A DNA stretch of 62,590 nucleotides, from contig NZ_JZRB01000032.1 of assembly GCF_000964085.1 (NCBI RefSeq), forward strand, positions 1-62,590, read 5' to 3'. A program made the translations under genes and the position numbers. The notes under the pieces were generated by a model, which worked only from the letters and a program-made list of their open reading frames with translations, made no database searches and had not been told where the DNA came from. Of the stretch, positions 1 through 62,590 are shown piece after piece; position 1 is the stretch's first letter, and each line of letters opens with the position of its first letter. Origin of the DNA: Luteibacter yeojuensis. GTDB taxonomy: Bacteria > Pseudomonadota > Gammaproteobacteria > Xanthomonadales > Rhodanobacteraceae.

Positions 1-13
1 AGCGCGCTCCCAC
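1..13. repeat. REP element, partial (window edge)
   Basis: The first 13 bases, ending in GCTCCCAC, match the right end of the inverted-pair REP elements found later in the window (for example at 4125-4132 and 8813-8820). The rest lies outside the window. The stretch 14-213 has no gene that I can support; it holds only the leader of the following symporter gene and a GC-rich self-complementary patch around 82-98. Confidence 0.6.
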
Positions 14-213
14 AAGGGCGGGGCCTGCCATCAATCTGTCGCCGGCACGGAAGGGTTGGAACAGCGGGTTCAGGTCGTCAGGGCCCAGGGGCCCCGTGGG
101 GTGGATTCCAAGGGTTCCGGTGTTCGCGACAGGAAACACAGCGTTCGAAACCGGACGTCCAGACGGCCATTCGCGGGTGTAAGGTCGGGCATTCGGTTTT
201 GCTGGGCCAACCC

Positions 214-1479
214 ATGTCGCTCCTCACCCACTGGTTCCGCATCCGCTTCTGGAAGCGTGTCGCCGCTGGCTTCGTGCTCGGCGCCCTCGCGGGCTGGGCC
301 CTGGGGCCCGATGCCGCCACGTGGTTTGGCCCGCTCGGCGAGCTGTATGTCACGCTGATCAAGATGATCGCGGTGCCCTTGGTGTTCTTCGCGGTACTAC
401 ACAGTGTCTCCAGCCTGCATGGCGTGAAGGATGTGGCCGCGCTGGGTTCGCGCACGTTCCTGTGGTTCGCCGCGACGGCGACGCTGGCCGTGCTCGTGGG
501 CCTTGGCGTCGCGCTGGCGACGCAGCCCGGGCTGGGCGTCGAGGGCCTCACCGCGCCGAACGGCTGGCACCCGAGGGTGCTGCCCGAGCCGGTGAAGGTG
601 CTGCTGGATATCGTGCCGGCGAACCCGTTCCGCGCCCTGGCGGACGGCAAGATACTGCAGGTCATCTTCTTCGCGGGTTTGCTGGGCCTGGCCTTCGTGA
701 AGATCGGCGATAAATCGGCGCGCCTGCGCGCGCTGGCCGGCGAAGCGAACGACGCGATGATCCAGGTCACGCGCTTCGTGCTGGAAGTGACGCCGTTCGG
801 CACGTTCGGCCTCATTGCTGCACTGGTCGGCGCGTACGGTTTTGAAAAGCTGCTGCCGCTGGCGACGTTCGTGGGTGCGCTTTACCTCGCCTGCGTGCTG
901 CAGATCGTGGTCGTCTACGGTGGCCTGCTCCTTGCCCACGGCCTCAACCCGCTGAAGTTCTTCCGCGCGGCGTTCCCGGCCATGCAGGTGGCTTTTACGT
1001 CTTCATCGAGCTTCGCCGCCATGCCGATCGCGCTGCGCAGCGTGGTGCGCAACATGGGCGTGAAAGAGGAATACGCCGCCTTCGCCGTGCCGCTGGGCGC
1101 CAGCATCAAGATGGACGGTTGCGGTGCGATCTACCCGGCGATCTCGGTCGTGTTCATCGCACAGTATTTCCACCTCGACCTGCAGCCGGCGCAGTACATC
1201 ATCATCCTGCTGGCCTCCGTGCTCGGTTCGTTCGGCACGGCCGGCGTACCCGGCACCGCCACCGTCATGGTCACGCTGGTGCTCAGCTCCGCGGGCCTGC
1301 CGCTGGAAGGCATCGGCTACCTCGTCGCCATTGATCGCGTGCTCGACATGATGCGCACGATGACCAACGTCACCGGGCAGATGGTGGTGCCGGTGCTGGT
1401 GGCGCGCGAGCGGGGGATCCTTGATCTGGAGGTGTACAACCGGGCGTCGAGCGAGCTGGTGACCGAGCAGGTTGCGTAG
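214..1479 (+). CDS. Dicarboxylate/amino acid:cation symporter (DAACS family)
   Basis: A 421-residue multi-pass inner-membrane protein of the glutamate/dicarboxylate:Na+/H+ symporter family (GltP/DctA type). It has about eight hydrophobic segments, a serine-rich re-entrant stretch (FTSSSSFAAMPIAL, about residue 260) and, downstream, the GxxIKMDGCGAIYP and GTAGVPGTATVM regions characteristic of the family. The ATG at 214 is chosen over an in-frame TTG at 199 because family members begin with a short basic stretch before the first helix. The Shine-Dalgarno is weak. The substrate (C4-dicarboxylate, glutamate or another amino acid) cannot be told from sequence alone. It is monocistronic and followed by a REP pair. 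Confidence 0.93.
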   Translation: MSLLTHWFRIRFWKRVAAGFVLGALAGWALGPDAATWFGPLGELYVTLIKMIAVPLVFFAVLHSVSSLHGVKDVAALGSRTFLWFAATATLAVLVGLGVALATQPGLGVEGLTAPNGWHPRVLPEPVKVLLDIVPANPFRALADGKILQVIFFAGLLGLAFVKIGDKSARLRALAGEANDAMIQVTRFVLEVTPFGTFGLIAALVGAYGFEKLLPLATFVGALYLACVLQIVVVYGGLLLAHGLNPLKFFRAAFPAMQVAFTSSSSFAAMPIALRSVVRNMGVKEEYAAFAVPLGASIKMDGCGAIYPAISVVFIAQYFHLDLQPAQYIIILLASVLGSFGTAGVPGTATVMVTLVLSSAGLPLEGIGYLVAIDRVLDMMRTMTNVTGQMVVPVLVARERGILDLEVYNRASSELVTEQVA

Positions 1480-1519
1480 AGGAATGACCACCTGACTGTG
1501 GGGGCCGGGTTGCTGGCGT

Positions 1520-1583
1520 GTGGGAGCCAGCTTGCTGGCGAAGGCGCTGCGGCAAGGCTCATCGCCAGCAAGCTGGCTCCCAC
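1520..1583. repeat. REP inverted pair (REPIN-like), stem CCAGC/GCTGG
   Basis: Two REP units in inverted orientation: GTGGGAGC, stem CCAGCTTGCTGG, GCGA, then a spacer of about 20 bases and the mirror copy ending in GCTCCCAC. It lies between the convergent symporter and cytochrome genes and could act as a bidirectional terminator. Confidence 0.85.
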
Positions 1584-1599
1584 GATAGGGCGCGCCGCG

Positions 1600-2397
1600 T
1601 CAATGCGGCTTCCGGCCGGCCATGTGCTTCAGGTACGCCTCGAGGTCATCGAGGTCCTTGTCCGTCAGCACCTGCGGCCCGAAGGCGGGCATCTTCGCCT
1701 GCGGCCAGTGGCGCAGATCCTGCGGGTTGCGGACGAGGACGCGGAGCATGCCCTCGCGGAGGTATTCGGTGGGGCTGTGCGGGATGTTGAGGTCGGGGCC
1801 GAGCTTCGCATCGCCCTGGCCATTGAGGGTGTGGCAGGTGAGGCAATTGCGCTGGAACACCTCGAAGCCGCGCATCACGGGGCTGTCTTTCGCCAGGCCT
1901 GGCGCCGGGCGCATGAGCGGGAAGCGCGCCGCCGGGTCGGCCAGCACGCGGATGGTGGCGATCTGGTACGGCCACTGCTCGGGGCCCACCTTGCCGGCCG
2001 CCGGGTGCAGCCACACGAGGTAGAACGGGCCTGCCGAAGGTTTGCCGTCGCCCAGCGAGGGCCACGGGGCGTCCTCGACCGCCAGCCATGCCTCCGCGCC
2101 GTGGCCGTCCAACACGAGCGAAGCGGGGATTTCCGCCGCAAAGCCGTCCAGCGCCGTGAACTGCAGGTGTGCATCGGCAGGCACGCCCTGCAGCAGCGCC
2201 CTCAACGGCACGGCCTTGTAGCGCATGGCACGGTGGTAGGAGACATCGCCCGGCACGTCGATGGCGCGGGCACCCTTGCGCGCCAGCAGCTGCGCCGTGG
2301 TGAGCGTGGTGGCGCCGTGGCCGGTGTCGAGCGTGAGGCTGGCGGCCTGGGCCACGCTGGCAAGGCTGGCGAGCAGGAGGGCGAGGAGGTAGCGCAC
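1600..2397 (-). CDS. Secreted cytochrome c with N-terminal sulfite-oxidase-like domain
   Basis: A 265-residue exported protein. Residues 1-17 form a signal peptide ending in AQA. Residues about 20-165 look like the fold of molybdopterin-binding oxidoreductases (SUOX-like), but I see no convincing cofactor cysteine, so that part is tentative. Residues about 175-265 form a c-type cytochrome with the haem motif CLTCH and a probable axial methionine in AKMPAFG. Start: GTG at 2397, preceded by AGGGAG at good spacing; a longer frame would overlap the divergent gene at 2488. It would act in the periplasm as an electron carrier. The partner is unknown; the neighbouring thioredoxin-like gene is divergent, so they may share a promoter region. 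Confidence 0.85.
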
Positions 2398-2487
2398 GGG
2401 GACTCCCTGGGGCAGCTGGACGCAGTACCCTCGAATTATGGCCCCATCGCCCCCATGCGGTGGGTTCGACACGTTCACGGATCCACC

Positions 2488-2871
2488 ATGGCCGATACCA
2501 CCGTTCCCGGGTTCTTCCAGCAGTTCCCCATGCCGAAGATCGCCCACGGCGAGCTGGACGCCGACCTCGCGGCCGACGACAACCGCATCGCCATCCTGTT
2601 CCTGTGGGGCCGCGACTGCCCCAACTGCGATATCGCGAAGCGGCAGATCCTGCTCACGCCCGAGCGCTTCGCATGGCCCGAGGTGCGCTGGCTGCACGAC
2701 AACGTCTACGACGACCCGAAGATGGCCACGCGTTTTGGCCTGCACGGCATCCCGGCGTTCTTCCTGTTCCACCGCGGCAGGAAGCTCGGCCGCATCACGC
2801 CGTGGCCGGGCACGGAGCGCTTCGTCGAGGCCGTGCAAAACCAGATCGCCATGACGGGGGCCAGCGCATGA
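2488..2871 (+). CDS. Thioredoxin-like protein with CPNC active site
   Basis: A 127-residue cytoplasmic thioredoxin-fold protein with no signal peptide. The redox motif is CPNC (in [11 protein letters not shown], about residue 45) instead of the usual CGPC, and the cis-proline region is HGIPAFFLF. The ATG at 2488 follows an 90-bp divergent gap from the cytochrome gene. Its stop overlaps the start of pncB by ATGA, so the two are translationally coupled. It probably reduces or oxidises a partner protein; the coupling hints at a role near NAD metabolism, but that is inference. Confidence 0.88.
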
Positions 2872-4046
2872 TCATCACCTCGCTGCTGGATACCGACCTC
2901 TACAAGTTCACCATGATGCAGGTGGTGCTGCACCAGTACCCCGCGGCCGAGGTGGAATACCGCTTCCGCTGCCGCACGCCGGGCATCGACCTCGTGCCAA
3001 TCATCCCGGCGCTTAAGGAAGAGCTGGCCCACCTGTGCTCGCTGCGCTTCAGCGACGCCGAGCTGGCCTACCTGCGCGGCATGCGCTTCATCGACAGCGA
3101 TTTCGTCGACTTCCTGGCCCTGTTCCACCTGAACGAGAAGTACGTCAGCATCGCGCCGTCCGCGGCGCACCCCGGCGAGATCGAGTTGGTGATCCGGGGG
3201 CCGTGGCTGCACACCATCCTGTTCGAGGTGCCGCTGCTCGCCATCATCAACGAGCTTTATTTCCGCCATGCCTACCCACGCCACGACCTGGCCGAAGCAC
3301 GCGCGCGCCTCGACGCGAAGATCGCGCTACTGCGTGATACGCCGGGGTTCGACAAGGTGCGCATCGCCGATTACGGCACGCGCCGCCGCTTCTCGGGTGC
3401 CTGGCACGAGCAGGCGCTGGGTATCATGCGCGAAGGCTGGGGCGGCCAACTGGCCGGCACCAGCAACGTGCTGTTCGCCATGCGCCAGGGCATGACACCC
3501 ATCGGCAGCATGGCGCACGAGTACCTGCAGGCGTTCCAGTCGCTGGGCCCGCGCCTGCGCGATTCGCAGGTGGCGGCGCTCGAGGCGTGGGCGCGCGAGT
3601 ACCGCGGCGACCTGGGCATCGCGCTATCGGATGTCTATGGCCTCGACGCCTTCCTGCGCGATTTCGACATGTACTTCTGCAAGCTGTTCGACGGCGCGCG
3701 GCATGATTCGGGCGACCCGTTCACGTGGGGCGACCGCGTGCTCGCGCACTACGGGAAGAACCGCGTCGACCCGCGCACGAAGACGCTGGTGTTCAGCGAC
3801 AGCCTTGATATTCCGAAGGTGATGGAACTCTACCGCCACTTCGAGGGGCGTTGCCTGCTCTCGTTCGGCGTGGGTACCAACCTTACGAACGATACCGGGC
3901 CCGATCCCATCAACATCGTCATCAAGATGACCCGCTGCAACGGGCAGCCCGTGGCGAAGCTGTCGGATTCGCCGGGGAAGAGCATGTGTGATGACCCGGA
4001 GTACCTGGGGTACTTGCGGCGGGTGTTTGACCTGCCCGCTGCCTGA
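2868..4046 (+). CDS. pncB: Nicotinate phosphoribosyltransferase
   Basis: A 392-residue enzyme of normal PncB length. It joins nicotinate and PRPP, with ATP use, to give nicotinate mononucleotide in the NAD salvage (Preiss-Handler) pathway, in the cytosol. Recognisable blocks are the N-terminal [11 protein letters not shown], the GTSNVLFA and [13 protein letters not shown] region containing the histidine that is phosphorylated in the family, RHDSGDP, and [11 protein letters not shown] near the end. The ATG overlaps the stop of the thioredoxin-like gene. A REP pair follows. Confidence 0.97.
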
Positions 4047-4067
4047 GAGCAGGGTAAAAAACCGACT

Positions 4068-4132
4068 GTGGGAGCGCGCTTGCGCGCGATGGCTCTTGCG
4101 TCAAACCCCATCGCCCGCAAGCGCGCTCCCAC
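4068..4132. repeat. REP inverted pair, stem CGCGC/GCGCG
   Basis: GTGGGAGC, stem CGCGCTTGCGCG, GCGA, spacer, then the mirrored unit ending in GCTCCCAC. The right unit has one stem change (TCGCCCGCAAGCGCGC). It sits between the convergent pncB and metQ genes. Confidence 0.85.
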
Positions 4133-4163
4133 ATCTGTGTATCGAATGTTCGGCGAGGGGCGG

Positions 4164-4187
4164 TCGCCCACGGGTGTGGGCTCCTAC
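4164..4187 (-). repeat. Single REP unit, stem CCCAC/GTGGG
   Basis: TCGCCCACGGGTGTGGGC followed by TCCTAC: one REP unit of the GTAGGAGC-headed type on the minus strand, 10 bases from the metQ stop. Its stem type differs from that of the pair 32 bases upstream. Confidence 0.75.
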
Positions 4188-4197
4188 ATTGGTGTGG

Positions 4198-5007
4198 TTA
4201 GAAGGCTGGGAGGACGGCGCCGTGGTAGGTCTTTTCGATGAAGGCCTTCACCTCGGGCGAGGTGAGCGCGGCGGCGAGCTTCTGCACGCGCGGGTCGTCC
4301 TTGTTGTCGGCGCGCGAGACCAGGAAGTTCACGTACGGGGAATCCTTGTCCTCGATCAGCAGCGCATCGTTGACCGGGTTCAGGCCAGCGGCGAGGGCGT
4401 AGTTGGTGTTGATGAGGGCGAGGTCCACCTCGTCGAGCACGCGCGGCAGCATGGCCGCCTCGAGCTCGCGGAACTTCAGGTGCTTCGGGTTCTGGTCGAT
4501 GTCCTTCAGCGTGGCCAGCTTGTCACCCGGGTTCTTCAGGGTGATGAGGTTGTGCCTGGCCAGCAGGAGCAGGGCGCGGCTGTTGTTGCTCGGGTCGTTC
4601 GGAATGACCACGTTGGCGCCATCGGGCAGCTGGTCGATGTTCTTGAACTTGCGCGAATAGGCGCCGAACGGCTCGATATGCACGCCGACGACCTTCACCA
4701 GGTCGGTGCCGTGCTCCTTGTTGAAGGCGTCGAGGTACGGCTCGGTCTGGAAGAAGTTCACGTCCAGCTGCTTCTGCGCCACCTGCATGTTCGGCTGCAC
4801 GTAGTCGGTGAACACCTTGACCTCGATCTCCACGCCCTGCTTGGCCAGCAGCGGTTTGATTTCCTTGAGGATTTCAGCGTGCGGCACGGGCGTGGCGGCG
4901 ATGGTGAGCGGCTTGCCGGCGTCGGCGGTGCCACCCGTGTCGCCACTGGAACAGCCCGCCAGGAGCACGGCGAGGGCGGTGGCCAGGGGGAGCAGGTACT
5001 TCTTCAT
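4198..5007 (-). CDS. metQ: Methionine ABC transporter, substrate-binding lipoprotein
   Basis: A 269-residue NLPA/MetQ-family lipoprotein that binds D/L-methionine in the periplasm and delivers it to MetNI. Residues 1-18 are a lipoprotein signal with lipobox LLAGC, acylated at Cys19. The family blocks are visible: ATPVPHAEIL near the start, DVNFFQTEPYLDAFNKEHG, VGVHIEPFGAYSRKFK, IPNDPSNNSRALLLL and the C-terminal SPEVKAFIEKTYHGAVLP. It is the third gene of metN-metI-metQ, 50 bp after metI. No MetJ box or riboswitch is evident upstream of the operon. Confidence 0.96.
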   Translation of the reverse strand: MKKYLLPLATALAVLLAGCSSGDTGGTADAGKPLTIAATPVPHAEILKEIKPLLAKQGVEIEVKVFTDYVQPNMQVAQKQLDVNFFQTEPYLDAFNKEHGTDLVKVVGVHIEPFGAYSRKFKNIDQLPDGANVVIPNDPSNNSRALLLLARHNLITLKNPGDKLATLKDIDQNPKHLKFRELEAAMLPRVLDEVDLALINTNYALAAGLNPVNDALLIEDKDSPYVNFLVSRADNKDDPRVQKLAAALTSPEVKAFIEKTYHGAVLPAF

Positions 5008-5057
5008 GAGTGGCGTCCAGGCGGCGTGCTGCGGTGCGACAGCATACCGGCTTGGCC

Positions 5058-5732
5058 TTATTTACGGCTATACCGCCCGACGAGCCAGTCGCCCAGCATC
5101 TGCAGCAGCTGCACCAGCACCACCAGCAGCGCGACGGTGACCACCATGTAATCGGGCTTGTAGCCGTTGTAACCGTACTGGTAGGCCAGCGCGCCCAGGC
5201 CGCCCGCGCCCACGATGCCGCCCATGGCGGTGTAGCCGACGAGGGCCACGGTGGTGACGGTGGTCGCGGCCACGAGGCCAGGCCGGGCCTCGGGCAGCAG
5301 CACGCGGGTGACGATCTGCCGGGTGGTGGCGCCCATGGCCTGGCTGGCCTCGATGACGCCGCGGTCGACCTCGCGCAGGGCGGTTTCCACCAGGCGGGCG
5401 AAGAACGGCGCCGCCCCGATGACCAGCGGCACGATGGCGCCGCGGATGCCGATGCTGACACCGGTGATGGCCTTGGTGAGCGGGATGAGCAGGATCATCA
5501 GGATGATGAAGGGGATGGAGCGCAGCACGTTCACCACGAGCGAGAGCACGCCGTAGAGCTTCGGCTTCGCATGCAGCTGGCCGCGGCCGGTGAGGAACAG
5601 CCAGATGCCCAGCGGCAGGCCGAGCACGAGGGTGAACAGCAGGGAGCCGCCCAGCATCAGCAGCGTATCGAGGCAGGCCTGTGCGATCTCGGCCCAGTCG
5701 ATATTTGGGAACAGCGCATGCAGCGGGCTCAC
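5058..5732 (-). CDS. metI: Methionine ABC transporter permease
   Basis: A 224-residue inner-membrane permease with five or six hydrophobic helices and the EAA loop [21 protein letters not shown] that docks on MetN. The GTG start at 5732 overlaps the metN stop (GTGA), showing translational coupling; the longer upstream frame is the metN region read in another phase. It pairs with MetN and MetQ for methionine uptake. Confidence 0.95.
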
Positions 5733-6733
5733 TTCACCACCTCTTCGATATCGACGCCGGCGGCGCGCAGCTGGGCCAGCGCATCGTCCAGCCGCTCGCC
5801 ATGCATGGCCAGGGTGAGCTGGCCATAGGGGGTGTCCTTGATGCGGTCGACGCGGCCGGACAGCAGGTTGTATTCCACGCCGGTATCGCGCACGACGCGC
5901 GAAAGCATGGGCGAATACGTGGCATCGCCGTGGAACGACAGGCGGAACAGCTTGCCCGGGATGCCGGGGTATTCCGGGCCCCGGCCTTCGCGGTGGTCCG
6001 CTTCGGCCACGAAGCGGCGGGTGGTGGGGTGCTGGGGGTGCAGGAATACGTCGGCCACGGTGCCGAGCTCCACGACGTTGCCCGCGTCGAGGACGGCCAC
6101 GCGATCGCACACGCGGCGTATCACATCCATCTCGTGCGTGATGAGCACGATGGTGAGGCCGAGGCGGCGGTTGATGTCGGCCAGCAGCTCGAGCACCGAT
6201 GCCGTGGTCTGCGGATCGAGCGCGCTGGTGGCCTCGTCGCAGAGCAGGATGCCGGGCTTGCTGGCCAGCGCGCGCGCGATGCCGACGCGCTGTTTCTGGC
6301 CGCCCGAAAGCTGCGCCGGGTATTTGTCCGCGTGCGCCTCGAGGCCTACCAGCTTCAGCAGTTCATCGACGCGGGCGGTGATCTCCGCCTCCGGCGTGCC
6401 ACCCTGCAGGCGCAGCGGGAACGCGATGTTGTCGGCCACGGTGCGCGAAGAGAGCAGGTTGAAATGCTGGAAGATCATGCCGATGCCCGCGCGCAGGCGG
6501 CGCAGGTCGGCGCCCTCGGCATGGGTCACGTCGCGGCCGTCGACCAGCACCTTGCCCGAGCTGGGCCGCTCGAGCAGGTTCACCATGCGTAGCAGCGTGG
6601 ATTTGCCGGCGCCGGAGTGGCCGATGATGCCGAACACTTCGCCTTTCTCGATGGCGAGGTCCACGGGCTGCAGGGCGGGGACGAGCGCACCGTTGACCTT
6701 GTAGGACTTGGAGGCGGCTTCGAATCGGATCAC
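5729..6733 (-). CDS. metN: Methionine ABC transporter ATPase
   Basis: A 334-residue ABC ATPase. Walker [10 protein letters not shown] lies at residues 38-46, followed by the Q-loop FQHFNLL, signature LSGGQKQR, Walker [14 protein letters not shown] and the H-loop ITHEMD. The C-terminal 90 residues form the NIL domain that senses methionine and trans-inhibits transport in this family. Start choice: GTG at 6733 gives the usual MetN N-terminus ([12 protein letters not shown]); an ATG at 6766 would add 11 residues and cannot be excluded. The gene is divergent from the glutathione peroxidase gene, with about 95 bp between. Confidence 0.95.
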
Positions 6734-6828
6734 GGGCGGTGGGGGGCTTCGGTGGAAAGCGCCCATGGTAGCCGAAGGCCCCGGGCGGCGTAGACTGGGC
6801 GCTTTCCGCCCGCCCACGAAGGAGCACC

Positions 6829-7311
6829 ATGACCGGCATCTACGATTTCTCCGCCCGCGACATCGATGGCAACGAGCGCTCGCTGGCCGAATGGAAGGGC
6901 AAGGCCCTGCTGGTGGTGAACGTGGCCTCCAAGTGTGGCTTCACGCCGCAGTACAAGGGCCTGGAAGAGCTGCAGCGCCAGTACGGCGCGCAGGGCTTCG
7001 ACGTGCTCGGCTTCCCCTGCGACCAGTTCGGCCACCAGGAACCCGGCGACGAAGCCGAGATCCGCGACTTCTGCTCGCTCACCTACGATGTCTCGTTCCC
7101 CATGTTCGCCAAGATCGACGTCAACGGCGAGCACGCCCACCCGCTGTACAAGTGGCTGAAGTCGACCAAGAAGGGCTTCCTCGGCACCGAGGGCATCAAG
7201 TGGAACTTCACCAAGTTCCTCGTCAACCGCGACGGCGAGGTGGTGGAACGCTACGCGCCGACCGATACACCGGAAAAGATCGGGAAGGATTTGCCGGCAG
7301 TGCTGGGCTGA
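6829..7311 (+). CDS. Glutathione peroxidase family protein
   Basis: A 160-residue cytosolic thiol peroxidase (Gpx/BtuE family) that reduces hydroperoxides. The peroxidatic Cys36 sits in [11 protein letters not shown], a second block is [13 protein letters not shown] (Cys64, Gln), and the tryptophan/asparagine block is KWNFTKFLV near residue 125. Bacterial members of this type usually use thioredoxin rather than glutathione. Good AAGGAG ribosome-binding site before the ATG. A REP pair follows the stop. Confidence 0.95.
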
Positions 7312-7322
7312 GCCTGCTGCTC

Positions 7323-7388
7323 GTAGGAGCCCACACCGTGGGCGACCGCTCCTCGCGAAAGGCTGTCGCCCACAGGGTGGGCTCCTAC
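7323..7388. repeat. REP inverted pair, stem CCCAC/GTGGG
   Basis: GTAGGAGC, stem CCCACACCGTGGG, GCGA, spacer, then the mirror ending in GCTCCTAC. The final CTAC supplies the TAG stop codon (7385-7387) of the minus-strand dacB gene, so the element overlaps its coding sequence. Confidence 0.85.
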
Positions 7389-8749
7389 ATCGGCTGATCG
7401 GTTTCGGCCAGCATCACCGCGATGGCATCCACTTCGGCCGATACCGCCGCCGCGCCCTGGGTCGGCTTGTAGTTGTTGAGGATCACCGCGAAGGCCAGCC
7501 GCTGGCCTGCTTTCGTCGTGACATAGCCGGCCAGCGCGTTGACGTAGCTCATGCTGCCCGTCTTCGCCTGCACGGCGCCTTCCGCCGCGGTGCCCTTCAT
7601 GCGCCGGGCGAGCGTGCCGTCCATGCCCGCCTGGGGCAACAAGGCGCGGAACGCGGGGGAATCCACCACGGCCAGCAGGTGCGTGAGGGAGCCGGGCGTG
7701 GTCAGGTCGTGCCGCGACAGGCCCGTGCCTTCCTCCAGTGTCGTGGCCGATGGCCCGATGCCGCGCGACCCCAGCCACGCAGCGAGCGCGGCGGCCGCCC
7801 GGTCTTCGGTGTGCGCCGCCGGCTGGTCGGTGGCCTCGAGGCCCGCGAGCAGGAAGACGCTCTGCAGGTACATGTTCTGCGACCGCTTCAAACCCGATGC
7901 CAGGATCTCGGCGAGCGTCGGCGAGGGCAGGGTGGCGATGCGCGTGCCGTCCGGCGCCGCGATGGGCCAGTGCACGCTGCGGGCTTCCTGCTTCACCGTG
8001 ATGCCGTGTTTCTCCAGCGCTGCCTGCAAGCGGCGAGCGGCGGTGAGCGCCGGGTCGGGCAACGACAGGCGTGCCTTGCGCGGCGCATCGCCCAGCACGT
8101 GAAGTGTCGCCGTGCCGGGCGCGCGGTAGATCTCGGGTTGCGTCGCAGGCTGCTCGGCGAGGGCCGTGGCCGCGTCGCCCGGCATGAGCGCCACGCGGCC
8201 GTCGCGCACGTCGGCGACCATGGTGTTTTCGTCCACGGTGAGGCCGCTGGCCGTCGCGCCGTAGTACTCCTGCAGGTCGGATGCTTCCCAGCCGCTGCCG
8301 ATGGGCGGCCCGGCGAAGGCGGTGTCGTCGCCGACGATGCCGCCATCGATGCGCGTGATGCCGGCGGCTGCCACCTGGTCGGCGAGCTGGCCGGCCCAGC
8401 CGTCGCCTGCCAGGGTCGGGTCGCCGCGGCCGCGCAGCACCAGTTCGCCACGCAGCCGGCCGCGGCGGATGTCGCCCGCGGCCAGCACGTCGGTGTGCGT
8501 GCGGTAGCCCGGGCCGAGGCGGTCCAGCGCGAACGCGGCGGTGAACAGCTTGGCGGTCGACGCGGGCAGCATCAGCTTGCCGTCGTCGTGGGCATACACC
8601 GTGCGCCCGCCATCGAGCGCCACCACGCTGATGCCCCACGAGGCCGCGGCGAAGCGCGGCGCCGCAAGGTGCTGGTCGATGCGCTGGGCGAGCGATTGCG
8701 CACTGGCCACACCCGATGCCAGGAAGAGGGTGAGCCACACCCAGCGCAC
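7385..8749 (-). CDS. dacB: D-alanyl-D-alanine carboxypeptidase/endopeptidase (PBP4 type)
   Basis: A 454-residue periplasmic class C low-mass penicillin-binding protein that trims or cleaves peptidoglycan cross-links. It has a signal peptide (residues 1-18, ending ASA), the SxxK motif with Ser64-Thr-Ala-Lys67 (PASTAKLF), the SxN motif in KRSQNMYLQ and the KTG motif in QAKTGSMSYVNALAGY, with the long inserted domain between SxxK and SxN typical of DacB. Start: GTG at 8749 begins the signal peptide. No Shine-Dalgarno is visible, because a REP element begins 4 bases upstream; a longer frame would translate that repeat and is rejected. The stop codon is inside another REP pair. Confidence 0.93.
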   Translation of the reverse strand: MRWVWLTLFLASGVASAQSLAQRIDQHLAAPRFAAASWGISVVALDGGRTVYAHDDGKLMLPASTAKLFTAAFALDRLGPGYRTHTDVLAAGDIRRGRLRGELVLRGRGDPTLAGDGWAGQLADQVAAAGITRIDGGIVGDDTAFAGPPIGSGWEASDLQEYYGATASGLTVDENTMVADVRDGRVALMPGDAATALAEQPATQPEIYRAPGTATLHVLGDAPRKARLSLPDPALTAARRLQAALEKHGITVKQEARSVHWPIAAPDGTRIATLPSPTLAEILASGLKRSQNMYLQSVFLLAGLEATDQPAAHTEDRAAAALAAWLGSRGIGPSATTLEEGTGLSRHDLTTPGSLTHLLAVVDSPAFRALLPQAGMDGTLARRMKGTAAEGAVQAKTGSMSYVNALAGYVTTKAGQRLAFAVILNNYKPTQGAAAVSAEVDAIAVMLAETDQPM

Positions 8750-8753
8750 GTTT

Positions 8754-8820
8754 GTGGGAGCGCGCTTGCGCGCGATACGCCGCCGTACACCGTGGCCATC
8801 GCGCGCAAGCGCGCTCCCAC
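8754..8820. repeat. REP inverted pair, stem CGCGC/GCGCG
   Basis: Perfectly symmetric ends GTGGGAGCGCGCTTGCGCGC and its mirror ending in GCTCCCAC, around a spacer. It occupies the leader immediately upstream of the dacB start, where a ribosome-binding site would be expected. Confidence 0.88.
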
Positions 8821-8859
8821 AGCTCCCATAGCTCCCACAGGCGGTGGGTCGGACGTCCT

Positions 8860-9645
8860 TTAGCGTAGCCACGCGGGCTGGCCTTTCTCCAGGAACGCCG
8901 TAAGGCCGTCCTGGCCCTCGGCCGAGACGCGCAGGCGGGCGATCAGGGCGGCGTTCGCGGCATCCACGCGTTCCATGTCGCCTTCGGCCATGCCGCCCAT
9001 GCCCAAGGCGAGATGCTTGGCTTCGCGCTGTGCCACGGGGCCGCCCTTGGCGAGCAGGCCGAGCACGCGGGCCACGGCGGCGTCGAGCTCCCCGGCGGGC
9101 ACCACCTCGTGTACCAGCCCGGCGTCGCGCGCCGCGGCGGCGCCGATGATTTCGCCGGTGATGAACAGGCGGCGGGCCTGGCGCAGGCCGATGGCCGCGA
9201 TGACGTAGGGCGAGATCACCGCCGGCACGAGGCCGAGCTTCACCTCCGAGAGCGCGAACCTGGCCCCATCCGCCGCGATGGCGATATCGCAGCAGGCGAC
9301 GAGACCCACGCCGCCCCCGAACGCCGCGCCGTTGACCCGGGCCACGGTCGGCTTGGAGAGGAACTGCAGGCGGCGCATGAGGCGCGCCAGGCGCTCGGAA
9401 TCCGCGCGGTTATCGGCCTCGGATGCCTTCGCCATGCCGCGCATCCAGTTCAGGTCGGCGCCCGCGGAAAAACTTGCGCCCTCGCCGGTGAGCACCACGG
9501 CGCGGACGGTGGGATCGGCGTCGACCTCGTCGATGGCGGCCGTGAGGTCGGCGATGAGGGTGTCGTCGAAGGCGTTGTGCACCTCCGGTCGGTTCATGAG
9601 CAGGCGGGCGACGCTACCGTCGCGGGTCAGTTCAACAGCCGGCAT
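8860..9645 (-). CDS. Enoyl-CoA hydratase/isomerase family protein, LiuC-like
   Basis: A 261-residue crotonase-fold enzyme. The oxyanion-hole blocks are FSAGADLNWMRGMA (about residue 65) and NGAAFGGGVGLVACCDIAIA (about 110), with the acidic residue region SEVKLGLVPAVISPYV. The GADLNWM form is typical of 3-methylglutaconyl-CoA hydratases of leucine breakdown, but no other liu genes are nearby, so the substrate is uncertain. ATG at 9645 with CGGAGA upstream; the frame continues 9 codons further without a better start. It may be cotranscribed with dacB, though the REP pair lies between. Confidence 0.9.
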   Translation of the reverse strand: MPAVELTRDGSVARLLMNRPEVHNAFDDTLIADLTAAIDEVDADPTVRAVVLTGEGASFSAGADLNWMRGMAKASEADNRADSERLARLMRRLQFLSKPTVARVNGAAFGGGVGLVACCDIAIAADGARFALSEVKLGLVPAVISPYVIAAIGLRQARRLFITGEIIGAAAARDAGLVHEVVPAGELDAAVARVLGLLAKGGPVAQREAKHLALGMGGMAEGDMERVDAANAALIARLRVSAEGQDGLTAFLEKGQPAWLR

Positions 9646-9665
9646 GAAGGGTCTCCGAAAGGCGT

Positions 9666-9681
9666 AATGCAAATCATAAAC
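9666..9681. promoter_or_regulatory. Candidate Fur box
   Basis: AATGCAAATCATAAAC matches 12 of 16 bases of the core of the classical Fur consensus (AATGATAATCATTATC). It lies in the divergent gap between the enoyl-CoA hydratase gene and feoA, about 50 bases upstream of the feo -10 box. Iron control of feoAB is common, but this site is judged by eye only. Confidence 0.35.
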
Positions 9682-9733
9682 GCCCGGTCTCCCCCACGGG
9701 GCCTGCGGGAGAGACGCAGGCCTCAGATTTGTC

Positions 9734-9739
9734 TATAAT
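9734..9739 (+). promoter_or_regulatory. feoAB promoter, -10 box
   Basis: A perfect TATAAT lies 28 bases upstream of the GTG start of feoA. The -35 region (near 9711-9716) is poor, suggesting activator-dependent or weak initiation. The box overlaps an upstream in-frame TTG at 9729, which argues that the real feoA start is the GTG at 9768. Confidence 0.6.
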
Positions 9740-9767
9740 TGCGAACAGTTCTTATTTGAGATATCCC

Positions 9768-10013
9768 GTGCGCCTGTCCGACGCGCCGAAAGGTGCCCAA
9801 GCCGTGGTCCAGAACGTCACCGATGCCCATCCCGCCGACCCCATCGCGCAGCGCCTGCGCGACCTGGGCTTTGTCGCGGGCGAGCCGGTGCGGCTGGTGG
9901 CGCGGGGGCCGCTCGGGGGCGATCCCTTGCTCATCCAGATCGGTTCCACCCGGTTCGCGCTGCGCAAGACCGAGGCGGCACGCGTGGAAGTGACGGTGGA
10001 GGGTGCCGCATGA
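9768..10013 (+). CDS. feoA: Ferrous iron transport protein A
   Basis: An 81-residue SH3-like cytosolic protein that partners FeoB in Fe2+ uptake. The block RLRDLGFVAGEPVRLVARGPLGGDP and the C-terminal FALRKTEAARVEV are typical. GTG at 9768 is preferred over TTG at 9729 because the latter sits in the -10 box. The stop overlaps feoB by ATGA. Confidence 0.92.
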   Translation: MRLSDAPKGAQAVVQNVTDAHPADPIAQRLRDLGFVAGEPVRLVARGPLGGDPLLIQIGSTRFALRKTEAARVEVTVEGAA

Positions 10014-11854
10014 GCACCGCGACGATGCGCATCGCCCTGGTGGGCAACCCGAACTGCGGCAAGACCGCGCTGTTCAACCAGCTCACCGGTGGCCGGCAGA
10101 AGGTGGCCAATTACGCCGGCGTCACCGTCGAGCGCAAGGAGGGCCGTTTCACCGCGCCCTCCGGCCGCACGCTGCATATCCTCGACCTGCCGGGCGCGTA
10201 CAGCTTCGACGCCACCAGCCCCGACGAGGCCATTACCCGCGATGTCTGCCAGGGCCGCTACCCGGGCGAGGCCGCGCCAGACCTCATCGTCTGCGTGGCC
10301 GACGCCACCAACCTTCGCTTGCACCTGCGCTTCGTGCTCGAAGTGCGCCGGCTCGGCCGCCCCGTGGTGCTCGCCCTCAACATGATGGACGCGGCCCGCC
10401 GCCGCGGCCTGGTGATCGATACCGCCGCGCTCTCGCGCCGGCTGGGCGTGCCGGTGGTGGAAACCATCGCCGTGCAGCGCGGGGGCGCGAAGGCGCTGAT
10501 CGAACGCATCGACGCCGTCGTGCCGCAGGTGCAACCGTCGGCCATCGATTCGGCGAACGTCGAGCAACTGCACGCCGAAGTGCGCGCCATCCTCGCCGAT
10601 ACCGTCACGACGTCGCGCGATACGGTGGCCATCGACGATGCGATCGACCGCTGGGCGCTGCACCCGGTGTTCGGCCTGGGCATCCTCGCGGTGCTGATGT
10701 TCCTCATCTTCCAGGCCGTGTTCTCGTGGGCGCAGCCGGTGATGGATGCCATCGAGGGTGGCATCGCCGCGCTCGGCGCGTGGGTCACCGGGTTCCTGCC
10801 CCAGGACAGCGCGCTGCACAGCCTGCTCAACGATGGCGTCTTCGCCGGCCTGGGCGCGGTGCTGGTGTTCCTGCCACAGATCCTCATCCTGTTCCTCTTC
10901 ATCCTCATCCTCGAGGAATCGGGCTACCTGCCGCGCGCGGCGTTCCTGCTCGACCGCATGATGTTCAAGGTGGGCCTCACCGGCCGCGCGTTCATCCCGC
11001 TGCTGTCGAGCTTCGCCTGCGCCATCCCCGGCATCATGGCCACGCGCAGCATCAACGACCCGCGCGACCGCCTCACCACCATCCTGGTGGCGCCGCTCAT
11101 GACCTGTTCGGCGCGCCTGCCGGTGTATACGCTGCTTATCGCCGCGTTCATCCCCAACCGCGCGGTGGGCTTGTTCAACCTGCAGGGCATCGTGCTGTTC
11201 GTGCTGTATTTCGCCGGTATCTTCAGCGCGCTGGGCGTGGCCTTCGTGATGAAACGTTTCCGCAAGGATCGCAGCGAGCACGCGCTCATCATGGAGCTGC
11301 CCTCGTACCGCCTGCCGAACGTGCGCGACGTGGCGCTGGGGCTGTGGGAGCGCGCGCTGATCTTCCTGAAGCGCGTGGGCGGCATCATCACCGCGCTCAC
11401 CGTGCTGCTGTGGTTCCTGTCCAGCTTCCCGGGGCCGCCCGACGGCGCCACGCAGCCGGCTATCGACTACAGCCTGGCTGGCATGCTGGGCCGTGGCCTG
11501 CAGTACATCTTCGCGCCAATCGGCTTCAACTGGCAGATCTGCATCGCGCTGGTGCCCGGCCTCGCCGCGCGCGAAGTGGCCGTGGCGGCGCTGGGCACGG
11601 TGTACGCCATGTCGGGCAGCGACGATACGGTCGCCTCGCAGCTGGGCCCGGTCATCGCGCACTCGTGGTCGCTGGCCACCGCGCTGTCGCTGCTGGCGTG
11701 GTACGTGTTCGCGCCGCAGTGCATGTCGACGCTGGCGGTGATCCGCCGCGAAACCAACTCCTGGCGCAACGTGGCCATCGCCGCGGGCTACCTCTTCGGC
11801 CTGGCGTACCTCGCCTCGTTCGCCACCTACCAGATCGCGAGGGCGCTCTCGTGA
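10010..11854 (+). CDS. feoB: Ferrous iron transporter B
   Basis: A 614-residue inner-membrane Fe2+ transporter with an N-terminal G domain: G1 GNPNCGKT at residues 12-19, switch region YAGVTVERKEG, G3 DLPGAYS and G4 NMMD. The membrane part begins near residue 220 and contains GRAFIPLLSSFACAIPGIMATR and the second gate-type block PGLAAREVAVAALGTVYAMS. It is shorter than E. coli FeoB (about 770) but agrees with the shorter forms known in xanthomonads. It overlaps feoA and the following small gene by 4 bp each. Confidence 0.96.
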   Translation: MSTATMRIALVGNPNCGKTALFNQLTGGRQKVANYAGVTVERKEGRFTAPSGRTLHILDLPGAYSFDATSPDEAITRDVCQGRYPGEAAPDLIVCVADATNLRLHLRFVLEVRRLGRPVVLALNMMDAARRRGLVIDTAALSRRLGVPVVETIAVQRGGAKALIERIDAVVPQVQPSAIDSANVEQLHAEVRAILADTVTTSRDTVAIDDAIDRWALHPVFGLGILAVLMFLIFQAVFSWAQPVMDAIEGGIAALGAWVTGFLPQDSALHSLLNDGVFAGLGAVLVFLPQILILFLFILILEESGYLPRAAFLLDRMMFKVGLTGRAFIPLLSSFACAIPGIMATRSINDPRDRLTTILVAPLMTCSARLPVYTLLIAAFIPNRAVGLFNLQGIVLFVLYFAGIFSALGVAFVMKRFRKDRSEHALIMELPSYRLPNVRDVALGLWERALIFLKRVGGIITALTVLLWFLSSFPGPPDGATQPAIDYSLAGMLGRGLQYIFAPIGFNWQICIALVPGLAAREVAVAALGTVYAMSGSDDTVASQLGPVIAHSWSLATALSLLAWYVFAPQCMSTLAVIRRETNSWRNVAIAAGYLFGLAYLASFATYQIARALS

Positions 11855-12144
11855 GCAGCTTCCAGGTCATCGAAACCGTCATCATCGGCGCGATCGTGCT
11901 GGCCAGCGCCTACGTGGCCTTTCGCAAGCTGCTGCCGAAAACCTCGACGCGCGTGATGGCCGGCGTGTCCGCCAGCCTCAACCATGAAGGGCGGCCGGGG
12001 ATCCTGCGCGCGATCGGCAAGAAGGTGCAGCCGGCGGGCGCTTCCGGCAGCTGCGGCGATGGCTGCGGTTCGTGCAACAGCTGCGGCCCCACGCCAGCGG
12101 CACGCACCGACACGCAGCCGCTGACCTTCAAATCCCGTCACTGA
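11851..12144 (+). CDS. Small Cys-rich membrane protein in feo operon
   Basis: A 97-residue protein with one N-terminal membrane helix (residues about 7-25) and a cytoplasmic or periplasmic tail ending in a cysteine cluster, SCGDGCGSCNSCG (five cysteines in 12 residues). It starts with GTG overlapping the feoB stop (GTGA), so it is the third gene of the feo operon. It is not an E. coli-type FeoC winged helix; it resembles the small DUF-type proteins found after feoB in other proteobacteria. An iron-sulfur or metal-sensing/chaperone role is inference. Confidence 0.85.
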   Translation: MSSFQVIETVIIGAIVLASAYVAFRKLLPKTSTRVMAGVSASLNHEGRPGILRAIGKKVQPAGASGSCGDGCGSCNSCGPTPAARTDTQPLTFKSRH

Positions 12145-12150
12145 TTTTTT

Positions 12151-12243
12151 GTAGGAGCCCGCTTGCGGGCGACATCTTTTCGCCAAGCGCAACAGGCCCT
12201 GCGGCGGTATCGCGAAAGAGGTCGCCCGCAAGCGGGCTCCTAC
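12151..12243. repeat. REP inverted pair, stem CCCGC/GCGGG
   Basis: GTAGGAGC, stem CCCGCTTGCGGG, GCGA, a longer spacer of about 45 bases, and the mirrored unit ending in GCTCCTAC. It follows a run of six T directly after the feo operon stop, and lies between convergent genes; it is probably read as a terminator. Confidence 0.85.
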
Positions 12244-12266
12244 AGGAAGCACAGCCCTGGCGCCTG

Positions 12267-13736
12267 TCAGGGCACCACATCATCCGCCGCATTCTTACGC
12301 CGGTGCCGGCGCAGCGCGAACCAGTTCACCGTCAAATTCACCGCGAACCACGCGCCGATCAGCGCAAGCGGCCACGCGATGACGGCGGGCCACAGCACGG
12401 CCACCGTGGTCAGCACGATGGCGGCAAGCGCGCCGGCGAGCACGGGGCCGCTTTCGGTATCGCCCAGCACGCGGTGGTGGGTGATGGCCGCGCCCACGGT
12501 ATTCGCGATGCGCAACGCGCCCGCCGCCGCGCGGCTGGAACTGCCGCCGCCGTGTTTCGGCCGGGGCGGGCGGGGCGTGCGGCTGCGCATGCGTTCGTTG
12601 CCCGCGCGGCGGCGGCTGCCGCGTAGCAGGATCTCGGTGGCGTTTTCCAGGTCTTCCTCGTACTGCGCGGCCAGCTGTTGGGCGAAGGCGGCGTTCTCGA
12701 TGGCCACATCGATCTCGCGGTTGCTCAGCCAGCTGGCGATATTGAGGTTGGAGGAGCCCACGCGTGCCCACCGGCCATCCGCCACGGCGGTCTTCGCGTG
12801 CAGCATGGAGCCGTTCCATTCGAACACGCGGATGCCGGCCTTCAGCAGGGGCCGGTAGCCCGAACGGGACATGCCGGCCACCATCGGGATATCGCTGGTG
12901 CCCGGCACCAGCAGGCGCACGTCCACGCCATCGCGCGACGCGGCCGACAACGCCTGCACATAAGGCGCGACGCCCACGAAGTAGGCATCGGTGAGCCACA
13001 AGGTTTTCGTCGCCATGGCCGCGACCATCTGGTCGAGCCGGTACATGCCGGCCGTGCTGGGCTGGGTGGCGATGACGCGCAGGTCGACGTCCCCCGCCTG
13101 CGTGCCCTCGTGCGCGGGGTGGACGATGCGAGGGTCGTCCGGCAGGCCCGCCGGGCCGGCGTCACGCCAGCTGTCGGTAAAGGCCCGCTCGATCTCGGTG
13201 ACGGCCGGGCCGCGCAGCATCACGCCCGTGTCGCGCCAAGGCGGCACGTCGCGGGCCGGCTCGCCCAGCCACTTCTCGCTGATGCACACGCCGGAGAGGA
13301 AGCCCACCTCGCCGTCGACCACCAGCACCTTGCGGTGGTCGCGGCTGATCCAGCCGAACGAGCTGCCCAGGCGCGGCGGGTTGTAGATGCGAACCTCGCC
13401 CCCGGCCGCGCGCAGCGGGTTCCAGAAGCTGCTGCGCGACTGGCCCAGGCAGCCGGCCCAGTCGGCGATGACCGCCACGAAGACGCCGGCACGGGCCCGC
13501 TCCACCAGGGCGGCCAGGAAGGCCTGGCCGATGCGGTCGTTGCGGACGATGTAGTTCTCGAGGAACACATGCCGCTTCGCCTTGCCGATGGCGTCGAGCC
13601 AGGCATCGAAGTGGGCCTGGGCGTCGATGAGCAGGTCGACGGCGTTGCCGCCGATCAGCGGCGCCCCCGCGCTGCGGCTAAGCGCCTGCTCGGCGAACTG
13701 GCGGGTGGAGAAGGCGGTGGATCGGTGCAGGTTCAT
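12267..13736 (-). CDS. Cardiolipin synthase-like phospholipase D family protein
   Basis: A 489-residue protein with two PLD motifs: first HRKVLVVDG (about residue 165), second HAKTAVADG with the following SSNLN (about residue 325). Such pairs catalyse phosphatidyl transfer, as in cardiolipin synthases ClsA/B/C. Unlike ClsA it lacks N-terminal membrane helices; instead a basic linker rich in Arg (about residues 400-430) is followed by two C-terminal hydrophobic helices (about 440-475). The start is ATG at 13736; the longer frame runs into a REP element. The phosphatidyl donor and acceptor cannot be told. Confidence 0.88.
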   Translation of the reverse strand: MNLHRSTAFSTRQFAEQALSRSAGAPLIGGNAVDLLIDAQAHFDAWLDAIGKAKRHVFLENYIVRNDRIGQAFLAALVERARAGVFVAVIADWAGCLGQSRSSFWNPLRAAGGEVRIYNPPRLGSSFGWISRDHRKVLVVDGEVGFLSGVCISEKWLGEPARDVPPWRDTGVMLRGPAVTEIERAFTDSWRDAGPAGLPDDPRIVHPAHEGTQAGDVDLRVIATQPSTAGMYRLDQMVAAMATKTLWLTDAYFVGVAPYVQALSAASRDGVDVRLLVPGTSDIPMVAGMSRSGYRPLLKAGIRVFEWNGSMLHAKTAVADGRWARVGSSNLNIASWLSNREIDVAIENAAFAQQLAAQYEEDLENATEILLRGSRRRAGNERMRSRTPRPPRPKHGGGSSSRAAAGALRIANTVGAAITHHRVLGDTESGPVLAGALAAIVLTTVAVLWPAVIAWPLALIGAWFAVNLTVNWFALRRHRRKNAADDVVP

Positions 13737-13791
13737 GGGGGCGAGTGTATCGACTCCACATATCGACGCCGCGTGACCCCCGCCGACCCTT

Positions 13792-13857
13792 GTGGGAGCG
13801 CGCTTGCGCGCGATAGGGCTTGCCGCGAGCACCCATCGCGCGCAAGCGCGCTCCCAC
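13792..13857. repeat. REP inverted pair, stem CGCGC/GCGCG
   Basis: GTGGGAGCGCGCTTGCGCGC and its mirror ending in GCTCCCAC, around an about 26-base spacer. It separates the divergent cls-like and ispG genes. Confidence 0.88.
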
Positions 13858-13900
13858 AGGGCTGGCCGGGGCCGTCCCCCGGCTTGTCATCCGGTTGCGC

Positions 13901-13906
13901 TAAAAT
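13901..13906 (+). promoter_or_regulatory. Candidate ispG -10 box, possible leaderless start
   Basis: TAAAAT ends 8 bases before the ispG ATG (13915), and no Shine-Dalgarno is present in CCCCGAT. If used, transcription would begin at or within one or two bases of the start codon, giving a leaderless mRNA. The -35 region is poor. Confidence 0.35.
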
Positions 13907-13914
13907 GCCCCGAT

Positions 13915-15171
13915 ATGACCGACGACCCGACCCGCCCGCGTCCCGCGGAAGCCGAACCCCGCCGCCCCAGCACCGGCGTCCACATCGACAAGGTGCAGGT
14001 GGGTGGTGGCGCGCCCATCGTGGTGCAGTCCATGACCAACACCGATACCGAAGACCCGGTATCGACGGCGAAACAGGTGGCCGAGCTGGCGCGCGCCGGC
14101 TCGGAAATGGTCCGCATCACGGTGAACACCCCGGCGGCCGCCGCGGCGGTGCCACGCATCCGCGAGCGCCTGGACATGATGGGCGTCTCGGTGCCCCTCA
14201 TCGGCGATTTCCACTACAACGGCCACCAGCTGCTCGAGGGCGAGCCGGCCTGTGCCGAGGCCCTGGCCAAGTACCGCATCAACCCGGGCAACGTGGGCTT
14301 CGGCAAGAAGAAGGACAGCCAGTTCGCGTCGATCATCGAGATGGCCATCCGCTACGACAAGCCCGTGCGCATCGGCGCCAACTGGGGCTCGCTCGACCAG
14401 AGCATGGTCGCGGCGCTGATGGACGAGAACGGCCGCCGCGCCGATCCGTGGGATGCCGGCCACGTGGCCCGCGAGGCGCTCATCCGCTCCGCGCTCGATT
14501 CGGCCATTCGCGCCGAGGACCTGGGCCTGGCCCGCGACCGCATCATCCTGTCGTGCAAGGTCTCGGGCGTGCAGGAGCTCATCGCGGTGTACCGCGACCT
14601 GGCCCGCCGTGGCGATTACGCGCTGCACCTGGGCCTCACCGAGGCCGGCATGGGCTCGAAGGGCATCACCGCCTCGGCCGCGGCGCTCGCCGTGCTGCTT
14701 CAGGAAGGCATCGGCGACACCATCCGCATCTCGCTCACGCCCGAGCCCGGCCAGTCGCGCACGGCCGAGGTCATCGTGGCGCAGGAGCTGCTGCAGACCA
14801 TGGGCCTGCGCGCGTTCACGCCGCTGGTCACCGCGTGCCCCGGCTGCGGCCGCACCACCAGCGAGTTCTTCCAGGAACTGGCCAAGACGGTGCAGGGCCA
14901 CGTGCGCGAGCGCATGCCGGAGTGGCGCGTGAAGTACGACGGCGTCGAGAACCTCACGCTGGCGGTGATGGGTTGCATCGTCAACGGCCCGGGCGAATCC
15001 AAGCATGCCAACATCGGCATCTCGCTGCCGGGCAATGGCGAGGCACCGTCGGCACCCGTGTTCATCGATGGCGAGAAGAAGGCCACGCTGCGCGGCGACA
15101 ACATCGCCAACGAGTTCGTCGCCATCCTCGACAACTACGTCGAGACGCATTACAGCGCGCGCCACGACTGA
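13915..15171 (+). CDS. ispG: 4-hydroxy-3-methylbut-2-enyl-diphosphate synthase
   Basis: A 418-residue Fe4S4 enzyme of the MEP isoprenoid pathway that converts MEcPP to HMBPP in the cytosol. N-terminal TIM-barrel blocks are [12 protein letters not shown] and RITVNTP; the cluster ligands are in CPGCGR (about residue 306) and GCIVNGPGE (about 353). The length fits the proteobacterial type. ATG at 13915, with a possible leaderless promoter just upstream. Confidence 0.97.
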
Positions 15172-15243
15172 TCCATCACGCCTTGCATGCGGCACCACCC
15201 GGCATCATCCCGGGTGGTTTCCCACTCCCCAAGGAGACAAGGC

Positions 15244-16074
15244 ATGGCGCATTCCGTCCCGCTTCTTACCCTCAACGATGGGCACAAGGCCCCGCAGCTC
15301 GGCTTCGGCGTCTTCCAGATCCCCAACGATGAAACCCAGCGCGCCGTCGAGGAAGCGCTGCAGGCCGGCTACCGCTCGATCGATACCGCGGCCATCTACA
15401 AAAACGAGGAAGGCGTGGGCCACGCGCTGGCCGGTGCTGGCATCGCGCGCGGCGATATCTTCCTCACCACCAAGCTGTGGAACGCGGAGCAGGGCTACGA
15501 CAGCACGCTGCGCGCCTTCGACGCCAGCATGAAGAAGCTCGGCACCGATTACCTCGACATGTACCTGATCCACTGGCCGACGCCGAAGCACGACCGCTAC
15601 GTCGATACGTGGAAAGCCTTCATCAAGCTACGCGACGAGGGCCGCATCCGTTCCATCGGCGTCAGCAATTTCCAGCCGGCGCATCTGGATCGCATCGTGA
15701 AGGAAACCGGCGTCGCGCCGGTGGTGAACCAGATCGAACTGCATCCGGATTTCGCGCAGAACGATGTGGTCGCCGCGGATCGCAAGCACGACATCATCAC
15801 CGAAGCCTGGAGCCCGCTGGGCCAGGGCGGTGATTTGCTGAAGAACGAGACGCTGGTGCAGCTTGGCAAGAAGCATGGCAAGACACCCGCGCAGGTGGTG
15901 CTGCGCTGGCACGTGCAGCTGGGCCACATGGTGATCCCGAAATCGGTGACACCCGAGCGCATCCGTTCGAACATCGACGTATTCGATTTCGAACTGTCGG
16001 CCGAGGACATGGCCGCGATCGCGAAACTCGACCGTGGCAACCGCATGGGGCCGCACCCGGATGAGCTGAACTAA
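15244..16074 (+). CDS. Aldo/keto reductase
   Basis: A 276-residue NADPH-dependent (beta/alpha)8 reductase of the 2,5-diketo-gluconate reductase-like type. The catalytic tetrad is visible: Asp in SIDTA, Tyr in AIYKNE, Lys in TTKLW and His in LIHWP. The cofactor block is IPKSVTPERIRSN. Strong AAGGAG site before ATG 15244. The C-terminus overlaps the convergent small gene by 4 bp. The substrate is not predictable. Confidence 0.94.
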   Translation: MAHSVPLLTLNDGHKAPQLGFGVFQIPNDETQRAVEEALQAGYRSIDTAAIYKNEEGVGHALAGAGIARGDIFLTTKLWNAEQGYDSTLRAFDASMKKLGTDYLDMYLIHWPTPKHDRYVDTWKAFIKLRDEGRIRSIGVSNFQPAHLDRIVKETGVAPVVNQIELHPDFAQNDVVAADRKHDIITEAWSPLGQGGDLLKNETLVQLGKKHGKTPAQVVLRWHVQLGHMVIPKSVTPERIRSNIDVFDFELSAEDMAAIAKLDRGNRMGPHPDELN

Positions 16075-16451
16075 TCCATCGAGACATCGATCTCGATGGG
16101 ATACGGTGCCGGGGCCTTCGGTGGCATCGGCAGCGCCCAGTTGGCGAACTGCCCGGCGAAGCAGTTCGCCACGGGCGTGGCGGGGCTCACAGCGACCTCG
16201 GTGGAGCGGCCCTGGCCATCCACTTTCGCCACGAGCGAGAACGCGCGCTTGTCTGCCGGGGCGTTGCTTGCGATGCAACCTTTCAACGCATCGGTGGCCG
16301 GGTTGCCTATCGTGTCCCACAGCTTCGCCTGCCATGCCTTGCCGTCGGGCTTTTGCTCCAGCGCCTTGGCGGCCTGCACCCGGGCGTTGAATCCGTCGGC
16401 AGCGGCGGCGGGGCCGGCGCCAGCAAAGGCTAGGAACAGCGCAAGCAGCAT
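16071..16451 (-). CDS. Hypothetical exported protein
   Basis: A 126-residue protein with a signal peptide (residues 1-18, ending AAAA). The mature part has two cysteines (KGCIASN and ANCFAGQF), possibly a disulfide, and ends in a Pro-rich segment. I do not recognise the family. It is convergent with the aldo/keto reductase (stops overlap) and divergent from the next small gene. Confidence 0.7.
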   Translation of the reverse strand: MLLALFLAFAGAGPAAAADGFNARVQAAKALEQKPDGKAWQAKLWDTIGNPATDALKGCIASNAPADKRAFSLVAKVDGQGRSTEVAVSPATPVANCFAGQFANWALPMPPKAPAPYPIEIDVSMD

Positions 16452-16565
16452 GGGGCGTCTCCGTGGCGGGAAGGCCCGAGCCTAGCAGGCAGGCACCCCG
16501 TTCACACGCGCGGGGCTACGGTCCATGCCAAGACGCGCCATCCCGGCGCCGTGAAGGGAGCCCCC

Positions 16566-16856
16566 ATGCGTCCTTGCCTTGCCCTGCTTCTGTTCATCGC
16601 CGCGCCTGCCGTGCTCGCGCAGGCTGCGCCATCGAGCGCACCGGCTCCCATGCAGGCCAACCCCGCCGCCGCGCCGATCAAGCCGGCGTCGGATGCCGGC
16701 GCCACCGAGCGCGGCCTTGCGCCGGTGCAACCCGCCACGGGCGTGACCCAGCGCGTGCGCAACGCGGGCGAGCACGATACCGATGCCGAGGGGCATACGC
16801 TCGACCCGCATGGGAAGCCCGTTGGCCAATTGCCGGCGCCGACGTCATCAAGGTGA
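16566..16856 (+). CDS. Small Ala/Pro-rich exported protein
   Basis: A 96-residue protein with a signal peptide (MRPCLALLLF, cleaved after VLA) and an Ala/Pro-rich, probably unstructured mature part ending in a charged GEHDTDAEGHTLDPHGKPVG. GGGAG precedes the ATG at good spacing; an ATG 15 bases upstream is less likely because the signal peptide begins at 16566. No family is recognised. Confidence 0.65.
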   Translation: MRPCLALLLFIAAPAVLAQAAPSSAPAPMQANPAAAPIKPASDAGATERGLAPVQPATGVTQRVRNAGEHDTDAEGHTLDPHGKPVGQLPAPTSSR

Positions 16857-16864
16857 ACAATCGC

Positions 16865-16882
16865 TTGTGGGAGCTCCCACAA
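16865..16882. repeat. Collapsed REP palindrome
   Basis: TTGTGGGAGCTCCCACAA is a perfect 18-base palindrome made only of the two conserved REP ends, with stem, loop and spacer missing. It lies between convergent genes and may terminate transcription. Confidence 0.65.
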
Positions 16883-16887
16883 AAGCA

Positions 16888-18423
16888 TCAACCTTCGACG
16901 ATTTCGCGGTCATCGGGTGAGGTGACGGCCAGTTCCGACCAGTCGAGTTCGTTCTCGAGCAGGTGGAACACATCGTCGTCGATCTCGCCCTTGTGGCGCA
17001 TCTCCAGCAGCATGTGCCGCTTCGCCTGCAGGCCCTTGCGCTTGAGCGCCGACATGCGCGTGCCGGTGACCGAATCGCGCCCGGCCTCCGCTTCCTGCCG
17101 CGCATCGGCGTAGTGCTCGCGGATCCGCCGCGCGGGCTCGTCGTTGGCTTCGCCCTCCAGCGTCGCTTCCGCGGCATCGAGCAGGCGCAGGCGCACGCGC
17201 GAGGCATCGTCCTGCATCGAGGTATCGGGCGGGAACCTGAGCACGCGCACCAGCCACGCCAGCGTGGTGCCCTGGATGACCAGCGTGCCCACCGTCACGG
17301 CGAACGCCGTGAGCACGATGAGGTCGCGCTGCGGGAAGTCATCGGGCAGGCCCAGCGCGGTGGCGAGGGTGACCAGGCCGCGCATGCCGCACCACGCCAC
17401 CACCAGGCCCTGCTGCGGCGTGGGATTGGGCACGCCCTTGCGGAAGCGGCGCAGCAGCGCGTTGTAGATCATGACCCACGCGAAGCGCACGCCGACGCAG
17501 ACCAGGAACGCCGCGCCGGCGAACCACAGCGCGTGGGTGAGCTCGGGGCCCGCCAGCCGCGACACGATGGTGCGCGCCTGCAGGCCCACCAGCAGGAAGG
17601 CGATGACGTTGGAGATGAACACCACCGCCGCCCAGACGGAATAAGCGTGCACGCGATCGCGCGGTGGCGTTTCGCCGGGCGTGACATGGGCCACGGTCAT
17701 GGCGAGGGCCACCACGCAGAGGATGGCCGAGACATGTAGCTGCTCGGCGATGATCCACGCGCCGAACACCGCGGCGAACTGCGATAGCGTGGCGCTGAGC
17801 GTGCCGCGCAGCTGGCGCGAAAGCTGGATGAGCACCTTGCCCAGCAGCCAGCCAAGCAGCAGGCCGCCGGGCACCGCGAGGAACAGCATGGGCACCGTCC
17901 GCGCCAGGCCATCGCCGGCCATGGCGGTGCGCACCGCGACGCCGAAGATAAGCAGGGCCGAGGCATCGTTGAGGAGGCTCTCGGCGGTGAGCACCTGCAC
18001 GGTGCGGCGGGGCAGGCGCAACCGGGAAAGCATGGCGGTGGCGGCGCCGGCGTCGGGCGGGGCCACGATGGCGCCCAGGGCGACCGCTGCCGCCACCGGC
18101 ATGCCGGCCCACGCCATGCCCAGCCAGGCGACGCCGGCGGTGGTCAGCACCACGGCGACGACCGCCAGGCTCACCGTGGGCAGCCAGAACCGGCGCAGCG
18201 TGCGTGGCGGCATGTCGAAGCCGGCATCCATCAGCACAGGCGCGATGAACAGCACCAGGGCCAGCTTCGGGTCCATGTCGATGTGCGGCGCCCAGGGCAG
18301 CGCCGCCACGGCGGTGCCGGCGGCCGCCAGGATGGTCGGGTAGGGCAGGGCCAGCTGGCGTGACAGGCGCAGCAGCACCACCGCCAGCAGCGACAGCAGG
18401 ATCATGCTTTCGAACAGCGCCAT
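16888..18423 (-). CDS. CPA1-family cation/proton antiporter
   Basis: A 511-residue inner-membrane antiporter. About 12 hydrophobic segments fill residues 1-400 and a charged cytoplasmic tail fills about 410-511. Family features are the discontinuous-helix block GAIVAPPDAGAATAML (usually TDPVA in Na+/H+ exchangers), and TAESLLNDASALLIF with the ND pair of ion binding. The tail repeats acidic and basic stretches that may sense pH or ions. GGGGAG precedes ATG 18423. It probably exchanges Na+ or K+ for H+. Confidence 0.92.
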   Translation of the reverse strand: MALFESMILLSLLAVVLLRLSRQLALPYPTILAAAGTAVAALPWAPHIDMDPKLALVLFIAPVLMDAGFDMPPRTLRRFWLPTVSLAVVAVVLTTAGVAWLGMAWAGMPVAAAVALGAIVAPPDAGAATAMLSRLRLPRRTVQVLTAESLLNDASALLIFGVAVRTAMAGDGLARTVPMLFLAVPGGLLLGWLLGKVLIQLSRQLRGTLSATLSQFAAVFGAWIIAEQLHVSAILCVVALAMTVAHVTPGETPPRDRVHAYSVWAAVVFISNVIAFLLVGLQARTIVSRLAGPELTHALWFAGAAFLVCVGVRFAWVMIYNALLRRFRKGVPNPTPQQGLVVAWCGMRGLVTLATALGLPDDFPQRDLIVLTAFAVTVGTLVIQGTTLAWLVRVLRFPPDTSMQDDASRVRLRLLDAAEATLEGEANDEPARRIREHYADARQEAEAGRDSVTGTRMSALKRKGLQAKRHMLLEMRHKGEIDDDVFHLLENELDWSELAVTSPDDREIVEG

Positions 18424-18522
18424 CGAGGCTCCCCGGGGCAGGCGAGCCCCCATGCTAACCGGCTCGCATCGTTTTGCGACGGTGGGTTACCATCCGGGCA
18501 TCCGTTGCTCACCGGGGTGCCG

Positions 18523-18837
18523 ATGAAACGTCTGATCATCGTGGCTTTCGCCGCCGCCGGGCTCGCCGGTTGCGCCGGCATGGCCACCAGGGTCTCGCGG
18601 CTCGAGGTGGGCATGGGCCGCGACGAGGTGTTCGACCGCCTCGGCCCCCCGGATTCCGACCGCAGCATCATCGGCTACGAAGTGGTCAGCTGGCTCGACC
18701 GCCGCCCCGGCCGCTTCTCGTTCTCGCACAAGGATTACACCGTGGTGCTGAAGGACGGCAAGGTCACCCAGTTCGGGCCGGGCCTCATCCGCCGCGACGG
18801 CAAGACCAGCCTGCAGATCGAAACGGGCGACCCGTAA
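18523..18837 (+). CDS. SmpA/OmlA (BamE-like) lipoprotein
   Basis: A 104-residue lipoprotein with lipobox LAGC (Cys18) followed by an SmpA/OmlA-type fold: RLEVGMGRDEVFDRLGPPD is the typical helix and turn, and a beta segment ends DGKVTQFGPGLIRRDG. It sits in the cell envelope. It is probably not the main BamE, since no bam or fur gene is nearby. Divergent from the antiporter. Confidence 0.8.
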   Translation: MKRLIIVAFAAAGLAGCAGMATRVSRLEVGMGRDEVFDRLGPPDSDRSIIGYEVVSWLDRRPGRFSFSHKDYTVVLKDGKVTQFGPGLIRRDGKTSLQIETGDP

Positions 18838-18846
18838 CCCCTCGCT

Positions 18847-19557
18847 TCAAATCCAGCCCCGCCGCGCGTAGACCCACAACGCCGCGTATTCGCGCACGCA
18901 GCGCGCGGTCATGGTCAGCGCCTCGCGCCGCGGCAGCCAGCGGGCCGAGGCCGCCAGCACGGCATCGTCATCGTCGGGCGCGGGTGCCGGGGCCACGCGT
19001 ATGCCCTCGTGGCGGAACGCCGCCTGTGCCCGCCGCATGTGGATGGGCGAGGTGACGAGGACGATGTCGCCCAGCCCGTTCGCGCGCAGCATCGCCGCCG
19101 AATTCCGCGCGTTCTCGTGGGTGTTGGCGCTAAGGGCTTCCACGCGCAGGTCGGCCGCCGGTATGCCGGATAGGGTATAGCCGGCCGCCAGCGCCTGTGC
19201 CTGGTCGCTGCCCGAGACCAGCACCAGGGGCGCGTAGCCCTCGCGCCACAGGTTGAGCCCCATGCCCGCGCGGGTGCCGCTGCGCGACCACGGGCCTGCC
19301 GGTATGGCACCGCCACCCAGCACGACGATGGCACCCGCGCGCGTGGGCGCCGCTGCCGGGGCCACCAGCCCCTGGCGCAGCCCCAGCGCCAGCGCGGGCG
19401 ATGACGCCACCCAGATCCACGCCACCGCCAGCAGCCCCGTGGCCAGCGCCGCGCGTGGCCGGCGCAGCAGCACCAGCGCGGTGGCCGCGAGGCCGACGAG
19501 CAGGGCTTGCACGGCAGGGTGGAGCAGGCGCGCCACGATGTATTCCAGTACAGGCAC
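18847..19557 (-). CDS. YdcF/DUF218-family membrane protein
   Basis: A 236-residue protein with two N-terminal membrane helices (to about residue 55) and a DUF218 domain: AIVVLGGGAIP, PLVLVSGSD, EALSANTHENARNSAAML and DIVLVTSPIHMRRA. Members of this family (SanA, ElyC, YdcF) affect envelope integrity; the activity is unknown. The GTG at 19557 is chosen because it gives an N-terminus just before the first helix; the frame is open further upstream into the exopolysaccharide promoter region. The gap 19558-19715 shows no convincing promoter by eye. Confidence 0.82.
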   Translation of the reverse strand: MPVLEYIVARLLHPAVQALLVGLAATALVLLRRPRAALATGLLAVAWIWVASSPALALGLRQGLVAPAAAPTRAGAIVVLGGGAIPAGPWSRSGTRAGMGLNLWREGYAPLVLVSGSDQAQALAAGYTLSGIPAADLRVEALSANTHENARNSAAMLRANGLGDIVLVTSPIHMRRAQAAFRHEGIRVAPAPAPDDDDAVLAASARWLPRREALTMTARCVREYAALWVYARRGWI

Positions 19558-19715
19558 CGGCTCGTCCAGCGGTATCCCGGGGGAGGTCCATGATCCCCCA
19601 AAGCCGCTGCGCACACCGTCGGCCGGATGGCATAGGCGGGCTGTCGGAATGGACGCGGCACGCGGTTGAAATGACGATACCGGCCGAGTGAAACACACAG
19701 GGGCGGGTGGTCATC

Positions 19716-20339
19716 ATGAAGCATTGGAATCGCGTCGCCGTCATCGTCGCCGCCTTGCAACTGGCAGCGTGCGCCACGGGGGGGAGCTCGCTGCCGCCGC
19801 CGAAGGCCGATGCGGAAAGTCCGGTGGTTGAGTCGTATCTCATCGGCGTGGACGACCAGTTGCAGGTCACCGTCTGGCATAACCCCGACCTGAGCGTCAG
19901 CGTGCCGGTACGCCCGGACGGGAAGATCACCGTGCCGCTGGTGGGCGACATCGCCGCCGGTGGCCGCACCACCGACCAGGTGGGTAGCGAGATCCAGCAG
20001 AAGCTGGGCCAGTTCATCCGCGACCCGCAGGTGGCGGTGATCCTCACCGCGCTGCGCAGCCACGAATACCTTTCGCGCGTGCGCGTCACCGGCGCCGTGC
20101 GCAGCCCCATCTCGATCCCGTATCGCCAGGGCATGACCGTGCTCGACGCGGTGCTGGCCGCGGGCGGTACCACCGAGTTCGCCGCGCCCGACCGCACCGA
20201 GCTCTACCGCCACACCGACAAGGGCAGCACGCAGGCGTACTCGGTGCGCCTGGAAAAGATCCTGCAGCAGGGCGACCTGGCCAATAACTACCCGGTGCAG
20301 CCGGGTGACGTGATCACCGTTCCGCAGCGCACCTTCTGA
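19716..20339 (+). CDS. Exopolysaccharide export lipoprotein (Wza/EpsE family)
   Basis: A 207-residue outer-membrane polysaccharide export protein. The lipobox LAAC lies near residue 19. Then come the poly-export domain (YLIGVDDQLQVTVWHNPDLS, VPLVGDIAAGG) and a SLBB domain (VTGAVRSPISIPYRQGMTVLDAVLAAGG), ending in QPGDVITVPQRTF. It is short like XrtA-associated export proteins and lacks the long C-terminal helix of Wza. It is the first gene of an operon reaching at least 31022. The ATG at 19716 follows a G-rich stretch; an upstream in-frame GTG is possible. Confidence 0.93.
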   Translation: MKHWNRVAVIVAALQLAACATGGSSLPPPKADAESPVVESYLIGVDDQLQVTVWHNPDLSVSVPVRPDGKITVPLVGDIAAGGRTTDQVGSEIQQKLGQFIRDPQVAVILTALRSHEYLSRVRVTGAVRSPISIPYRQGMTVLDAVLAAGGTTEFAAPDRTELYRHTDKGSTQAYSVRLEKILQQGDLANNYPVQPGDVITVPQRTF

Positions 20340-20349
20340 GGAAATATCG

Positions 20350-21882
20350 ATGAGTGGTGAAGTCGTTCCGTTCACGGGCATGCTGCCCGCCCTGGTGGGC
20401 GAAGCACGCCGCCGCCGCCTCACCATGGGCATGGTGTTCGCCGGCATCGCGCTGGTGGCCCTGCTGGTGGGGGCGCTTTGGCCGAAGAAGTACGAGGCCT
20501 CGGTGACCATCCTGGCGCAGGAGAGCAGCATCATCACGCCGCTGATGGAAGGCGCCGCCTCCGCCACCGGCACGAAGAACCGCGCCGGCATCGCCCGCGA
20601 CGTGATCTTCAGCCAGAAGGTGCTCGACGACGTGCTGAAGACCGGCGGCTGGACGGCCAGCCACCCCTCGCCGGTGGAGCGTGACAAGATCATCGACGGC
20701 ATCAAGGCGCGCACCAAGATCGCCAACAGCCGCGACAACCTCATCACCATCAGCTATTTCGACTCCGATCCGCGGCGCGCCTTCGAGGTGACCCGCGCAT
20801 TCGGCCAGCTGTTCATCAGCGAGAGCCTGGCGTCGAAGCAGCAGGAAAGCCGCGAGGCCTACGAGTTCATCAACAGCCAGGTGGAGGCCTACCGCACCAA
20901 GCTGACCGATGCCGAGGACAAGCTGAAGGCCTACCGCGAAGCCAACGCCGACGCCCGCCCGGGCAGCGAGACCGACACCAACTCGCGCATCAGCCAGCTG
21001 CGCACGCAGATCGAATCCAACCGCATGGATTACATGCAGAAGGTCTCGCAGGCCGGCGCGCTGTCGTCGCAGCTCAATGGCGAATCCGAAGTCAACGCCG
21101 TGCAGACGGTGGGTGGGGTGTACCAGACCCAGCTGGCCGACCTGCAGGGCCAGCTCGACAAGCTGCGCCTGACCTACACCGACGAATACCCCGACGTGGT
21201 GCGCCTGCGCCACCAGATCGAGGACGTGCGCCGGCAGATGGCCACGGCCGATGCCACGCGCCCCGTGGGCAGCGGCACGCCGGTGGACCACACCGTCGCC
21301 ATGAACCCGGTGTACCAGCAGATGCGCATCCAGCTGGCGCAGACCCGTGCCGACGCCGCCGCCAGCGCCTCGCGCGTCAGCGCCAGCGAAGGCATGCTGC
21401 AGGCCGAGCTGGAGCGCAGCAAGCGCATCGCCAACTCCGAGAACGTGGTGGCCGAGCTCACCCGCGACTACAACGTCAACCGCGATGTGTACCAGGACCT
21501 GCTGAAGCGCCGCGAGAACGCCCGCGTGTCGATGAACCTCGATGCCGAACAGCGTGGCCTCAACTTCCTCGTGCAGAACCCGGCCGTGATGCCGCTGGTG
21601 CCCTCGGGCCTGCGCTTCATGCACTTTGGCCTCGCCGGGCTCGCGCTCGCCCTGGCCGTGCCGCTGGGCCTGCTGTTCATGGTGGCCCGCTTCGACCCGC
21701 GCGTGCGCTCCGTCGCGCAGCTGGAACTGGCCACCGGGTTCCCCGTGCTTGCCTCGGTGCCGTTCTACCCGACGCCGCGCGACCGTCGCCGCAGCCAGGT
21801 GCAGAACATGATGCTGGGCATGATCGTGCTTGGCGTCGGCATGGTGTACCTCCTCGTGATCTGGCTCCGCCTGAAGGGCTAA
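20350..21882 (+). CDS. Exopolysaccharide chain-length determinant (Wzz/GumC, XrtA type)
   Basis: A 510-residue inner-membrane polysaccharide co-polymerase. One helix lies near residues 27-46 and another pair at the C-terminus (about 420-440 and 480-505), with a long periplasmic coiled-coil region between. The N-terminal block WPKKYEASVTILAQESS and the C-terminal PAVMPLVPSGLRFMHF are Wzz-like. There is no kinase domain; the CpsD-like protein is encoded separately next. It sets chain length and links the flippase/polymerase to the export channel. 10 bp from the previous stop. Confidence 0.92.
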   Translation: MSGEVVPFTGMLPALVGEARRRRLTMGMVFAGIALVALLVGALWPKKYEASVTILAQESSIITPLMEGAASATGTKNRAGIARDVIFSQKVLDDVLKTGGWTASHPSPVERDKIIDGIKARTKIANSRDNLITISYFDSDPRRAFEVTRAFGQLFISESLASKQQESREAYEFINSQVEAYRTKLTDAEDKLKAYREANADARPGSETDTNSRISQLRTQIESNRMDYMQKVSQAGALSSQLNGESEVNAVQTVGGVYQTQLADLQGQLDKLRLTYTDEYPDVVRLRHQIEDVRRQMATADATRPVGSGTPVDHTVAMNPVYQQMRIQLAQTRADAAASASRVSASEGMLQAELERSKRIANSENVVAELTRDYNVNRDVYQDLLKRRENARVSMNLDAEQRGLNFLVQNPAVMPLVPSGLRFMHFGLAGLALALAVPLGLLFMVARFDPRVRSVAQLELATGFPVLASVPFYPTPRDRRRSQVQNMMLGMIVLGVGMVYLLVIWLRLKG

Positions 21883-21894
21883 AGGACATTCGAG

Positions 21895-22653
21895 ATGGCC
21901 GTGAACAACATCGACATCGGCGACGTGCTCGCCACCGCCCACGACGACGCGCATGCCACGCCGAACCATTCCATCGCGCGGATGCGCGAGGAGCAGGGCG
22001 CCCTGTCGCCGATTGACTGCGAGCGCAAGCGCCTCATCCATCGCGAGGAATCCGTCCGCCAGCAGTCCGATGCGTTCCGCGGCATCCGCACGCGGTTGCT
22101 CGAGATGGGTGGCGACAGCAACTTCATCACCCTCGTGTGCTCGGTGAGCCCGCGCTCGGGCGGCAGTTTCGTCGCACGCAACCTGGCCACGGCCTTCGCC
22201 TTCGACGAGTCGAAGACCAGCCTGCTGATCGACGCCAACCTGCGCTACCCGAACCAGCACAAGGCGCTCGGCGTGGAGCCCACCACCGGTGGCCTCGTCG
22301 ATTTCCTCGAGCACCCCTCGCGCGGCATCGCCTCGATCATGTACCAGACGGGCGTGCCGCGCCTGCGCATGATCCCGGCCGGCAAGGCGCGCGAAAATAG
22401 CAGCGAGTACTTCTCGTCGTTCCGCATGCGCGCGGTGCTGGATTCGCTGCGCTGCCGCTACACCGACCGCTACCTGTTCCTCGACGGGCCGCCGGTGAAG
22501 GGCGCGCCCGATGCCCGCATCCTCTCCGACCTGGCCGATTTCGTGGTGCTGGTGGCCGGCTACGGCCGCGACACCCCGGCGGCGATCAACCAGGCCGTCG
22601 CCAATTTCGACCCCGCCAAGCTCGCCGGCGTGGTGTTCAACGAATCGCCGTGA
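21895..22653 (+). CDS. CpsD/CapB-like protein with degenerate P-loop
   Basis: A 252-residue homologue of bacterial tyrosine autokinases that partner Wzz proteins. Blocks RQQSDAFRGIRTRLLEMG, LLIDANLRYPNQHKALG (Walker A-prime) and YLFLDGPPV (Walker B) are in place. However, the Walker A loop at residues about 82-90 reads SVSPRSGGS and lacks the invariant lysine of GEGKS/T, and no C-terminal tyrosine cluster is seen. It is therefore probably a non-hydrolysing pseudokinase with a structural role. The stop overlaps an alternative start of the next gene. Confidence 0.88.
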   Translation: MAVNNIDIGDVLATAHDDAHATPNHSIARMREEQGALSPIDCERKRLIHREESVRQQSDAFRGIRTRLLEMGGDSNFITLVCSVSPRSGGSFVARNLATAFAFDESKTSLLIDANLRYPNQHKALGVEPTTGGLVDFLEHPSRGIASIMYQTGVPRLRMIPAGKARENSSEYFSSFRMRAVLDSLRCRYTDRYLFLDGPPVKGAPDARILSDLADFVVLVAGYGRDTPAAINQAVANFDPAKLAGVVFNESP

Positions 22654-22676
22654 GCCTTGGGGCCAGGGGAGGGAAC

Positions 22677-24044
22677 ATGCCGGCCTTGAAGAAGCTCACC
22701 TGTTCGGTGGCGCTGGGCCTGGCGTGCCTGCCGGCGCTGGGCCAGGCGGGCACGCTGGATTACTCGCTGTACGCGGGGCTGGAGCACAGCAACAACATCG
22801 CGCTGTCATCGGATAACCCGGTGAGCGAGAACGTGCTGACGCCCGGCGCGACGTTCCAGTTCACCCAGATGGGCTCCACGTTCCAGGCCAACGTGGCCGG
22901 CACGTTCGAGTACCGCAAGTACCTGCAGAACCACTTCGACTCGCAGACCCAGACCCAGCTGGCCGGCCAGGGCAACTGGACGATCATGCCCGATCGCCTG
23001 GATTTCGCGGTGGAGGACTACGCCGGCGTGCAGCCGGTGGACCAGCTCTCGGCCGATTCGCCCGATAACCAGCAGCAGACCAACGTGCTGGCGCTCGGGC
23101 CCACGCTGAAGCTGCGCTTTGGCGATTCCACGCGCGCCCAGGTGGAGCTGCGCTTCATCAACAGCTATGCCTCGAAGGTGGACGACTTCGATTCGAAGCG
23201 CGGCCTGGCGGCGTTCCGCCTGTTCCGCGACCTGACGCCCACCGACACGATCTCGGGCAATGTCGAGTTCCAGCACGTGAACTTCGACAACCAGCCCAGC
23301 AGCGCCGATTACGATCGCAAGGAAGCCTACCTGCGCTATACCAGCCAGCTGGCCCACTTCGACGCCAACATCATGGCCGGCGGCACGCGGCTGGATTTCA
23401 ACCAGGGCCGCGACCGCTCCGCGCCGCTGCTGCGCCTGCAACTGGGCTGGCAGCCCACCATCCGCAACTCGCTCACCATCACGGGCGCGTACCAGTACGC
23501 GGACGCGGCCACCGATCTCATGACCTCGCCCACGGTCTACGGCCTGGGCGCCGCCGACAGCGCCAGCCGTGCCGAGGCCATCGACCCGTTCGCCAACACC
23601 GGCGGGCTTGGCCGCGGCAGCCTGACGGGCATCGGCATCGGCAGTGCCGTGATCGGGTCGCAGGTCTACAAGGAAAAGCGGCTCGACGCGACGTGGAGCT
23701 GGAAGAGCGAGCGCCTCACCATCACGGTGTCGCCGGCATGGAACCGCCTGCGCTACATCGACGACCGCACCTTCGACCAGACCGGCAAGGGCATCAGCGC
23801 GGGCGTGGGCTACCGCCTCTCGCCGACCCTGACCCTCACCGGCTTCGGCACCTACGACCGGCTCAATTACGACGCGATAGCGCGCCGCGACAACACGGTG
23901 CGCATGGGCCTCGACCTTGGCCAGCAGTGGAACCGCCACTGGAGCTGGCATGCATCCGTGGCACGCGAGCGCCGCAACAGCGACGCCGTGGGCCAGAGCT
24001 ACCGCGAAAGCGAGTTCTTCGTCGGCGTGGTCTACAGGAGGTAA
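22677..24044 (+). CDS. Outer-membrane beta-barrel protein of EPS operon
   Basis: A 455-residue protein with a signal peptide (ending GQA, about residue 23) and a mature part made of alternating amphipathic strands, ending in the barrel-type FFVGVVYRR. It resembles the EpsL/XrtA-associated barrel proteins proposed to carry or shape exopolysaccharide across the outer membrane. ATG 22677 follows the strong AGGGGAGGGAAC; a GTG at 22650 overlapping the previous stop is less likely because the signal peptide begins later. Confidence 0.88.
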   Translation: MPALKKLTCSVALGLACLPALGQAGTLDYSLYAGLEHSNNIALSSDNPVSENVLTPGATFQFTQMGSTFQANVAGTFEYRKYLQNHFDSQTQTQLAGQGNWTIMPDRLDFAVEDYAGVQPVDQLSADSPDNQQQTNVLALGPTLKLRFGDSTRAQVELRFINSYASKVDDFDSKRGLAAFRLFRDLTPTDTISGNVEFQHVNFDNQPSSADYDRKEAYLRYTSQLAHFDANIMAGGTRLDFNQGRDRSAPLLRLQLGWQPTIRNSLTITGAYQYADAATDLMTSPTVYGLGAADSASRAEAIDPFANTGGLGRGSLTGIGIGSAVIGSQVYKEKRLDATWSWKSERLTITVSPAWNRLRYIDDRTFDQTGKGISAGVGYRLSPTLTLTGFGTYDRLNYDAIARRDNTVRMGLDLGQQWNRHWSWHASVARERRNSDAVGQSYRESEFFVGVVYRR

Positions 24045-24049
24045 GCAGC

Positions 24050-24826
24050 ATGCGACACGACCCCGAGTTGCCGTTCTTCTTCGGAGCCGATGGCGGCCTG
24101 TTCGGCATGTACCACGCACCCGCCACGCCGCCGCGCCGCGCGGTGCTGATGTGCCCGCCGCTGGGGCAGGAGCTGATCCGTACCCACCGCCTGCATCGCC
24201 AGCTGGCGCAGCAACTGGCCGCGCAGGGCGTGGCGGTGCTGCGTTTCGATTACCACGGCACCGGCGATTCAGCCGGGTACAGCGCCGAAGTGGACTGGAA
24301 CCGCTGCGTGGGCGATGCGGTCACCGCGGCGGGCGAGCTGCGTTCGCGCGCGGGCGTGGACCGCATCGTCGCGTTCGGTGCGCGGCTGGGCGGCAGCATC
24401 GCGCTGGCGGCTGCCGACCGCGCCCGTTTCGCCGAGGTGATCGCGTGGGACCCGGTGGTGGATGGCGACGACTACGTCGCCGCCCTCGATGCCATGCAGG
24501 CCGCGCTGCGCGAGGATGCCGACCGCTTCAACCAGCCGCGCTCGCACGCCGACGTGGCCGAACAGTGGCTGGGCTTCGATATCGGCGACAGCCTGCGCCG
24601 CCAGATCACCGCGCTACGCGTGCAGCCGGCCAGCGTGCCCACGCTGGTGCTCGACTCCATGCCCGCCGGTGGCGCACCGCGCTGGGAACACCTGGTCTCG
24701 CGCCGGGGCAAGGTCGCGGCCATCGCGCCGCCCACGCCCTGGACCGACCTGCGCCGCCTCGAGGCAGCGATCCTGTCGCACCCGCTGATCCAGGCCGTGA
24801 CCGGCCGCCTGGCGGAGGAAGCATGA
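24050..24826 (+). CDS. Alpha/beta-hydrolase fold protein, exosortase-A 'hydrolase 2' type
   Basis: A 258-residue cytosolic alpha/beta-hydrolase-fold protein. Recognisable parts are VLMCPPLGQE, the strand and turn RFDYHGTGDS, and the region expected to be the nucleophile elbow, FGARLGGS. In that position the usual G-x-Ser-x-G reads G-A-R-L-G, so the catalytic serine appears missing. Genes of this kind occur as a pair in exosortase-A polysaccharide clusters with unknown function. CAGGAGG precedes the ATG, and its stop overlaps the next gene. Confidence 0.82.
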   Translation: MRHDPELPFFFGADGGLFGMYHAPATPPRRAVLMCPPLGQELIRTHRLHRQLAQQLAAQGVAVLRFDYHGTGDSAGYSAEVDWNRCVGDAVTAAGELRSRAGVDRIVAFGARLGGSIALAAADRARFAEVIAWDPVVDGDDYVAALDAMQAALREDADRFNQPRSHADVAEQWLGFDIGDSLRRQITALRVQPASVPTLVLDSMPAGGAPRWEHLVSRRGKVAAIAPPTPWTDLRRLEAAILSHPLIQAVTGRLAEEA

Positions 24827-25659
24827 TGCGCGAGGAAGCCTTCCGATTCGGCCGCGCCCGCCACCTTGTCGGCATCGCCGGCGTGCCCGATGGCGCGTGG
24901 GGCGAGACGGGTGTGATCGTACTCAACGCCGGGCTCGTGCATCGCATCGGCCCGTTCCGCCTGCACGTGGACCTCACCCGGCAGCTCAACGCCGCGGGCT
25001 ACCCCACGCTGCGCTTCGATCTTTCCACGCTGGGTGACAGTGGCGCCAGCGGCGGCGGCCTGACCCGTACCCAACAGGTGTGCGCCGATGTGGATGACGC
25101 GATGAAGCTGCTCTCCGAGCGCGCCGGCTGCCAGAATTTCGTGCTGGTGGGCCTGTGCTCCGGTGCGCAGAACGCGCACACCGTGGCGGCCAGCGACCCG
25201 CGCGTCAGCGGCGCCGTGTTCCTCGATGGCTACGCGTACCGCACGCTGGGCTACAAGCTGCGCCACTACCTGCCGCGCGTGCTCGACCCCGCGCGCTGGG
25301 CACGCTTCCTGCGCCACCGCGCCGGTGGCGGCGGCGGGGAAGCCAAGGGCGCGGCCGATCCGGTCTTCGCCGTGGCGCCCGCGCCGCGCGAGGAGGTGAT
25401 CGCCGATTTCACCGGCATGGTGGGCCGCGGCATGAAGCTCTACCTCGTTTACTCCGGCGGCATCAGCTACTGCTTCAACCACGCGCGCCAGTTCCGCGAA
25501 TGCTTCGGCAAGGTCATGGACCACCCGGGCATCACCACGAGCTACCGCGCGGAAACCGACCACACCTACATCCTTAGCGGCGACCGCGCGCGGCTCGTCG
25601 ATGGCATCGGCGGCTGGCTGGCGCGGAACTTCCCGCCCGCCGCGGGGAGGCACGCATGA
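24823..25659 (+). CDS. Alpha/beta-hydrolase fold protein, exosortase-A 'hydrolase 1' type
   Basis: A 278-residue second member of the pair. Blocks are VIVLNAGLVHRIGPFRLHVDL, LRFDLSTLGDSG and the elbow VGLCSGAQNA, in which cysteine takes the nucleophile position (G-L-C-S-G). A distal His (TDHTYILSG) is present. A thiol-type acyl hydrolase or acyltransferase is conceivable, perhaps acting on a carrier-bound acyl group; this is inference. Start ATG 24823 overlaps the previous stop; the next codon is also ATG. Confidence 0.82.
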   Translation: MMREEAFRFGRARHLVGIAGVPDGAWGETGVIVLNAGLVHRIGPFRLHVDLTRQLNAAGYPTLRFDLSTLGDSGASGGGLTRTQQVCADVDDAMKLLSERAGCQNFVLVGLCSGAQNAHTVAASDPRVSGAVFLDGYAYRTLGYKLRHYLPRVLDPARWARFLRHRAGGGGGEAKGAADPVFAVAPAPREEVIADFTGMVGRGMKLYLVYSGGISYCFNHARQFRECFGKVMDHPGITTSYRAETDHTYILSGDRARLVDGIGGWLARNFPPAAGRHA

Positions 25660-26657
25660 GCACGGTCCTGGTCACCGGCGGCGCCGGTTACATCGGCAGC
25701 CACACGGTGCAGCAACTGGTGGCGCGCGGCGAGCGCGTCGTGGTGATCGACAACCTCTCGACCGGTTTCCGCGATGCCGTGCGTGGCGCGGCATTCGTCG
25801 AAGGCAACGTGGGCGACTGCGAGCTCGTGGCGCGCACCCTGGAGGCCTACCAGGTGGATGCCGTGCTGCACTTCGCGGCGCACACGGTGGTGCCCGAATC
25901 GGTGAGCGACCCGCTGAAGTACTACGGCAACAACACCTGCAACACGCGCAACCTGCTGGCGTGCTGCGCGGCGGCGGGCGTGGGCAAGTTCATCTTCTCG
26001 TCCACCGCGGCCGTCTATGGCGCCACGGCGTGTGGCATCGCCGACGAGGATACGCCCACGCGGCCCGCCAACCCGTACGGCACCTCCAAGCTGATGTCGG
26101 AGCAGATGCTGCGGGACTGGACCGCCACCGGCGCCATGCGCCACGTGATCCTGCGTTATTTCAATGTGGCCGGTTGCGACCCGGAGGGCCGCATCGGCCA
26201 TTCCACGCCGCAGGCCACGCTGCTCATCAAGGTGGCCTGCGAGCACGCGGTGGGCAAGCGCCATTGCATCACCATCTATGGCACCGACTACGACACGCCC
26301 GATGGCACGGGCGTGCGCGATTACATCCACGTGGACGACCTGGCCGCCGCCCACCTGCGTGCGCTCGACCACCTGCGCGGTGGCGGCGATTCGCTGACCC
26401 TCAACTGCGGTTACGGCCACGGCTACAGCGTGCGCGAGGTGGTGGACGCCGTCGCGCGCGTCGGTGGCCACCCCCTGAACGTGGTGGAGCTGCCCCGGCG
26501 CCAGGGCGATATCGGTCAGCTCATCGCCTGCAGCGACAAGCTGCGCGCCGTGCTCGGCTGGGAGCCGAAGTACGACGACCTCGATTTCATCGTGCGTACC
26601 GCTCTCAGCTGGGAGTATCAGCTGGCCGCGGCCACGCCCATCGCGTCGGTGGCATGA
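25656..26657 (+). CDS. galE: UDP-glucose 4-epimerase
   Basis: A 333-residue short-chain dehydrogenase-type epimerase that interconverts UDP-glucose and UDP-galactose (or the N-acetyl forms). The NAD-binding TGGAGYIGS is at residues 7-15, FSSTAAVYG precedes the catalytic tyrosine in NPYGTSKLMSE (YxxxK), and the sugar-binding region includes YFNVAGCDPEGRIG and DYIHVDDLA. It overlaps the genes on both sides by ATGA, so it belongs to the exopolysaccharide operon and likely supplies its precursor. Confidence 0.95.
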   Translation: MSTVLVTGGAGYIGSHTVQQLVARGERVVVIDNLSTGFRDAVRGAAFVEGNVGDCELVARTLEAYQVDAVLHFAAHTVVPESVSDPLKYYGNNTCNTRNLLACCAAAGVGKFIFSSTAAVYGATACGIADEDTPTRPANPYGTSKLMSEQMLRDWTATGAMRHVILRYFNVAGCDPEGRIGHSTPQATLLIKVACEHAVGKRHCITIYGTDYDTPDGTGVRDYIHVDDLAAAHLRALDHLRGGGDSLTLNCGYGHGYSVREVVDAVARVGGHPLNVVELPRRQGDIGQLIACSDKLRAVLGWEPKYDDLDFIVRTALSWEYQLAAATPIASVA

Positions 26658-28348
26658 ACACCGGTGCGCTGACGCGGTGGTTCCTGTTCCTGCTGGCGTG
26701 CCTGCTGGCCCTCGCCTCCGTGCTCGGCCCCGACACGGCCGCCGCCGAAGGCATGCCGCCGCCGGCGCAAAAGATCGACGTGAAGCGCGTGGCCGGGCAG
26801 GGCGGGGATGCCGCGCTGCCGGTGTCCGTCGGCATCCCGTTCCCGCCGGGCGTCCTGAAGGACGCACGCAACGTGCGCATCCTCGACGCGAAAGGCGCCG
26901 AGGTACCGGCCGACATCAAGGTCATGCTGGCCTGGCATTTCCGCGACGGCAGCGTGCGCGCGGTGCGGGCGCAGTTCCGTGGCGCGCAGGGTACGTACTA
27001 TTTCGCGCTTGGCGAGCCGCGCAAGGCATCGGCGCCCGGCTGGCCGTACGCCGATGGCCTCGTGAAGGGCACGCCCGCGGCGCTGGCAACGTTGACGCCG
27101 CAGTGGCTTACCGCCTCGCTGGTCGCGGGCCCGCAGAGCGTGGCCGCGAAGGGCGAGGCGTATGCGCGTTACGTGGACGGGCAATTCGCCTGGGCACGCG
27201 AGCTGCCGGTGAAAGACACCACGGCATGGCTGTTCGACCGGCCGTCCACCCTGTTCAAGGCCTACGTACGCACGGGCCGCGCCGATTACCTCGCGGCCGC
27301 CGAGGCGAGCTACCGCTGGTACATGGCGGGCATCAAGCGCGATGGCCTGCCGGTGAGCCCCTCCTGCGCGGGCGGCTGGCTGCCCGATGAAAAGCCCTGC
27401 GACGTCAAGTACGTGTACATCGAACCGATTCTGCTGGCCGTGGCGCTGACCGGCGACGACAGCATGCACGACGCCGCCACCGTCGCGAAGATGGCCGACC
27501 TGTGGGCCAGCGGGGGCTGGAACACCACGCCGGGGCCGTACCGCGGGCCCAAGGATTATTTCACCGAGCGCCTGGCCGGCCTCGGCCTGATCGAGACCGT
27601 CGCCGCGTTCGAACTCACGGGCGACAAGCGCGACCGCGAGCGCATCGACCAGCGCGTCGGCTGGTTGTTCGACCACCAGAAGCACAACCCCGACGGCCTG
27701 GGTGACGACGGTTCGTGGCGCAACAGCTGGAACGTGCACGAGAACGACCCGCATGGCGCCGATGACGTGCGCGGCGCGTCACCGTGGATGAGCGAGAACA
27801 TCGTGGACGGGCTGTGGCATGCGTGGCTGGTGACCGGCGATGCCCGCATCCCGCCGATGGTCGTGGATTTCGGCCGCTACCTTGAGCGTTACGGCTGGAT
27901 CGACGCCAGGCTGCTCGTATCGCCGCACAACTGGCGCAATGATTGCTCCGGGCCGGGTGGGCAGATCGCGTGGTACTGGTCATCGTCACAGGCGCCGGCG
28001 GCGGCCATCACGAAGATCCAGGAAAGCGAGGGCTGGTACAGCGACGGCCACACGGTGGAGCTCGGGCTGCCCGTGGCGGCGGCCCATTACTTCACCACCG
28101 ACGCCACGCAGGCCGCCGCGTTGAAGAAGCGCTTTGCCGCCATCGCCGATTCCTATGCGCCCGCGTGCGCGGCCATCAACGACACCGTGCGGCGTTTCAA
28201 CTGGAACAACCGCGGGGCAGGCGTGGCGCAGTGGATGATGGCGCAGCCGGCGGGTGCTGGCCAGACCGCCGAAGGCCGCAAGCTTGCCACCGGCACGCAG
28301 GCGCCCGTTCCGGGCCCGGACCGCGTCGCCGCGGGGGCCACGCCATGA
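26654..28348 (+). CDS. Secreted toroid-fold protein, putative polysaccharide-active enzyme
   Basis: A 564-residue exported protein with a signal peptide (cleaved after TAAA, about residue 31). A beta-rich N-terminal region (about 40-180) is followed by a helical (alpha/alpha)-toroid-like region with repeated aromatic helices (RADYLAAAEASYRWYMAG, DPHGADDVRGASPWMSENIVDGLWHAWLVTGD). This layout resembles polysaccharide lyases or unsaturated-glucuronyl-type hydrolases, but I cannot assign a family or catalytic residues. Translationally coupled between galE and the flippase, it probably edits or degrades the exopolysaccharide in the periplasm. Confidence 0.78.
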   Translation: MNTGALTRWFLFLLACLLALASVLGPDTAAAEGMPPPAQKIDVKRVAGQGGDAALPVSVGIPFPPGVLKDARNVRILDAKGAEVPADIKVMLAWHFRDGSVRAVRAQFRGAQGTYYFALGEPRKASAPGWPYADGLVKGTPAALATLTPQWLTASLVAGPQSVAAKGEAYARYVDGQFAWARELPVKDTTAWLFDRPSTLFKAYVRTGRADYLAAAEASYRWYMAGIKRDGLPVSPSCAGGWLPDEKPCDVKYVYIEPILLAVALTGDDSMHDAATVAKMADLWASGGWNTTPGPYRGPKDYFTERLAGLGLIETVAAFELTGDKRDRERIDQRVGWLFDHQKHNPDGLGDDGSWRNSWNVHENDPHGADDVRGASPWMSENIVDGLWHAWLVTGDARIPPMVVDFGRYLERYGWIDARLLVSPHNWRNDCSGPGGQIAWYWSSSQAPAAAITKIQESEGWYSDGHTVELGLPVAAAHYFTTDATQAAALKKRFAAIADSYAPACAAINDTVRRFNWNNRGAGVAQWMMAQPAGAGQTAEGRKLATGTQAPVPGPDRVAAGATP

Positions 28349-29892
28349 CGCGCCGCCTCGACGTCCTGCGCAGCGTGGGCATCGTCACCGTGTCGACGTA
28401 CATCGAGTACGCGCTCGGCCTGTTGATGAGCGTGTGGATCGCCCGCTCACTGGGCCCCGCCGACTTCGGCCGGTACGCGTTCACGGTTTGGTTGTGCGGG
28501 TGGCTCATCGTCTGCTCGAACCATGCCCTGACCACGTCATCGACCAAGTTCATCGCGGAGGCCGACGGCATGGGCGACCCGCGCCTGGCCTCGAGCCTGG
28601 CCGCGCGGTTCTCGCGCATCCAGGGCTGGAGCTCGCTGGTGGTCATCGGCCTGTTCGTGTTGGTGGCGGCGGTGTTCCGGCCCGCGGAGTGGGATGCGTC
28701 GCTGCTGCCCATCATGCTGCTGGTGGTGGTCGCCGTCGTGGCCAAGGCCAATTACGCCATGCTGGTGGCCGTGGGCAAGGGCCAGGAGCGCTTCGAGCCC
28801 GAGGCCGTCGCCACCGTGGTGGGTGGCGTCGTCGGCATGCTGCTCGTGCTGGGCGCCATGTTTACGCACGCGGGGCTGCTTTCGTTCGTGGCCCTGTTCA
28901 CCGTGGCGTGCCTGCTGCTGAACCTCATCAACCGCCTCATGTACCGGCGCCTGTGCCGCCCGTACGCGCCCGGCGAGATCCCCGAGGCCATGGCTGCGCG
29001 GGTGAACCGCCACCTCAAGCTCACCGCAACGCTGGTGCTGATGGGGTCGTTCCGCACCGGCACCATCGAGGTCTTCCTGCTCAACACGTTCGCCGGCTCG
29101 GTGGCGGTGGGCTACTTCGCCATCGCCGGCACGCTGACGCGGGGCGCCGTGCAGCTGTTCTCCGTGGGGCTCACGTCCACGCTGCTGCCCTACATGGCCA
29201 AGACCTACGGCGAGAGCGGCACGGCGAAGGCCGCGCGTTTCCTCTCCGAGGCCACGCGGTTCTACTGGGCGGTGGGCATCTGCATCGCCGGGCTCGGCGT
29301 GGTCACCACGCCGGAGATCGTGCGGCTGATGTATGGCACGCGGTATGTCGATGCCATCCCCGCGATCGAGGCCACGCTGGTGCTCGGCGGCCTGCTGCTG
29401 ATCGGTAATGGCATCGCCGCGTTCCAGACCGTCGTCGACCGCCAGGATGATCGCGTCCGCATCGCAGTGGTGGCATTGGCATCGAACGCGGTGCTGGGCG
29501 GCGTGTTGATTCCCCCGTTAGGCCTGGCGGGCGCGGTGGCCACGTACGCCGCCACGCGCATCGTGGAGATGGCCCTGGCCGTGCACTACCTGCGCAAGGC
29601 CACCCAGGGCGGCCTGCCGCTGGGCGCCATGCTGCGCCTGTTCGGTGTCGGGCTCGCCGCCACCGGCGTGGCCTGGGCGGCCACGGAGGCCACCCCGTCG
29701 CGGCTTGGCTTCCTGGTGGGCGCGGTGGCCTTCATGGCCGTCTACATCCCCGGTAGCGCCTGGGTGCGCTACTGGACGGCCGACGACCTCCAGTTGATGG
29801 CAGGCATCAGCCGCAGGCTGGGCCCGCCCGGGCGCGCGTTGTCGCGCGTGTTCGCCATCGTGCCGCACGCCGCGGCGAAGGCCAGCCCATGA
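28345..29892 (+). CDS. Polysaccharide flippase (Wzx type)
   Basis: A 515-residue multi-pass membrane protein of the MOP superfamily (oligosaccharide flippases). About 12-14 helices are seen, starting with VSTYIEYALGLLMSVWIARSLGPADFGRYAF, a hallmark N-terminal block. It would flip the lipid-linked repeat unit to the periplasm for the Wzy-type polymerase encoded at 49632-50891. It overlaps both neighbours by 4 bp. Confidence 0.93.
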   Translation: MTRRLDVLRSVGIVTVSTYIEYALGLLMSVWIARSLGPADFGRYAFTVWLCGWLIVCSNHALTTSSTKFIAEADGMGDPRLASSLAARFSRIQGWSSLVVIGLFVLVAAVFRPAEWDASLLPIMLLVVVAVVAKANYAMLVAVGKGQERFEPEAVATVVGGVVGMLLVLGAMFTHAGLLSFVALFTVACLLLNLINRLMYRRLCRPYAPGEIPEAMAARVNRHLKLTATLVLMGSFRTGTIEVFLLNTFAGSVAVGYFAIAGTLTRGAVQLFSVGLTSTLLPYMAKTYGESGTAKAARFLSEATRFYWAVGICIAGLGVVTTPEIVRLMYGTRYVDAIPAIEATLVLGGLLLIGNGIAAFQTVVDRQDDRVRIAVVALASNAVLGGVLIPPLGLAGAVATYAATRIVEMALAVHYLRKATQGGLPLGAMLRLFGVGLAATGVAWAATEATPSRLGFLVGAVAFMAVYIPGSAWVRYWTADDLQLMAGISRRLGPPGRALSRVFAIVPHAAAKASP

Positions 29893-31022
29893 ACTACCTG
29901 TGCTCGACCCTCACCACCCTGGCGGCCCTGCGCGCCGCGCGCGATGAAATGGCCGCCCTCGCCGAGCTGCCGGGCGGTTGCGACGGCATCGTGCAGCATC
30001 CGGACTGGATCGCCTACGAGGTGGAAGCCCGCGACGACGGCACCGTGCCGCACGTGGTTGTGGTGCGCGACGGCGCCGGCGCGATGGTGGGTTACGCGCC
30101 GCTGTTGTCGGTGAAACACACGGCGCGCCTGGATCTCGCCGGCCGCCGTGTCAGCCTTTACCACGGTGCCGCGTTGCGCCTGCTGGGCGCGGGCGTGGTG
30201 GCGGCCGAGGCCGACCGTGCCACCGTCATGCTGGCCATCGTCCGGCAGCTCCACGGCGACACGGCCATCCGCGTCATCCGCATCCAGGAAAGCCCGTTGC
30301 CGAATGCCTTCGCGGCGGCGCTGGGGAAGGGTGACGACATGCGCATCGTCCCCGCCAACCTGCTCGAGCAGACCCAGTGGACGATCGACGGCCAGGCTGG
30401 CTCAGCCGAGTGGCTTGCGCAGATGGACAAGAAGCGCCGCACCGACCTGACGCAACGGGTGGGCCGCGCCTACCGCAAGCTCGGCGGCGATGCCGCGCTG
30501 CACACGTACGACACGCCCGGCGCCATGGCCGAGTACTGCCGCCTCATGAACGTGGTGTACGCCCGCACCTGGCACCACGCCGAGCTGCCCATCCAGTGGG
30601 ACCACCCCATGCGGGTAGCCCTGTTCGAGCGGCTGGCGGCGGCGGGGCACATCGTGGGCCACCTCGTGCTGCGCGATGGCGAACCGCTGGCCTACGTGCA
30701 TGGTTACCGTGTCGCGGGCACCTACCTGGTCGACGACCTGGGCTACGACGAAGCGATCGCCAAGGTGGGTATCGGCTCCGTCGCGGTATTCCAGGCCATC
30801 AAGGCCCTGCTCGACCGCTTCCCTGGCGAGCGGATCAGCTTTGGCTACGGCGACAACCAGTACAAGCGCCTGCTGGCCACGACCAACGAGCCCTGCGGCT
30901 CGCTCTACGTGGTGCGCCGCGCCCGCGCCACCGCGGGCTTCCACATGTATGCCCCCGTGCGCTGGCTCTACCGCGGCCTGCACCGCGTGCGCGAAGACAT
31001 GCGCGCCCGCCAGCGCGGCTGA
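29889..31022 (+). CDS. FemAB/GNAT-like acyltransferase of EPS operon
   Basis: A 377-residue cytosolic protein with tandem GNAT-like folds, of the FemAB-like type found in exopolysaccharide and exosortase-A clusters. Typical parts are the N-terminal HPDWIAYEVEAR, the central KKRRTDLTQRVGRAYRKL, and the C-terminal acyl-CoA-type block HIVGHLVLRDGEPLAYVHGYRVAGTYL with FGYGDNQYKRLL. It could transfer an acyl or aminoacyl group to an amino sugar. It is the last of the overlapping genes; a single REP follows. Confidence 0.82.
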   Translation: MNYLCSTLTTLAALRAARDEMAALAELPGGCDGIVQHPDWIAYEVEARDDGTVPHVVVVRDGAGAMVGYAPLLSVKHTARLDLAGRRVSLYHGAALRLLGAGVVAAEADRATVMLAIVRQLHGDTAIRVIRIQESPLPNAFAAALGKGDDMRIVPANLLEQTQWTIDGQAGSAEWLAQMDKKRRTDLTQRVGRAYRKLGGDAALHTYDTPGAMAEYCRLMNVVYARTWHHAELPIQWDHPMRVALFERLAAAGHIVGHLVLRDGEPLAYVHGYRVAGTYLVDDLGYDEAIAKVGIGSVAVFQAIKALLDRFPGERISFGYGDNQYKRLLATTNEPCGSLYVVRRARATAGFHMYAPVRWLYRGLHRVREDMRARQRG

Positions 31023-31063
31023 CGTCACGCACATTCCGAAATTTCTCACGCCCCCCTTGTCCT

Positions 31064-31086
31064 GTGGGAGCCGGCTTGCCGGCGAT
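31064..31086 (+). repeat. Single REP unit, stem CCGGC/GCCGG
   Basis: GTGGGAGC, stem CCGGCTTGCCGG, GCGA. One unit only, in the 225-base gap after the FemAB-like gene. No other feature is evident in that gap. Confidence 0.75.
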
Positions 31087-31247
31087 AACGGCCCACGACA
31101 CCGTTCGGCAGCCCGCAAAAACCCACCCCCCAAGCGCTCCCCACGCGATATCTCACCACCTATCCATACGACCACCCCAAACGGCGTATGGGCAGGCCGC
31201 CCCCATCGGCGCAGATTCGCGGTGATCCCGACGCCCCGAAGGTCACC

Positions 31248-32072
31248 ATGAACGCGCCCATCGCCACGCCCATCTGGCAGGGAAAGCCAAGCCGCATCCC
31301 GATGCTGCGGGCCGTGCAGGAAGCCCAATACACCCGCCGCTTCTTTGCCCACACCGCGCTCACCCACCACATCTACCGCGGCGTGTTTCCCACGTTCGCC
31401 GCCGCGCAGGCCAGCATCCCGCCGACGCGCACGGCGGGTTACGACAACGCCGAATCCGCCGACCTGTACCGGGAGCGCACGCGCCGCGTCTATATCAACG
31501 ACTACCCGATGATCCTGTGGCTGGGCCGGTTCCTCGAGCAGGGCGCGCGGCGCATCTTCGATATCGGCGGCCATATCGGCATCGCCTACTACGCCTACCA
31601 GCGGTTCCTCACGTACCCGGCCGGCCTGACATGGACCGTGCAGGACGTGCCCGCCGTGAACGCCGCCGGCACCCGCTGGGCCGCCGACCACGACAAGGCG
31701 CGGCGGCTTGCGTTCGCCGACGACCTGGCCGGTGCGGACGGTTGCGACGTGCTGTTCGCGGCGGGCTCGCTGCAATACCTCGACTACACGTTGGCCGATG
31801 CCATCGCGGCCATGCCGCGGCGCCCGAGGTTCCTGCTGCTGAACTCCGTGCCCGTGCATCCCAGCCAGTCGTATTTCACCGTGCAGAACATCGGCGTGGC
31901 CTGCTGCCCGTACCGGGTGACCGCCGAGCGCGATTTCCTGGGCAGCCTTTCGGCGCTGGGGTATGAGCTGCAGGACCGTTGGGAAAACCCGCAACGGCAT
32001 TGCACCGTGCCATTCCACCCGGAGCTGTCGCTCGATCGCTACTTCGGTTTTGCGTTCCGGCTGGCGGCGTAG
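31248..32072 (+). CDS. Methyltransferase-like protein (TIGR04325 type)
   Basis: A 274-residue protein that resembles the putative methyltransferases of capsule and exopolysaccharide clusters. The SAM-binding type motif is FDIGGHIGIAYYAY (about residue 105), followed by WTVQDVPAVNAAG and the strand CDVLFAAGSLQYLDY. The start is ATG 31248 with CGAAGG upstream. It is the last plus-strand gene of region 2, 225 bp after the operon proper, and may have its own promoter. Confidence 0.82.
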   Translation: MNAPIATPIWQGKPSRIPMLRAVQEAQYTRRFFAHTALTHHIYRGVFPTFAAAQASIPPTRTAGYDNAESADLYRERTRRVYINDYPMILWLGRFLEQGARRIFDIGGHIGIAYYAYQRFLTYPAGLTWTVQDVPAVNAAGTRWAADHDKARRLAFADDLAGADGCDVLFAAGSLQYLDYTLADAIAAMPRRPRFLLLNSVPVHPSQSYFTVQNIGVACCPYRVTAERDFLGSLSALGYELQDRWENPQRHCTVPFHPELSLDRYFGFAFRLAA

Positions 32073-32090
32073 CGCCGCCAGCCGGCGGCG
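32073..32090. terminator. Short GC hairpin between convergent genes
   Basis: CGCCGCC and GGCGGCG pair around the 4-base loop AGCC, exactly filling the gap between the two convergent stop codons. There is no T-run, so termination strength is doubtful. Confidence 0.4.
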
Positions 32091-32091
32091 G

Positions 32092-34014
32092 CTACCAGGT
32101 GAGCGTGAAGTTATCGAGCTGCGCGGTGACCCGGCGGAACAGGCCGTTGGTGGCCTTGCGAACCACGATGGCGGCGATGCGTTCGCCGAAATCCTCGGCC
32201 TTCAGTTGCACCCACAGCCCGGGAAGGCCCGCGGTGGGCACCGTGAACACCGACTCGCCGATGACTTCGGCGCGCGCATTCAGCGCATCGACGCGGAGCA
32301 GGGAGCCCGCGCCGCCGGGCCCCGAGGCACCATAGCCGAAGCGGACGCTCTCGCACGGCTGCTCGAAATCGATATGCAGGGCGGCACTGTCGTCAGGGCA
32401 GGCCAGGAACGTGCCACCGTGGAAGGGTTCGATGCCGTCACGGCCGCCGCGCACGCACCACACGCCCTGCAGCGCGCGAAACATGAGCGAGGGGCGCTCG
32501 AGGCAATCGAAGGCATGGAAGGGCAGGCCGTTGAGATCGTCGGTGACCATGCGTGGCATGGACTGGGTGAGCTGCACACGCAGCTCGAGCCACTCCGAAT
32601 CCAGGGTGTGCACGCATTCCCGCCGCACGCCACCCGGGTGCTCCACGTCGGCGAAGGTTCTTACCCGGTAACAGACCCGTACGTGGCCCTTGTCCAGGCG
32701 CCCCACCTCGCGCGCCGGCACCGGGAAAATGAGCTCGCCCGAAGGTGGCGCCTCTCGCCCCGTCGCCACCTCACGATAGATGGTGGGCTGCCCGTCGGCC
32801 GTGGTGCCCAGCCACACGAGGTGGCATTCGTCGGCGGGCCCCACGCCGGGCCACGCCGGCACATAGACGGATGCGCCGCCGCGCGCATGGTAGGGATCGA
32901 GCACCGCGCCCATGGCTTGCGAGATGCTGGGCGGCGGCAGCGGCGCCGGCTCGCCTGGCACCTCGATGATGCGCCTGGCCGAGCGCCGCGGTGGCGTGGG
33001 GTGGCGGTGGATCTGGTAATGGATATACCCGCAGCCGCCGATGGCGTTGCGCAGCAGCCATGTGGGCATGTCGAAATCGATGGTGGCGCCGTCGCGGCGC
33101 ACGGCCATGGGGCGGGAGATCCACTCCTCGAACTTGCCCTGGCCGGTGATGCCTTCCCAGTGCAGGGTCATGCGCTCGGTGCCGAGCGCCGTATGGCCCT
33201 CCGCCCGGGCAAACGCTTTCGGCATCTTCAGCGCGCGGATGTCGTACACGGCACCGCCATCATCCACCGTGTTCTCCATCCATGGCGTGGGCGCATCCGC
33301 GGTGACATAGGGGAGCGACACATAAGCGGGCGGTGCCCAGCCCGACCAGTTGCCCACCACATCATGTACTTGCCAGGTGAGGCGGAGTTCCTGCATGCCG
33401 TTGCAATCGCGCAGCGGATCGTCGATGGCCGTGACCAGGGGCAAGCCCACCTGGGCCATCGTCACCGGCGGGAACGCGATGAAGCGACGGCCCCACGCCA
33501 CGGTGATCCTGTCGCCCGGCGACATATGGCTGTAGGGCGGGACCACGACGTGGGCCACGGAGGCCCCGGCGTAGATCTCGCCCTCGACGGTGGCGGCGCA
33601 GAGATCGGACGAACCGTATGGAAGCGAGGTCTTCACCGGCGGCTCCCCCGGCGTACTGAGCTTGATCGTGACATCGCGCCTTGCCGACGACACGAGCGCG
33701 CCGCCCCGGCGGAGTTCGAGCACGGCGGTGTAGTCGCCATCCACCCGGTGCGCGAAGTGGCTGAATGGGATGCGGAGGCAGATGGAACGCTCGTCCGCGG
33801 TCTCATCGTAGACGCCCGTGGCAACAACGGTATCGAACCCCTGCAGGGTAAGGGTGACTTCATCACCCGGCTTGTAGCTGCGCCACGGCCCGGCACGAAC
33901 CACGAACGCCTCGCCACCATCATCGATGACGGCGGAGCGCCCAAGGCCATCCCCATTGGCCATCGCGAAGTCCAGCGGGGGCATCGCGGTATTGATCCTT
34001 CTTCTGCCATGCAT
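32092..34014 (-). CDS. Ig-like module protein 1 (uncharacterised family)
   Basis: A 640-residue protein with no signal peptide and no membrane helix. It is built from beta-sandwich modules of about 100-150 residues. Each has a line of the form VVPPYSHMSPGDRITVAW, a proline-led strand, and a closing L-x-W/Y-x-V-x-D-x-x-GNWS segment. It is a clear paralogue of the next gene: the two N-terminal modules align throughout (GPW at residue about 42, VVATG, PPY, GD, NWS). The last 150 residues (from about 490) differ and read as a separate carbohydrate-binding-like beta domain (HIDFEQPCESVRFGYG). ATG 34014 with GGGAG upstream. Function unknown. Confidence 0.78.
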   Translation of the reverse strand: MHGRRRINTAMPPLDFAMANGDGLGRSAVIDDGGEAFVVRAGPWRSYKPGDEVTLTLQGFDTVVATGVYDETADERSICLRIPFSHFAHRVDGDYTAVLELRRGGALVSSARRDVTIKLSTPGEPPVKTSLPYGSSDLCAATVEGEIYAGASVAHVVVPPYSHMSPGDRITVAWGRRFIAFPPVTMAQVGLPLVTAIDDPLRDCNGMQELRLTWQVHDVVGNWSGWAPPAYVSLPYVTADAPTPWMENTVDDGGAVYDIRALKMPKAFARAEGHTALGTERMTLHWEGITGQGKFEEWISRPMAVRRDGATIDFDMPTWLLRNAIGGCGYIHYQIHRHPTPPRRSARRIIEVPGEPAPLPPPSISQAMGAVLDPYHARGGASVYVPAWPGVGPADECHLVWLGTTADGQPTIYREVATGREAPPSGELIFPVPAREVGRLDKGHVRVCYRVRTFADVEHPGGVRRECVHTLDSEWLELRVQLTQSMPRMVTDDLNGLPFHAFDCLERPSLMFRALQGVWCVRGGRDGIEPFHGGTFLACPDDSAALHIDFEQPCESVRFGYGASGPGGAGSLLRVDALNARAEVIGESVFTVPTAGLPGLWVQLKAEDFGERIAAIVVRKATNGLFRRVTAQLDNFTLTW

Positions 34015-34042
34015 GGCGTTCTTCTCCCAAGAACCGTCTCAT

Positions 34043-34082
34043 GAAAAATGGCGCGTGCCCGAGACGGGTGGGCACGCGCCAT
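34043..34082 (-). terminator. Rho-independent terminator after Ig-like protein 2
   Basis: A perfect 13-bp stem (ATGGCGCGTGCCC, 34048-34060, pairing with 34070-34082) with a 9-base loop, followed on the minus strand by TTTTT. It begins 6 bases after the stop of the 34088-36157 gene, so transcription from that gene probably stops before Ig-like gene 1, which then needs its own promoter or read-through. Confidence 0.85.
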
Positions 34083-34087
34083 ATGGG

Positions 34088-36157
34088 TTAAGCGTTCGCC
34101 AGGATGACCATCCAGGCCCGCGCGGCCTGCATCGGCTTGCCGATGGGGATCCAGCGTTCCGGATCGTCCTCGACCTCACTGCGGACACCCGGGTAGGAGC
34201 GGCGGACCTCACGCGCACCCGTATTCGGGTAGACGCAATACTGCAACCGGTTACCCGCACCATCGATGCACCAGGCGGCCGCGGGAGCGACATCGGGTGC
34301 ACCCGCATACAGTGCGCGCATGGCATCCCATTCGGCAGCCCAGGGCAGGCGGCCACCGCCTTGCTGGGCAAGGTTCGTGGCGTGCTGGTAAAACTGATCC
34401 GAGCCAAGATCCACCAGATGGCTCACCTTGCTCACCGTGACCTCGTACGCCGCGGTGCTGCCACGGGCATCGGTCACGATCACCCGTGCCTTGCCGTTGC
34501 GCAAGGAAACCACGCGACCACTGTGTTCATCCACCTCCACGGCACCGTCCGCCGTCGAATAACGATAGGGCGGAATACCACCGGAAGCGACGCGCGTCAC
34601 GTATGCGCCATCCGGAGGCGTGATTACAGGCTTTTCCAGACGGAAGATCGGCGTGGCGAGTTCGACCAGGGATGAGTTGATACTCAAAGGTGGCGCCGTT
34701 TCGAGGACTTTCAGCGTCACCCACGGCGACTCGAGGTGGACGATCGGTTCGCTGCGTACTTCGCCGTTTCGCCACGCCGGTGCGTTGAAGGTGATCGTGT
34801 AGCGCAAACGTACGGAACCACCAGCGAGCTGGACAACAGCCGATGCCGGTACCGCGAAGACAATCTTTCCGTCCGAATCGGCCTCCGCGCCCGTAAGCAC
34901 TGCGCTGAACGACGTGGCAGAGCCGTCGGCGCGCGTACCTTCCCATTCAAGGAAGCAACGGTCGCCCGCATCGATACCGACCCACGCAGGCACCAGAACG
35001 TGCGCAACACCGCTCAGAGTGGTCGGGTCGAGCGTGTCATTGACGGCCTCAACGACGGTAGGCGGCAGGATGGCCGCAGCGTGTCCTTCGATGCTCAGCC
35101 GACGAACCCGCGATTTCATCGCAGCACCGCTCTCACGGACAATGCGATAGCTCACAGAGGCCGTCGACGCTGCAAGGGCGGCGACATGCTCATACGGGAT
35201 GACAAATTCGACGGGCGCTTGAGAATCCGGGCCAGTAAGCGGAGGCGTCTCAAAATGGATCGACTTACCCGCCGAGGTGACGCCAGCCCAAACAACCGTG
35301 ATGGCGCTGCCCACCCACGCGCTGTCACGGTTGACCCGAACGCGTACGTCCCTGCGGTTGATGCTGCGCAGATCGATCGCGTCGCCGAGTTCATCCACGG
35401 TGCCCAGCACCCAAGGCGCGACGGGTGCCGTCGCCAGATCCGGTGGAACCGCAACCGTCACCGGCGGCGACCAGAGGGACCAGTTCGCCACCCGGTCATA
35501 GATCTGGTATCGGACTTCGACGTCGCCGCCAGCGCCGTCGGTGACGGCCTCCCTCGGAACAGCCGTCGTGAGTGCCCTACCAACGTCGTCAAGCGCAACA
35601 GTGGGCAACGGGATCGAAAGGTGATTCCACCTGACCGATGCCTGATCACCTGCCGCCATATTACGGTACGGGGGAATCGTGACCCTGATGCCATTGAGGT
35701 CATCGGGAATGGGGGAGGGGGTAATGGACGCCCGAGCGAGCCCCTCATTGAGGTAGGGCGTGTCAGGATGGGTGTCCGTACCGCCCGGCAGCGACGTCTT
35801 CACGTAGAGCGTCACCTTCTCCGATTCGAAGACGGTGCTCCCCAACGGGCCGGTCACACGTGCAACCAGATCGACGAATCCATCGCCAAACTCAACAAAG
35901 CTCTTGCAAGCAACCGGCAACAGGATTTGCTGGGTGTCCGTCGGAACGTAGAACCCGGTGGCGACGACCTTCCGTTGCCTGCCGATCAGTACCTCCACCT
36001 TGTCGTATTGCCGGAAGTCAAGCCACGGACCGACGCCGACAATAATGTGCGCGTCGGGGTTGGAAAGCAGGTCCTTGTAGCCGAGGCCGTCATAGACCGT
36101 GCCGGGGACATAGGGCGGCGGCAGTTGTGTAGCGCGTGCGTCCTCAGTGATATCCAT
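34088..36157 (-). CDS. Ig-like module protein 2 with lectin-like C-terminus
   Basis: A 689-residue protein with no signal peptide. It has at least four beta-sandwich modules, with P-P-Y/A-W ... GD ... W and NWS-type closings, for example TIPPYRNMAAGDQASVRW and LVPAWVGIDAGDRCFLEW. Near residue 530 a short cadherin/Ig-type repeat begins (GGIPPYRYS, VVSLRNGKARVIVTDARG). The C-terminal 110 residues contain GGGRLPWAAEWDAMRALYAG, which resembles the opening of the C-type-lectin-like domain at the ends of intimin/invasin proteins. AAGGAG precedes the ATG. It follows Ig-like gene 3 by 20 bp. Base composition is lower in GC than the neighbours. An adhesive or effector role is inference. Confidence 0.78.
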   Translation of the reverse strand: MDITEDARATQLPPPYVPGTVYDGLGYKDLLSNPDAHIIVGVGPWLDFRQYDKVEVLIGRQRKVVATGFYVPTDTQQILLPVACKSFVEFGDGFVDLVARVTGPLGSTVFESEKVTLYVKTSLPGGTDTHPDTPYLNEGLARASITPSPIPDDLNGIRVTIPPYRNMAAGDQASVRWNHLSIPLPTVALDDVGRALTTAVPREAVTDGAGGDVEVRYQIYDRVANWSLWSPPVTVAVPPDLATAPVAPWVLGTVDELGDAIDLRSINRRDVRVRVNRDSAWVGSAITVVWAGVTSAGKSIHFETPPLTGPDSQAPVEFVIPYEHVAALAASTASVSYRIVRESGAAMKSRVRRLSIEGHAAAILPPTVVEAVNDTLDPTTLSGVAHVLVPAWVGIDAGDRCFLEWEGTRADGSATSFSAVLTGAEADSDGKIVFAVPASAVVQLAGGSVRLRYTITFNAPAWRNGEVRSEPIVHLESPWVTLKVLETAPPLSINSSLVELATPIFRLEKPVITPPDGAYVTRVASGGIPPYRYSTADGAVEVDEHSGRVVSLRNGKARVIVTDARGSTAAYEVTVSKVSHLVDLGSDQFYQHATNLAQQGGGRLPWAAEWDAMRALYAGAPDVAPAAAWCIDGAGNRLQYCVYPNTGAREVRRSYPGVRSEVEDDPERWIPIGKPMQAARAWMVILANA

Positions 36158-36177
36158 GCGATTTTCTCCTTGCAGTG

Positions 36178-38142
36178 TCAGGGTCGAGGTGTGGTTCGGA
36201 AGTCGACGACCATCTTGCGAGGCGACGATTTCCCGATACCGATGGCATTGGTGACGGCGTAGCTGAGGAAGATGCGCCCGAACTTCAGCCCGTCGACTTG
36301 GGACGCGGGAATGAGCACGTCGAGATATTGCGTTTCCTCGCGTCCTCCCGCGGGATTCGATCGCGACTCAAGGTTTTCCGCGCTAATGGTCGTGTTGATC
36401 ATCCCCGATGCGCTGGGGACGTGAGGACCTTCGTCGAAGCCATCGAAGCTCTTGAACTCAAGGCGCACCTCATCCCCGATGGCGATGTTCTGCCATGCGT
36501 CCATGCGAACGATGATGCCGTGATCGCGAAGGAGCTTGTCGCCCTCAATGCCGTAGACCCCGTATTCCGCGAAGTTCTCACTGGCACCCAAGGCGTCGCA
36601 ATCGGCGAGCGTCGTTCCACCGCCAGGGAGCTCGCTCGGTTGGTGGCAACGGATACGCTGCACACGCGACGTGACATTGACGACGCCAACCGAATCACCA
36701 AGATCCCTCGTGACGCGGTACCTGACATCCGCCGTGGCAGGCAAGTTTTCAAGCGCAGCCGAAGGAATGGCGACGGTATGGGGGTAGACCTCGTCTTCGA
36801 TGATCGACGGCAGCCCCACGGCGGCCTGACCGATGAACACCTGGATGGAGTCGCCCGGCTTCAAGCCGTCCGGATGGTCCGCCTGGGGGATCGAGGCTAC
36901 CCCGTCATGCTCGCGATCAACCAACGTGATGACGTTGTCGATACCGCGCGCGCCGCCACGAAGGACAGGCAGGGCAAGCCGTTCGTGAACCTCGGTCGAG
37001 GGATCGGGGTCGCGGCCCCCGGGGGTGTCCAGGTTGAACCTGATGGTCTCGCCCTGCGACGACAAACGCATATCGTCACGAATGACGTCGTAGCGGCACG
37101 AAACCGTTTGTTCGCCGGGTTCACTGGCGGAGACGAGGTTCCACACCAGATTGTACGGGACGGCGATGGAGAGCATGGTCCCCGCGTTGGCCAGATCGCC
37201 CGGCAGGACTTCGACAGGAGCGATCGCACGGCTTCCGAGATGAAGACCGATGAGATCGCCCTCGGCACAGGGCGGTGACGTTTGCGGGATATCGACCAGC
37301 ATGGTCGGCCTCACATCACCGTGGAGAACGATCCCCGGGGTGGCCGAGTTCACGTGCGGTTTCGGAATGTCGATGGGGATATCAACAAGGAGCGCACGAG
37401 CGGACGTGATGCGGCTCGGCTGGCTCGCATTACCGGCAAGATCCGACACGGAGTAATAGAAATCCAGAATGCCGTTGCCTTTCAGTGCGACGAGCTTGGC
37501 GGCAGGGATTTCCAGCACGGCGTCAGATTCCACCGAGCGGACCTCGAACGATGTGGCCTCGATCTCTCGCGCCGACGAACGATGACGAACGCGGACGTGG
37601 ATTCTGTCGCCGACAGCGGCACTCGGGTGCATCGGTACCACGCAGCGCAACGCCTTGTTCGGCTGGCGATCGAGGTAAGCCATCGTCAATCCATGAAAAT
37701 CAACTTCTTCGGGGAGGATGATGCGAGGAAGGGACGGTCCAACCGGCGCTACCCGGTCAATGACCATGAAGGTATGGCGGGACCGCATGGTGGCCCCCAG
37801 GGGGCGACGAGATTCGTAGGCGATTCGATACGGGCCGTCGCCCAACGATTGGATCGTCGCCTTGGGTAGCAACAGTTGGACGTACTGACCCACGGGATCG
37901 CGAACGGTAACAGCCGTCGATTCGAGAAGTTGGTTCTCAAAGATGAGCATGAACATATGCCCCGGTTGCGTCTCAAGCCCAGGCGTGTCGACGACAGGAG
38001 CCAGGATCTCAAGATCGGTGTTGAGCGCGTCGATGGGCAGCGTCTTGCCGTCCCCACGCGCAGCGGGAATGGTCGGCGCCTTATCGAAGGTGACCCGCTC
38101 GCCATTTTCGATGCGTGCAATTCGAGGTGCGTTACTTTGCAT
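36178..38142 (-). CDS. Ig-like module protein 3
   Basis: A 654-residue protein of the same module family and first in a two-gene unit with gene 2. No signal peptide. Module lines include VVPMHPSAAVGDRIHVRV closed by LDFYYSVSDLAGNASQPS, and LDVLIPASQVDGLKFGRIFLSYAVTNAIGIGKSS at the C-terminus. GCGGAGG precedes ATG 38142; the frame is open upstream but that part is low quality. The upstream region shares a block with that of gene 4. Lower GC than the core genome. Confidence 0.78.
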   Translation of the reverse strand: MQSNAPRIARIENGERVTFDKAPTIPAARGDGKTLPIDALNTDLEILAPVVDTPGLETQPGHMFMLIFENQLLESTAVTVRDPVGQYVQLLLPKATIQSLGDGPYRIAYESRRPLGATMRSRHTFMVIDRVAPVGPSLPRIILPEEVDFHGLTMAYLDRQPNKALRCVVPMHPSAAVGDRIHVRVRHRSSAREIEATSFEVRSVESDAVLEIPAAKLVALKGNGILDFYYSVSDLAGNASQPSRITSARALLVDIPIDIPKPHVNSATPGIVLHGDVRPTMLVDIPQTSPPCAEGDLIGLHLGSRAIAPVEVLPGDLANAGTMLSIAVPYNLVWNLVSASEPGEQTVSCRYDVIRDDMRLSSQGETIRFNLDTPGGRDPDPSTEVHERLALPVLRGGARGIDNVITLVDREHDGVASIPQADHPDGLKPGDSIQVFIGQAAVGLPSIIEDEVYPHTVAIPSAALENLPATADVRYRVTRDLGDSVGVVNVTSRVQRIRCHQPSELPGGGTTLADCDALGASENFAEYGVYGIEGDKLLRDHGIIVRMDAWQNIAIGDEVRLEFKSFDGFDEGPHVPSASGMINTTISAENLESRSNPAGGREETQYLDVLIPASQVDGLKFGRIFLSYAVTNAIGIGKSSPRKMVVDFRTTPRP

Positions 38143-38216
38143 GGTGGAACCTCCGCTTGTGTTGATGGTGCATTGATTCTGCGGATCGCCACGCTCGCGA
38201 TGTATAGGTCCGTTCC

Positions 38217-38288
38217 GACGCGTCGTGAAGGCCTTCGGAGCCGATTCGTGTGCGTAAGCGCGGACGTGGACCCTCTTTGGACTACACA
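38217..38288. promoter_or_regulatory. Shared upstream block, copy 1
   Basis: GACGCGTCG (38217-38225), 54 bases, then GACTACACA (38280-38288), with GCGTAAGCGC in between. The same motifs with the same 54-base spacing occur at 41862-41933. It lies in the 292-base divergent gap between Ig-like gene 3 and the autotransporter gene and is a candidate common control region. Nothing else is evident in this gap apart from a nearby direct repeat TCGCGACGT. Confidence 0.5.
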
Positions 38289-38434
38289 GAGGGAGGGTAT
38301 CGCTGACGCAAAAATCAGGGATGGACGACATGCCGCCACGTGAAGCGCGTGTTCGAATGCCTCGGTCGCGACGTTGATCGCGACGTGGAAGCCTCGGCCA
38401 TCGTTCCCGTGGGCATAGTTGATGGTGTGATGAA

Positions 38435-40852
38435 GTGACTAAGAAGCAGGGCGTTAGACTGTATGAGCGCCGTTTGATCGTTGCCGCGCTGGTGGCTTGT
38501 GTTTCTGGTGAGGTATCGGCGGGGTTTGTCGGTAAGGGTGATGACATCCTTGTGCGCGGGCCGGGTGGGGTGCCACAGCTTTGGCGCGCCCCCTATGGCG
38601 GCCGGCTGAGCCTGGAAGATGGCGCGAAGGCGCTTTCAGTGGTGGCCTACGGGGCAACCGTCTCGGTGAGCCAGTCGCAGGTATCTGCACTCTCGGGTAT
38701 CGCCCTCTTCGGTAGCCGCGGTACCGACTTCCTTGTCAGCGGCTCACAGATAGAGAGTGCCGACAATGTTGCCGTGAGCCTGCTCCACCTGGCCGGAGGC
38801 GAGGTGTTCACCAGGGCGTCGCGGTTGAGGGTGGCCTCTAGCAAGATCAGCGGGCAGGCTGGGGCCGTTGACATCGATGGGCACGGCAATGCAAGCATCG
38901 TCGACTCAAAGGTCATTTCGACGGGAGAAGGGTCGGACGCAGTTCTTCTGGGTGCAGGGTCTTTGCAGGTTTCGGGGCGCTCCCGTATTCACGGCGTAAG
39001 GTCGGGCATCACCGTATACGCCGGCTTCGATGCGCCCATGGATGGCGATGGGCGCGTCAGTTTGACGAACTCGACGGTTTCATCCGACTCAGGGCCGGCC
39101 ATCCGCCTCGAGTCGCATTCGCTAAAGGACGTCGCTGCGGCGTTCGTGGTGTCCGACCACTCGTGGGTCGGCTCGGCGTCGGGTCAGGCCGTTCACGTCG
39201 AGCGTGGCGGCGATCTCGATCTGACGGTGGCTCGCTCCACGATCGACGGAAGCGTTGTTCTGGATGACAAGGCGTCGGCGCGCGCGATCCTGAAAGACGA
39301 GGCCTCGCTTCGCGGCGCGATTCGCGGTCACCTCGATCTGACCGTCGCGTCAGGATCGACCTGGCTGTCCGATCAGGACTCTAGCCTAAGGACCTTGTCG
39401 CTCTCTGGCGGGACGATCGGGTTTACCGAGAGTGAAGCACCCACGCGCGAGATCCGTGTAAGCGGCGACGTCGAAGGATCAGGTGGTGACGTGCATCTTC
39501 GGGCGTCCCTGTCACCGGCGGTATCCACGAGCGATCGACTAACCATTGATGGAAGCCTTCGCACCGACGCGCCATTGCGACTATTTGTTACCGCATCGGG
39601 TCAGGGTGGTCCGACGGATACGAATGGCAATGGCCGGGCTGATCCTGACGAGGGCCTGTCGTTGGTGCAGGTGGCCGGGAAGGCTTCAGCCGACGCGGTG
39701 CAGTTGGCAAACGGCTACGTCATGGCGGGCCCATATCAGTACGCCCTGTACGCGTGGGGGCCCACAGATGGGCACGCAGATAACGGCTGGGACTTCAAGC
39801 TCGCCAGCCGGATGGTCACGGAGGGAGCCGGTGATGATTCGACCGACAGTCCGGACGAAACAGTCGACCCTGGCAAGGGGTCGGGCGACAAAGCGCGCCC
39901 CGCTGTCACTCCGGAAATTCCTGCCTACCTGTCAGCTTCGTCGGCATCCCTTTCGTACGCCGATAGCATGACTGACGGCCTTCACCAGCGCATGGGCGAG
40001 CTCCGCGACAGCGATTTCGCGGGCGATGTAGGCACGGAGTGGTTCCTGCGGCAGCACCAGGCCAAGGAGCGCTACACAAGCAATCGCTCCTTCTCGCAGT
40101 ACGGCTATAACTTTGACCAGAGCGCTGACTACGTCCAGTTCGGTGGCTCGTTGGTCGCACTTGATGGTGACAATGGTGCGCTACGGGCGGGTTGGGCCAT
40201 CGACCATGGTACGACCGCCATCACGCCACGTGCCGTGGACGGCTACAGCGTGACACGACTGAAATCCAACGGTTTCTCGGCCTGGCTGACGTGGAAACAC
40301 GGGACCGGTCTATGGGTGGATACCGCGATCTCGAGCCATCGCCTACGAGGCGGCACCGACACTGCGGTATCCGGCCGTCAGGTAAGTAAGCAGAGCTTGG
40401 CGGTTGGAAGCATTTCAGCGGAGATGGGCTTCCCGATCACGCTTTCCCCGTCCTGGACTATCGAGCCACGCGCCCTTGCCGCTTATCGCTCCGTTTCTAT
40501 AAATAAGGTCGCAGGTCGTAACGGATTGGCAGTCGATGGCGCGCATGGGAGCTACGGTCGATACTCGGCCGGAATTTCACTGATTCGCCACGATGAAAAG
40601 TTCACGCCATACGCTCGTGTGAACGTGGAAGCGAGTACTGGGCGTGGAGTGGCCATCAAAGCGCGGGCCAATGACGTTGAGGCACAGTTCGTATCGGGTG
40701 CGCCCGGGGCGTCCTACGTGACGTCCGCCGGCTTCAGCGTGCGGCTAGGCGAACGCATCCGGATGTTTGGTGAGTCCGCGTACCGTCACTACATCGGTCG
40801 TGGTGGTTTCCAGGGCTGGAGCACAAATATGGGGCTGCGCATGACCCTTTGA
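38435..40852 (+). CDS. Type V autotransporter with pertactin-like passenger
   Basis: An 805-residue outer-membrane protein. Residues 1-29 are a long signal peptide (ending VSA). The passenger (about 30-500) is rich in short repeated beta strands (S-x-V-x-V-S, G-x-A-V/I) as in right-handed beta-helix passengers. It contains a calcium-loop-like TDTNGNGRADPDEG (about residue 395). An Asp/Gly/Pro-rich hinge (about 475-500) leads to a 12-stranded barrel (about 540-805), recognised by QYGYNFDQSADYVQFGG and the terminal strand GWSTNMGLRMTL. The last residue is Leu rather than the common Phe. GTG start with a weak ribosome-binding site. It is the only plus-strand gene among minus-strand Ig-like genes 1-4. 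Confidence 0.9.
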   Translation: MTKKQGVRLYERRLIVAALVACVSGEVSAGFVGKGDDILVRGPGGVPQLWRAPYGGRLSLEDGAKALSVVAYGATVSVSQSQVSALSGIALFGSRGTDFLVSGSQIESADNVAVSLLHLAGGEVFTRASRLRVASSKISGQAGAVDIDGHGNASIVDSKVISTGEGSDAVLLGAGSLQVSGRSRIHGVRSGITVYAGFDAPMDGDGRVSLTNSTVSSDSGPAIRLESHSLKDVAAAFVVSDHSWVGSASGQAVHVERGGDLDLTVARSTIDGSVVLDDKASARAILKDEASLRGAIRGHLDLTVASGSTWLSDQDSSLRTLSLSGGTIGFTESEAPTREIRVSGDVEGSGGDVHLRASLSPAVSTSDRLTIDGSLRTDAPLRLFVTASGQGGPTDTNGNGRADPDEGLSLVQVAGKASADAVQLANGYVMAGPYQYALYAWGPTDGHADNGWDFKLASRMVTEGAGDDSTDSPDETVDPGKGSGDKARPAVTPEIPAYLSASSASLSYADSMTDGLHQRMGELRDSDFAGDVGTEWFLRQHQAKERYTSNRSFSQYGYNFDQSADYVQFGGSLVALDGDNGALRAGWAIDHGTTAITPRAVDGYSVTRLKSNGFSAWLTWKHGTGLWVDTAISSHRLRGGTDTAVSGRQVSKQSLAVGSISAEMGFPITLSPSWTIEPRALAAYRSVSINKVAGRNGLAVDGAHGSYGRYSAGISLIRHDEKFTPYARVNVEASTGRGVAIKARANDVEAQFVSGAPGASYVTSAGFSVRLGERIRMFGESAYRHYIGRGGFQGWSTNMGLRMTL

Positions 40853-40856
40853 CGAA

Positions 40857-40897
40857 AATCCCGGGTTGGCAGGCGATTCGCCTGGCAACCCGGGATT
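40857..40897. terminator. Bidirectional terminator
   Basis: An 18-bp stem with one mismatch (AATCCCGGGTTGGCAGGC pairing with the mirrored arm ending CCCGGGATT) and a 5-base loop, flanked by AAAA on the left and TTTT on the right. It lies between the convergent autotransporter and Ig-like gene 4, so it can work for both. Confidence 0.88.
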
Positions 40898-40963
40898 GAT
40901 TTTCCGCTCGGTGCAGGTGGCGTGTCATTGATAGGGAAAGACCCACCCCCTTGCGGGTCGCTA

Positions 40964-41758
40964 CTAGTTCGGATCGAGCTGGACCGTGTGCTTCGACGGG
41001 GACGAAGGCTCGCTCAGGTTCCCCGCACGATCCTCCACCATATAGTAGATATCAAGCCGATCATCGGCCGAGGACTGGCTCAGGTCCAACATGCCGAAAG
41101 AGATTTTCGTCGGATCGTCACCGCTCGAAGCGGGTACCGAGGCAATCAGGACGCCATCGCCACCGGTGGGCCTCACATAGACATGGAGTGTGTCGTCTCC
41201 GCTGACCCACGCGTAGTCCGGCACGATCCCAACGATCCTTTCGCCAGGAAAGGCCGCAAACGTATCGGAAGTGATCGGCGCCATGTAGAGCGACTCCGGA
41301 AATTCGATCCTGGGCAAGAGGCGCCCCCCGGCCGGCTGCCTGTCGATACGAATCTGAACGGATCCAGAGCGAGTCTGGTGGCCCATCGGCTTGAACGTGA
41401 TGCGGTAGGCGACGTCATGCACGCCGTCGGGCAACGCATGGCAAACCTCCGACGGGATATGCAGCACAACGCCGCCGCCCCCTTCATACACCGCGCGCAC
41501 GCCATCGAGCGGTGCGCCGTTGAGTAGGGCGTGAAACTCGTCATTCGGCCAAGTGTTGCGTCCAGGATATTTCATGGCCGAAGCATGGATCGTCAAGCCA
41601 CGACCGAGGGCGGCCGTCGGAATAAGGCCGTCCGCGTACGCGTTGAGGATGAGCGGGGTGTACTCGGGTGCGATGTCTCTTTCCTTGGTATATGCGTCGC
41701 TCGTTTCATCTTGCCTGGTCGAGATGGATTCAAATCGGAAGGTCGTGTGGTGCGCCAT
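40964..41758 (-). CDS. Ig-like module protein 4
   Basis: A 264-residue short member of the family with about two modules. The second reads RIEFPESLYMAPITSDTFAAFPGE, VPDYAWVSGDDTLHVYV and closes LDIYYMVEDRAGNLSEPSSPS, aligning with the corresponding part of protein 3. No signal peptide. ATG 41758 has GAGGA at good distance; an ATG four codons upstream is possible. Function unknown. Confidence 0.75.
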   Translation of the reverse strand: MAHHTTFRFESISTRQDETSDAYTKERDIAPEYTPLILNAYADGLIPTAALGRGLTIHASAMKYPGRNTWPNDEFHALLNGAPLDGVRAVYEGGGGVVLHIPSEVCHALPDGVHDVAYRITFKPMGHQTRSGSVQIRIDRQPAGGRLLPRIEFPESLYMAPITSDTFAAFPGERIVGIVPDYAWVSGDDTLHVYVRPTGGDGVLIASVPASSGDDPTKISFGMLDLSQSSADDRLDIYYMVEDRAGNLSEPSSPSKHTVQLDPN

Positions 41759-41861
41759 GATGGTCCTCATTGGTCGTAGCCCCCGGGTGGGACTTGATCA
41801 AGGTAGTCATCGCGGCAGTCGGAATCATCAGCGATCGTCTCGCAAAACCTGCTGTTTTCTC

Positions 41862-41933
41862 GACGCGTCGCGTAGGTGCATTCCTACGTGAGAGGGGGCG
41901 TGAGCGCACATCGAGCACGCTTCCGACTACACA
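41862..41933. promoter_or_regulatory. Shared upstream block, copy 2
   Basis: GACGCGTCG (41862-41870), 54 bases, GACTACACA (41925-41933), with GCGTGAGCGC in between, as in copy 1. It lies in the 278-base divergent gap between Ig-like genes 4 and 5. No other feature is evident in the gap. Confidence 0.5.
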
Positions 41934-42036
41934 ACCTTGCGCAGATTCAGACGCACCACGTAGGCGAGCACCGATATCGTGCGCCCGCCTACCGCTGCAA
42001 ACTGTCGCCTCCATCAACCAGCGAAGGAGACGCCCC

Positions 42037-42921
42037 ATGCCTCGCCGCAGCCCACCCGCCGACCGCATCCAACACGCGGACATCCGCGAATACCTCACCC
42101 GCCGCACCAAGGATTACAGTGCCCGCGGGAAGATCCGTAACAACAAGGGCGCCCTCGTCCGCGCCACCGCGTTCCTCTCGCCGCGCGCGCAGCGCACGCC
42201 GAGCCGCATCATGTTCGCCGATGGCCTCACGTTCGATGGCGTCACGGCGGCGTCGCTTGCGGATATGCCGCGCGAGGAACTGGTGGGCTACATCCCGAAC
42301 TTCCAGAACATCCGGGCCGGCGAGGAGGTGCGTCTCTTCTGCACCCACGATGCGGTCGATACCGTGGTGGAGGTGAGCCGCTTCGTCGTCACGAAGGAGG
42401 CGCTGGTGCTGGTTGTCCGCTTCCCGCGCTCGGTGCTCGAGGCGTTCGGCATGAGCGGCTATATCGATTTCCGCTATGAGCTGCGCAATGCGGTGGAGGA
42501 GTTCACCATCGTGTCGCCTTCGTCGACGTTGTACGTGAACCTGCATGCCACGGCGCGGTACCTGCCGCCGCCCCTGGTGCAGGGCCTGGTCGATGGCGTG
42601 GTGGTGCCGGGCAGCTTTTCCGATGGCCTGGTGGTGGACATCCCGGCGACGGAGCCTGCCAGCAAGGGCGGCAATGAGATCCGTGTCCGCATCGGCGAGG
42701 CGTGTTTCGAGCCGGTCATCCTCGGCAAGCTCGAGGCATCGCTCGACCCGATGATGCGCTTCATCCTCGCCCGCGAGGATATCCTGCGCATGGCGTCGTT
42801 CCACGCCTCGCAGCTCTTCACGGTGGAGGCGTCTTATTCGGTGGAGCAATACGGCGCGCTCAGCGTGTCGACCCCCACGCTGGTGGTGTTCGACCTGCGC
42901 ACGCCGCCGGCGAACGACTAG
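42037..42921 (+). CDS. Ig-like module protein 5
   Basis: A 294-residue member of the family, high in GC like the core genome. After a basic N-terminus, module one contains YIPNFQNIRAGEEVRLFC and closes IDFRYELRNAVEEF; module two contains VVDIPATEPASKGGNEIRVRIG and closes FTVEASYSVEQYGALS. No signal peptide. GAAGGAG precedes ATG 42037. Its stop overlaps the stop of the convergent next gene by 4 bp (CTAG). Confidence 0.75.
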   Translation: MPRRSPPADRIQHADIREYLTRRTKDYSARGKIRNNKGALVRATAFLSPRAQRTPSRIMFADGLTFDGVTAASLADMPREELVGYIPNFQNIRAGEEVRLFCTHDAVDTVVEVSRFVVTKEALVLVVRFPRSVLEAFGMSGYIDFRYELRNAVEEFTIVSPSSTLYVNLHATARYLPPPLVQGLVDGVVVPGSFSDGLVVDIPATEPASKGGNEIRVRIGEACFEPVILGKLEASLDPMMRFILAREDILRMASFHASQLFTVEASYSVEQYGALSVSTPTLVVFDLRTPPAND

Positions 42922-44123
42922 GAGGCGGCGGCGACGGGTGTTCCTGGTGCGGCGGCCGCACCCGTGGCATGCACCGGCGGCGCCAGTTCGAAGTCGCGGT
43001 AGAGGTTGGGGTTGCCGGTCATGCCGGCCTCGGCGGCCTTGGCGATGTTGTACATTTCGCGGGCGGTCACGTAGTGCAGCACGTGGTCCTTGCCGTCGTT
43101 GTAGCGTTGCTCGAGGTAATCGTGCATGTCGTCGACGGGCTTGCCCAGCAGCGTATCCATGTCGCGTTCCTGGGTGCCGTGGGTATGGATCTTGATGAAA
43201 ATCCACTCCGGCCGGCCCTCGACGTGGATGCCGGTGTCCACCCATTGGTCCACGCGGCTGCGGGTGGGCGGGCAACCCTGGCGAATGTCGGAGTTCTCGA
43301 TGCGCGGGATGATGCCGAAGCGCCGCTGTTTCCAGTTCAGGCCGAGCACGCCCTGGATGATCAGCAGGTCGCCGCTGGGTTTGCCTCCCACGCGCATGGG
43401 TACACCCGTGTCGTGGCCCTTGGGCTTGCCGCAGGCGTCGGCCGCGTAATAGATGCTGTTCGACATCCGCGTCTGGGTATCGCTGGGCGCGGAGGGCAGG
43501 GTGAAGTCGGCGTAGCAGCCGAGCTCGCGCAGCAGCACCAGCTCGTTGTTGATGCCGCACCAGCGGCCATCGGGCCGGCTGTTGGCGAGACACCAGTTGC
43601 CGTGGATGAAGGCGAATTTGAGTTGCCCGGTCACCGGGTCACGTGGAAGGGCACCGTGGCGCTGATGAAGTAGCCTGTTGAACCGATCCAGGGTGGCGAC
43701 GAAATTTTCGGGGGTATCGTCGTCGTGGTGGAGGTGGATCTCGATCTCACCAAAGCCGTCGGCACACAGGTGGGCTAGCTTGTCCAGGTGCTCTTCCACG
43801 TACTCTTCTTCGGGGTAGAAGAAGCAATGTTGCGGCGGCCGCCCGTCGGCATCGCGGTGCCGACTAGCCATGGCGCGGTACTCCGTGCACCAGCGGTCCA
43901 CGCGGTGCCGCTGGCGGTCCATGTCCACGCGGCCCCAGTTGGGCTCGAAGTGGTCCACGAAGCAGAACATGATGTGTTTCGTACCTTCTACCCTGGGCGC
44001 CTTGCGCCGGGTGAGGTAGCCCCACAGCCAGTACTGCATGTTGCGGGCGCGGATGGCGAAGGCCACGGCCGCGGCGAACAGGGCGAGGGCGGCGCAGGCC
44101 GCGACGAGGAGGGGAGCGATCAT
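42918..44123 (-). CDS. Deacetylase/hydrolase-like membrane-anchored protein of EPS operon
   Basis: A 401-residue protein with one N-terminal membrane helix (about 4-24), then a polysaccharide-deacetylase/GH-type barrel. Candidate metal or catalytic parts are FCFVDHFEPNW (Asp/His near the first strand), EIHLHHDDDTPENF and FAFIHGNWCLANSRPDGRWCG, and IKIHTHGTQ near the end. It is more distant than the two NodB-type proteins in the same operon. The last gene of the minus-strand operon, it overlaps the preceding glycosyltransferase by ATGA. An Ala/Gly/Pro tail ends the protein. Confidence 0.78.
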   Translation of the reverse strand: MIAPLLVAACAALALFAAAVAFAIRARNMQYWLWGYLTRRKAPRVEGTKHIMFCFVDHFEPNWGRVDMDRQRHRVDRWCTEYRAMASRHRDADGRPPQHCFFYPEEEYVEEHLDKLAHLCADGFGEIEIHLHHDDDTPENFVATLDRFNRLLHQRHGALPRDPVTGQLKFAFIHGNWCLANSRPDGRWCGINNELVLLRELGCYADFTLPSAPSDTQTRMSNSIYYAADACGKPKGHDTGVPMRVGGKPSGDLLIIQGVLGLNWKQRRFGIIPRIENSDIRQGCPPTRSRVDQWVDTGIHVEGRPEWIFIKIHTHGTQERDMDTLLGKPVDDMHDYLEQRYNDGKDHVLHYVTAREMYNIAKAAEAGMTGNPNLYRDFELAPPVHATGAAAAPGTPVAAAS

Positions 44124-45364
44124 GCGGTGGCTCCCGCGGGTACCAGGGTAAGGAGTTGTTCGGCGTTGTTGCGCCACTGGCGCTCGCTGGCGATGTAGTC
44201 GCGGGCGGCGGCGCCGACGCGGCGCTGTTCGTCGGCCTCACTGGCCAGGGCCAGCACGCGCTCGACGCATGCCGCGGCGTCGCCGCGCGGAAACAGCCAG
44301 CCGGTGCGGCCATCGGCGATCACTTCGGCCACGGGGGCGTAGTCGGGCGCCACCACGGCCACGCCCATGCCCATGAGTTCGAACAGCTTCATGGGCGAGC
44401 CGTAGTGGTTGGAGTTGGGCAGCACGGCGTAATCCATGCAGGCGATCCAGCTGGCCACCTCGTCGTGGGGCACGCGGCCGGGCAGCAGCACACGCTCGCT
44501 GAGGCCGCGCGCGGCCACCAGGTCGCGAACCGCCGGCAGGGTCTTGCCATCGCCCACGAACACCAGCGCAAGGCCCGGGGCTTGGTCGAGGCGGTTGGCG
44601 ATCGCTTCGACGAACGCGTCCACGCCATGCCAGTGCGCGAACACGCCGATATGCCCGCACACCGTGCGCCCGGTGAGGCCGCGGGCGGCGCGCAGGGCGT
44701 CGCGGTCGTATTTCGCCGGGTCGAAAGCGGGCAGGTCCACCGCGTTCGGCGAGATCACCGATGGTGCGATGGCGCCATAGGCCTCGACGGCCTTGTCGCG
44801 GAAGTAGGTGGAAATGAAGACCAGCCCCGTGGCCCGGCGGAAGCACCAGCGCTCCACTCGCTGCGCGAGGCGCTTCATCTTCAGCGGCCGCACGCGTTCG
44901 ACGAGGGCGGAGTCGTTGATCTCCAGCACGATGGGGATGCCGCGCCGCCGCGCCATCCACACGGTGGCGAAGAGGAACAGCGAATAGCGCTCGTACACCA
45001 GCCGCGGCGGCGTCGCGCGCCACGCGCGCCCCATCCGGACGAAGGTGACGAGGTTGTAAAGCAACTCGAACATCTCGAAGACCACGCCCGGCAGCTTCGT
45101 CACCATCGCCGCGAGCCCTCGCTGGCCCGTGCCGCCGCTAGCCACCGGCGCCGCAGGCGCGGCCGCGACCGAGGCCGCACCGGTAGCCGTACCCGCACCC
45201 ACACCCGAACCCGCCGGCTTGGCATGCCCATGCTCAGGGTCGGCCCCCGGGAACGACATCACCGACACATCGTGGCCCAGTTCGCGCAAGGCATTGACGA
45301 TGCCGCGGATATGCACGCCTTCGACGTGCTGGCCCCGGGTGCGGTGGTGGTAGAGGATGTTCAC
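44120..45364 (-). CDS. Glycosyltransferase family 4 protein
   Basis: A 414-residue cytosolic GT-B glycosyltransferase. The N-terminal acceptor domain starts VNILYHHRTRGQHVEGVHIRG. The donor domain has GHIGVFAHWHG, LVFVGDGKTLPAVRD, LPGRVPHDEVASWIACMDYAVLPN and the E-x7-E-like GSPMKLFELMGMGVAVVAPD. A low-complexity Ala/Gly/Pro insert of about 35 residues follows residue 48 and breaks the N-terminal domain, which is unusual. The GTG start overlaps the preceding stop (GTGA). Confidence 0.9.
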   Translation of the reverse strand: MNILYHHRTRGQHVEGVHIRGIVNALRELGHDVSVMSFPGADPEHGHAKPAGSGVGAGTATGAASVAAAPAAPVASGGTGQRGLAAMVTKLPGVVFEMFELLYNLVTFVRMGRAWRATPPRLVYERYSLFLFATVWMARRRGIPIVLEINDSALVERVRPLKMKRLAQRVERWCFRRATGLVFISTYFRDKAVEAYGAIAPSVISPNAVDLPAFDPAKYDRDALRAARGLTGRTVCGHIGVFAHWHGVDAFVEAIANRLDQAPGLALVFVGDGKTLPAVRDLVAARGLSERVLLPGRVPHDEVASWIACMDYAVLPNSNHYGSPMKLFELMGMGVAVVAPDYAPVAEVIADGRTGWLFPRGDAAACVERVLALASEADEQRRVGAAARDYIASERQWRNNAEQLLTLVPAGATA

Positions 45365-45999
45365 GAATGGCTTCCCGGCAGGGCATCGAAGCGCATGCCG
45401 GCGGCGATCCATTCCGGCAGGATGGCATCGAGCGCTTCGGCGGCCTTGTCGCTGTCGTCGTGCATCAGCACGATGTCGCCCGGCGCGGGCGGGTCGTTGC
45501 GCAGGCGGTTGATGAGCCAGTCGGTGGGCTGGTCCTGGTAGTCCAGGCTGTCGTACGACCAGTAGACGAAGCTGCGCTTGCGCCGTGCGAAATGCATGAG
45601 CAGCTGTGCGCCCACGTAGCCGTGCGGCGGCCGCATGCGGTGGTGCGGCCGGTCGTCGAACAGGCGCAGCAGGGCGTCGGTGCGGTACACCTCGTCGAGC
45701 TGCTTGCGCAGGTTCATGTTGCGGAACGACCAGTGGCTGTACGAATGGTTGCCGATCATGTGGCCATCGGCCACGATGCGCGCCACGATCTCGGGGTACT
45801 GCTCGATCTTCTCGCCCACCAGGAAGAAGCTGGCCTTCACGCCATGGCGGGCCAGCACGTCCAGCAGCCTGGGCGTGTGTGCGGGCTCCGGGCCGTCATC
45901 GAAGCTGAGGTAGCAGGTGGCGTCCTTCTTCGCCCGCGTCATCAGCAGGTGGTCGGGGAGCAGGCCCAGCAGTTCGTGTTTCTTCGGTCGGCGGATCAT
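45361..45999 (-). CDS. Polysaccharide deacetylase (NodB type)
   Basis: A 212-residue compact NodB-fold enzyme of the carbohydrate esterase 4 family. Motif 1 is LSFDDGPEP (catalytic base and metal Asp), motif 2 NHSYSHW (metal His pair), motif 3 RMRPPHGYVG, then the C-terminal IVLMHDD. No signal peptide, so it would act in the cytosol, perhaps on a lipid-linked sugar. It overlaps both neighbours by 4 bp. Confidence 0.92.
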   Translation of the reverse strand: MIRRPKKHELLGLLPDHLLMTRAKKDATCYLSFDDGPEPAHTPRLLDVLARHGVKASFFLVGEKIEQYPEIVARIVADGHMIGNHSYSHWSFRNMNLRKQLDEVYRTDALLRLFDDRPHHRMRPPHGYVGAQLLMHFARRKRSFVYWSYDSLDYQDQPTDWLINRLRNDPPAPGDIVLMHDDSDKAAEALDAILPEWIAAGMRFDALPGSHS

Positions 46000-47168
46000 G
46001 CATTCATACTCACGTGGGCCGGCGCGCCGGCGGCGACGCGCCCGAGCATCCGCTCGAGCCGGTCGATGTTGTCTTCCCAGCGGAAGCTGGTGGCATGGGC
46101 GGCGATGGCCTCCGGGTCCACGTGGCGGCCCAGCATCTCGGCCAGCGCCGGCGCCAGCAGCTCGGGGTGGTGGGCGGGTACCAGCGTGCCGGCATACGCC
46201 GGCACCACCTCGGGGATACCGCCTACGGCGGTGGCCACCACCGGCGTGCCGCAGGCCATGGCTTCCAGCACCACGTTGGGCACGCCCTCGTTGTGGCTGG
46301 GCAGGCAGAGCACGTCGGCGGCGCGGAACCAGTCCGGCAGCGAGGCATGCGGCGCCGAGCCCATGAAATGCACCGCGGGCGCGCAGCACAGCGAGGCGGC
46401 GCGGTTCTCCAGCGTGGCGCTGTCGGGGCCGTCGCCGACGAAGTAAAGCCGGGCATCCGGCCGCTGCTTGGCCAGCAACGGGAACGCTTCGATCAGGTCC
46501 ATGCAGCCCTTGGTGACCTTCAGGTTGCCGGCGTACAGCACCACCGGCGCATCCAGCGGCAAGCCCAGCCGCTCGCGCGCCGCACGGCGGTCGCCGCGGC
46601 GGAACAGCTTGCCGTCCACGCCGTTGTAGACCGTCTCCACCTGGTCGGGCCGGGCGCCGAGCTCCACGGCCTTCGCGGCCAGGGCCTTGCTCACCGCCAG
46701 CACGGCACCGGCGGAGCGCAGCGCATGGCGGATCTGCGGGCGCCGCAGGGGCGAGGCGGCCTGCACGTTGAGGTCGCTGCCGTGCACCTTCACCACGTAC
46801 GGTACGCCCAGCAGGTGGGCGATCCACGCGGCGGCGGCTGCATCGGGGAACGCCCAGCTGGCCAGGATCACGTCGTAGCGCGCCAGGCGCAGCGCGCGCC
46901 CGCGCTGCCACATCACGCACGCGGCGTAGCACAGCGCATTGAGGAAGCGGCCGATGCCCGGTGGGTGGTAGAAGGTGAAATGGTCGCGGTTCACGTGGGG
47001 CACGTGCACCTGCCCGCGCGCGCCGGCCATCTTTTCGCGAAAGTCGACCGCGGTGAGCACGTCCACCTCGTGGCGCTCGCCCAGCCGCTCGAACTGCTGG
47101 CGGTTGAAGGTGCCGCGCCGCGGGTCCCACGGCGTGGGGAACAGGTTGGTAAGCACGAGGATCTTCAC
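45996..47168 (-). CDS. Glycosyltransferase family 4 protein
   Basis: A 390-residue GT-B enzyme. It starts VKILVLTNLFPTPWDPRRGTFNRQQ, has VKVHGSDLNVQAASP and VYNGVDGKLF, then the donor-site blocks VVLYAGNLKVTKGCMDLIEAF, LYFVGDGPD and the E-x7-E motif EGVPNVVLEAMACGTPVVAT. It adds one sugar of the repeat unit; which one is unknown. GTG start overlapping the previous stop. Confidence 0.92.
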   Translation of the reverse strand: MKILVLTNLFPTPWDPRRGTFNRQQFERLGERHEVDVLTAVDFREKMAGARGQVHVPHVNRDHFTFYHPPGIGRFLNALCYAACVMWQRGRALRLARYDVILASWAFPDAAAAAWIAHLLGVPYVVKVHGSDLNVQAASPLRRPQIRHALRSAGAVLAVSKALAAKAVELGARPDQVETVYNGVDGKLFRRGDRRAARERLGLPLDAPVVLYAGNLKVTKGCMDLIEAFPLLAKQRPDARLYFVGDGPDSATLENRAASLCCAPAVHFMGSAPHASLPDWFRAADVLCLPSHNEGVPNVVLEAMACGTPVVATAVGGIPEVVPAYAGTLVPAHHPELLAPALAEMLGRHVDPEAIAAHATSFRWEDNIDRLERMLGRVAAGAPAHVSMNA

Positions 47169-48283
47169 GGCAGCGCCTCCACGTGCCCGAAGTACAGGCG
47201 GGTGTAGCGGGCCGCCATGGCCTGCAGCGAGCCGTGCTGCTCCACCCACGAGCGGGCCGCGCGGCCGAACGCGCTGGCCTGCTGCGAGGCGTGCAGCATC
47301 TCCACCATGGCGTCGGCCAGCGCCGGTGCATCGCAGGGCGGCACCAGGCGGCCCGTGGCGCGGTCGCGGACGATCTCGGCGTTGCCACCCACGTCGGTGG
47401 CCACGATGGGCAGGCCGGCGGCGCAGGCCTCCAGCAAGGCCATGGAATAGCCCTCGGTGACCGAGGACAACACGAAGAGGTCCAGCCCCTGTAGCAACTC
47501 GTGCACGTCGTCGCGGTCGCCGAGGAAATGCACGCAGCCGGCGATGCCTTCGTCGAAGGCGCACGCGCGCAGCGTTTCGCGCAGCTCGCCATCGCCGATC
47601 AGCACCAGCACGGTATCGCGGCGCAGGTGGCGCACGGCGCGGAACGCGCGGATCAGGCTGGCCTGGTCCTTCGCCCAGTTCAGGCGGCCCACGGTGCCTA
47701 TGATGCGCGTGCGCGAGGGCACGTTGATGAGCCGGGCCAGGCGCTCGTGCATGGCGTCGTTCGCCACCTCGAACCCGTCGAGGCGGATGCCGTTGGGCAC
47801 GACGCAGCACTTCCCGGCGGGGAACATGCCCCGGCCCACGGCATCGCGGCGCGCCGCTTCGCACACGGCCACCACGGTATCGGTGGCCGACATGGCGCGG
47901 CGGAACAGCCACTCGCGGCGGCCTGGCTTGCGCGTGGCGCCCATGCCGTGCCGCGTGTTCACCACCTGGCGGATGCCCATGCCGGCGCTGGCCAGCACGG
48001 CCTGGTAGTGCGCCACGGCGTTATGCGTGTGCAGTACCTCGGTGCGGTGCTCGGCGATGAACTTGCGGGCCAGGCCCACGGCGCGCAGGTCGAAACCCGT
48101 ACGCTTGTCGCAGGCGCGCACCGGGATGCCCTTGATCTCCAGCTCGGTGGCCATCGCGCCACGCTCGAACAGGCAGACCACCTGCACCTTGTGGCCCTCG
48201 CGGTGCTGCTGGGTCACCAGGTCGATGACCATGCGCTCCAGGCCGCCCCGGTTCAGGTTTTCGACGACATGGGTGATGTTCAC
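47165..48283 (-). CDS. Glycosyltransferase family 4 protein, XrtA-cluster type
   Basis: A 372-residue GT-B enzyme beginning with the typical NITHVVENLNRGGLERMV, with VLHTHNAVAHYQAVLA, VPNGIRLDGF, IIGTVGRLNWAKDQASLIRAF, VLIGDGEL and the E-x7-E block EGYSMALLEACAAGLPIVAT. It resembles the glycosyltransferases found with exosortase-A polysaccharide genes. GTG start with 4-bp overlap on both sides. Confidence 0.92.
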   Translation of the reverse strand: MNITHVVENLNRGGLERMVIDLVTQQHREGHKVQVVCLFERGAMATELEIKGIPVRACDKRTGFDLRAVGLARKFIAEHRTEVLHTHNAVAHYQAVLASAGMGIRQVVNTRHGMGATRKPGRREWLFRRAMSATDTVVAVCEAARRDAVGRGMFPAGKCCVVPNGIRLDGFEVANDAMHERLARLINVPSRTRIIGTVGRLNWAKDQASLIRAFRAVRHLRRDTVLVLIGDGELRETLRACAFDEGIAGCVHFLGDRDDVHELLQGLDLFVLSSVTEGYSMALLEACAAGLPIVATDVGGNAEIVRDRATGRLVPPCDAPALADAMVEMLHASQQASAFGRAARSWVEQHGSLQAMAARYTRLYFGHVEALP

Positions 48284-49635
48284 GGCGTGAGCTCCGAGAC
48301 GGTGACGCGCAGCTTGCCGCTACGGGTCAGCGGGATATCGTCGACGAAATGGCAATGCAGTTCCGCGCTGTCGCCAAGCACCTTGGCCACCTCGCGCTGG
48401 ATATAGGAAAGTGACGCATCGTCGAAGCCCTGGCCGCGCACGATCGAGAGGTCCAGCCGGTCGAGCGTGCGCTGCACCAGCTGGAAGCGCGCCAGGCCCG
48501 GCACGTCCTTCAGCATGTGCGGGAAGAATTCGCCCGGCAGCACGTGGCCGGCGCGCGTGCGGATGGCGTCAAGCTTGCGCCCGTCGACGCTGGCCAGCAG
48601 CGGCAGCCCACGCCCGCAGGCGCACTGGCCGTGGTAATGCGTGGCCATGTCGCCGTTCACGTAGCGGATGAAGGGCATGCCGTAGTTGAAGAGATCGGTG
48701 ATGCACACCTCGCCGCTGCCGTGCGTCGTGGGCGTGCCGGCGGCGTCGAGCGTCTCCACCATCAGGTGGTCCGCGTTCACGTGCAGGCCATCGCGGTGCT
48801 CGCATTCCGAGGCGATGAGCATGAACTCGCGGCAGCCGTAGGTGTTGAACACGGGGGCGCCGAACGCCTGCTCGATCAGCTCGCGCTGGAACGGGTGCAG
48901 GGCTTCGGCGGCGCCGATGATCGAGGCCGGGCGCGCCACGCGCCGCCCGGTGGCGAGGAGGAACTGCGCCAGCCGCACCAGCGGGCCCACGTAGGCGACG
49001 ATCACCTCGGGCTTGTACGCATCGATGGCATCGGCGTACGACGCCAGGTTCGCCTCGGTCATGGCGAAGCTGTTGAGCTGCTTGCGGGCGAAGACGGCGT
49101 TGTAGAGCTGGTCCTTCAGCTGGTGCGCCCGGGTGGGCTCGCCCACCGTGCCGCCCCACAGGAACAGCGTGCGCCGGCCCATGCGCGAGCCGGCCCAGCC
49201 GTAGCCGCGCCACATCACGGCTACGCGCCGGTCGTTGCTCTCGCGCGTGTAGCCAAAACGCAGGGGCTCGCCGGTGGAGCCACCGGTGGCCTTGTAGGCC
49301 AGGCCGTCGCGCAGCGAGGTGGCCTTCAGCCGGTCGCCGTGTTCGCGGATGTCGGCCTTGGTGAGCACCGGCAGCAACGCCACGTCGGCCGGGGTGCGGA
49401 TATCGGCCGGCGACAGCCCCATCTGCGCCCAGCGGTCGCGGTAGAACGGCACCTCGCGCTGGCACCAGTCGAGCAGCCGCTTCAGCCGGCTGAACTGCAG
49501 GTCGCGGATCTGCTCCGCGGGGAGCCACTGGGCCTTCGCGTACTCACGCACATGGCGCGGCGTGCCGCGGCGGCGCAGGCCGCCTTCGTAGGCCGGCCAC
49601 AGCACGTGGCGGAACAGGGGCTCGTACAGGCTCAT
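48280..49635 (-). CDS. CapK/PaaK-like adenylate-forming enzyme
   Basis: A 451-residue member of the phenylacetate-CoA ligase family, in the branch found in capsule clusters (CapK). Parts: KATGGSTGEPLRFGYTRE (ATP-binding P-loop-like motif), GAAEALHPFQRELIEQAFGAPVFNTYGCREFMLIASECEH (A5-like region), RYVNGDMATHYHGQCACGRGLPLL, and LTRSGKLRVTV near the C-terminus with the conserved lysine. It may activate an acyl or amino acid as adenylate for attachment to the glycan or, speculatively, for loading a carrier domain. It overlaps neighbours by 4 bp. Confidence 0.9.
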   Translation of the reverse strand: MSLYEPLFRHVLWPAYEGGLRRRGTPRHVREYAKAQWLPAEQIRDLQFSRLKRLLDWCQREVPFYRDRWAQMGLSPADIRTPADVALLPVLTKADIREHGDRLKATSLRDGLAYKATGGSTGEPLRFGYTRESNDRRVAVMWRGYGWAGSRMGRRTLFLWGGTVGEPTRAHQLKDQLYNAVFARKQLNSFAMTEANLASYADAIDAYKPEVIVAYVGPLVRLAQFLLATGRRVARPASIIGAAEALHPFQRELIEQAFGAPVFNTYGCREFMLIASECEHRDGLHVNADHLMVETLDAAGTPTTHGSGEVCITDLFNYGMPFIRYVNGDMATHYHGQCACGRGLPLLASVDGRKLDAIRTRAGHVLPGEFFPHMLKDVPGLARFQLVQRTLDRLDLSIVRGQGFDDASLSYIQREVAKVLGDSAELHCHFVDDIPLTRSGKLRVTVSELTP

Positions 49636-50891
49636 TGGGTGCGCAGCAGCACGGCCACGAGGACGAACAGGCCGGCGATGCTGCACATGGCCGCCGGCAC
49701 CCAGCGCCAGCCATCGCGGGCGAAGCGGAAGGTGGGCAGCTCGGGCCAGCGGCGGCGGGCGCCGACGTAATGCCCAGCCACCACGGCGGTGATCAGGTAC
49801 AGCACCACCATGTACGTGCGGCTCAGGAAGAACGCGCAGGCGAACAGGCCGCACAGCGACAGCAACAGCGTCAGCGCCAGCTGTTTCTCCATGGCCCACT
49901 CTGCCTCCCGCCCCGGTTCGTTGGCGGCAGTATGCGGATGGCGGACGATCGTCAACATCATCCAGAAGCCGTAGCCTACAAAGGCTAGCCATAGGATGAA
50001 GCCCAGGAAGCCGGTCTCGGCCAGTGCCAGCACGAACGAGTTATGCGCGGTGAGCTCGTTGTACTCGGTGAAGTTGCCCGGGCCCACGCCCAGCAGGGGG
50101 CTGTCGCGGAACATCTCCAGGCCGGCGTACCAGGCGTCGACGCGGCCCGCGGCCGATTCCTCGCCCGCGTCCAGCTCTTCCATGCGCGAGGACAGCACCT
50201 TCAGGGCGGCCAGGCCGATGATGCCCAGCGTGCCGGCCACCACGATGCCCTTGCGGTACCAGATGTAGCAGCCCGCGGTCACCAGCACGGCCAGCATGGC
50301 GCCGCGCGAGTTGGTCAGGTAGGTGCCGTACAGCAGCAGCACCGCGACGGCCAGCCACAGCCAGCGGCCGCGTGCCCCCTTGCGGCCCAGGAACACGGCC
50401 ATGGGCAGCGCGGCGGCGAACAACAGGCCCAGGTCGTTCGGGTCGTTGAAGATGCCGACGTACTGGATGCGGTTGCCCTCGCCGATGGGGATGCCCGTCC
50501 AGCCCATGCCCGTCTGGGCCTGGCCCACGCCGTGCAGGGCCAGCACCGCGGAGCACGCCACGATGACCCCCATGGCCACGCGCACCCGGCGCTGCGTAGT
50601 GCAGCAGGCGCCGAGCACGAAGAAGGCGATGACCACCGGGCCGAAATGCGCCAGCTCGTCGAGCGCGCCGCCGGTCCAGCCGTTGCTCACCTGCGACACC
50701 ATCAGGATCAGCAGGAAGCAGGGCAGGATGATGAACTGCGGGGCTTCGAACGTCTTGTCGCGCGAGGCAAGCCACGCCAGGAAGGCGAGGCCCAGCACCA
50801 CCGGCAGGATGGGCACCAGGTCCAGCCCGGGCACGTAATCCTGCGGGCGGATGATGGTGAGGACCACATACAGGAGGATCAGGGGGAACAT
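49632..50891 (-). CDS. O-antigen ligase/polymerase family membrane protein (Wzy-like)
   Basis: A 419-residue membrane protein with about 10-12 helices, of the O-antigen polymerase/ligase family. The large periplasmic loop contains the signature-like NSRGAMLAVLV, GRVDAWYAGLEMFRDSPLLGVGPGNF and AHNSFVLALAETGFLGF (the H-N-S/GxGxxxF pattern). It would polymerise the flipped repeat units. GCAGGAG precedes ATG 50891, which overlaps the upstream deacetylase gene by 13 bp. Confidence 0.92.
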   Translation of the reverse strand: MFPLILLYVVLTIIRPQDYVPGLDLVPILPVVLGLAFLAWLASRDKTFEAPQFIILPCFLLILMVSQVSNGWTGGALDELAHFGPVVIAFFVLGACCTTQRRVRVAMGVIVACSAVLALHGVGQAQTGMGWTGIPIGEGNRIQYVGIFNDPNDLGLLFAAALPMAVFLGRKGARGRWLWLAVAVLLLYGTYLTNSRGAMLAVLVTAGCYIWYRKGIVVAGTLGIIGLAALKVLSSRMEELDAGEESAAGRVDAWYAGLEMFRDSPLLGVGPGNFTEYNELTAHNSFVLALAETGFLGFILWLAFVGYGFWMMLTIVRHPHTAANEPGREAEWAMEKQLALTLLLSLCGLFACAFFLSRTYMVVLYLITAVVAGHYVGARRRWPELPTFRFARDGWRWVPAAMCSIAGLFVLVAVLLRTQ

Positions 50892-51988
50892 GCCTGCTCC
50901 TGCGGCCCGTGCGCCTCGTGCGCCGCCGTGGGGTAGCTCATCAGCTGGGGCAGGGCCAGCATGGCCGCGAACCAGCCCGGGCCCATGTTGGCCTCCACCG
51001 GCAGGCGGTACAGGGAATAGCGGTTCTCGGAGGGCTCCGGGTTGGTGCCGCATATATAGCTGCAGGCCAGCTGGAAACCGGCCTTGCGCGTCGCGTCGAT
51101 CACCGCCTCGTTCCAGGCGCGGTCGCCGCCCACCGGGTAGGACATGAGCACCGCCGGGTTGCGCAGCTCGCGGTCCAGCGTGCGCTTGGAGGCCAGGATC
51201 TCGGCTTCCATCTCCTCGACGGGCAGGCGGGCCAGCATGCGGTGGTGCACGCCGTGCGAGCCGAACTCCAGCCCCGCCGCCTCCATCTCGCGCGCCTGGT
51301 CCCAGGTCATGGGGCGGCAATCCACCGGGCGGGCGCTGGCCGACGGCATGTTCCACTCCTGCTCGAGCCGCTCGGTCATGCTGCTCTGGCCATGGGCATC
51401 GAGCCACTTCATGCGTAGCAGCACGTTGCCGGCGATGCGGCGGCGGAGCAGGCGGTCGTCGGGCAGCGGCACGTCGATGCCGAGCTCGGGCAGCACGAGG
51501 CGTGGCGCCTTCGTCAGCAGGATCATGTGCACGAGCCAGTCGTACGAGTACGGCTCGCCCGAGTCGATGTGGCCCGTGGAGACGAAGAACGTGGCCGGCA
51601 CGCCTACCTCGTCAAGGATGGGCGCGGCGATGCGGTAGTTGTCGTCGTAGCCGTCGTCGAAGGTCACCGCCACCGTGTCCGGCGGCAGGGCCTCGCCCGC
51701 ATCCAGCGCGGCGACGATGTCGGTGAGGCGCATGGGGCGGAAGTACTTCTTCAGCCGGCGCATCTGCTCTCGGAATTCCTCGGGCGGCGTGCTGATGAGC
51801 TCCATGTCGAACTCGTACGTGGCCGGATCGGGGATCGGCATCACCCGGTGGTACGCGAGGATGCGCAGGTCGCGCTGCCACCAGGAGCGCACGCGTTGCA
51901 GCGAATGCAGCAGGCCGCTGGAGTAGCAAAGTTCGCCCAGCCTGCCCCGGATGCCGGGGGCGCCTCGTTGGTTCATCTCGATCACCAT
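50879..51988 (-). CDS. Polysaccharide deacetylase family protein, XrtA-cluster type
   Basis: A 369-residue NodB-domain protein. Motif 1 is AVTFDDGYDDN (about residue 110), motif 2 FGSHGVHHRML (about 240), with extra N-terminal (ILAYHRVMP) and inserted regions as in the larger exopolysaccharide-cluster deacetylases. No clear signal peptide. It starts 7 bp inside the preceding glycosyltransferase gene; ATG 51988 is chosen over an internal ATG at 51976. Confidence 0.9.
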   Translation of the reverse strand: MVIEMNQRGAPGIRGRLGELCYSSGLLHSLQRVRSWWQRDLRILAYHRVMPIPDPATYEFDMELISTPPEEFREQMRRLKKYFRPMRLTDIVAALDAGEALPPDTVAVTFDDGYDDNYRIAAPILDEVGVPATFFVSTGHIDSGEPYSYDWLVHMILLTKAPRLVLPELGIDVPLPDDRLLRRRIAGNVLLRMKWLDAHGQSSMTERLEQEWNMPSASARPVDCRPMTWDQAREMEAAGLEFGSHGVHHRMLARLPVEEMEAEILASKRTLDRELRNPAVLMSYPVGGDRAWNEAVIDATRKAGFQLACSYICGTNPEPSENRYSLYRLPVEANMGPGWFAAMLALPQLMSYPTAAHEAHGPQEQACSP

Positions 51989-53112
51989 AGGTGGAGCCTG
52001 CGGTTGCGTGCGAAGGCCAGGAGGGCCTGCGCGGCGAAAAGGTTGAGGTAGAAGAAGGCCACCACGATGCGCGCGGGCAGCCACGTGCCCACGCCGGGGC
52101 GCATCCGCGCCACGCCCACGAGCAGGGCGGCCGCGGCCAGGCCGCAGAAGGCCAGCGCGTACATCGGGTGGTGGTTGAACAGGTAGCCCGTGGCGAGGGT
52201 GAGCGCCACGATCAGCCACGGCGCCACCAGGCGCAGCAGCTTGTGGCTCACGAAGCGGAACCACAGCGGGTTGCGCCACGGCACCAGCAGCCACGGCGCC
52301 AGCTGCACCAGCTGGAAATTACCGGCCAGCGTGCGGATCTTGCGGCGGCGCTCGGCCTCGGGTTCCTGCGAGGGTTCGTCCCAGGCCATGGCGCGCGGCT
52401 CGAACACCACGCGCTTGCCCTGCGCCGCGACGCGCATGGGCACCAGCACGTCGTCGAGCACGGTACCCGGCGGCAGCGGCGTGAACAGCGAGCGCCGCAT
52501 GGCGTACAGCGCGCCGCTGACGCCGACCATCGAGCCGGTGCTGCTCTCGGCCTGGCGGATCAGCTTCTCGTAGCGCCAGTAGAAATCCACGCCCTGGGCG
52601 AAGCCGGTGCGCACATTCTCCATGTGCAGTTCACCGCCCACGGCGCCGACGCTGGGGTCGCCGAGGTTGGCGACCAGCTCCTTCAGCGCGCCGGGCGAGA
52701 GGCGCTGGCGGATGTCGGTCATCAACAGCACGTCGCCGCGCGTAAGCCGCACGGCGTCGTTCACGCAGGCCGCCTTGCCGCGGCGGTTCGGGAAATCGAG
52801 CACGGTGAGGCGCGGGTCGGTGCTGCGCCGGGCCGTCGCCACGCTGTGGTCGTGGCAGCCGTCGCAGGCGATGACGATGTCGATCAGTTCGGGCGGGTAG
52901 TCCAGCGCCTGCAGGTTGGCCAGCTTGTTGCGGATGTAGCGCTCGCCGTCGTGCACGGCGATGACGATGCTGACGGTAGGCAGCCACGCCTGCTTCGCCA
53001 CGGGCCGCGGCCGCACGCGGGCCAGCAGCCACATGATCGCCGGGTACCCGGCGAACACATGCACCAGCAACAGCGCCGAGCCCCAGCAGGCCAACCACGC
53101 GAGATGTGTCAT
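51982..53112 (-). CDS. Membrane glycosyltransferase family 2
   Basis: A 376-residue processive-type GT2. There is one N-terminal helix, then the GT-A domain: VSIVIAVHDGERYIRNKLANL, IVIACDGCHDHS, the DxD-like LLMTDIRQRL, GVSGALYAMRRSLF and VLDDVLVPM (the ED-type Asp). Then RRRKIRTLAGNFQ stands where QxxRW lies in cellulose/hyaluronan synthases, followed by three or four C-terminal helices. It starts 30 bp after the NRPS stop and is the first glycan gene of the operon. Confidence 0.92.
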   Translation of the reverse strand: MTHLAWLACWGSALLLVHVFAGYPAIMWLLARVRPRPVAKQAWLPTVSIVIAVHDGERYIRNKLANLQALDYPPELIDIVIACDGCHDHSVATARRSTDPRLTVLDFPNRRGKAACVNDAVRLTRGDVLLMTDIRQRLSPGALKELVANLGDPSVGAVGGELHMENVRTGFAQGVDFYWRYEKLIRQAESSTGSMVGVSGALYAMRRSLFTPLPPGTVLDDVLVPMRVAAQGKRVVFEPRAMAWDEPSQEPEAERRRKIRTLAGNFQLVQLAPWLLVPWRNPLWFRFVSHKLLRLVAPWLIVALTLATGYLFNHHPMYALAFCGLAAAALLVGVARMRPGVGTWLPARIVVAFFYLNLFAAQALLAFARNRRLHLW

Positions 53113-53142
53113 GACGTCTTCCCCCTTCCTGCGACGTCGCGC

Positions 53143-56100
53143 TCAACCGCGCCCGAAGAGCCTGCCGAACAGGCCCCCTCGTTTCGCGGGGGGTGGCCCC
53201 GCCGGCGTCGCCAGCGCCAGGTCGGCGGCCAGGGTGCCCAGCGTGCCGTTGGCGATGTCGAGCAGGTTCATCTGGATACCGGTGAGCTTCTGCACGCGCT
53301 GGGCCATGTCCACGGCAAGCAGTGAATGGCCACCCACGTCGAAGAAGTTGTCGCTGGTGCGGATGCGGGTCATGCCCAGCAACTCGTGCCACACGCTGGC
53401 CAGCAGCAGCTCGCTGTCGGTGGTGGGCTCGACGCTGACCATCCCGGCATCGTTCGCGGCGGCACGTTCCTCCGGCAGCGGCAGGCCGTCCACGTCGGGC
53501 TCGCCGGTGGCGAGCAGCGGCATGGCGTCGAGCAGCATCAGGTGCGCGGGCATCGACCATGCCGGCAGCTGGCCGGCAAGGGCGGCGCGCAGGCTGTCCG
53601 GGTCGAGCTGGAAGCCGGGCGCGCCCACCGCGTAGGCATCGATGCGCTGCTCGCCCAGGCGATTGGTGCGTGGCACCGCGAGCGCGCGGACCACGCCCGC
53701 CTGCGCAAGCAGCACGGCCTCGATGGCGGCCGGTTCGATATCCAGGCCATGGCGGCGGATGCGGCGGTCTTCGCGGTCGAGCACCTGCACCTGGCCCTCG
53801 GCCAGCCAGCGGCCGCGGTAGCCCGTGCGCAGCAGGTGCTCGGCACCGGGCGCGTGGTCGGCCGTGGCGCGGGTACCGAAACGCTGCGACAGCGCCTCGC
53901 CAGCCAGGGCGATCTCGCCCGTGGCACCGATGGGGCAGGGCTCGCCGTCGTTGTCGAGGATCCAGATGTAGTTGCCACCGATGGGGCGGCCTTCATGCAT
54001 GGCATCGGCGGCGCGCTCGACGCGGCCGCAGGTGGCGGCCGGCGCGGTCATCGCATCGCCGAACAGCGTCCACAGGCCGGCCGTGGCATCAGCGATGCGG
54101 CTGGCCGTTTCGCGGGTCGGCGTGCCGCCGAGCATGGCGGCGCGCAGCTGGCCGTCGCCCGCCCAGCCCTTTTCGAACAGGGTATTCCAGGTTTCCGGCG
54201 AGGCGATGAAGCAATCGAGGTCGGGCAACTCGCCATTGGCGAGGTCGTGTGGCGCCGGCACCCGCCACGTCGCGCCGGTGCTGAGCGCGAGCAGGGGTTC
54301 GATCACCGACATGGGGTCGGCCGGCATGGCGTCGCCGCTGAGGCACTGGCCCGCGTCGATGGCCAGGCCATCGGTAAGGCCATGCACCATGCCGGCGATG
54401 GCGGCGTGCGAAAGCGAGGCGCCCACGGCGCGGCCGTCGGGGCCCGGCACGTGGAAGGCGATGGCGGGTGCGTCGGCACAGGCGCGGCTGCCGAAGGCGC
54501 TGGCATCCACTTCCACCGCCATGAGCTCGGCGTGGTGCGCATCCAGCCACAGCGCGCAGGCGCGCGGCCAGTCGAGCGAGGCCTCGAGCGCGCTGTCGCC
54601 GATGAGCACCGTCATGCGGCCATCGGTGACGATGTCGCGCAGGCGGGCGGCCGGGTCGTTGCGATCGAGCAGCAGGGCGGTGCCGCCGGTGAGGCTGATG
54701 GCGAGGAGGCCGGCTAGGCGGTCGACGCCAGGCTCGACGCACAAGCCGACCACCGAGCCGTTGGCCGCGCCGCGCTCGCGCAGCAGCGTGGCCATGCGCA
54801 AGGCATGCGCCACCAGCTGCGCGTAGCCCTGCTTGCGCACGCCGTGCATCACGGCCGTGGCATCCGGGCTTTCCTTCGCCTGCGCATCCACCATCGCGAA
54901 CAGGTCGGCCGGCAGCGGCGAGCCGCCGCAGCCCGCGTTCCAGGTGCGCATGCGGTCGCGCTCGAGCGTGCTGGCGGCCGTGAGCTGGCCGACGGCGATG
55001 TGCGGGTTCAGCGATACCACGTGCATCATGTCGAGGTAGCGCTCGCGCATCAGCTTCGCGGTGCTCGACTGCAGCAGGTCGGCGTTATAGGTGACGCCGC
55101 CGACCATGCCGCGCTGGCTCTCGAGGAACCACATGCCGAGGTCTTCGGTGGCGCCGCTCTGGAACAGCAGGATCTGCTCGTGGTCCAGGCCACCCCAATC
55201 CACGGCGCGCTGGCGCGCATCCTGGAACGAGAACAGCGCCTGGTAGAGCGTGGCGCCGGCGCCATGGCCCACCTTCAGCTCGCGCTGCAGGTATTCCAGC
55301 GGCACGTCGGGGCAGCCGAAGGCATCGATGGCGGTGCGCTTCACATGGCGCACGAACTCCAGGAACGACAGGCCCGGGTCCACGTGCACGTGCAGCGGCA
55401 GCAGGTTATTGAAATACCCCATCACCGATTCGACTTCGGCCTGGTTGCGGGCGCGCACCGGCGTGCCCACCACCAGGTCGCGCTGGCCCGCCGAGCTCGA
55501 GAGCATGGCGAAATACAGGGCGAGCAGGGTCATGTTGAGCGTGGCATCCGCCTGGCGGGCCACGTCGTGCATCGCATCGGTGTGCTCGCGCGAGACATGG
55601 ATCCACTCGGTGCGGCCCAGGCCCGACATACCGGGGCGGCGCGGGTAGTCCGTCGGCAGCGCGCGTACGTCACCCACCTGGGCAAGGCGGTCGCGCCAGA
55701 ACGAGAGCTGGGTCTGGAACGCCGGTGAATCGAGCCACTGCGCGTGCCACTCCGCGTAATCGCCATAGGTGACCGGCAGCGGTGCGAGCGGCGAAGGCTG
55801 GCCCGCGGCGAACGCGCGGTACAGGGCCGAGAGCTCGTTGTAGAAGATATCGAACGACCAGCCGTCCCAGATGATGTGGTGCGGCATGAAGAACATCGCG
55901 TGCTCGGTGGCCGACAGCTTAAACACGCGGGCGCTGAACAGCGGCGCGGTGCCCAGGTCGAACGGCGTGTCGGTGAGCTCGCGCAGGCGCGCGGCCAGTT
56001 TCTCTTCGCGCGCGGTGGGCTCCAGGTGGCTGAGGTCCTCGGCCGGGAACAGCGGGTAGGTGAGCTGCGCCTGCACCACCTGCATCACGTCCGCCCCCAT

Positions 56101-59100
56101 GTCGCGGATGGCGGTGCGCATGCTGGGCTGGCGCTGGATCAGGGCCTGGAAGGCCATGTCGAAGGCGTGCTCGTCCATCGTGCCGCGCAGGCGGTGGGCC
56201 GACGGCGCGTTATAGGTGACGCGGCCCGGGTTCAGGCGCTCGAGCGCCCACAGGCGGCGCTGCATCAGTGACAGCGGCGCCTGCACCTGGGCCTGCTCGT
56301 CGCGGTGGATGATCGGCTCGGCCGGCGGCGTGTTGCCCGCGGCCACCTGCGAACCGATGGCCGCGGCCAGCTGCTCGATGGTGGGGGCGTCGAACAGCGT
56401 GCGGAACGACAGGGTGATGCCGAACTCGCGGTTGAGGCGCGCGGTGAGCTGGGCGGCCAGCAGCGAGTGCCCACCCAGGGCGAAGAAGTCGTCGCGCACG
56501 TCGAGATCCGGCAGGCACAGCGTCGCTTCCATCGCCGCGGCCACGCGGCGTTCATCCTCGTTGCGCGGCGCCACGCGCTCGCCGGTTTCCGCCAGCGAGT
56601 GCGCCATGGGCGCCGGCAGCGCCTTGCGATCGGTCTTGCCATTGGGCAGCAGCGGGATCGCGTCGAGCAGCATGATGTGCTGCGGCACCATGTAATCCGG
56701 CAGGCGGGCGCGGGTGGCGCCGCGCAGCATGTCCTCGTCCAGCGGCATGCCCTCGCGCGCCACCACGTAGGCGACCAGGCGCACATCGCCGGGGCGGTCC
56801 TCGCGGGCGATGACGACGGCGCGCGCCACGGCAGGCACGTCGGCGAGCACGCATTCGATTTCACCCGGCTCGATGCGGTAGCCGCGCACCTTCACCTGGA
56901 AATCGAGGCGGCCCAGGTGCTCCAGCAGGCCGTTGGCCAGCCAGCGGCCGCGGTCGCCGGTCCTGTACATGCGCGAGTCGGGCGTCTCGGACCAGGGATC
57001 GGGCACGAAGCGCTCGGCGGTGAGGTCGGGGCGTTCGAGGTAGCCGAGCGTCACGCCCGCGCCACCGATGTGGATCTCGCCCGGCACGCCGAGCGGGCAG
57101 TGGTTGCCCTGCTCGTCGAGGATGTGCACCGTGGTGTTGGCGATGGGGCGGCCGATGTAGATGCCTTCGCGCGGGTCGGAGACGCGCCAGTAGGTGGAAT
57201 ACACCGTGGTTTCGGTCGGGCCGTAACCGTTCCACACCTCGCCGCAGCGATCGAGCAGGGCTTCGGCCAGGTCCACCGGCAGCGGCTCGCCGCCGGAGAC
57301 GGCGCGGAACGCCGGGCGGCCATGCCAGCCCGCGTCCACGAGCAGGCGCCAGCCCGCTGGCGTGGCCTGCATCATCGTGGCGTCCACATCCTCGATGAGC
57401 CGGCGCAGCTGCGCACCGTCGCGCACGTCGTCGCGGCCGGCCACCACGATCTCGGCGCCGCTGGTGAGCGGCAGCAGCAGTTCCATGAACGCGATATCGA
57501 AGCTCAGCGTCGTCACCGCCACCAGGCGGTCGTCCGGCGCGATGCCGGGCACGCGCTGCATGCTGGTGAGGAAGTTGGCGGCCGCGCGATGCGGCACGCG
57601 CACGCCCTTGGGGCGGCCCGTGGAGCCCGAGGTGAAGATCACATAGGCGACGGAATCGGGGGTCGCCGCCTTGCGATTACGCTCCGGACGGTCGACGGAG
57701 GCGTACTTTACCTCGTCGCTGTTGAGGGCAAGGATGCGCTTCGCGTCGAAGTCGAAGGAAAGCGGCGCGTCGTCATCCACCACGAGGGCGGCGAGCGCGG
57801 CGTCTTCGGCCATGAAGGCGAGGCGATCAGCCGGGAACGCCGGGTCGAGCGGCACGTAGCCGGCGCCGCTCTTCAGCACGCCAAGTACGGCGGCCACCAT
57901 GTCGAGGCCGCGCGCCAGCGAGATGCCCACCAGCATGCCGTGGCCGATGCCGCGCTCGCGCAGGCTGTTGGCGATGCGGTTGGCGCGCGATTCCAGCGCG
58001 GCGTAGGTGAGCGCGCGCTCGCCGTAACGCACGGCGGCGCGCTCGGGCGCGCGGTCCACCTGCTGTTCGAAAAATTCGTGCGCCAGGCGCAGCTCCGGGA
58101 ACGGCGTGGGTGCCGGCTGCAGCGCAGCCAGTTCACGGTACACCGCGTCGGAGACGACGGGCAGCTTCGCCACCGCCTCGGCCGGGGCCAGCGCCGCTTC
58201 GCGCAGCAGCATGGCGTAGGCATCGAGCCAGCCCTGGATCGTCGCACCCTCGAACAGATCGGCGTTGTACTGGCATTCCAGGCGCAGGGCGCCGTCGACC
58301 TGCACCGCGTTGATGAACAGCTCGAAGTTCTCGTACTCGCGCGGGATGGCGTCGACGGTGAAGCGCAGGCCCGGGAAGGTCACCGTGCTTTCATCGAGCA
58401 CCGCGTCGAGGTTGAACAGCACGCTGACCAGCGGCAGGCGCGAGGGGTCGCGCGTCATCGACAGCTTCGGCAGCAGGCTGCCCAGGGTGTAGCGCTGGTG
58501 TTCGAACGCGTCGAGCAGGTCGTTGCGGACGGCGCCCAGCACGGCGTTGAAGGCGGCGCCGTCGTCGATGCGCGCGCGCAGCGGCAGCACGTTCACGGCA
58601 TGGCCCACCAGCGTATCCAGGCCTTCGGCGGCCTGGCCGGCGGTGGGGATGCCGATGACGACATCGTCCTGGCCCGCCACGCGGCGCAGCAGCAGGGCGA
58701 AGCCGGCCAGCAGCGTGGCGTACAGGCTGGCGCCGTGCGAGGCGCCCAGGCGCTTGATGGCCGCCACCTCGGTGGCGTCCAGGGTGCGGTCTTCGCGCCG
58801 TGAGGTGAACGTACGGCGGCGCGGACGCGAGCGGTCGGTGGGGAGGTCCAGTGCTGGAGCCGTGCCGGCAAAGCGGGCCAGCCAGTACTGTTCATCGTCC
58901 CGTGCCGTTCCCGTGCCGGCGTGCGTGGCCTCGGCCAACGCGAAGTTCGAGAACGCGTGCGCTGGGGCCGGGCCGGGGCCCTGGCCGGTGCGCTGCGCGT
59001 AAAGGGCGGCGAGGTCGCGGACGATCACGCCGAACGACCAGCCGTCGCACACGATGTGGTGCGCGGCGATGGTCAGGATGTGGTGCTCGGGGCCCAGGCG

Positions 59101-59529
59101 GAACAGTTCCGCGCGCACCAGCGGGCCATGTTCCAGGTCGAACGGCGTGGTGACGATGCGCGAATAGGCCGCCATCAGCCGGGCATCGCTCTCGAACGGG
59201 GCCAGCAGGCCCAGGTCGTGGGTGGCGATGGGCAGCACGGTGTGTTCGGCGACGAAGAGGCTTCCGCCATCGCCGCTGAAGGTGGCACGCAAGGCCTCGT
59301 GGCGGTCGACCACCGCCTGCAGCGCGGCCTCGAGGGCCGGTACGTCGAGCAAGCCCCGCAGGGTGACCGCGATCGCCTCGTTGTACGCCAGCGAGGCTTC
59401 CGGCTCCAGCCGGGATGCCAGCCACACCTCGCGTTGCGGCTCCGTCGTCGGCACGAGGTGCGAAACCGCCGCACCGGCGAACGGGTCATAGTCGACCGCC
59501 GTGGCGGCGGCCAGCTCTTGGGGCGTCAT
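53143..59529 (-). CDS. Non-ribosomal peptide synthetase, C-A-PCP-C-A(degenerate)-PCP
   Basis: A 2128-residue NRPS. C1 (about 25-455) has HHIVCDGWSFG near 158. A1 (about 480-990) has TSGSTGRPKGV near 636 and NGYGPTETT near 769. Its specificity positions, read by eye from SFDIAFME, MMQATPAG, VSGGE and GYGPTETTVY, are D-I-M-Q-V-G-V-Y, nearest in pattern to glycine-type codes but not decisive. PCP1 GGHSLL lies near 1018; C2 (about 1085-1530) has HHIIWDGWSFD near 1220. A second A-like region (about 1535-2040) is degenerate: HVPGPDGRAVG replaces the A3 loop, LFGDAMTAP replaces YGPTE, and TGEPD replaces the A10 lysine motif. PCP2 GGHSLL lies near 2070. No thioesterase or reductase follows. ATG overlaps the stop of the PKS-aminotransferase gene. 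Confidence 0.95.
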   Translation of the reverse strand: MTPQELAAATAVDYDPFAGAAVSHLVPTTEPQREVWLASRLEPEASLAYNEAIAVTLRGLLDVPALEAALQAVVDRHEALRATFSGDGGSLFVAEHTVLPIATHDLGLLAPFESDARLMAAYSRIVTTPFDLEHGPLVRAELFRLGPEHHILTIAAHHIVCDGWSFGVIVRDLAALYAQRTGQGPGPAPAHAFSNFALAEATHAGTGTARDDEQYWLARFAGTAPALDLPTDRSRPRRRTFTSRREDRTLDATEVAAIKRLGASHGASLYATLLAGFALLLRRVAGQDDVVIGIPTAGQAAEGLDTLVGHAVNVLPLRARIDDGAAFNAVLGAVRNDLLDAFEHQRYTLGSLLPKLSMTRDPSRLPLVSVLFNLDAVLDESTVTFPGLRFTVDAIPREYENFELFINAVQVDGALRLECQYNADLFEGATIQGWLDAYAMLLREAALAPAEAVAKLPVVSDAVYRELAALQPAPTPFPELRLAHEFFEQQVDRAPERAAVRYGERALTYAALESRANRIANSLRERGIGHGMLVGISLARGLDMVAAVLGVLKSGAGYVPLDPAFPADRLAFMAEDAALAALVVDDDAPLSFDFDAKRILALNSDEVKYASVDRPERNRKAATPDSVAYVIFTSGSTGRPKGVRVPHRAAANFLTSMQRVPGIAPDDRLVAVTTLSFDIAFMELLLPLTSGAEIVVAGRDDVRDGAQLRRLIEDVDATMMQATPAGWRLLVDAGWHGRPAFRAVSGGEPLPVDLAEALLDRCGEVWNGYGPTETTVYSTYWRVSDPREGIYIGRPIANTTVHILDEQGNHCPLGVPGEIHIGGAGVTLGYLERPDLTAERFVPDPWSETPDSRMYRTGDRGRWLANGLLEHLGRLDFQVKVRGYRIEPGEIECVLADVPAVARAVVIAREDRPGDVRLVAYVVAREGMPLDEDMLRGATRARLPDYMVPQHIMLLDAIPLLPNGKTDRKALPAPMAHSLAETGERVAPRNEDERRVAAAMEATLCLPDLDVRDDFFALGGHSLLAAQLTARLNREFGITLSFRTLFDAPTIEQLAAAIGSQVAAGNTPPAEPIIHRDEQAQVQAPLSLMQRRLWALERLNPGRVTYNAPSAHRLRGTMDEHAFDMAFQALIQRQPSMRTAIRDMGADVMQVVQAQLTYPLFPAEDLSHLEPTAREEKLAARLRELTDTPFDLGTAPLFSARVFKLSATEHAMFFMPHHIIWDGWSFDIFYNELSALYRAFAAGQPSPLAPLPVTYGDYAEWHAQWLDSPAFQTQLSFWRDRLAQVGDVRALPTDYPRRPGMSGLGRTEWIHVSREHTDAMHDVARQADATLNMTLLALYFAMLSSSAGQRDLVVGTPVRARNQAEVESVMGYFNNLLPLHVHVDPGLSFLEFVRHVKRTAIDAFGCPDVPLEYLQRELKVGHGAGATLYQALFSFQDARQRAVDWGGLDHEQILLFQSGATEDLGMWFLESQRGMVGGVTYNADLLQSSTAKLMRERYLDMMHVVSLNPHIAVGQLTAASTLERDRMRTWNAGCGGSPLPADLFAMVDAQAKESPDATAVMHGVRKQGYAQLVAHALRMATLLRERGAANGSVVGLCVEPGVDRLAGLLAISLTGGTALLLDRNDPAARLRDIVTDGRMTVLIGDSALEASLDWPRACALWLDAHHAELMAVEVDASAFGSRACADAPAIAFHVPGPDGRAVGASLSHAAIAGMVHGLTDGLAIDAGQCLSGDAMPADPMSVIEPLLALSTGATWRVPAPHDLANGELPDLDCFIASPETWNTLFEKGWAGDGQLRAAMLGGTPTRETASRIADATAGLWTLFGDAMTAPAATCGRVERAADAMHEGRPIGGNYIWILDNDGEPCPIGATGEIALAGEALSQRFGTRATADHAPGAEHLLRTGYRGRWLAEGQVQVLDREDRRIRRHGLDIEPAAIEAVLLAQAGVVRALAVPRTNRLGEQRIDAYAVGAPGFQLDPDSLRAALAGQLPAWSMPAHLMLLDAMPLLATGEPDVDGLPLPEERAAANDAGMVSVEPTTDSELLLASVWHELLGMTRIRTSDNFFDVGGHSLLAVDMAQRVQKLTGIQMNLLDIANGTLGTLAADLALATPAGPPPAKRGGLFGRLFGRG

Positions 59530-62500
59530 GCGGTAACCCTCAGGTACTTGCCCGGCGCATCCGGGTTGGGAACGAACCACGCGGGCTGGCCGTCCGGATC
59601 CTTGCCAAGCCGCGCACCGGGCACGGGCGGGCTGTTGGGATCGAAGGCGGTGGCGTCGCGTTGCTGGCGCGGCAGGAATTCCGCTTCCTGCATTTCAAGG
59701 ATCGATTCACGGAACGCGTTGGCGATGGCGGCGAAATCTTCCTCGCGGTGCGCCGTGGTGAAGAAGCAGGGGAAGTTGTCCAGGATGTGGATGCCGCGGC
59801 TGCGCATCATCGCGAACAGCAGCTCCTGCATCGGGTGGTCTTCGGTGAACGTGGTCTTCCACACCGAGGCGAAGTGCACGACCTTCACCGGCGCGCCGAC
59901 GCTGGCGCAGAAGGCGTTGAGGTCCTCGGCCATGGCGGTGACCTTCGCGTTCAGCGTGGCCTGTAGGTCGGCGCCCTGCTGCTGCAGGTGGGTAAGCACC
60001 GCGTGCGCCGCGGCCAGGGCCAGCGGGTGGCGCACGAAGGTGCCGGCGAAGTAGGTGACGCCCACCGTCGGCACCGAGGCGTCGCCGAACTGCCAGTCGC
60101 CGCCGTCCAGCGCATCCATGAAGCGGCGCTTGCCGGCGATGACGCCGATGGGGAAGCCGCCGCCGACGACCTTGCCGTAGCTGGCCATGTCCGCGTCGAT
60201 GCCGAGCACGTGCTGCGCGCCGCGCGGGTGCGAGCGGAAGCCGGTGACCACTTCGTCGAAGATGAGCAGCGAGCCGCTCTCCTCGGTGATGGCGCGCACT
60301 TCCTGCAGGAATTCGATGGGCTTGAAATCGGGACGGCGGCTCTGCACCGGTTCCACCAGCACCGCTGCGATCTCGTGCGCGCGTTCGCGGATGATCTGCA
60401 GCGACTCGGGCGTGCCGTAGTCGAGCACCAGCACGTGCTCGGCGGTGTTGCGCAGGATGCCCGGCGCGGCTGGGATCGACTTCAGCTTCTTGGTGCCGCG
60501 CACGATCACTTCGTCGAAGATGCCGTGGTACGAGCCGGTGAAGATCACCAGGGTGTCGCGGCCAGTGACCGTGCGGGCCACGCGCACGCAGCCCATCACC
60601 GCCTCGGAGCCGGTGTTGCACAGCGCGGCGCGGTCGAAGCCGGTCAGGTCGCAGACCTGCTTCGCCACCGTGCCGGCGAGCGGGTGCTGCGGGCCGATCT
60701 CGTAGCCGGCATCGAGCTGTGCGCGCACGGCATCGAGCACGAAATCAGGCTGCCAGCCGAACAGGTTCATGCCGAAGCCGTTGAGGGCATCGATGTACTC
60801 GTTGCCGTCGAGGTCCCACACCTTGGGGCCCTTCGAGCGCTCGACCACGATCTGGTAGATGATTTCCTTCACCAGCGGGCGGAAGCCGTTCACCACGCGC
60901 GGGTCGGCCAGGTGGCCGCGGTGTTCGACGGTATAGGCCTTCGAAGCCTTGGTGCGCTCGATGTAGCGGCGCATGAAGGCGTCAAGGCGGGCGCGCTGGC
61001 GGCCGCTGAGCTCGGTGCCGCCCGTGTGGATGCGGGCGATGGCGCCGAAGGCTTTCTTGACGTCGTAGGTGGTGTGGGCCAGGGCGGCTTCTTCGGCGTC
61101 ATTCGCTGCGTTGGCCGTCGGCTGGGCCGACGGATCGCGCACGGAGTGCGCTCCTACAGCGGCGGTGGCCGGTGCGGCGGTGGCCGGAGCGGCGGTGGCC
61201 GGTGCGGCGGCAGTGGTAGCCGTGGCTGCCGCCGCCGGGATGGGGTTCGCCGCCGGGGCGGCAGCGCCCGACAGCAACGCCAGCTGATCCCGCATGATCT
61301 GCATTTGCTGCGCGATCACGTCCTGGATCAAGCCACCACCCGCCGCTATCGGGGCGACGGGTGCTGCCACCATGGCGGGCGCGGTAGGGACCACTGCCGC
61401 CACGGGTGCCGCCGGCGTGGTATCCGCCGGCAGGAGACGATCGATGTGCGAGGCGAGGCGCTCGAACGAGGAGCAGCCATCCATCAGCTCGCGAAAAGTG
61501 ATTTTCAGCGCGTAAGTCTTCTGCAACTGCAAGGCCACCTGGGTCAGCGACAGCGAATCCAGGCCCAGCTCCACGAAGTTCGCGGCGGGGTCGATGTTAT
61601 CCAGCTCCGTGCCCGAGACATCCTCGAACAGGGCGACAAGCTCGGTGACAAGGCGCTGCGGGCGGGCGGAAGCGACAGGCGTAGGCATGGAAGACTCCAC
61701 AAAGTGCTGCAAGGTATGTGTCATGTCGGCGGCGCCGCCCCCTGTAGGAGCGCACTCCGTGCGCGATCCGCCGACAACGTCGGCGGCAACAAGCGAAAGA
61801 GGCAGCCCCGCGGCAATCGCCGTAACAGAAGCTGCGCCACGCGCTTCAACCCAATGCCGCTTCCGCTCAAACGGATACGTCGGCAAGCGAACGCGGCGGC
61901 GGTTATCGCGATGGTCGAAGGCATCGACATCGACGCCCACGCCAGCAGCCCACAGGGCCCCGGCGGCGTTAAGCAGCGCAGCGCGCTCTTCGCCAGCGTT
62001 GTCACCCAGCGAAGCCATGAAAGTGCGCCCGCGCGCCTGCGCATGCTGGCGGCCCAGTTGCGTGAGGCTGCTGCGCGGGCCCACTTCGACGAATGCGTGC
62101 GTCGCGGTGTCGAGCGCGTGCAGCAGTGCCGGCGAAAAGCGCACGGTGTCGCGCAGGTGGTGGGTCCAGTAATCGGCCGAGGTGGCTTCATCCGCCGTGA
62201 GCGGCAGCCCCGTGGCCGTGGAGATGATCGGCAGGCGCGGGGCCTGCAGGGCGATGCCCTGCACCTCGGCGCGGAAGGTGGCCAGCACCGGCTCCATCAT
62301 CGCGGAGTGGAATGCGTGCGAGGTATGCAGCAGGCGGCAGGCGATGCCGTCGGCATCCAGCGCGCGGCGGAAGGCCTCGACCTCGTCATGCGTGCCGGAC
62401 GCGACCGTTGCATTCGGTGCGTTCTCGGCCGCGAGAGACAAAGCACCCGGGAGCCGCGCCCGCAATTCGGCGGCCCCCAGGCGAACGGAAAGCATGGCAC

Positions 62501-62590
62501 CGGAAGGCAGCGCCTGCATGAGGCGGCCGCGGCGGGCGACGAGGCGGGCGGCCGCGGCCAGCGGCATGACACCCGCCAGCACCGCCGCGG
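59526..62590 (-). CDS. Polyketide synthase, 3' part: AT-ACP-aminotransferase (partial)
   Basis: At least 1018 residues; the 5' part is beyond the window. The visible start is the second half of an acyltransferase domain with SHAFHSAMMEP; HAFH marks malonyl-CoA specificity in this family. An ACP follows with ELGLDSLS, its serine near 61552. An Ala/Pro-rich linker leads to a class III PLP-dependent aminotransferase (about 60-61 kb) with NTGSEAVMGCVRVAR, LLIFDEVVTGFRSHPRG and the PLP-lysine block MASYGKVVGGGFPIGV. This AT-ACP-AMT order is that of mycosubtilin/iturin-type synthases, where the AMT converts a beta-keto thioester to a beta-amine. Two 27-base REP copies lie inside the coding frame around the ACP. 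It overlaps the NRPS gene by ATGA. Confidence 0.94.
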   Translation of the reverse strand, partial: AAVLAGVMPLAAAARLVARRGRLMQALPSGAMLSVRLGAAELRARLPGALSLAAENAPNATVASGTHDEVEAFRRALDADGIACRLLHTSHAFHSAMMEPVLATFRAEVQGIALQAPRLPIISTATGLPLTADEATSADYWTHHLRDTVRFSPALLHALDTATHAFVEVGPRSSLTQLGRQHAQARGRTFMASLGDNAGEERAALLNAAGALWAAGVGVDVDAFDHRDNRRRVRLPTYPFERKRHWVEARGAASVTAIAAGLPLSLVAADVVGGSRTECAPTGGGAADMTHTLQHFVESSMPTPVASARPQRLVTELVALFEDVSGTELDNIDPAANFVELGLDSLSLTQVALQLQKTYALKITFRELMDGCSSFERLASHIDRLLPADTTPAAPVAAVVPTAPAMVAAPVAPIAAGGGLIQDVIAQQMQIMRDQLALLSGAAAPAANPIPAAAATATTAAAPATAAPATAAPATAAVGAHSVRDPSAQPTANAANDAEEAALAHTTYDVKKAFGAIARIHTGGTELSGRQRARLDAFMRRYIERTKASKAYTVEHRGHLADPRVVNGFRPLVKEIIYQIVVERSKGPKVWDLDGNEYIDALNGFGMNLFGWQPDFVLDAVRAQLDAGYEIGPQHPLAGTVAKQVCDLTGFDRAALCNTGSEAVMGCVRVARTVTGRDTLVIFTGSYHGIFDEVIVRGTKKLKSIPAAPGILRNTAEHVLVLDYGTPESLQIIRERAHEIAAVLVEPVQSRRPDFKPIEFLQEVRAITEESGSLLIFDEVVTGFRSHPRGAQHVLGIDADMASYGKVVGGGFPIGVIAGKRRFMDALDGGDWQFGDASVPTVGVTYFAGTFVRHPLALAAAHAVLTHLQQQGADLQATLNAKVTAMAEDLNAFCASVGAPVKVVHFASVWKTTFTEDHPMQELLFAMMRSRGIHILDNFPCFFTTAHREEDFAAIANAFRESILEMQEAEFLPRQQRDATAFDPNSPPVPGARLGKDPDGQPAWFVPNPDAPGKYLRVTA
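61131..61157 (-). repeat. REP unit inside PKS coding sequence (copy 1)
   Basis: CGGATCGCGCACGGAGTGCG continuing to CTCCTAC is a GTAGGAGC-headed REP with stem GCAC/GTGC, and the exact reverse complement of 61744-61770. It is translated in frame as VGAHSVRDP in the linker between ACP and aminotransferase. Confidence 0.85.
61744..61770 (+). repeat. REP unit inside PKS coding sequence (copy 2)
   Basis: GTAGGAGCGCACTCCGTGCG continuing to CGATCCG. It is the perfect 27-base inverted partner of 61131-61157, translated in frame as GSRTECAPT in the linker between AT and ACP. Confidence 0.85.

Follow-up and report, generated by a model that had tools for sequence, protein, structure and literature searches.

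A small PKS-NRPS within a putative XrtA-like exopolysaccharide locus of Luteibacter yeojuensis and the possible peptide decoration of its polymer

Gene organization of the locus

The analysed window is the whole stretch of 62,590 nucleotides of contig NZ_JZRB01000032.1 from Luteibacter yeojuensis. ORF analysis combined with Pfam and NCBIfam matches identified eleven co-oriented genes on the minus strand, which lead from the end of a PKS gene through an NRPS gene into glycan genes (Table 1). The overlaps at their junctions are mostly 4 bp and range from 4 to 13 bp, with 13 bp before the Wzy gene and, depending on the start codon chosen, 7 or 4 bp before the gene of the first deacetylase, and the sole intergenic gap, of 30 bp, follows the NRPS gene. 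These coordinates confirm the run, the overlaps and the gap given in a preliminary description of this DNA, whose gene content was also borne out, with the addition that two deacetylases are encoded and not one. The Wzy assignment is based on Wzy_C, a domain shared by ligases. The 401-aa product of the last gene matched no Pfam or NCBIfam family, and no fold was assigned to it, as its model (pLDDT 53) was too poor and gave no significant structural match; its orthologs at loci L095-L098 accompany the glycan operon even where the PKS is absent. A small secreted protein, u510, was modelled as all beta (pLDDT 86.6), with no match at E up to 0.001.

The locus extends beyond the part first described, as a plus-strand arm at 19.7-32 kb carries XrtA-type export genes, a Wzx gene and the genes of two hydrolases, and an initiating sugar transferase (TIGR03013, 560.9 bits for a cut-off of 393.35) is encoded on another contig, C129. 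All the components of a Wzx/Wzy-type polysaccharide locus, as it had been called at the outset, were thus found, i.e. the flippase, a polymerase-like Wzy_C protein, the initiating transferase and the export (TIGR03027) and chain-length (TIGR03007) proteins. The last three are above cut-off and are shared with the XrtA/PEP-CTERM exopolysaccharide (EPS) loci. Relatives of TIGR03018, TIGR03016, both hydrolases, a GT4 protein and the O-ligase are also present, all of them below cut-off. The locus differs from the XrtA loci by the presence of a PKS-NRPS and by the lack of an exosortase and of an acyl ligase over cut-off. Exosortase-linked protein sorting was dismissed, since neither this genome nor eight others of the genus gave a match to the exosortase (PF09721); in the family sample of 117 Rhodanobacteraceae genomes, 16 had a match at E up to 0.001. 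The XrtA acyl ligase TIGR03098 was above cut-off in none of the 117 genomes, and its best match in the L. yeojuensis genome (just E 2.6e-69) resembles the general ligase background. From its gene content, the locus is best read as an XrtA-like exopolysaccharide locus of the Wzx/Wzy type that lacks an exosortase and has a small PKS-NRPS built in. By synteny, relatives of the TIGR04325 methyltransferase are encoded a few kb or less from the PKS-NRPS at some other loci.

Table 1. Features of the two arms of the locus (positions in the window)
Position	Strand	Product	Evidence
19707..20339	+	Polysaccharide export protein TIGR03027 (XrtA/PEP-CTERM type)	207.3 bits, cut-off 180
20350..21882	+	Chain-length determinant TIGR03007 (XrtA type)	386.8 bits, cut-off 278.85
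21895..22653	+	Tyrosine autokinase	TIGR03018-like, below cut-off
22650..24044	+	Outer-membrane protein	TIGR03016-like, below cut-off
24050..24826	+	Hydrolase 2, alpha/beta fold, Arg at nucleophile position	TIGR03101-like, below cut-off
24823..25659	+	Hydrolase 1, alpha/beta fold, Cys at nucleophile position	TIGR03100-like, below cut-off
25656..26657	+	GalE UDP-glucose 4-epimerase	429.7 bits, cut-off 262.3
28345..29892	+	Wzx-type flippase	Polysacc_synt match (on longer ORF)
29889..31022	+	GNAT-fold Acetyltransf_6 protein	Pfam
31188..32072	+	Methyltransferase TIGR04325	215.7 bits, cut-off 80
42918..44123	-	401-aa protein, family unknown, last gene of operon	
44120..45364	-	GT4 glycosyltransferase	TIGR04063-like, below cut-off
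45361..45999	-	Polysaccharide deacetylase 2 (Polysacc_deac_1)	Pfam
45996..47168	-	GT4 glycosyltransferase	
47165..48283	-	GT4 glycosyltransferase	TIGR03088-like, below cut-off
48280..49635	-	CapK/PaaK-like AMP-forming ligase	PaaK-type NCBIfam matches below cut-off; family survey
49632..50891	-	Wzy_C/O-antigen-ligase-like protein	Nearest NCBIfam TIGR03097 (XrtA O-ligase), below cut-off
50879..51988	-	Polysaccharide deacetylase 1 (Polysacc_deac_1)	Pfam
51982..53112	-	GT2 glycosyltransferase, glycan gene adjoining NRPS	Pfam
53143..59529	-	NRPS C-A-T-C-A*-T, 2128 aa from ATG, no thioesterase	Pfam, domain survey
59526..62590	-	PKS C-terminal part: AT (second part)-ACP-aminotransferase (AMT), stop at 59526	Pfam

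The PKS and the NRPS

The PKS gene is truncated by the contig end. Its upstream part, A-PCP-KS-AT (first part of the AT), was located on C129, the end of which shares 27 bases with that of the PKS-bearing contig, and in a relative (G112) the whole region lies on a single contig with an unbroken PKS ORF of 2241 aa and an identical gene order. As the preliminary description had stated, the AT-ACP-AMT part is of the mycosubtilin type, with a PKS-embedded beta-aminotransferase: the closest PDB match of the AMT is that of mycosubtilin synthase (6kfm, E 1.7e-111), and the best chain of another protein reached 2.2e-48. The best matches of the PKS loading domain were to amino-acid A domains, and its code is Val-like, the code of the NRPS A domain being Gly-like; we take these to specify Val and Gly, respectively. 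Since the loading domain looks to be of the amino-acid type with a Val-like code, no fatty chain is expected, a fatty product was dismissed, and the "lipo" part of the lipopeptidyl-glycan proposed earlier is unsupported. The PKS therefore resembles the iturin/mycosubtilin PKS-AMT (MycA) in its AT-ACP-AMT order and its AMT, but has an amino-acid-type A domain in place of the acyl ligase of MycA. Unlike in the iturin and mycosubtilin systems, the NRPS has only one or two modules and no thioesterase, and lies inside a polysaccharide operon.

The domain survey showed that the second and last A domain of the NRPS is degenerate, and its catalytic Lys motif, read by eye, is gone. This domain has decayed repeatedly, with the C and T domains kept, and the NRPS stops after the second T domain with no terminal thioesterase. 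The likely product of the PKS-NRPS would be a beta,gamma-diamino-acyl-Gly(-Gly). CapK probably does not serve specifically to load the empty T domain, as it is retained in genomes without the PKS-NRPS.

Conservation in the Rhodanobacteraceae

Both CapK (present in 41 of the 117 genomes) and the AMT were found in 37 genomes, and in 35 of these they lie on the same contig, 8-37 kb apart, which argues that the association of the PKS with glycan genes is not due to chance. Orthologs of the GT2 gene (at least 56% identity), present in 29/117 genomes, are located 4.5-11.2 kb from the AMT in every case. The order PKS-AMT/NRPS/GT2 that the preliminary description proposed to look for in relatives is conserved in G112, and Wzy is accompanied by the AMT in 39/43 cases. 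A functional tie of the PKS-NRPS with the glycan genes is plausible; conserved linkage by itself also fits co-regulation. The GNAT-fold protein was rejected as a universal peptidyl transferase, as it is restricted to 15/117 genomes, all of which have the AMT.

It had been foreseen that glycan operons without the PKS-NRPS in relatives, with an unchanged polymer, would speak against a link. Glycan operons without the PKS-NRPS do exist, in four of the 41 CapK genomes, which have no AMT yet keep much of the glycan operon, and this is a point against decoration; these genomes also lack hydrolase 1, and the answer is mixed. In the two of these PKS-less genomes that were inspected (G099 and G030), a TIGR03098-like ligase is encoded near the operon, in G099 adjoining a stand-alone ACP, which would fit a simpler acyl module on a carrier protein in these genomes. 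A simple swap of a ligase module for the PKS-NRPS was rejected, because three genomes of genus g5 (G059, G086 and G110) have both; in these genomes 32-36 kb separate the PKS-NRPS from the glycan operon, a further point against decoration.

The acyl-peptide might also be a cap, a primer or a lipid-linked anchor (e.g. on an undecaprenyl-linked repeat unit) instead of a repeated side group, and the operon does hold a CapK/PaaK-like AMP ligase and an O-antigen-ligase-like protein. However, both CapK and Wzy are retained in genomes without the PKS-NRPS and thus are not specific to it, and the loading domain does not look lipid-type, which makes this explanation improbable.

The hydrolase pair

The two hydrolases resemble, below cut-off, the "exosortase-associated hydrolases", to which, to our knowledge, no function has been assigned: hydrolase 1 scored 71.8 bits against TIGR03100 (cut-off 168.45) and hydrolase 2 scored 82.9 bits against TIGR03101 (cut-off 202.75). 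The nucleophile position of hydrolase 1 is occupied by Cys in 27/27 sequences, with the D-H residues in 26/27, and that of hydrolase 2 by Arg in 25/26. A Cys nucleophile is less usual in a plain hydrolase. Hydrolase 1 was found in 54 and the AMT in 55 of the 117 genomes, and the two coincide in 50, in a sample for which the Fisher tests of co-occurrence ignore phylogeny; this coincidence is a point for decoration, and the absence of hydrolase 1 from five AMT genomes is a point against it. The two genes share one contig, less than 60 kb apart, in 41 of the 50 genomes, and hydrolase 1 is present in all 37 genomes with CapK and the AMT and in none of the four with CapK only. Hydrolase genes directly follow the NRPS gene, or come one gene later, at loci such as those of Pseudoxanthomonas (L022), Lysobacter (L040), Variovorax (L049) and Burkholderiales (L067).

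These distributions bear on an alternative in which the PKS-NRPS makes a free small peptide (a signal, a metal binder or an antimicrobial) that is merely co-expressed with the glycan genes, e.g. as a matrix-held compound, with hydrolase 1 as its release thioesterase. No glycan genes were detected in the flanks retrieved for the Variovorax/Xenophilus-type loci (L049, L056, L059 and L060) and the Corallococcus loci (L030, L065 and L068), most of which have the hydrolases; the five genes scanned at L049 encode an RND pump, its HlyD partner, and PP-loop, DUF4136 and radical-SAM proteins. A free peptide would also agree with the four glycan operons devoid of the PKS-NRPS and with the distribution of hydrolase 1, which matches that of the PKS-NRPS more tightly than the distribution of the glycan genes does. 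It agrees less well with the tight 4-bp coupling, the invariable GT2 neighbour, the Cys nucleophile, the resemblance of the hydrolases to XrtA EPS-locus families and their position in the polysaccharide arm, or with the lack, among the annotated genes, of an exporter dedicated to the peptide. We consider this explanation a serious contender, somewhat short of even chances.

An EPS marker was found at 52 of 73 AMT loci, in different families, and was missing at 21, four of which are on contigs of less than 10 kb. On the NRPS tree, the EPS label, set by hand from the flank survey, changes nine times. Such a shifting context would suit a product that is mainly a cell-bound conjugate other than the polysaccharide (lipid, protein or peptidoglycan), the operon context being historical, but the recurrent association with polysaccharide genes across families makes this very improbable.

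A model for the possible peptide decoration of the polysaccharide

We give about even chances to the explanation that a short, probably cationic peptide made by the PKS-NRPS decorates the exopolysaccharide of this locus. The A domain of the PKS would load Val, KS-AT-ACP would add malonate, and the AMT would convert the beta-ketone to an amine, yielding a beta,gamma-diamino acid to which the NRPS would append Gly. A second Gly, supplied by the A domain that remains, may be added by the last C-T domains, or these may only hand the chain on. Without a thioesterase, the last T domain would deliver the chain to the Cys that is conserved in hydrolase 1, hydrolase 2 being a partner devoid of catalytic activity; from there the chain would pass to a hydroxyl or to a hexosamine whose amino group the deacetylases have freed. 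Flipping, polymerisation and export of the decorated glycan would then fall to the Wzx, Wzy, TIGR03007 and TIGR03027 proteins, giving a polysaccharide that bears a short cationic peptide. This reading accommodates the conserved block, the coincidence of hydrolase 1 and the AMT, the Cys and Arg residues, the XrtA-type proteins, the Val- and Gly-like codes and the ligase genes near the PKS-less operons of G099 and G030; the PKS-less glycan genomes, the PKS-NRPS loci without detected glycan genes and the lack of a demonstrated joining enzyme weigh against it.

More tentatively, and with less than even chances, the locus may represent a widespread class of exopolysaccharides, in which a PKS-NRPS-made beta,gamma-diamino-acyl-glycyl peptide is moved from its carrier onto amino sugars by the Cys-type hydrolase 1 and the dead hydrolase 2, the same pair being a general acyl-transfer device of XrtA-type loci, fed there by ligase-ACP modules.

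Conclusions

NRPS and glycosyltransferase genes also occur together in the mycobacterial glycopeptidolipid loci, in which a lipopeptide carries a few sugars, whereas here a Wzx/Wzy polymer locus is predicted to bear a short peptide. O-antigens and capsules can carry aminoacyl groups on their amino sugars, and no example is known to us in which the group is a beta-amino peptide made by a PKS-NRPS. No description of this arrangement was found in the parts of the open-access literature covered, which included PMC4687298.

Should the peptide prove to be attached to the polymer, the reach of assembly-line peptide chemistry would extend to the bacterial matrix, and a charged beta-amino-acid peptide would alter adhesion, metal binding and resistance to attack. 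Even with a free peptide, the last A domain, lost repeatedly with C and T kept, offers a useful natural experiment on carrier loading. Decoration, if true, would give the "exosortase-associated hydrolases" a testable role, and would provide one for Xanthomonadales PKS-NRPS clusters that are otherwise listed as cryptic small-molecule clusters.

Gene order and predicted product

The eleven minus-strand genes and the overlaps between them, as reported in the preliminary description, were borne out by gene calls and domain scans of the window. The window is contig C71 in full (62,590 bases) and the PKS is cut at its edge, but the proposed rightward extension was recovered from a second contig, C129, one end of which has 27 bases in common with the window and codes for A-PCP-KS and the first part of AT. 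In the single-contig relative G112, one PKS ORF of 2241 aa lies at the corresponding place and the gene order is identical, so that the PKS/NRPS/GT2 order, for which a search in related genomes had been suggested, recurs there; GT2 orthologs (>=56% identity) were found in 29 of 117 genomes drawn from the family, at 4.5-11.2 kb from the aminotransferase domain (AMT) in 29/29.

The PKS has the layout A-PCP-KS-AT-ACP-AMT, and no KR, DH or TE was reported in its domain scan. The nearest match of AMT is mycosubtilin synthase. A 133-base stretch elsewhere in the same genome, with 80% identity to part of AMT, possibly belongs to another class III aminotransferase.

A-domain codes were read from aligned sequences, the nine code positions being taken via motif anchors. 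The loading A domain has the code DALWLGGTF in this genome and DA[LF]WLGGTF or close in most Rhodanobacteraceae loci, which we take to be Val-type; in other loci it has Pro-, Thr- or Ser-like codes. In the first NRPS A domain the commonest code is DILQLG[LM]VW, presumably Gly-like; some loci have codes resembling those for Ser or Thr, and in Luteibacter it is DI[M]Q[VI]GGVY, which may, with less confidence, be a Gly-like variant. DILQLG[LM]VW is also commonest in the second NRPS A domain, where intact. The assembly line of this locus would thus be expected to yield a beta,gamma-diamino acid that carries one or two Gly residues after it.

Two further neighbours of the PKS form clusters of 21 loci each. 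One, which precedes the PKS gene in many relatives and has no label in the Luteibacter loci, is Cupin_8/JmjC-like in the single member scanned and is perhaps a hydroxylase of the peptide. The other is a recurrent close neighbour of the PKS-NRPS cassette, and its single member scanned has a DnaJ domain.

Linkage with glycan genes

Among 117 genomes of the family, AMT (counted at E up to 1e-100) was found in 55, with identities of 43 to 100%, CapK in 41, and Wzy in 43, including one weak match. CapK and AMT occur together in 37 genomes, on the same contig and 8-37 kb apart in 35 of them. Wzy is accompanied by AMT in 39 genomes (Fisher 9e-14, without correction for phylogeny).

Four genomes (G026, G099, G004 and G030) retain deacetylases, Wzy, CapK, a GT4, the 401-aa gene that ends the operon and a Wzx-like match, and neither AMT nor hydrolase 1 was found in them at the thresholds used. 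Three of these four AMT-less CapK genomes have a TIGR03098-like ligase (360-392 bits, below the cut-off) at a distance of 14.9-15.9 kb from CapK. In G099, where the glycan operon lacks the PKS, a stand-alone ACP adjoins this nearby ligase, and next comes a gene for an asparagine-synthase-type amidotransferase; in G059, the same pair lies near the PKS-NRPS. At both loci the pair is a minimal carrier module. Three genomes of one genus have both the PKS-NRPS and the ligase.

At least one glycan marker was labelled in 52 of 73 AMT loci and none in 21, in a set that counts at least one genome twice (L018/L106) and with labels from ORF picking and single-link clusters, a procedure that loses or mislabels some genes. 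The 21 include four contigs shorter than 10 kb; others come from Variovorax, Xenophilus and Corallococcus or are slices limited to 20 kb. The PKS-NRPS or its NRPS part is present in Corallococcus (L030, L031, L064, L065, L068) and in Variovorax and relatives (L049, L056, L059, L060); alpha/beta hydrolases were labelled in seven of these nine loci, and no glycan genes were detected near the cassette in any of the nine. The glycan operon without AMT in four genomes and the marker-less AMT loci argue against a strict tie between PKS-NRPS and glycan genes. We give some credence, short of an even chance, to the peptide being a free product.

The hydrolase pair and the last A domain

Profile searches, with at most 22 candidates scored per genome, found hydrolase 1 in 54 and hydrolase 2 in 54 of the 117 genomes. 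Hydrolase 1 accompanies AMT in 50 genomes (Fisher 3.5e-22, phylogeny not corrected), on the same contig in 43 and within 60 kb in 41; it is present in 37/37 genomes with AMT and CapK, 13/18 with AMT only and 0/4 with CapK only. AMT occurs without it in G024 (AMT identity 76%) and in G028, G036, G040 and G114 (43-49%), and the matches without AMT, in G042, G061, G083 and G111, are all weak (E 1e-18 to 1e-23; 1e-49 or better in other genomes). The nucleophile position of hydrolase 1 is Cys in all 27 sequences, which include the window and one gene twice (L046/L110), with D-H in 26. That of hydrolase 2 is Arg in 25 of 26 sequences and Gln in one, two members (495 and 580 aa) being omitted. We infer that hydrolase 1 is a Cys-type acyl transferase and hydrolase 2 its dead partner.

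Among 72 NRPS, a set with two genomes double-counted (L018/L105, L046/L110) and the unrelated synthetases L083 and L086 included, 27 have an intact core motif in the last A domain; in 22 this motif is degenerate or could not be located, and 23 lack the domain. HHxxxDG is present in the last C domain of 68 (70 if L046 and L110, which match more loosely, are counted), and the carrier Ser motif was detected in 67. The window shares 36-64% identity with five Luteibacter copies over the last A domain (gaps counted as differences), against 84-91% over the first A domain of the NRPS and 78-83% over its second C domain. On a quick NRPS tree of 67 rows (LG+G4, long-branch warning; L061, L083, L086, L105 and L110 left out), the state of the last A domain needs six changes, five of them forced by starred branches. 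An AMT-to-GT2 distance of 4.5 kb and AMT ORFs of 2731-3280 aa, seen in G003, G029, G045 and G058, all of the same genus, would fit a single NRPS module.

The polysaccharide arm

The locus is wider than first described, as it has a second arm on the plus strand.

Features of the polysaccharide locus and of related loci
Feature	Location	Strand	Remark
TIGR03027 export protein	19.7-32 kb arm	+	over cut-off
TIGR03007 chain-length protein	19.7-32 kb arm	+	over cut-off
Tyrosine kinase, then outer-membrane protein	19.7-32 kb arm	+	
Hydrolase 2	24050..24826 (19.7-32 kb arm)	+	
Hydrolase 1	24823..25659 (19.7-32 kb arm)	+	
GalE	19.7-32 kb arm	+	
Predicted protein	26654-28348	+	signal-like start; between GalE and Wzx
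Wzx, GNAT-fold protein, TIGR04325 methyltransferase	19.7-32 kb arm	+	
Autotransporters and large unknown-family proteins	32092-40852		between both arms
TIGR03013 sugar transferase	C129		over cut-off
PPTase	C129		
u510, small protein	L009:4125-4850 (C129)		
Autotransporters and large unknown-family proteins	L009:5170-15158 (C129)		between u510 and PKS
Partial match to AMT	G000:C76:8666-8798		
Cupin_8/JmjC-like protein	L014:1834-2748		
DnaJ-domain protein	L099:18348-19061		
ACP and TIGR03098-like ligase, G099	L112:8188-9979		
ACP and TIGR03098-like ligase, G059	L113:3708-5536		

Some of the large unknown-family proteins of the two autotransporter stretches are distant paralogs (27-28% identity). 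The small protein u510 begins with what resembles a secretion signal, and its model is all-beta; it matches none of the Pfam or NCBIfam families over cut-off, and comparison of its fold with the PDB gave nothing significant. Its relatives lie near the PKS or the sugar transferase (one cluster, 20 loci).

The content of the plus-strand arm and C129 makes this an XrtA-like Wzx/Wzy locus. The likeness to XrtA loci lies in the TIGR03027, TIGR03007 and TIGR03013 proteins, all over cut-off, but two defining features, the exosortase and an acyl ligase over cut-off, were not found, and the locus is therefore not classed as a member; PF09721 (exosortase) had no match in this genome and eight others of the genus examined. 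No description of the arrangement was found in the open-access literature searched. The locus is best called a variant of the XrtA-like exopolysaccharide locus.

In the mechanism that we favour, the chain would leave the last T domain via hydrolase 1 and would be attached to an amino sugar made available by a deacetylase. Of this, the gene content, the linkage and the residues at the nucleophile position are shown; the substrates, the transfer and the acceptor are inferred. We consider the chances about even that the peptide decorates the polymer.
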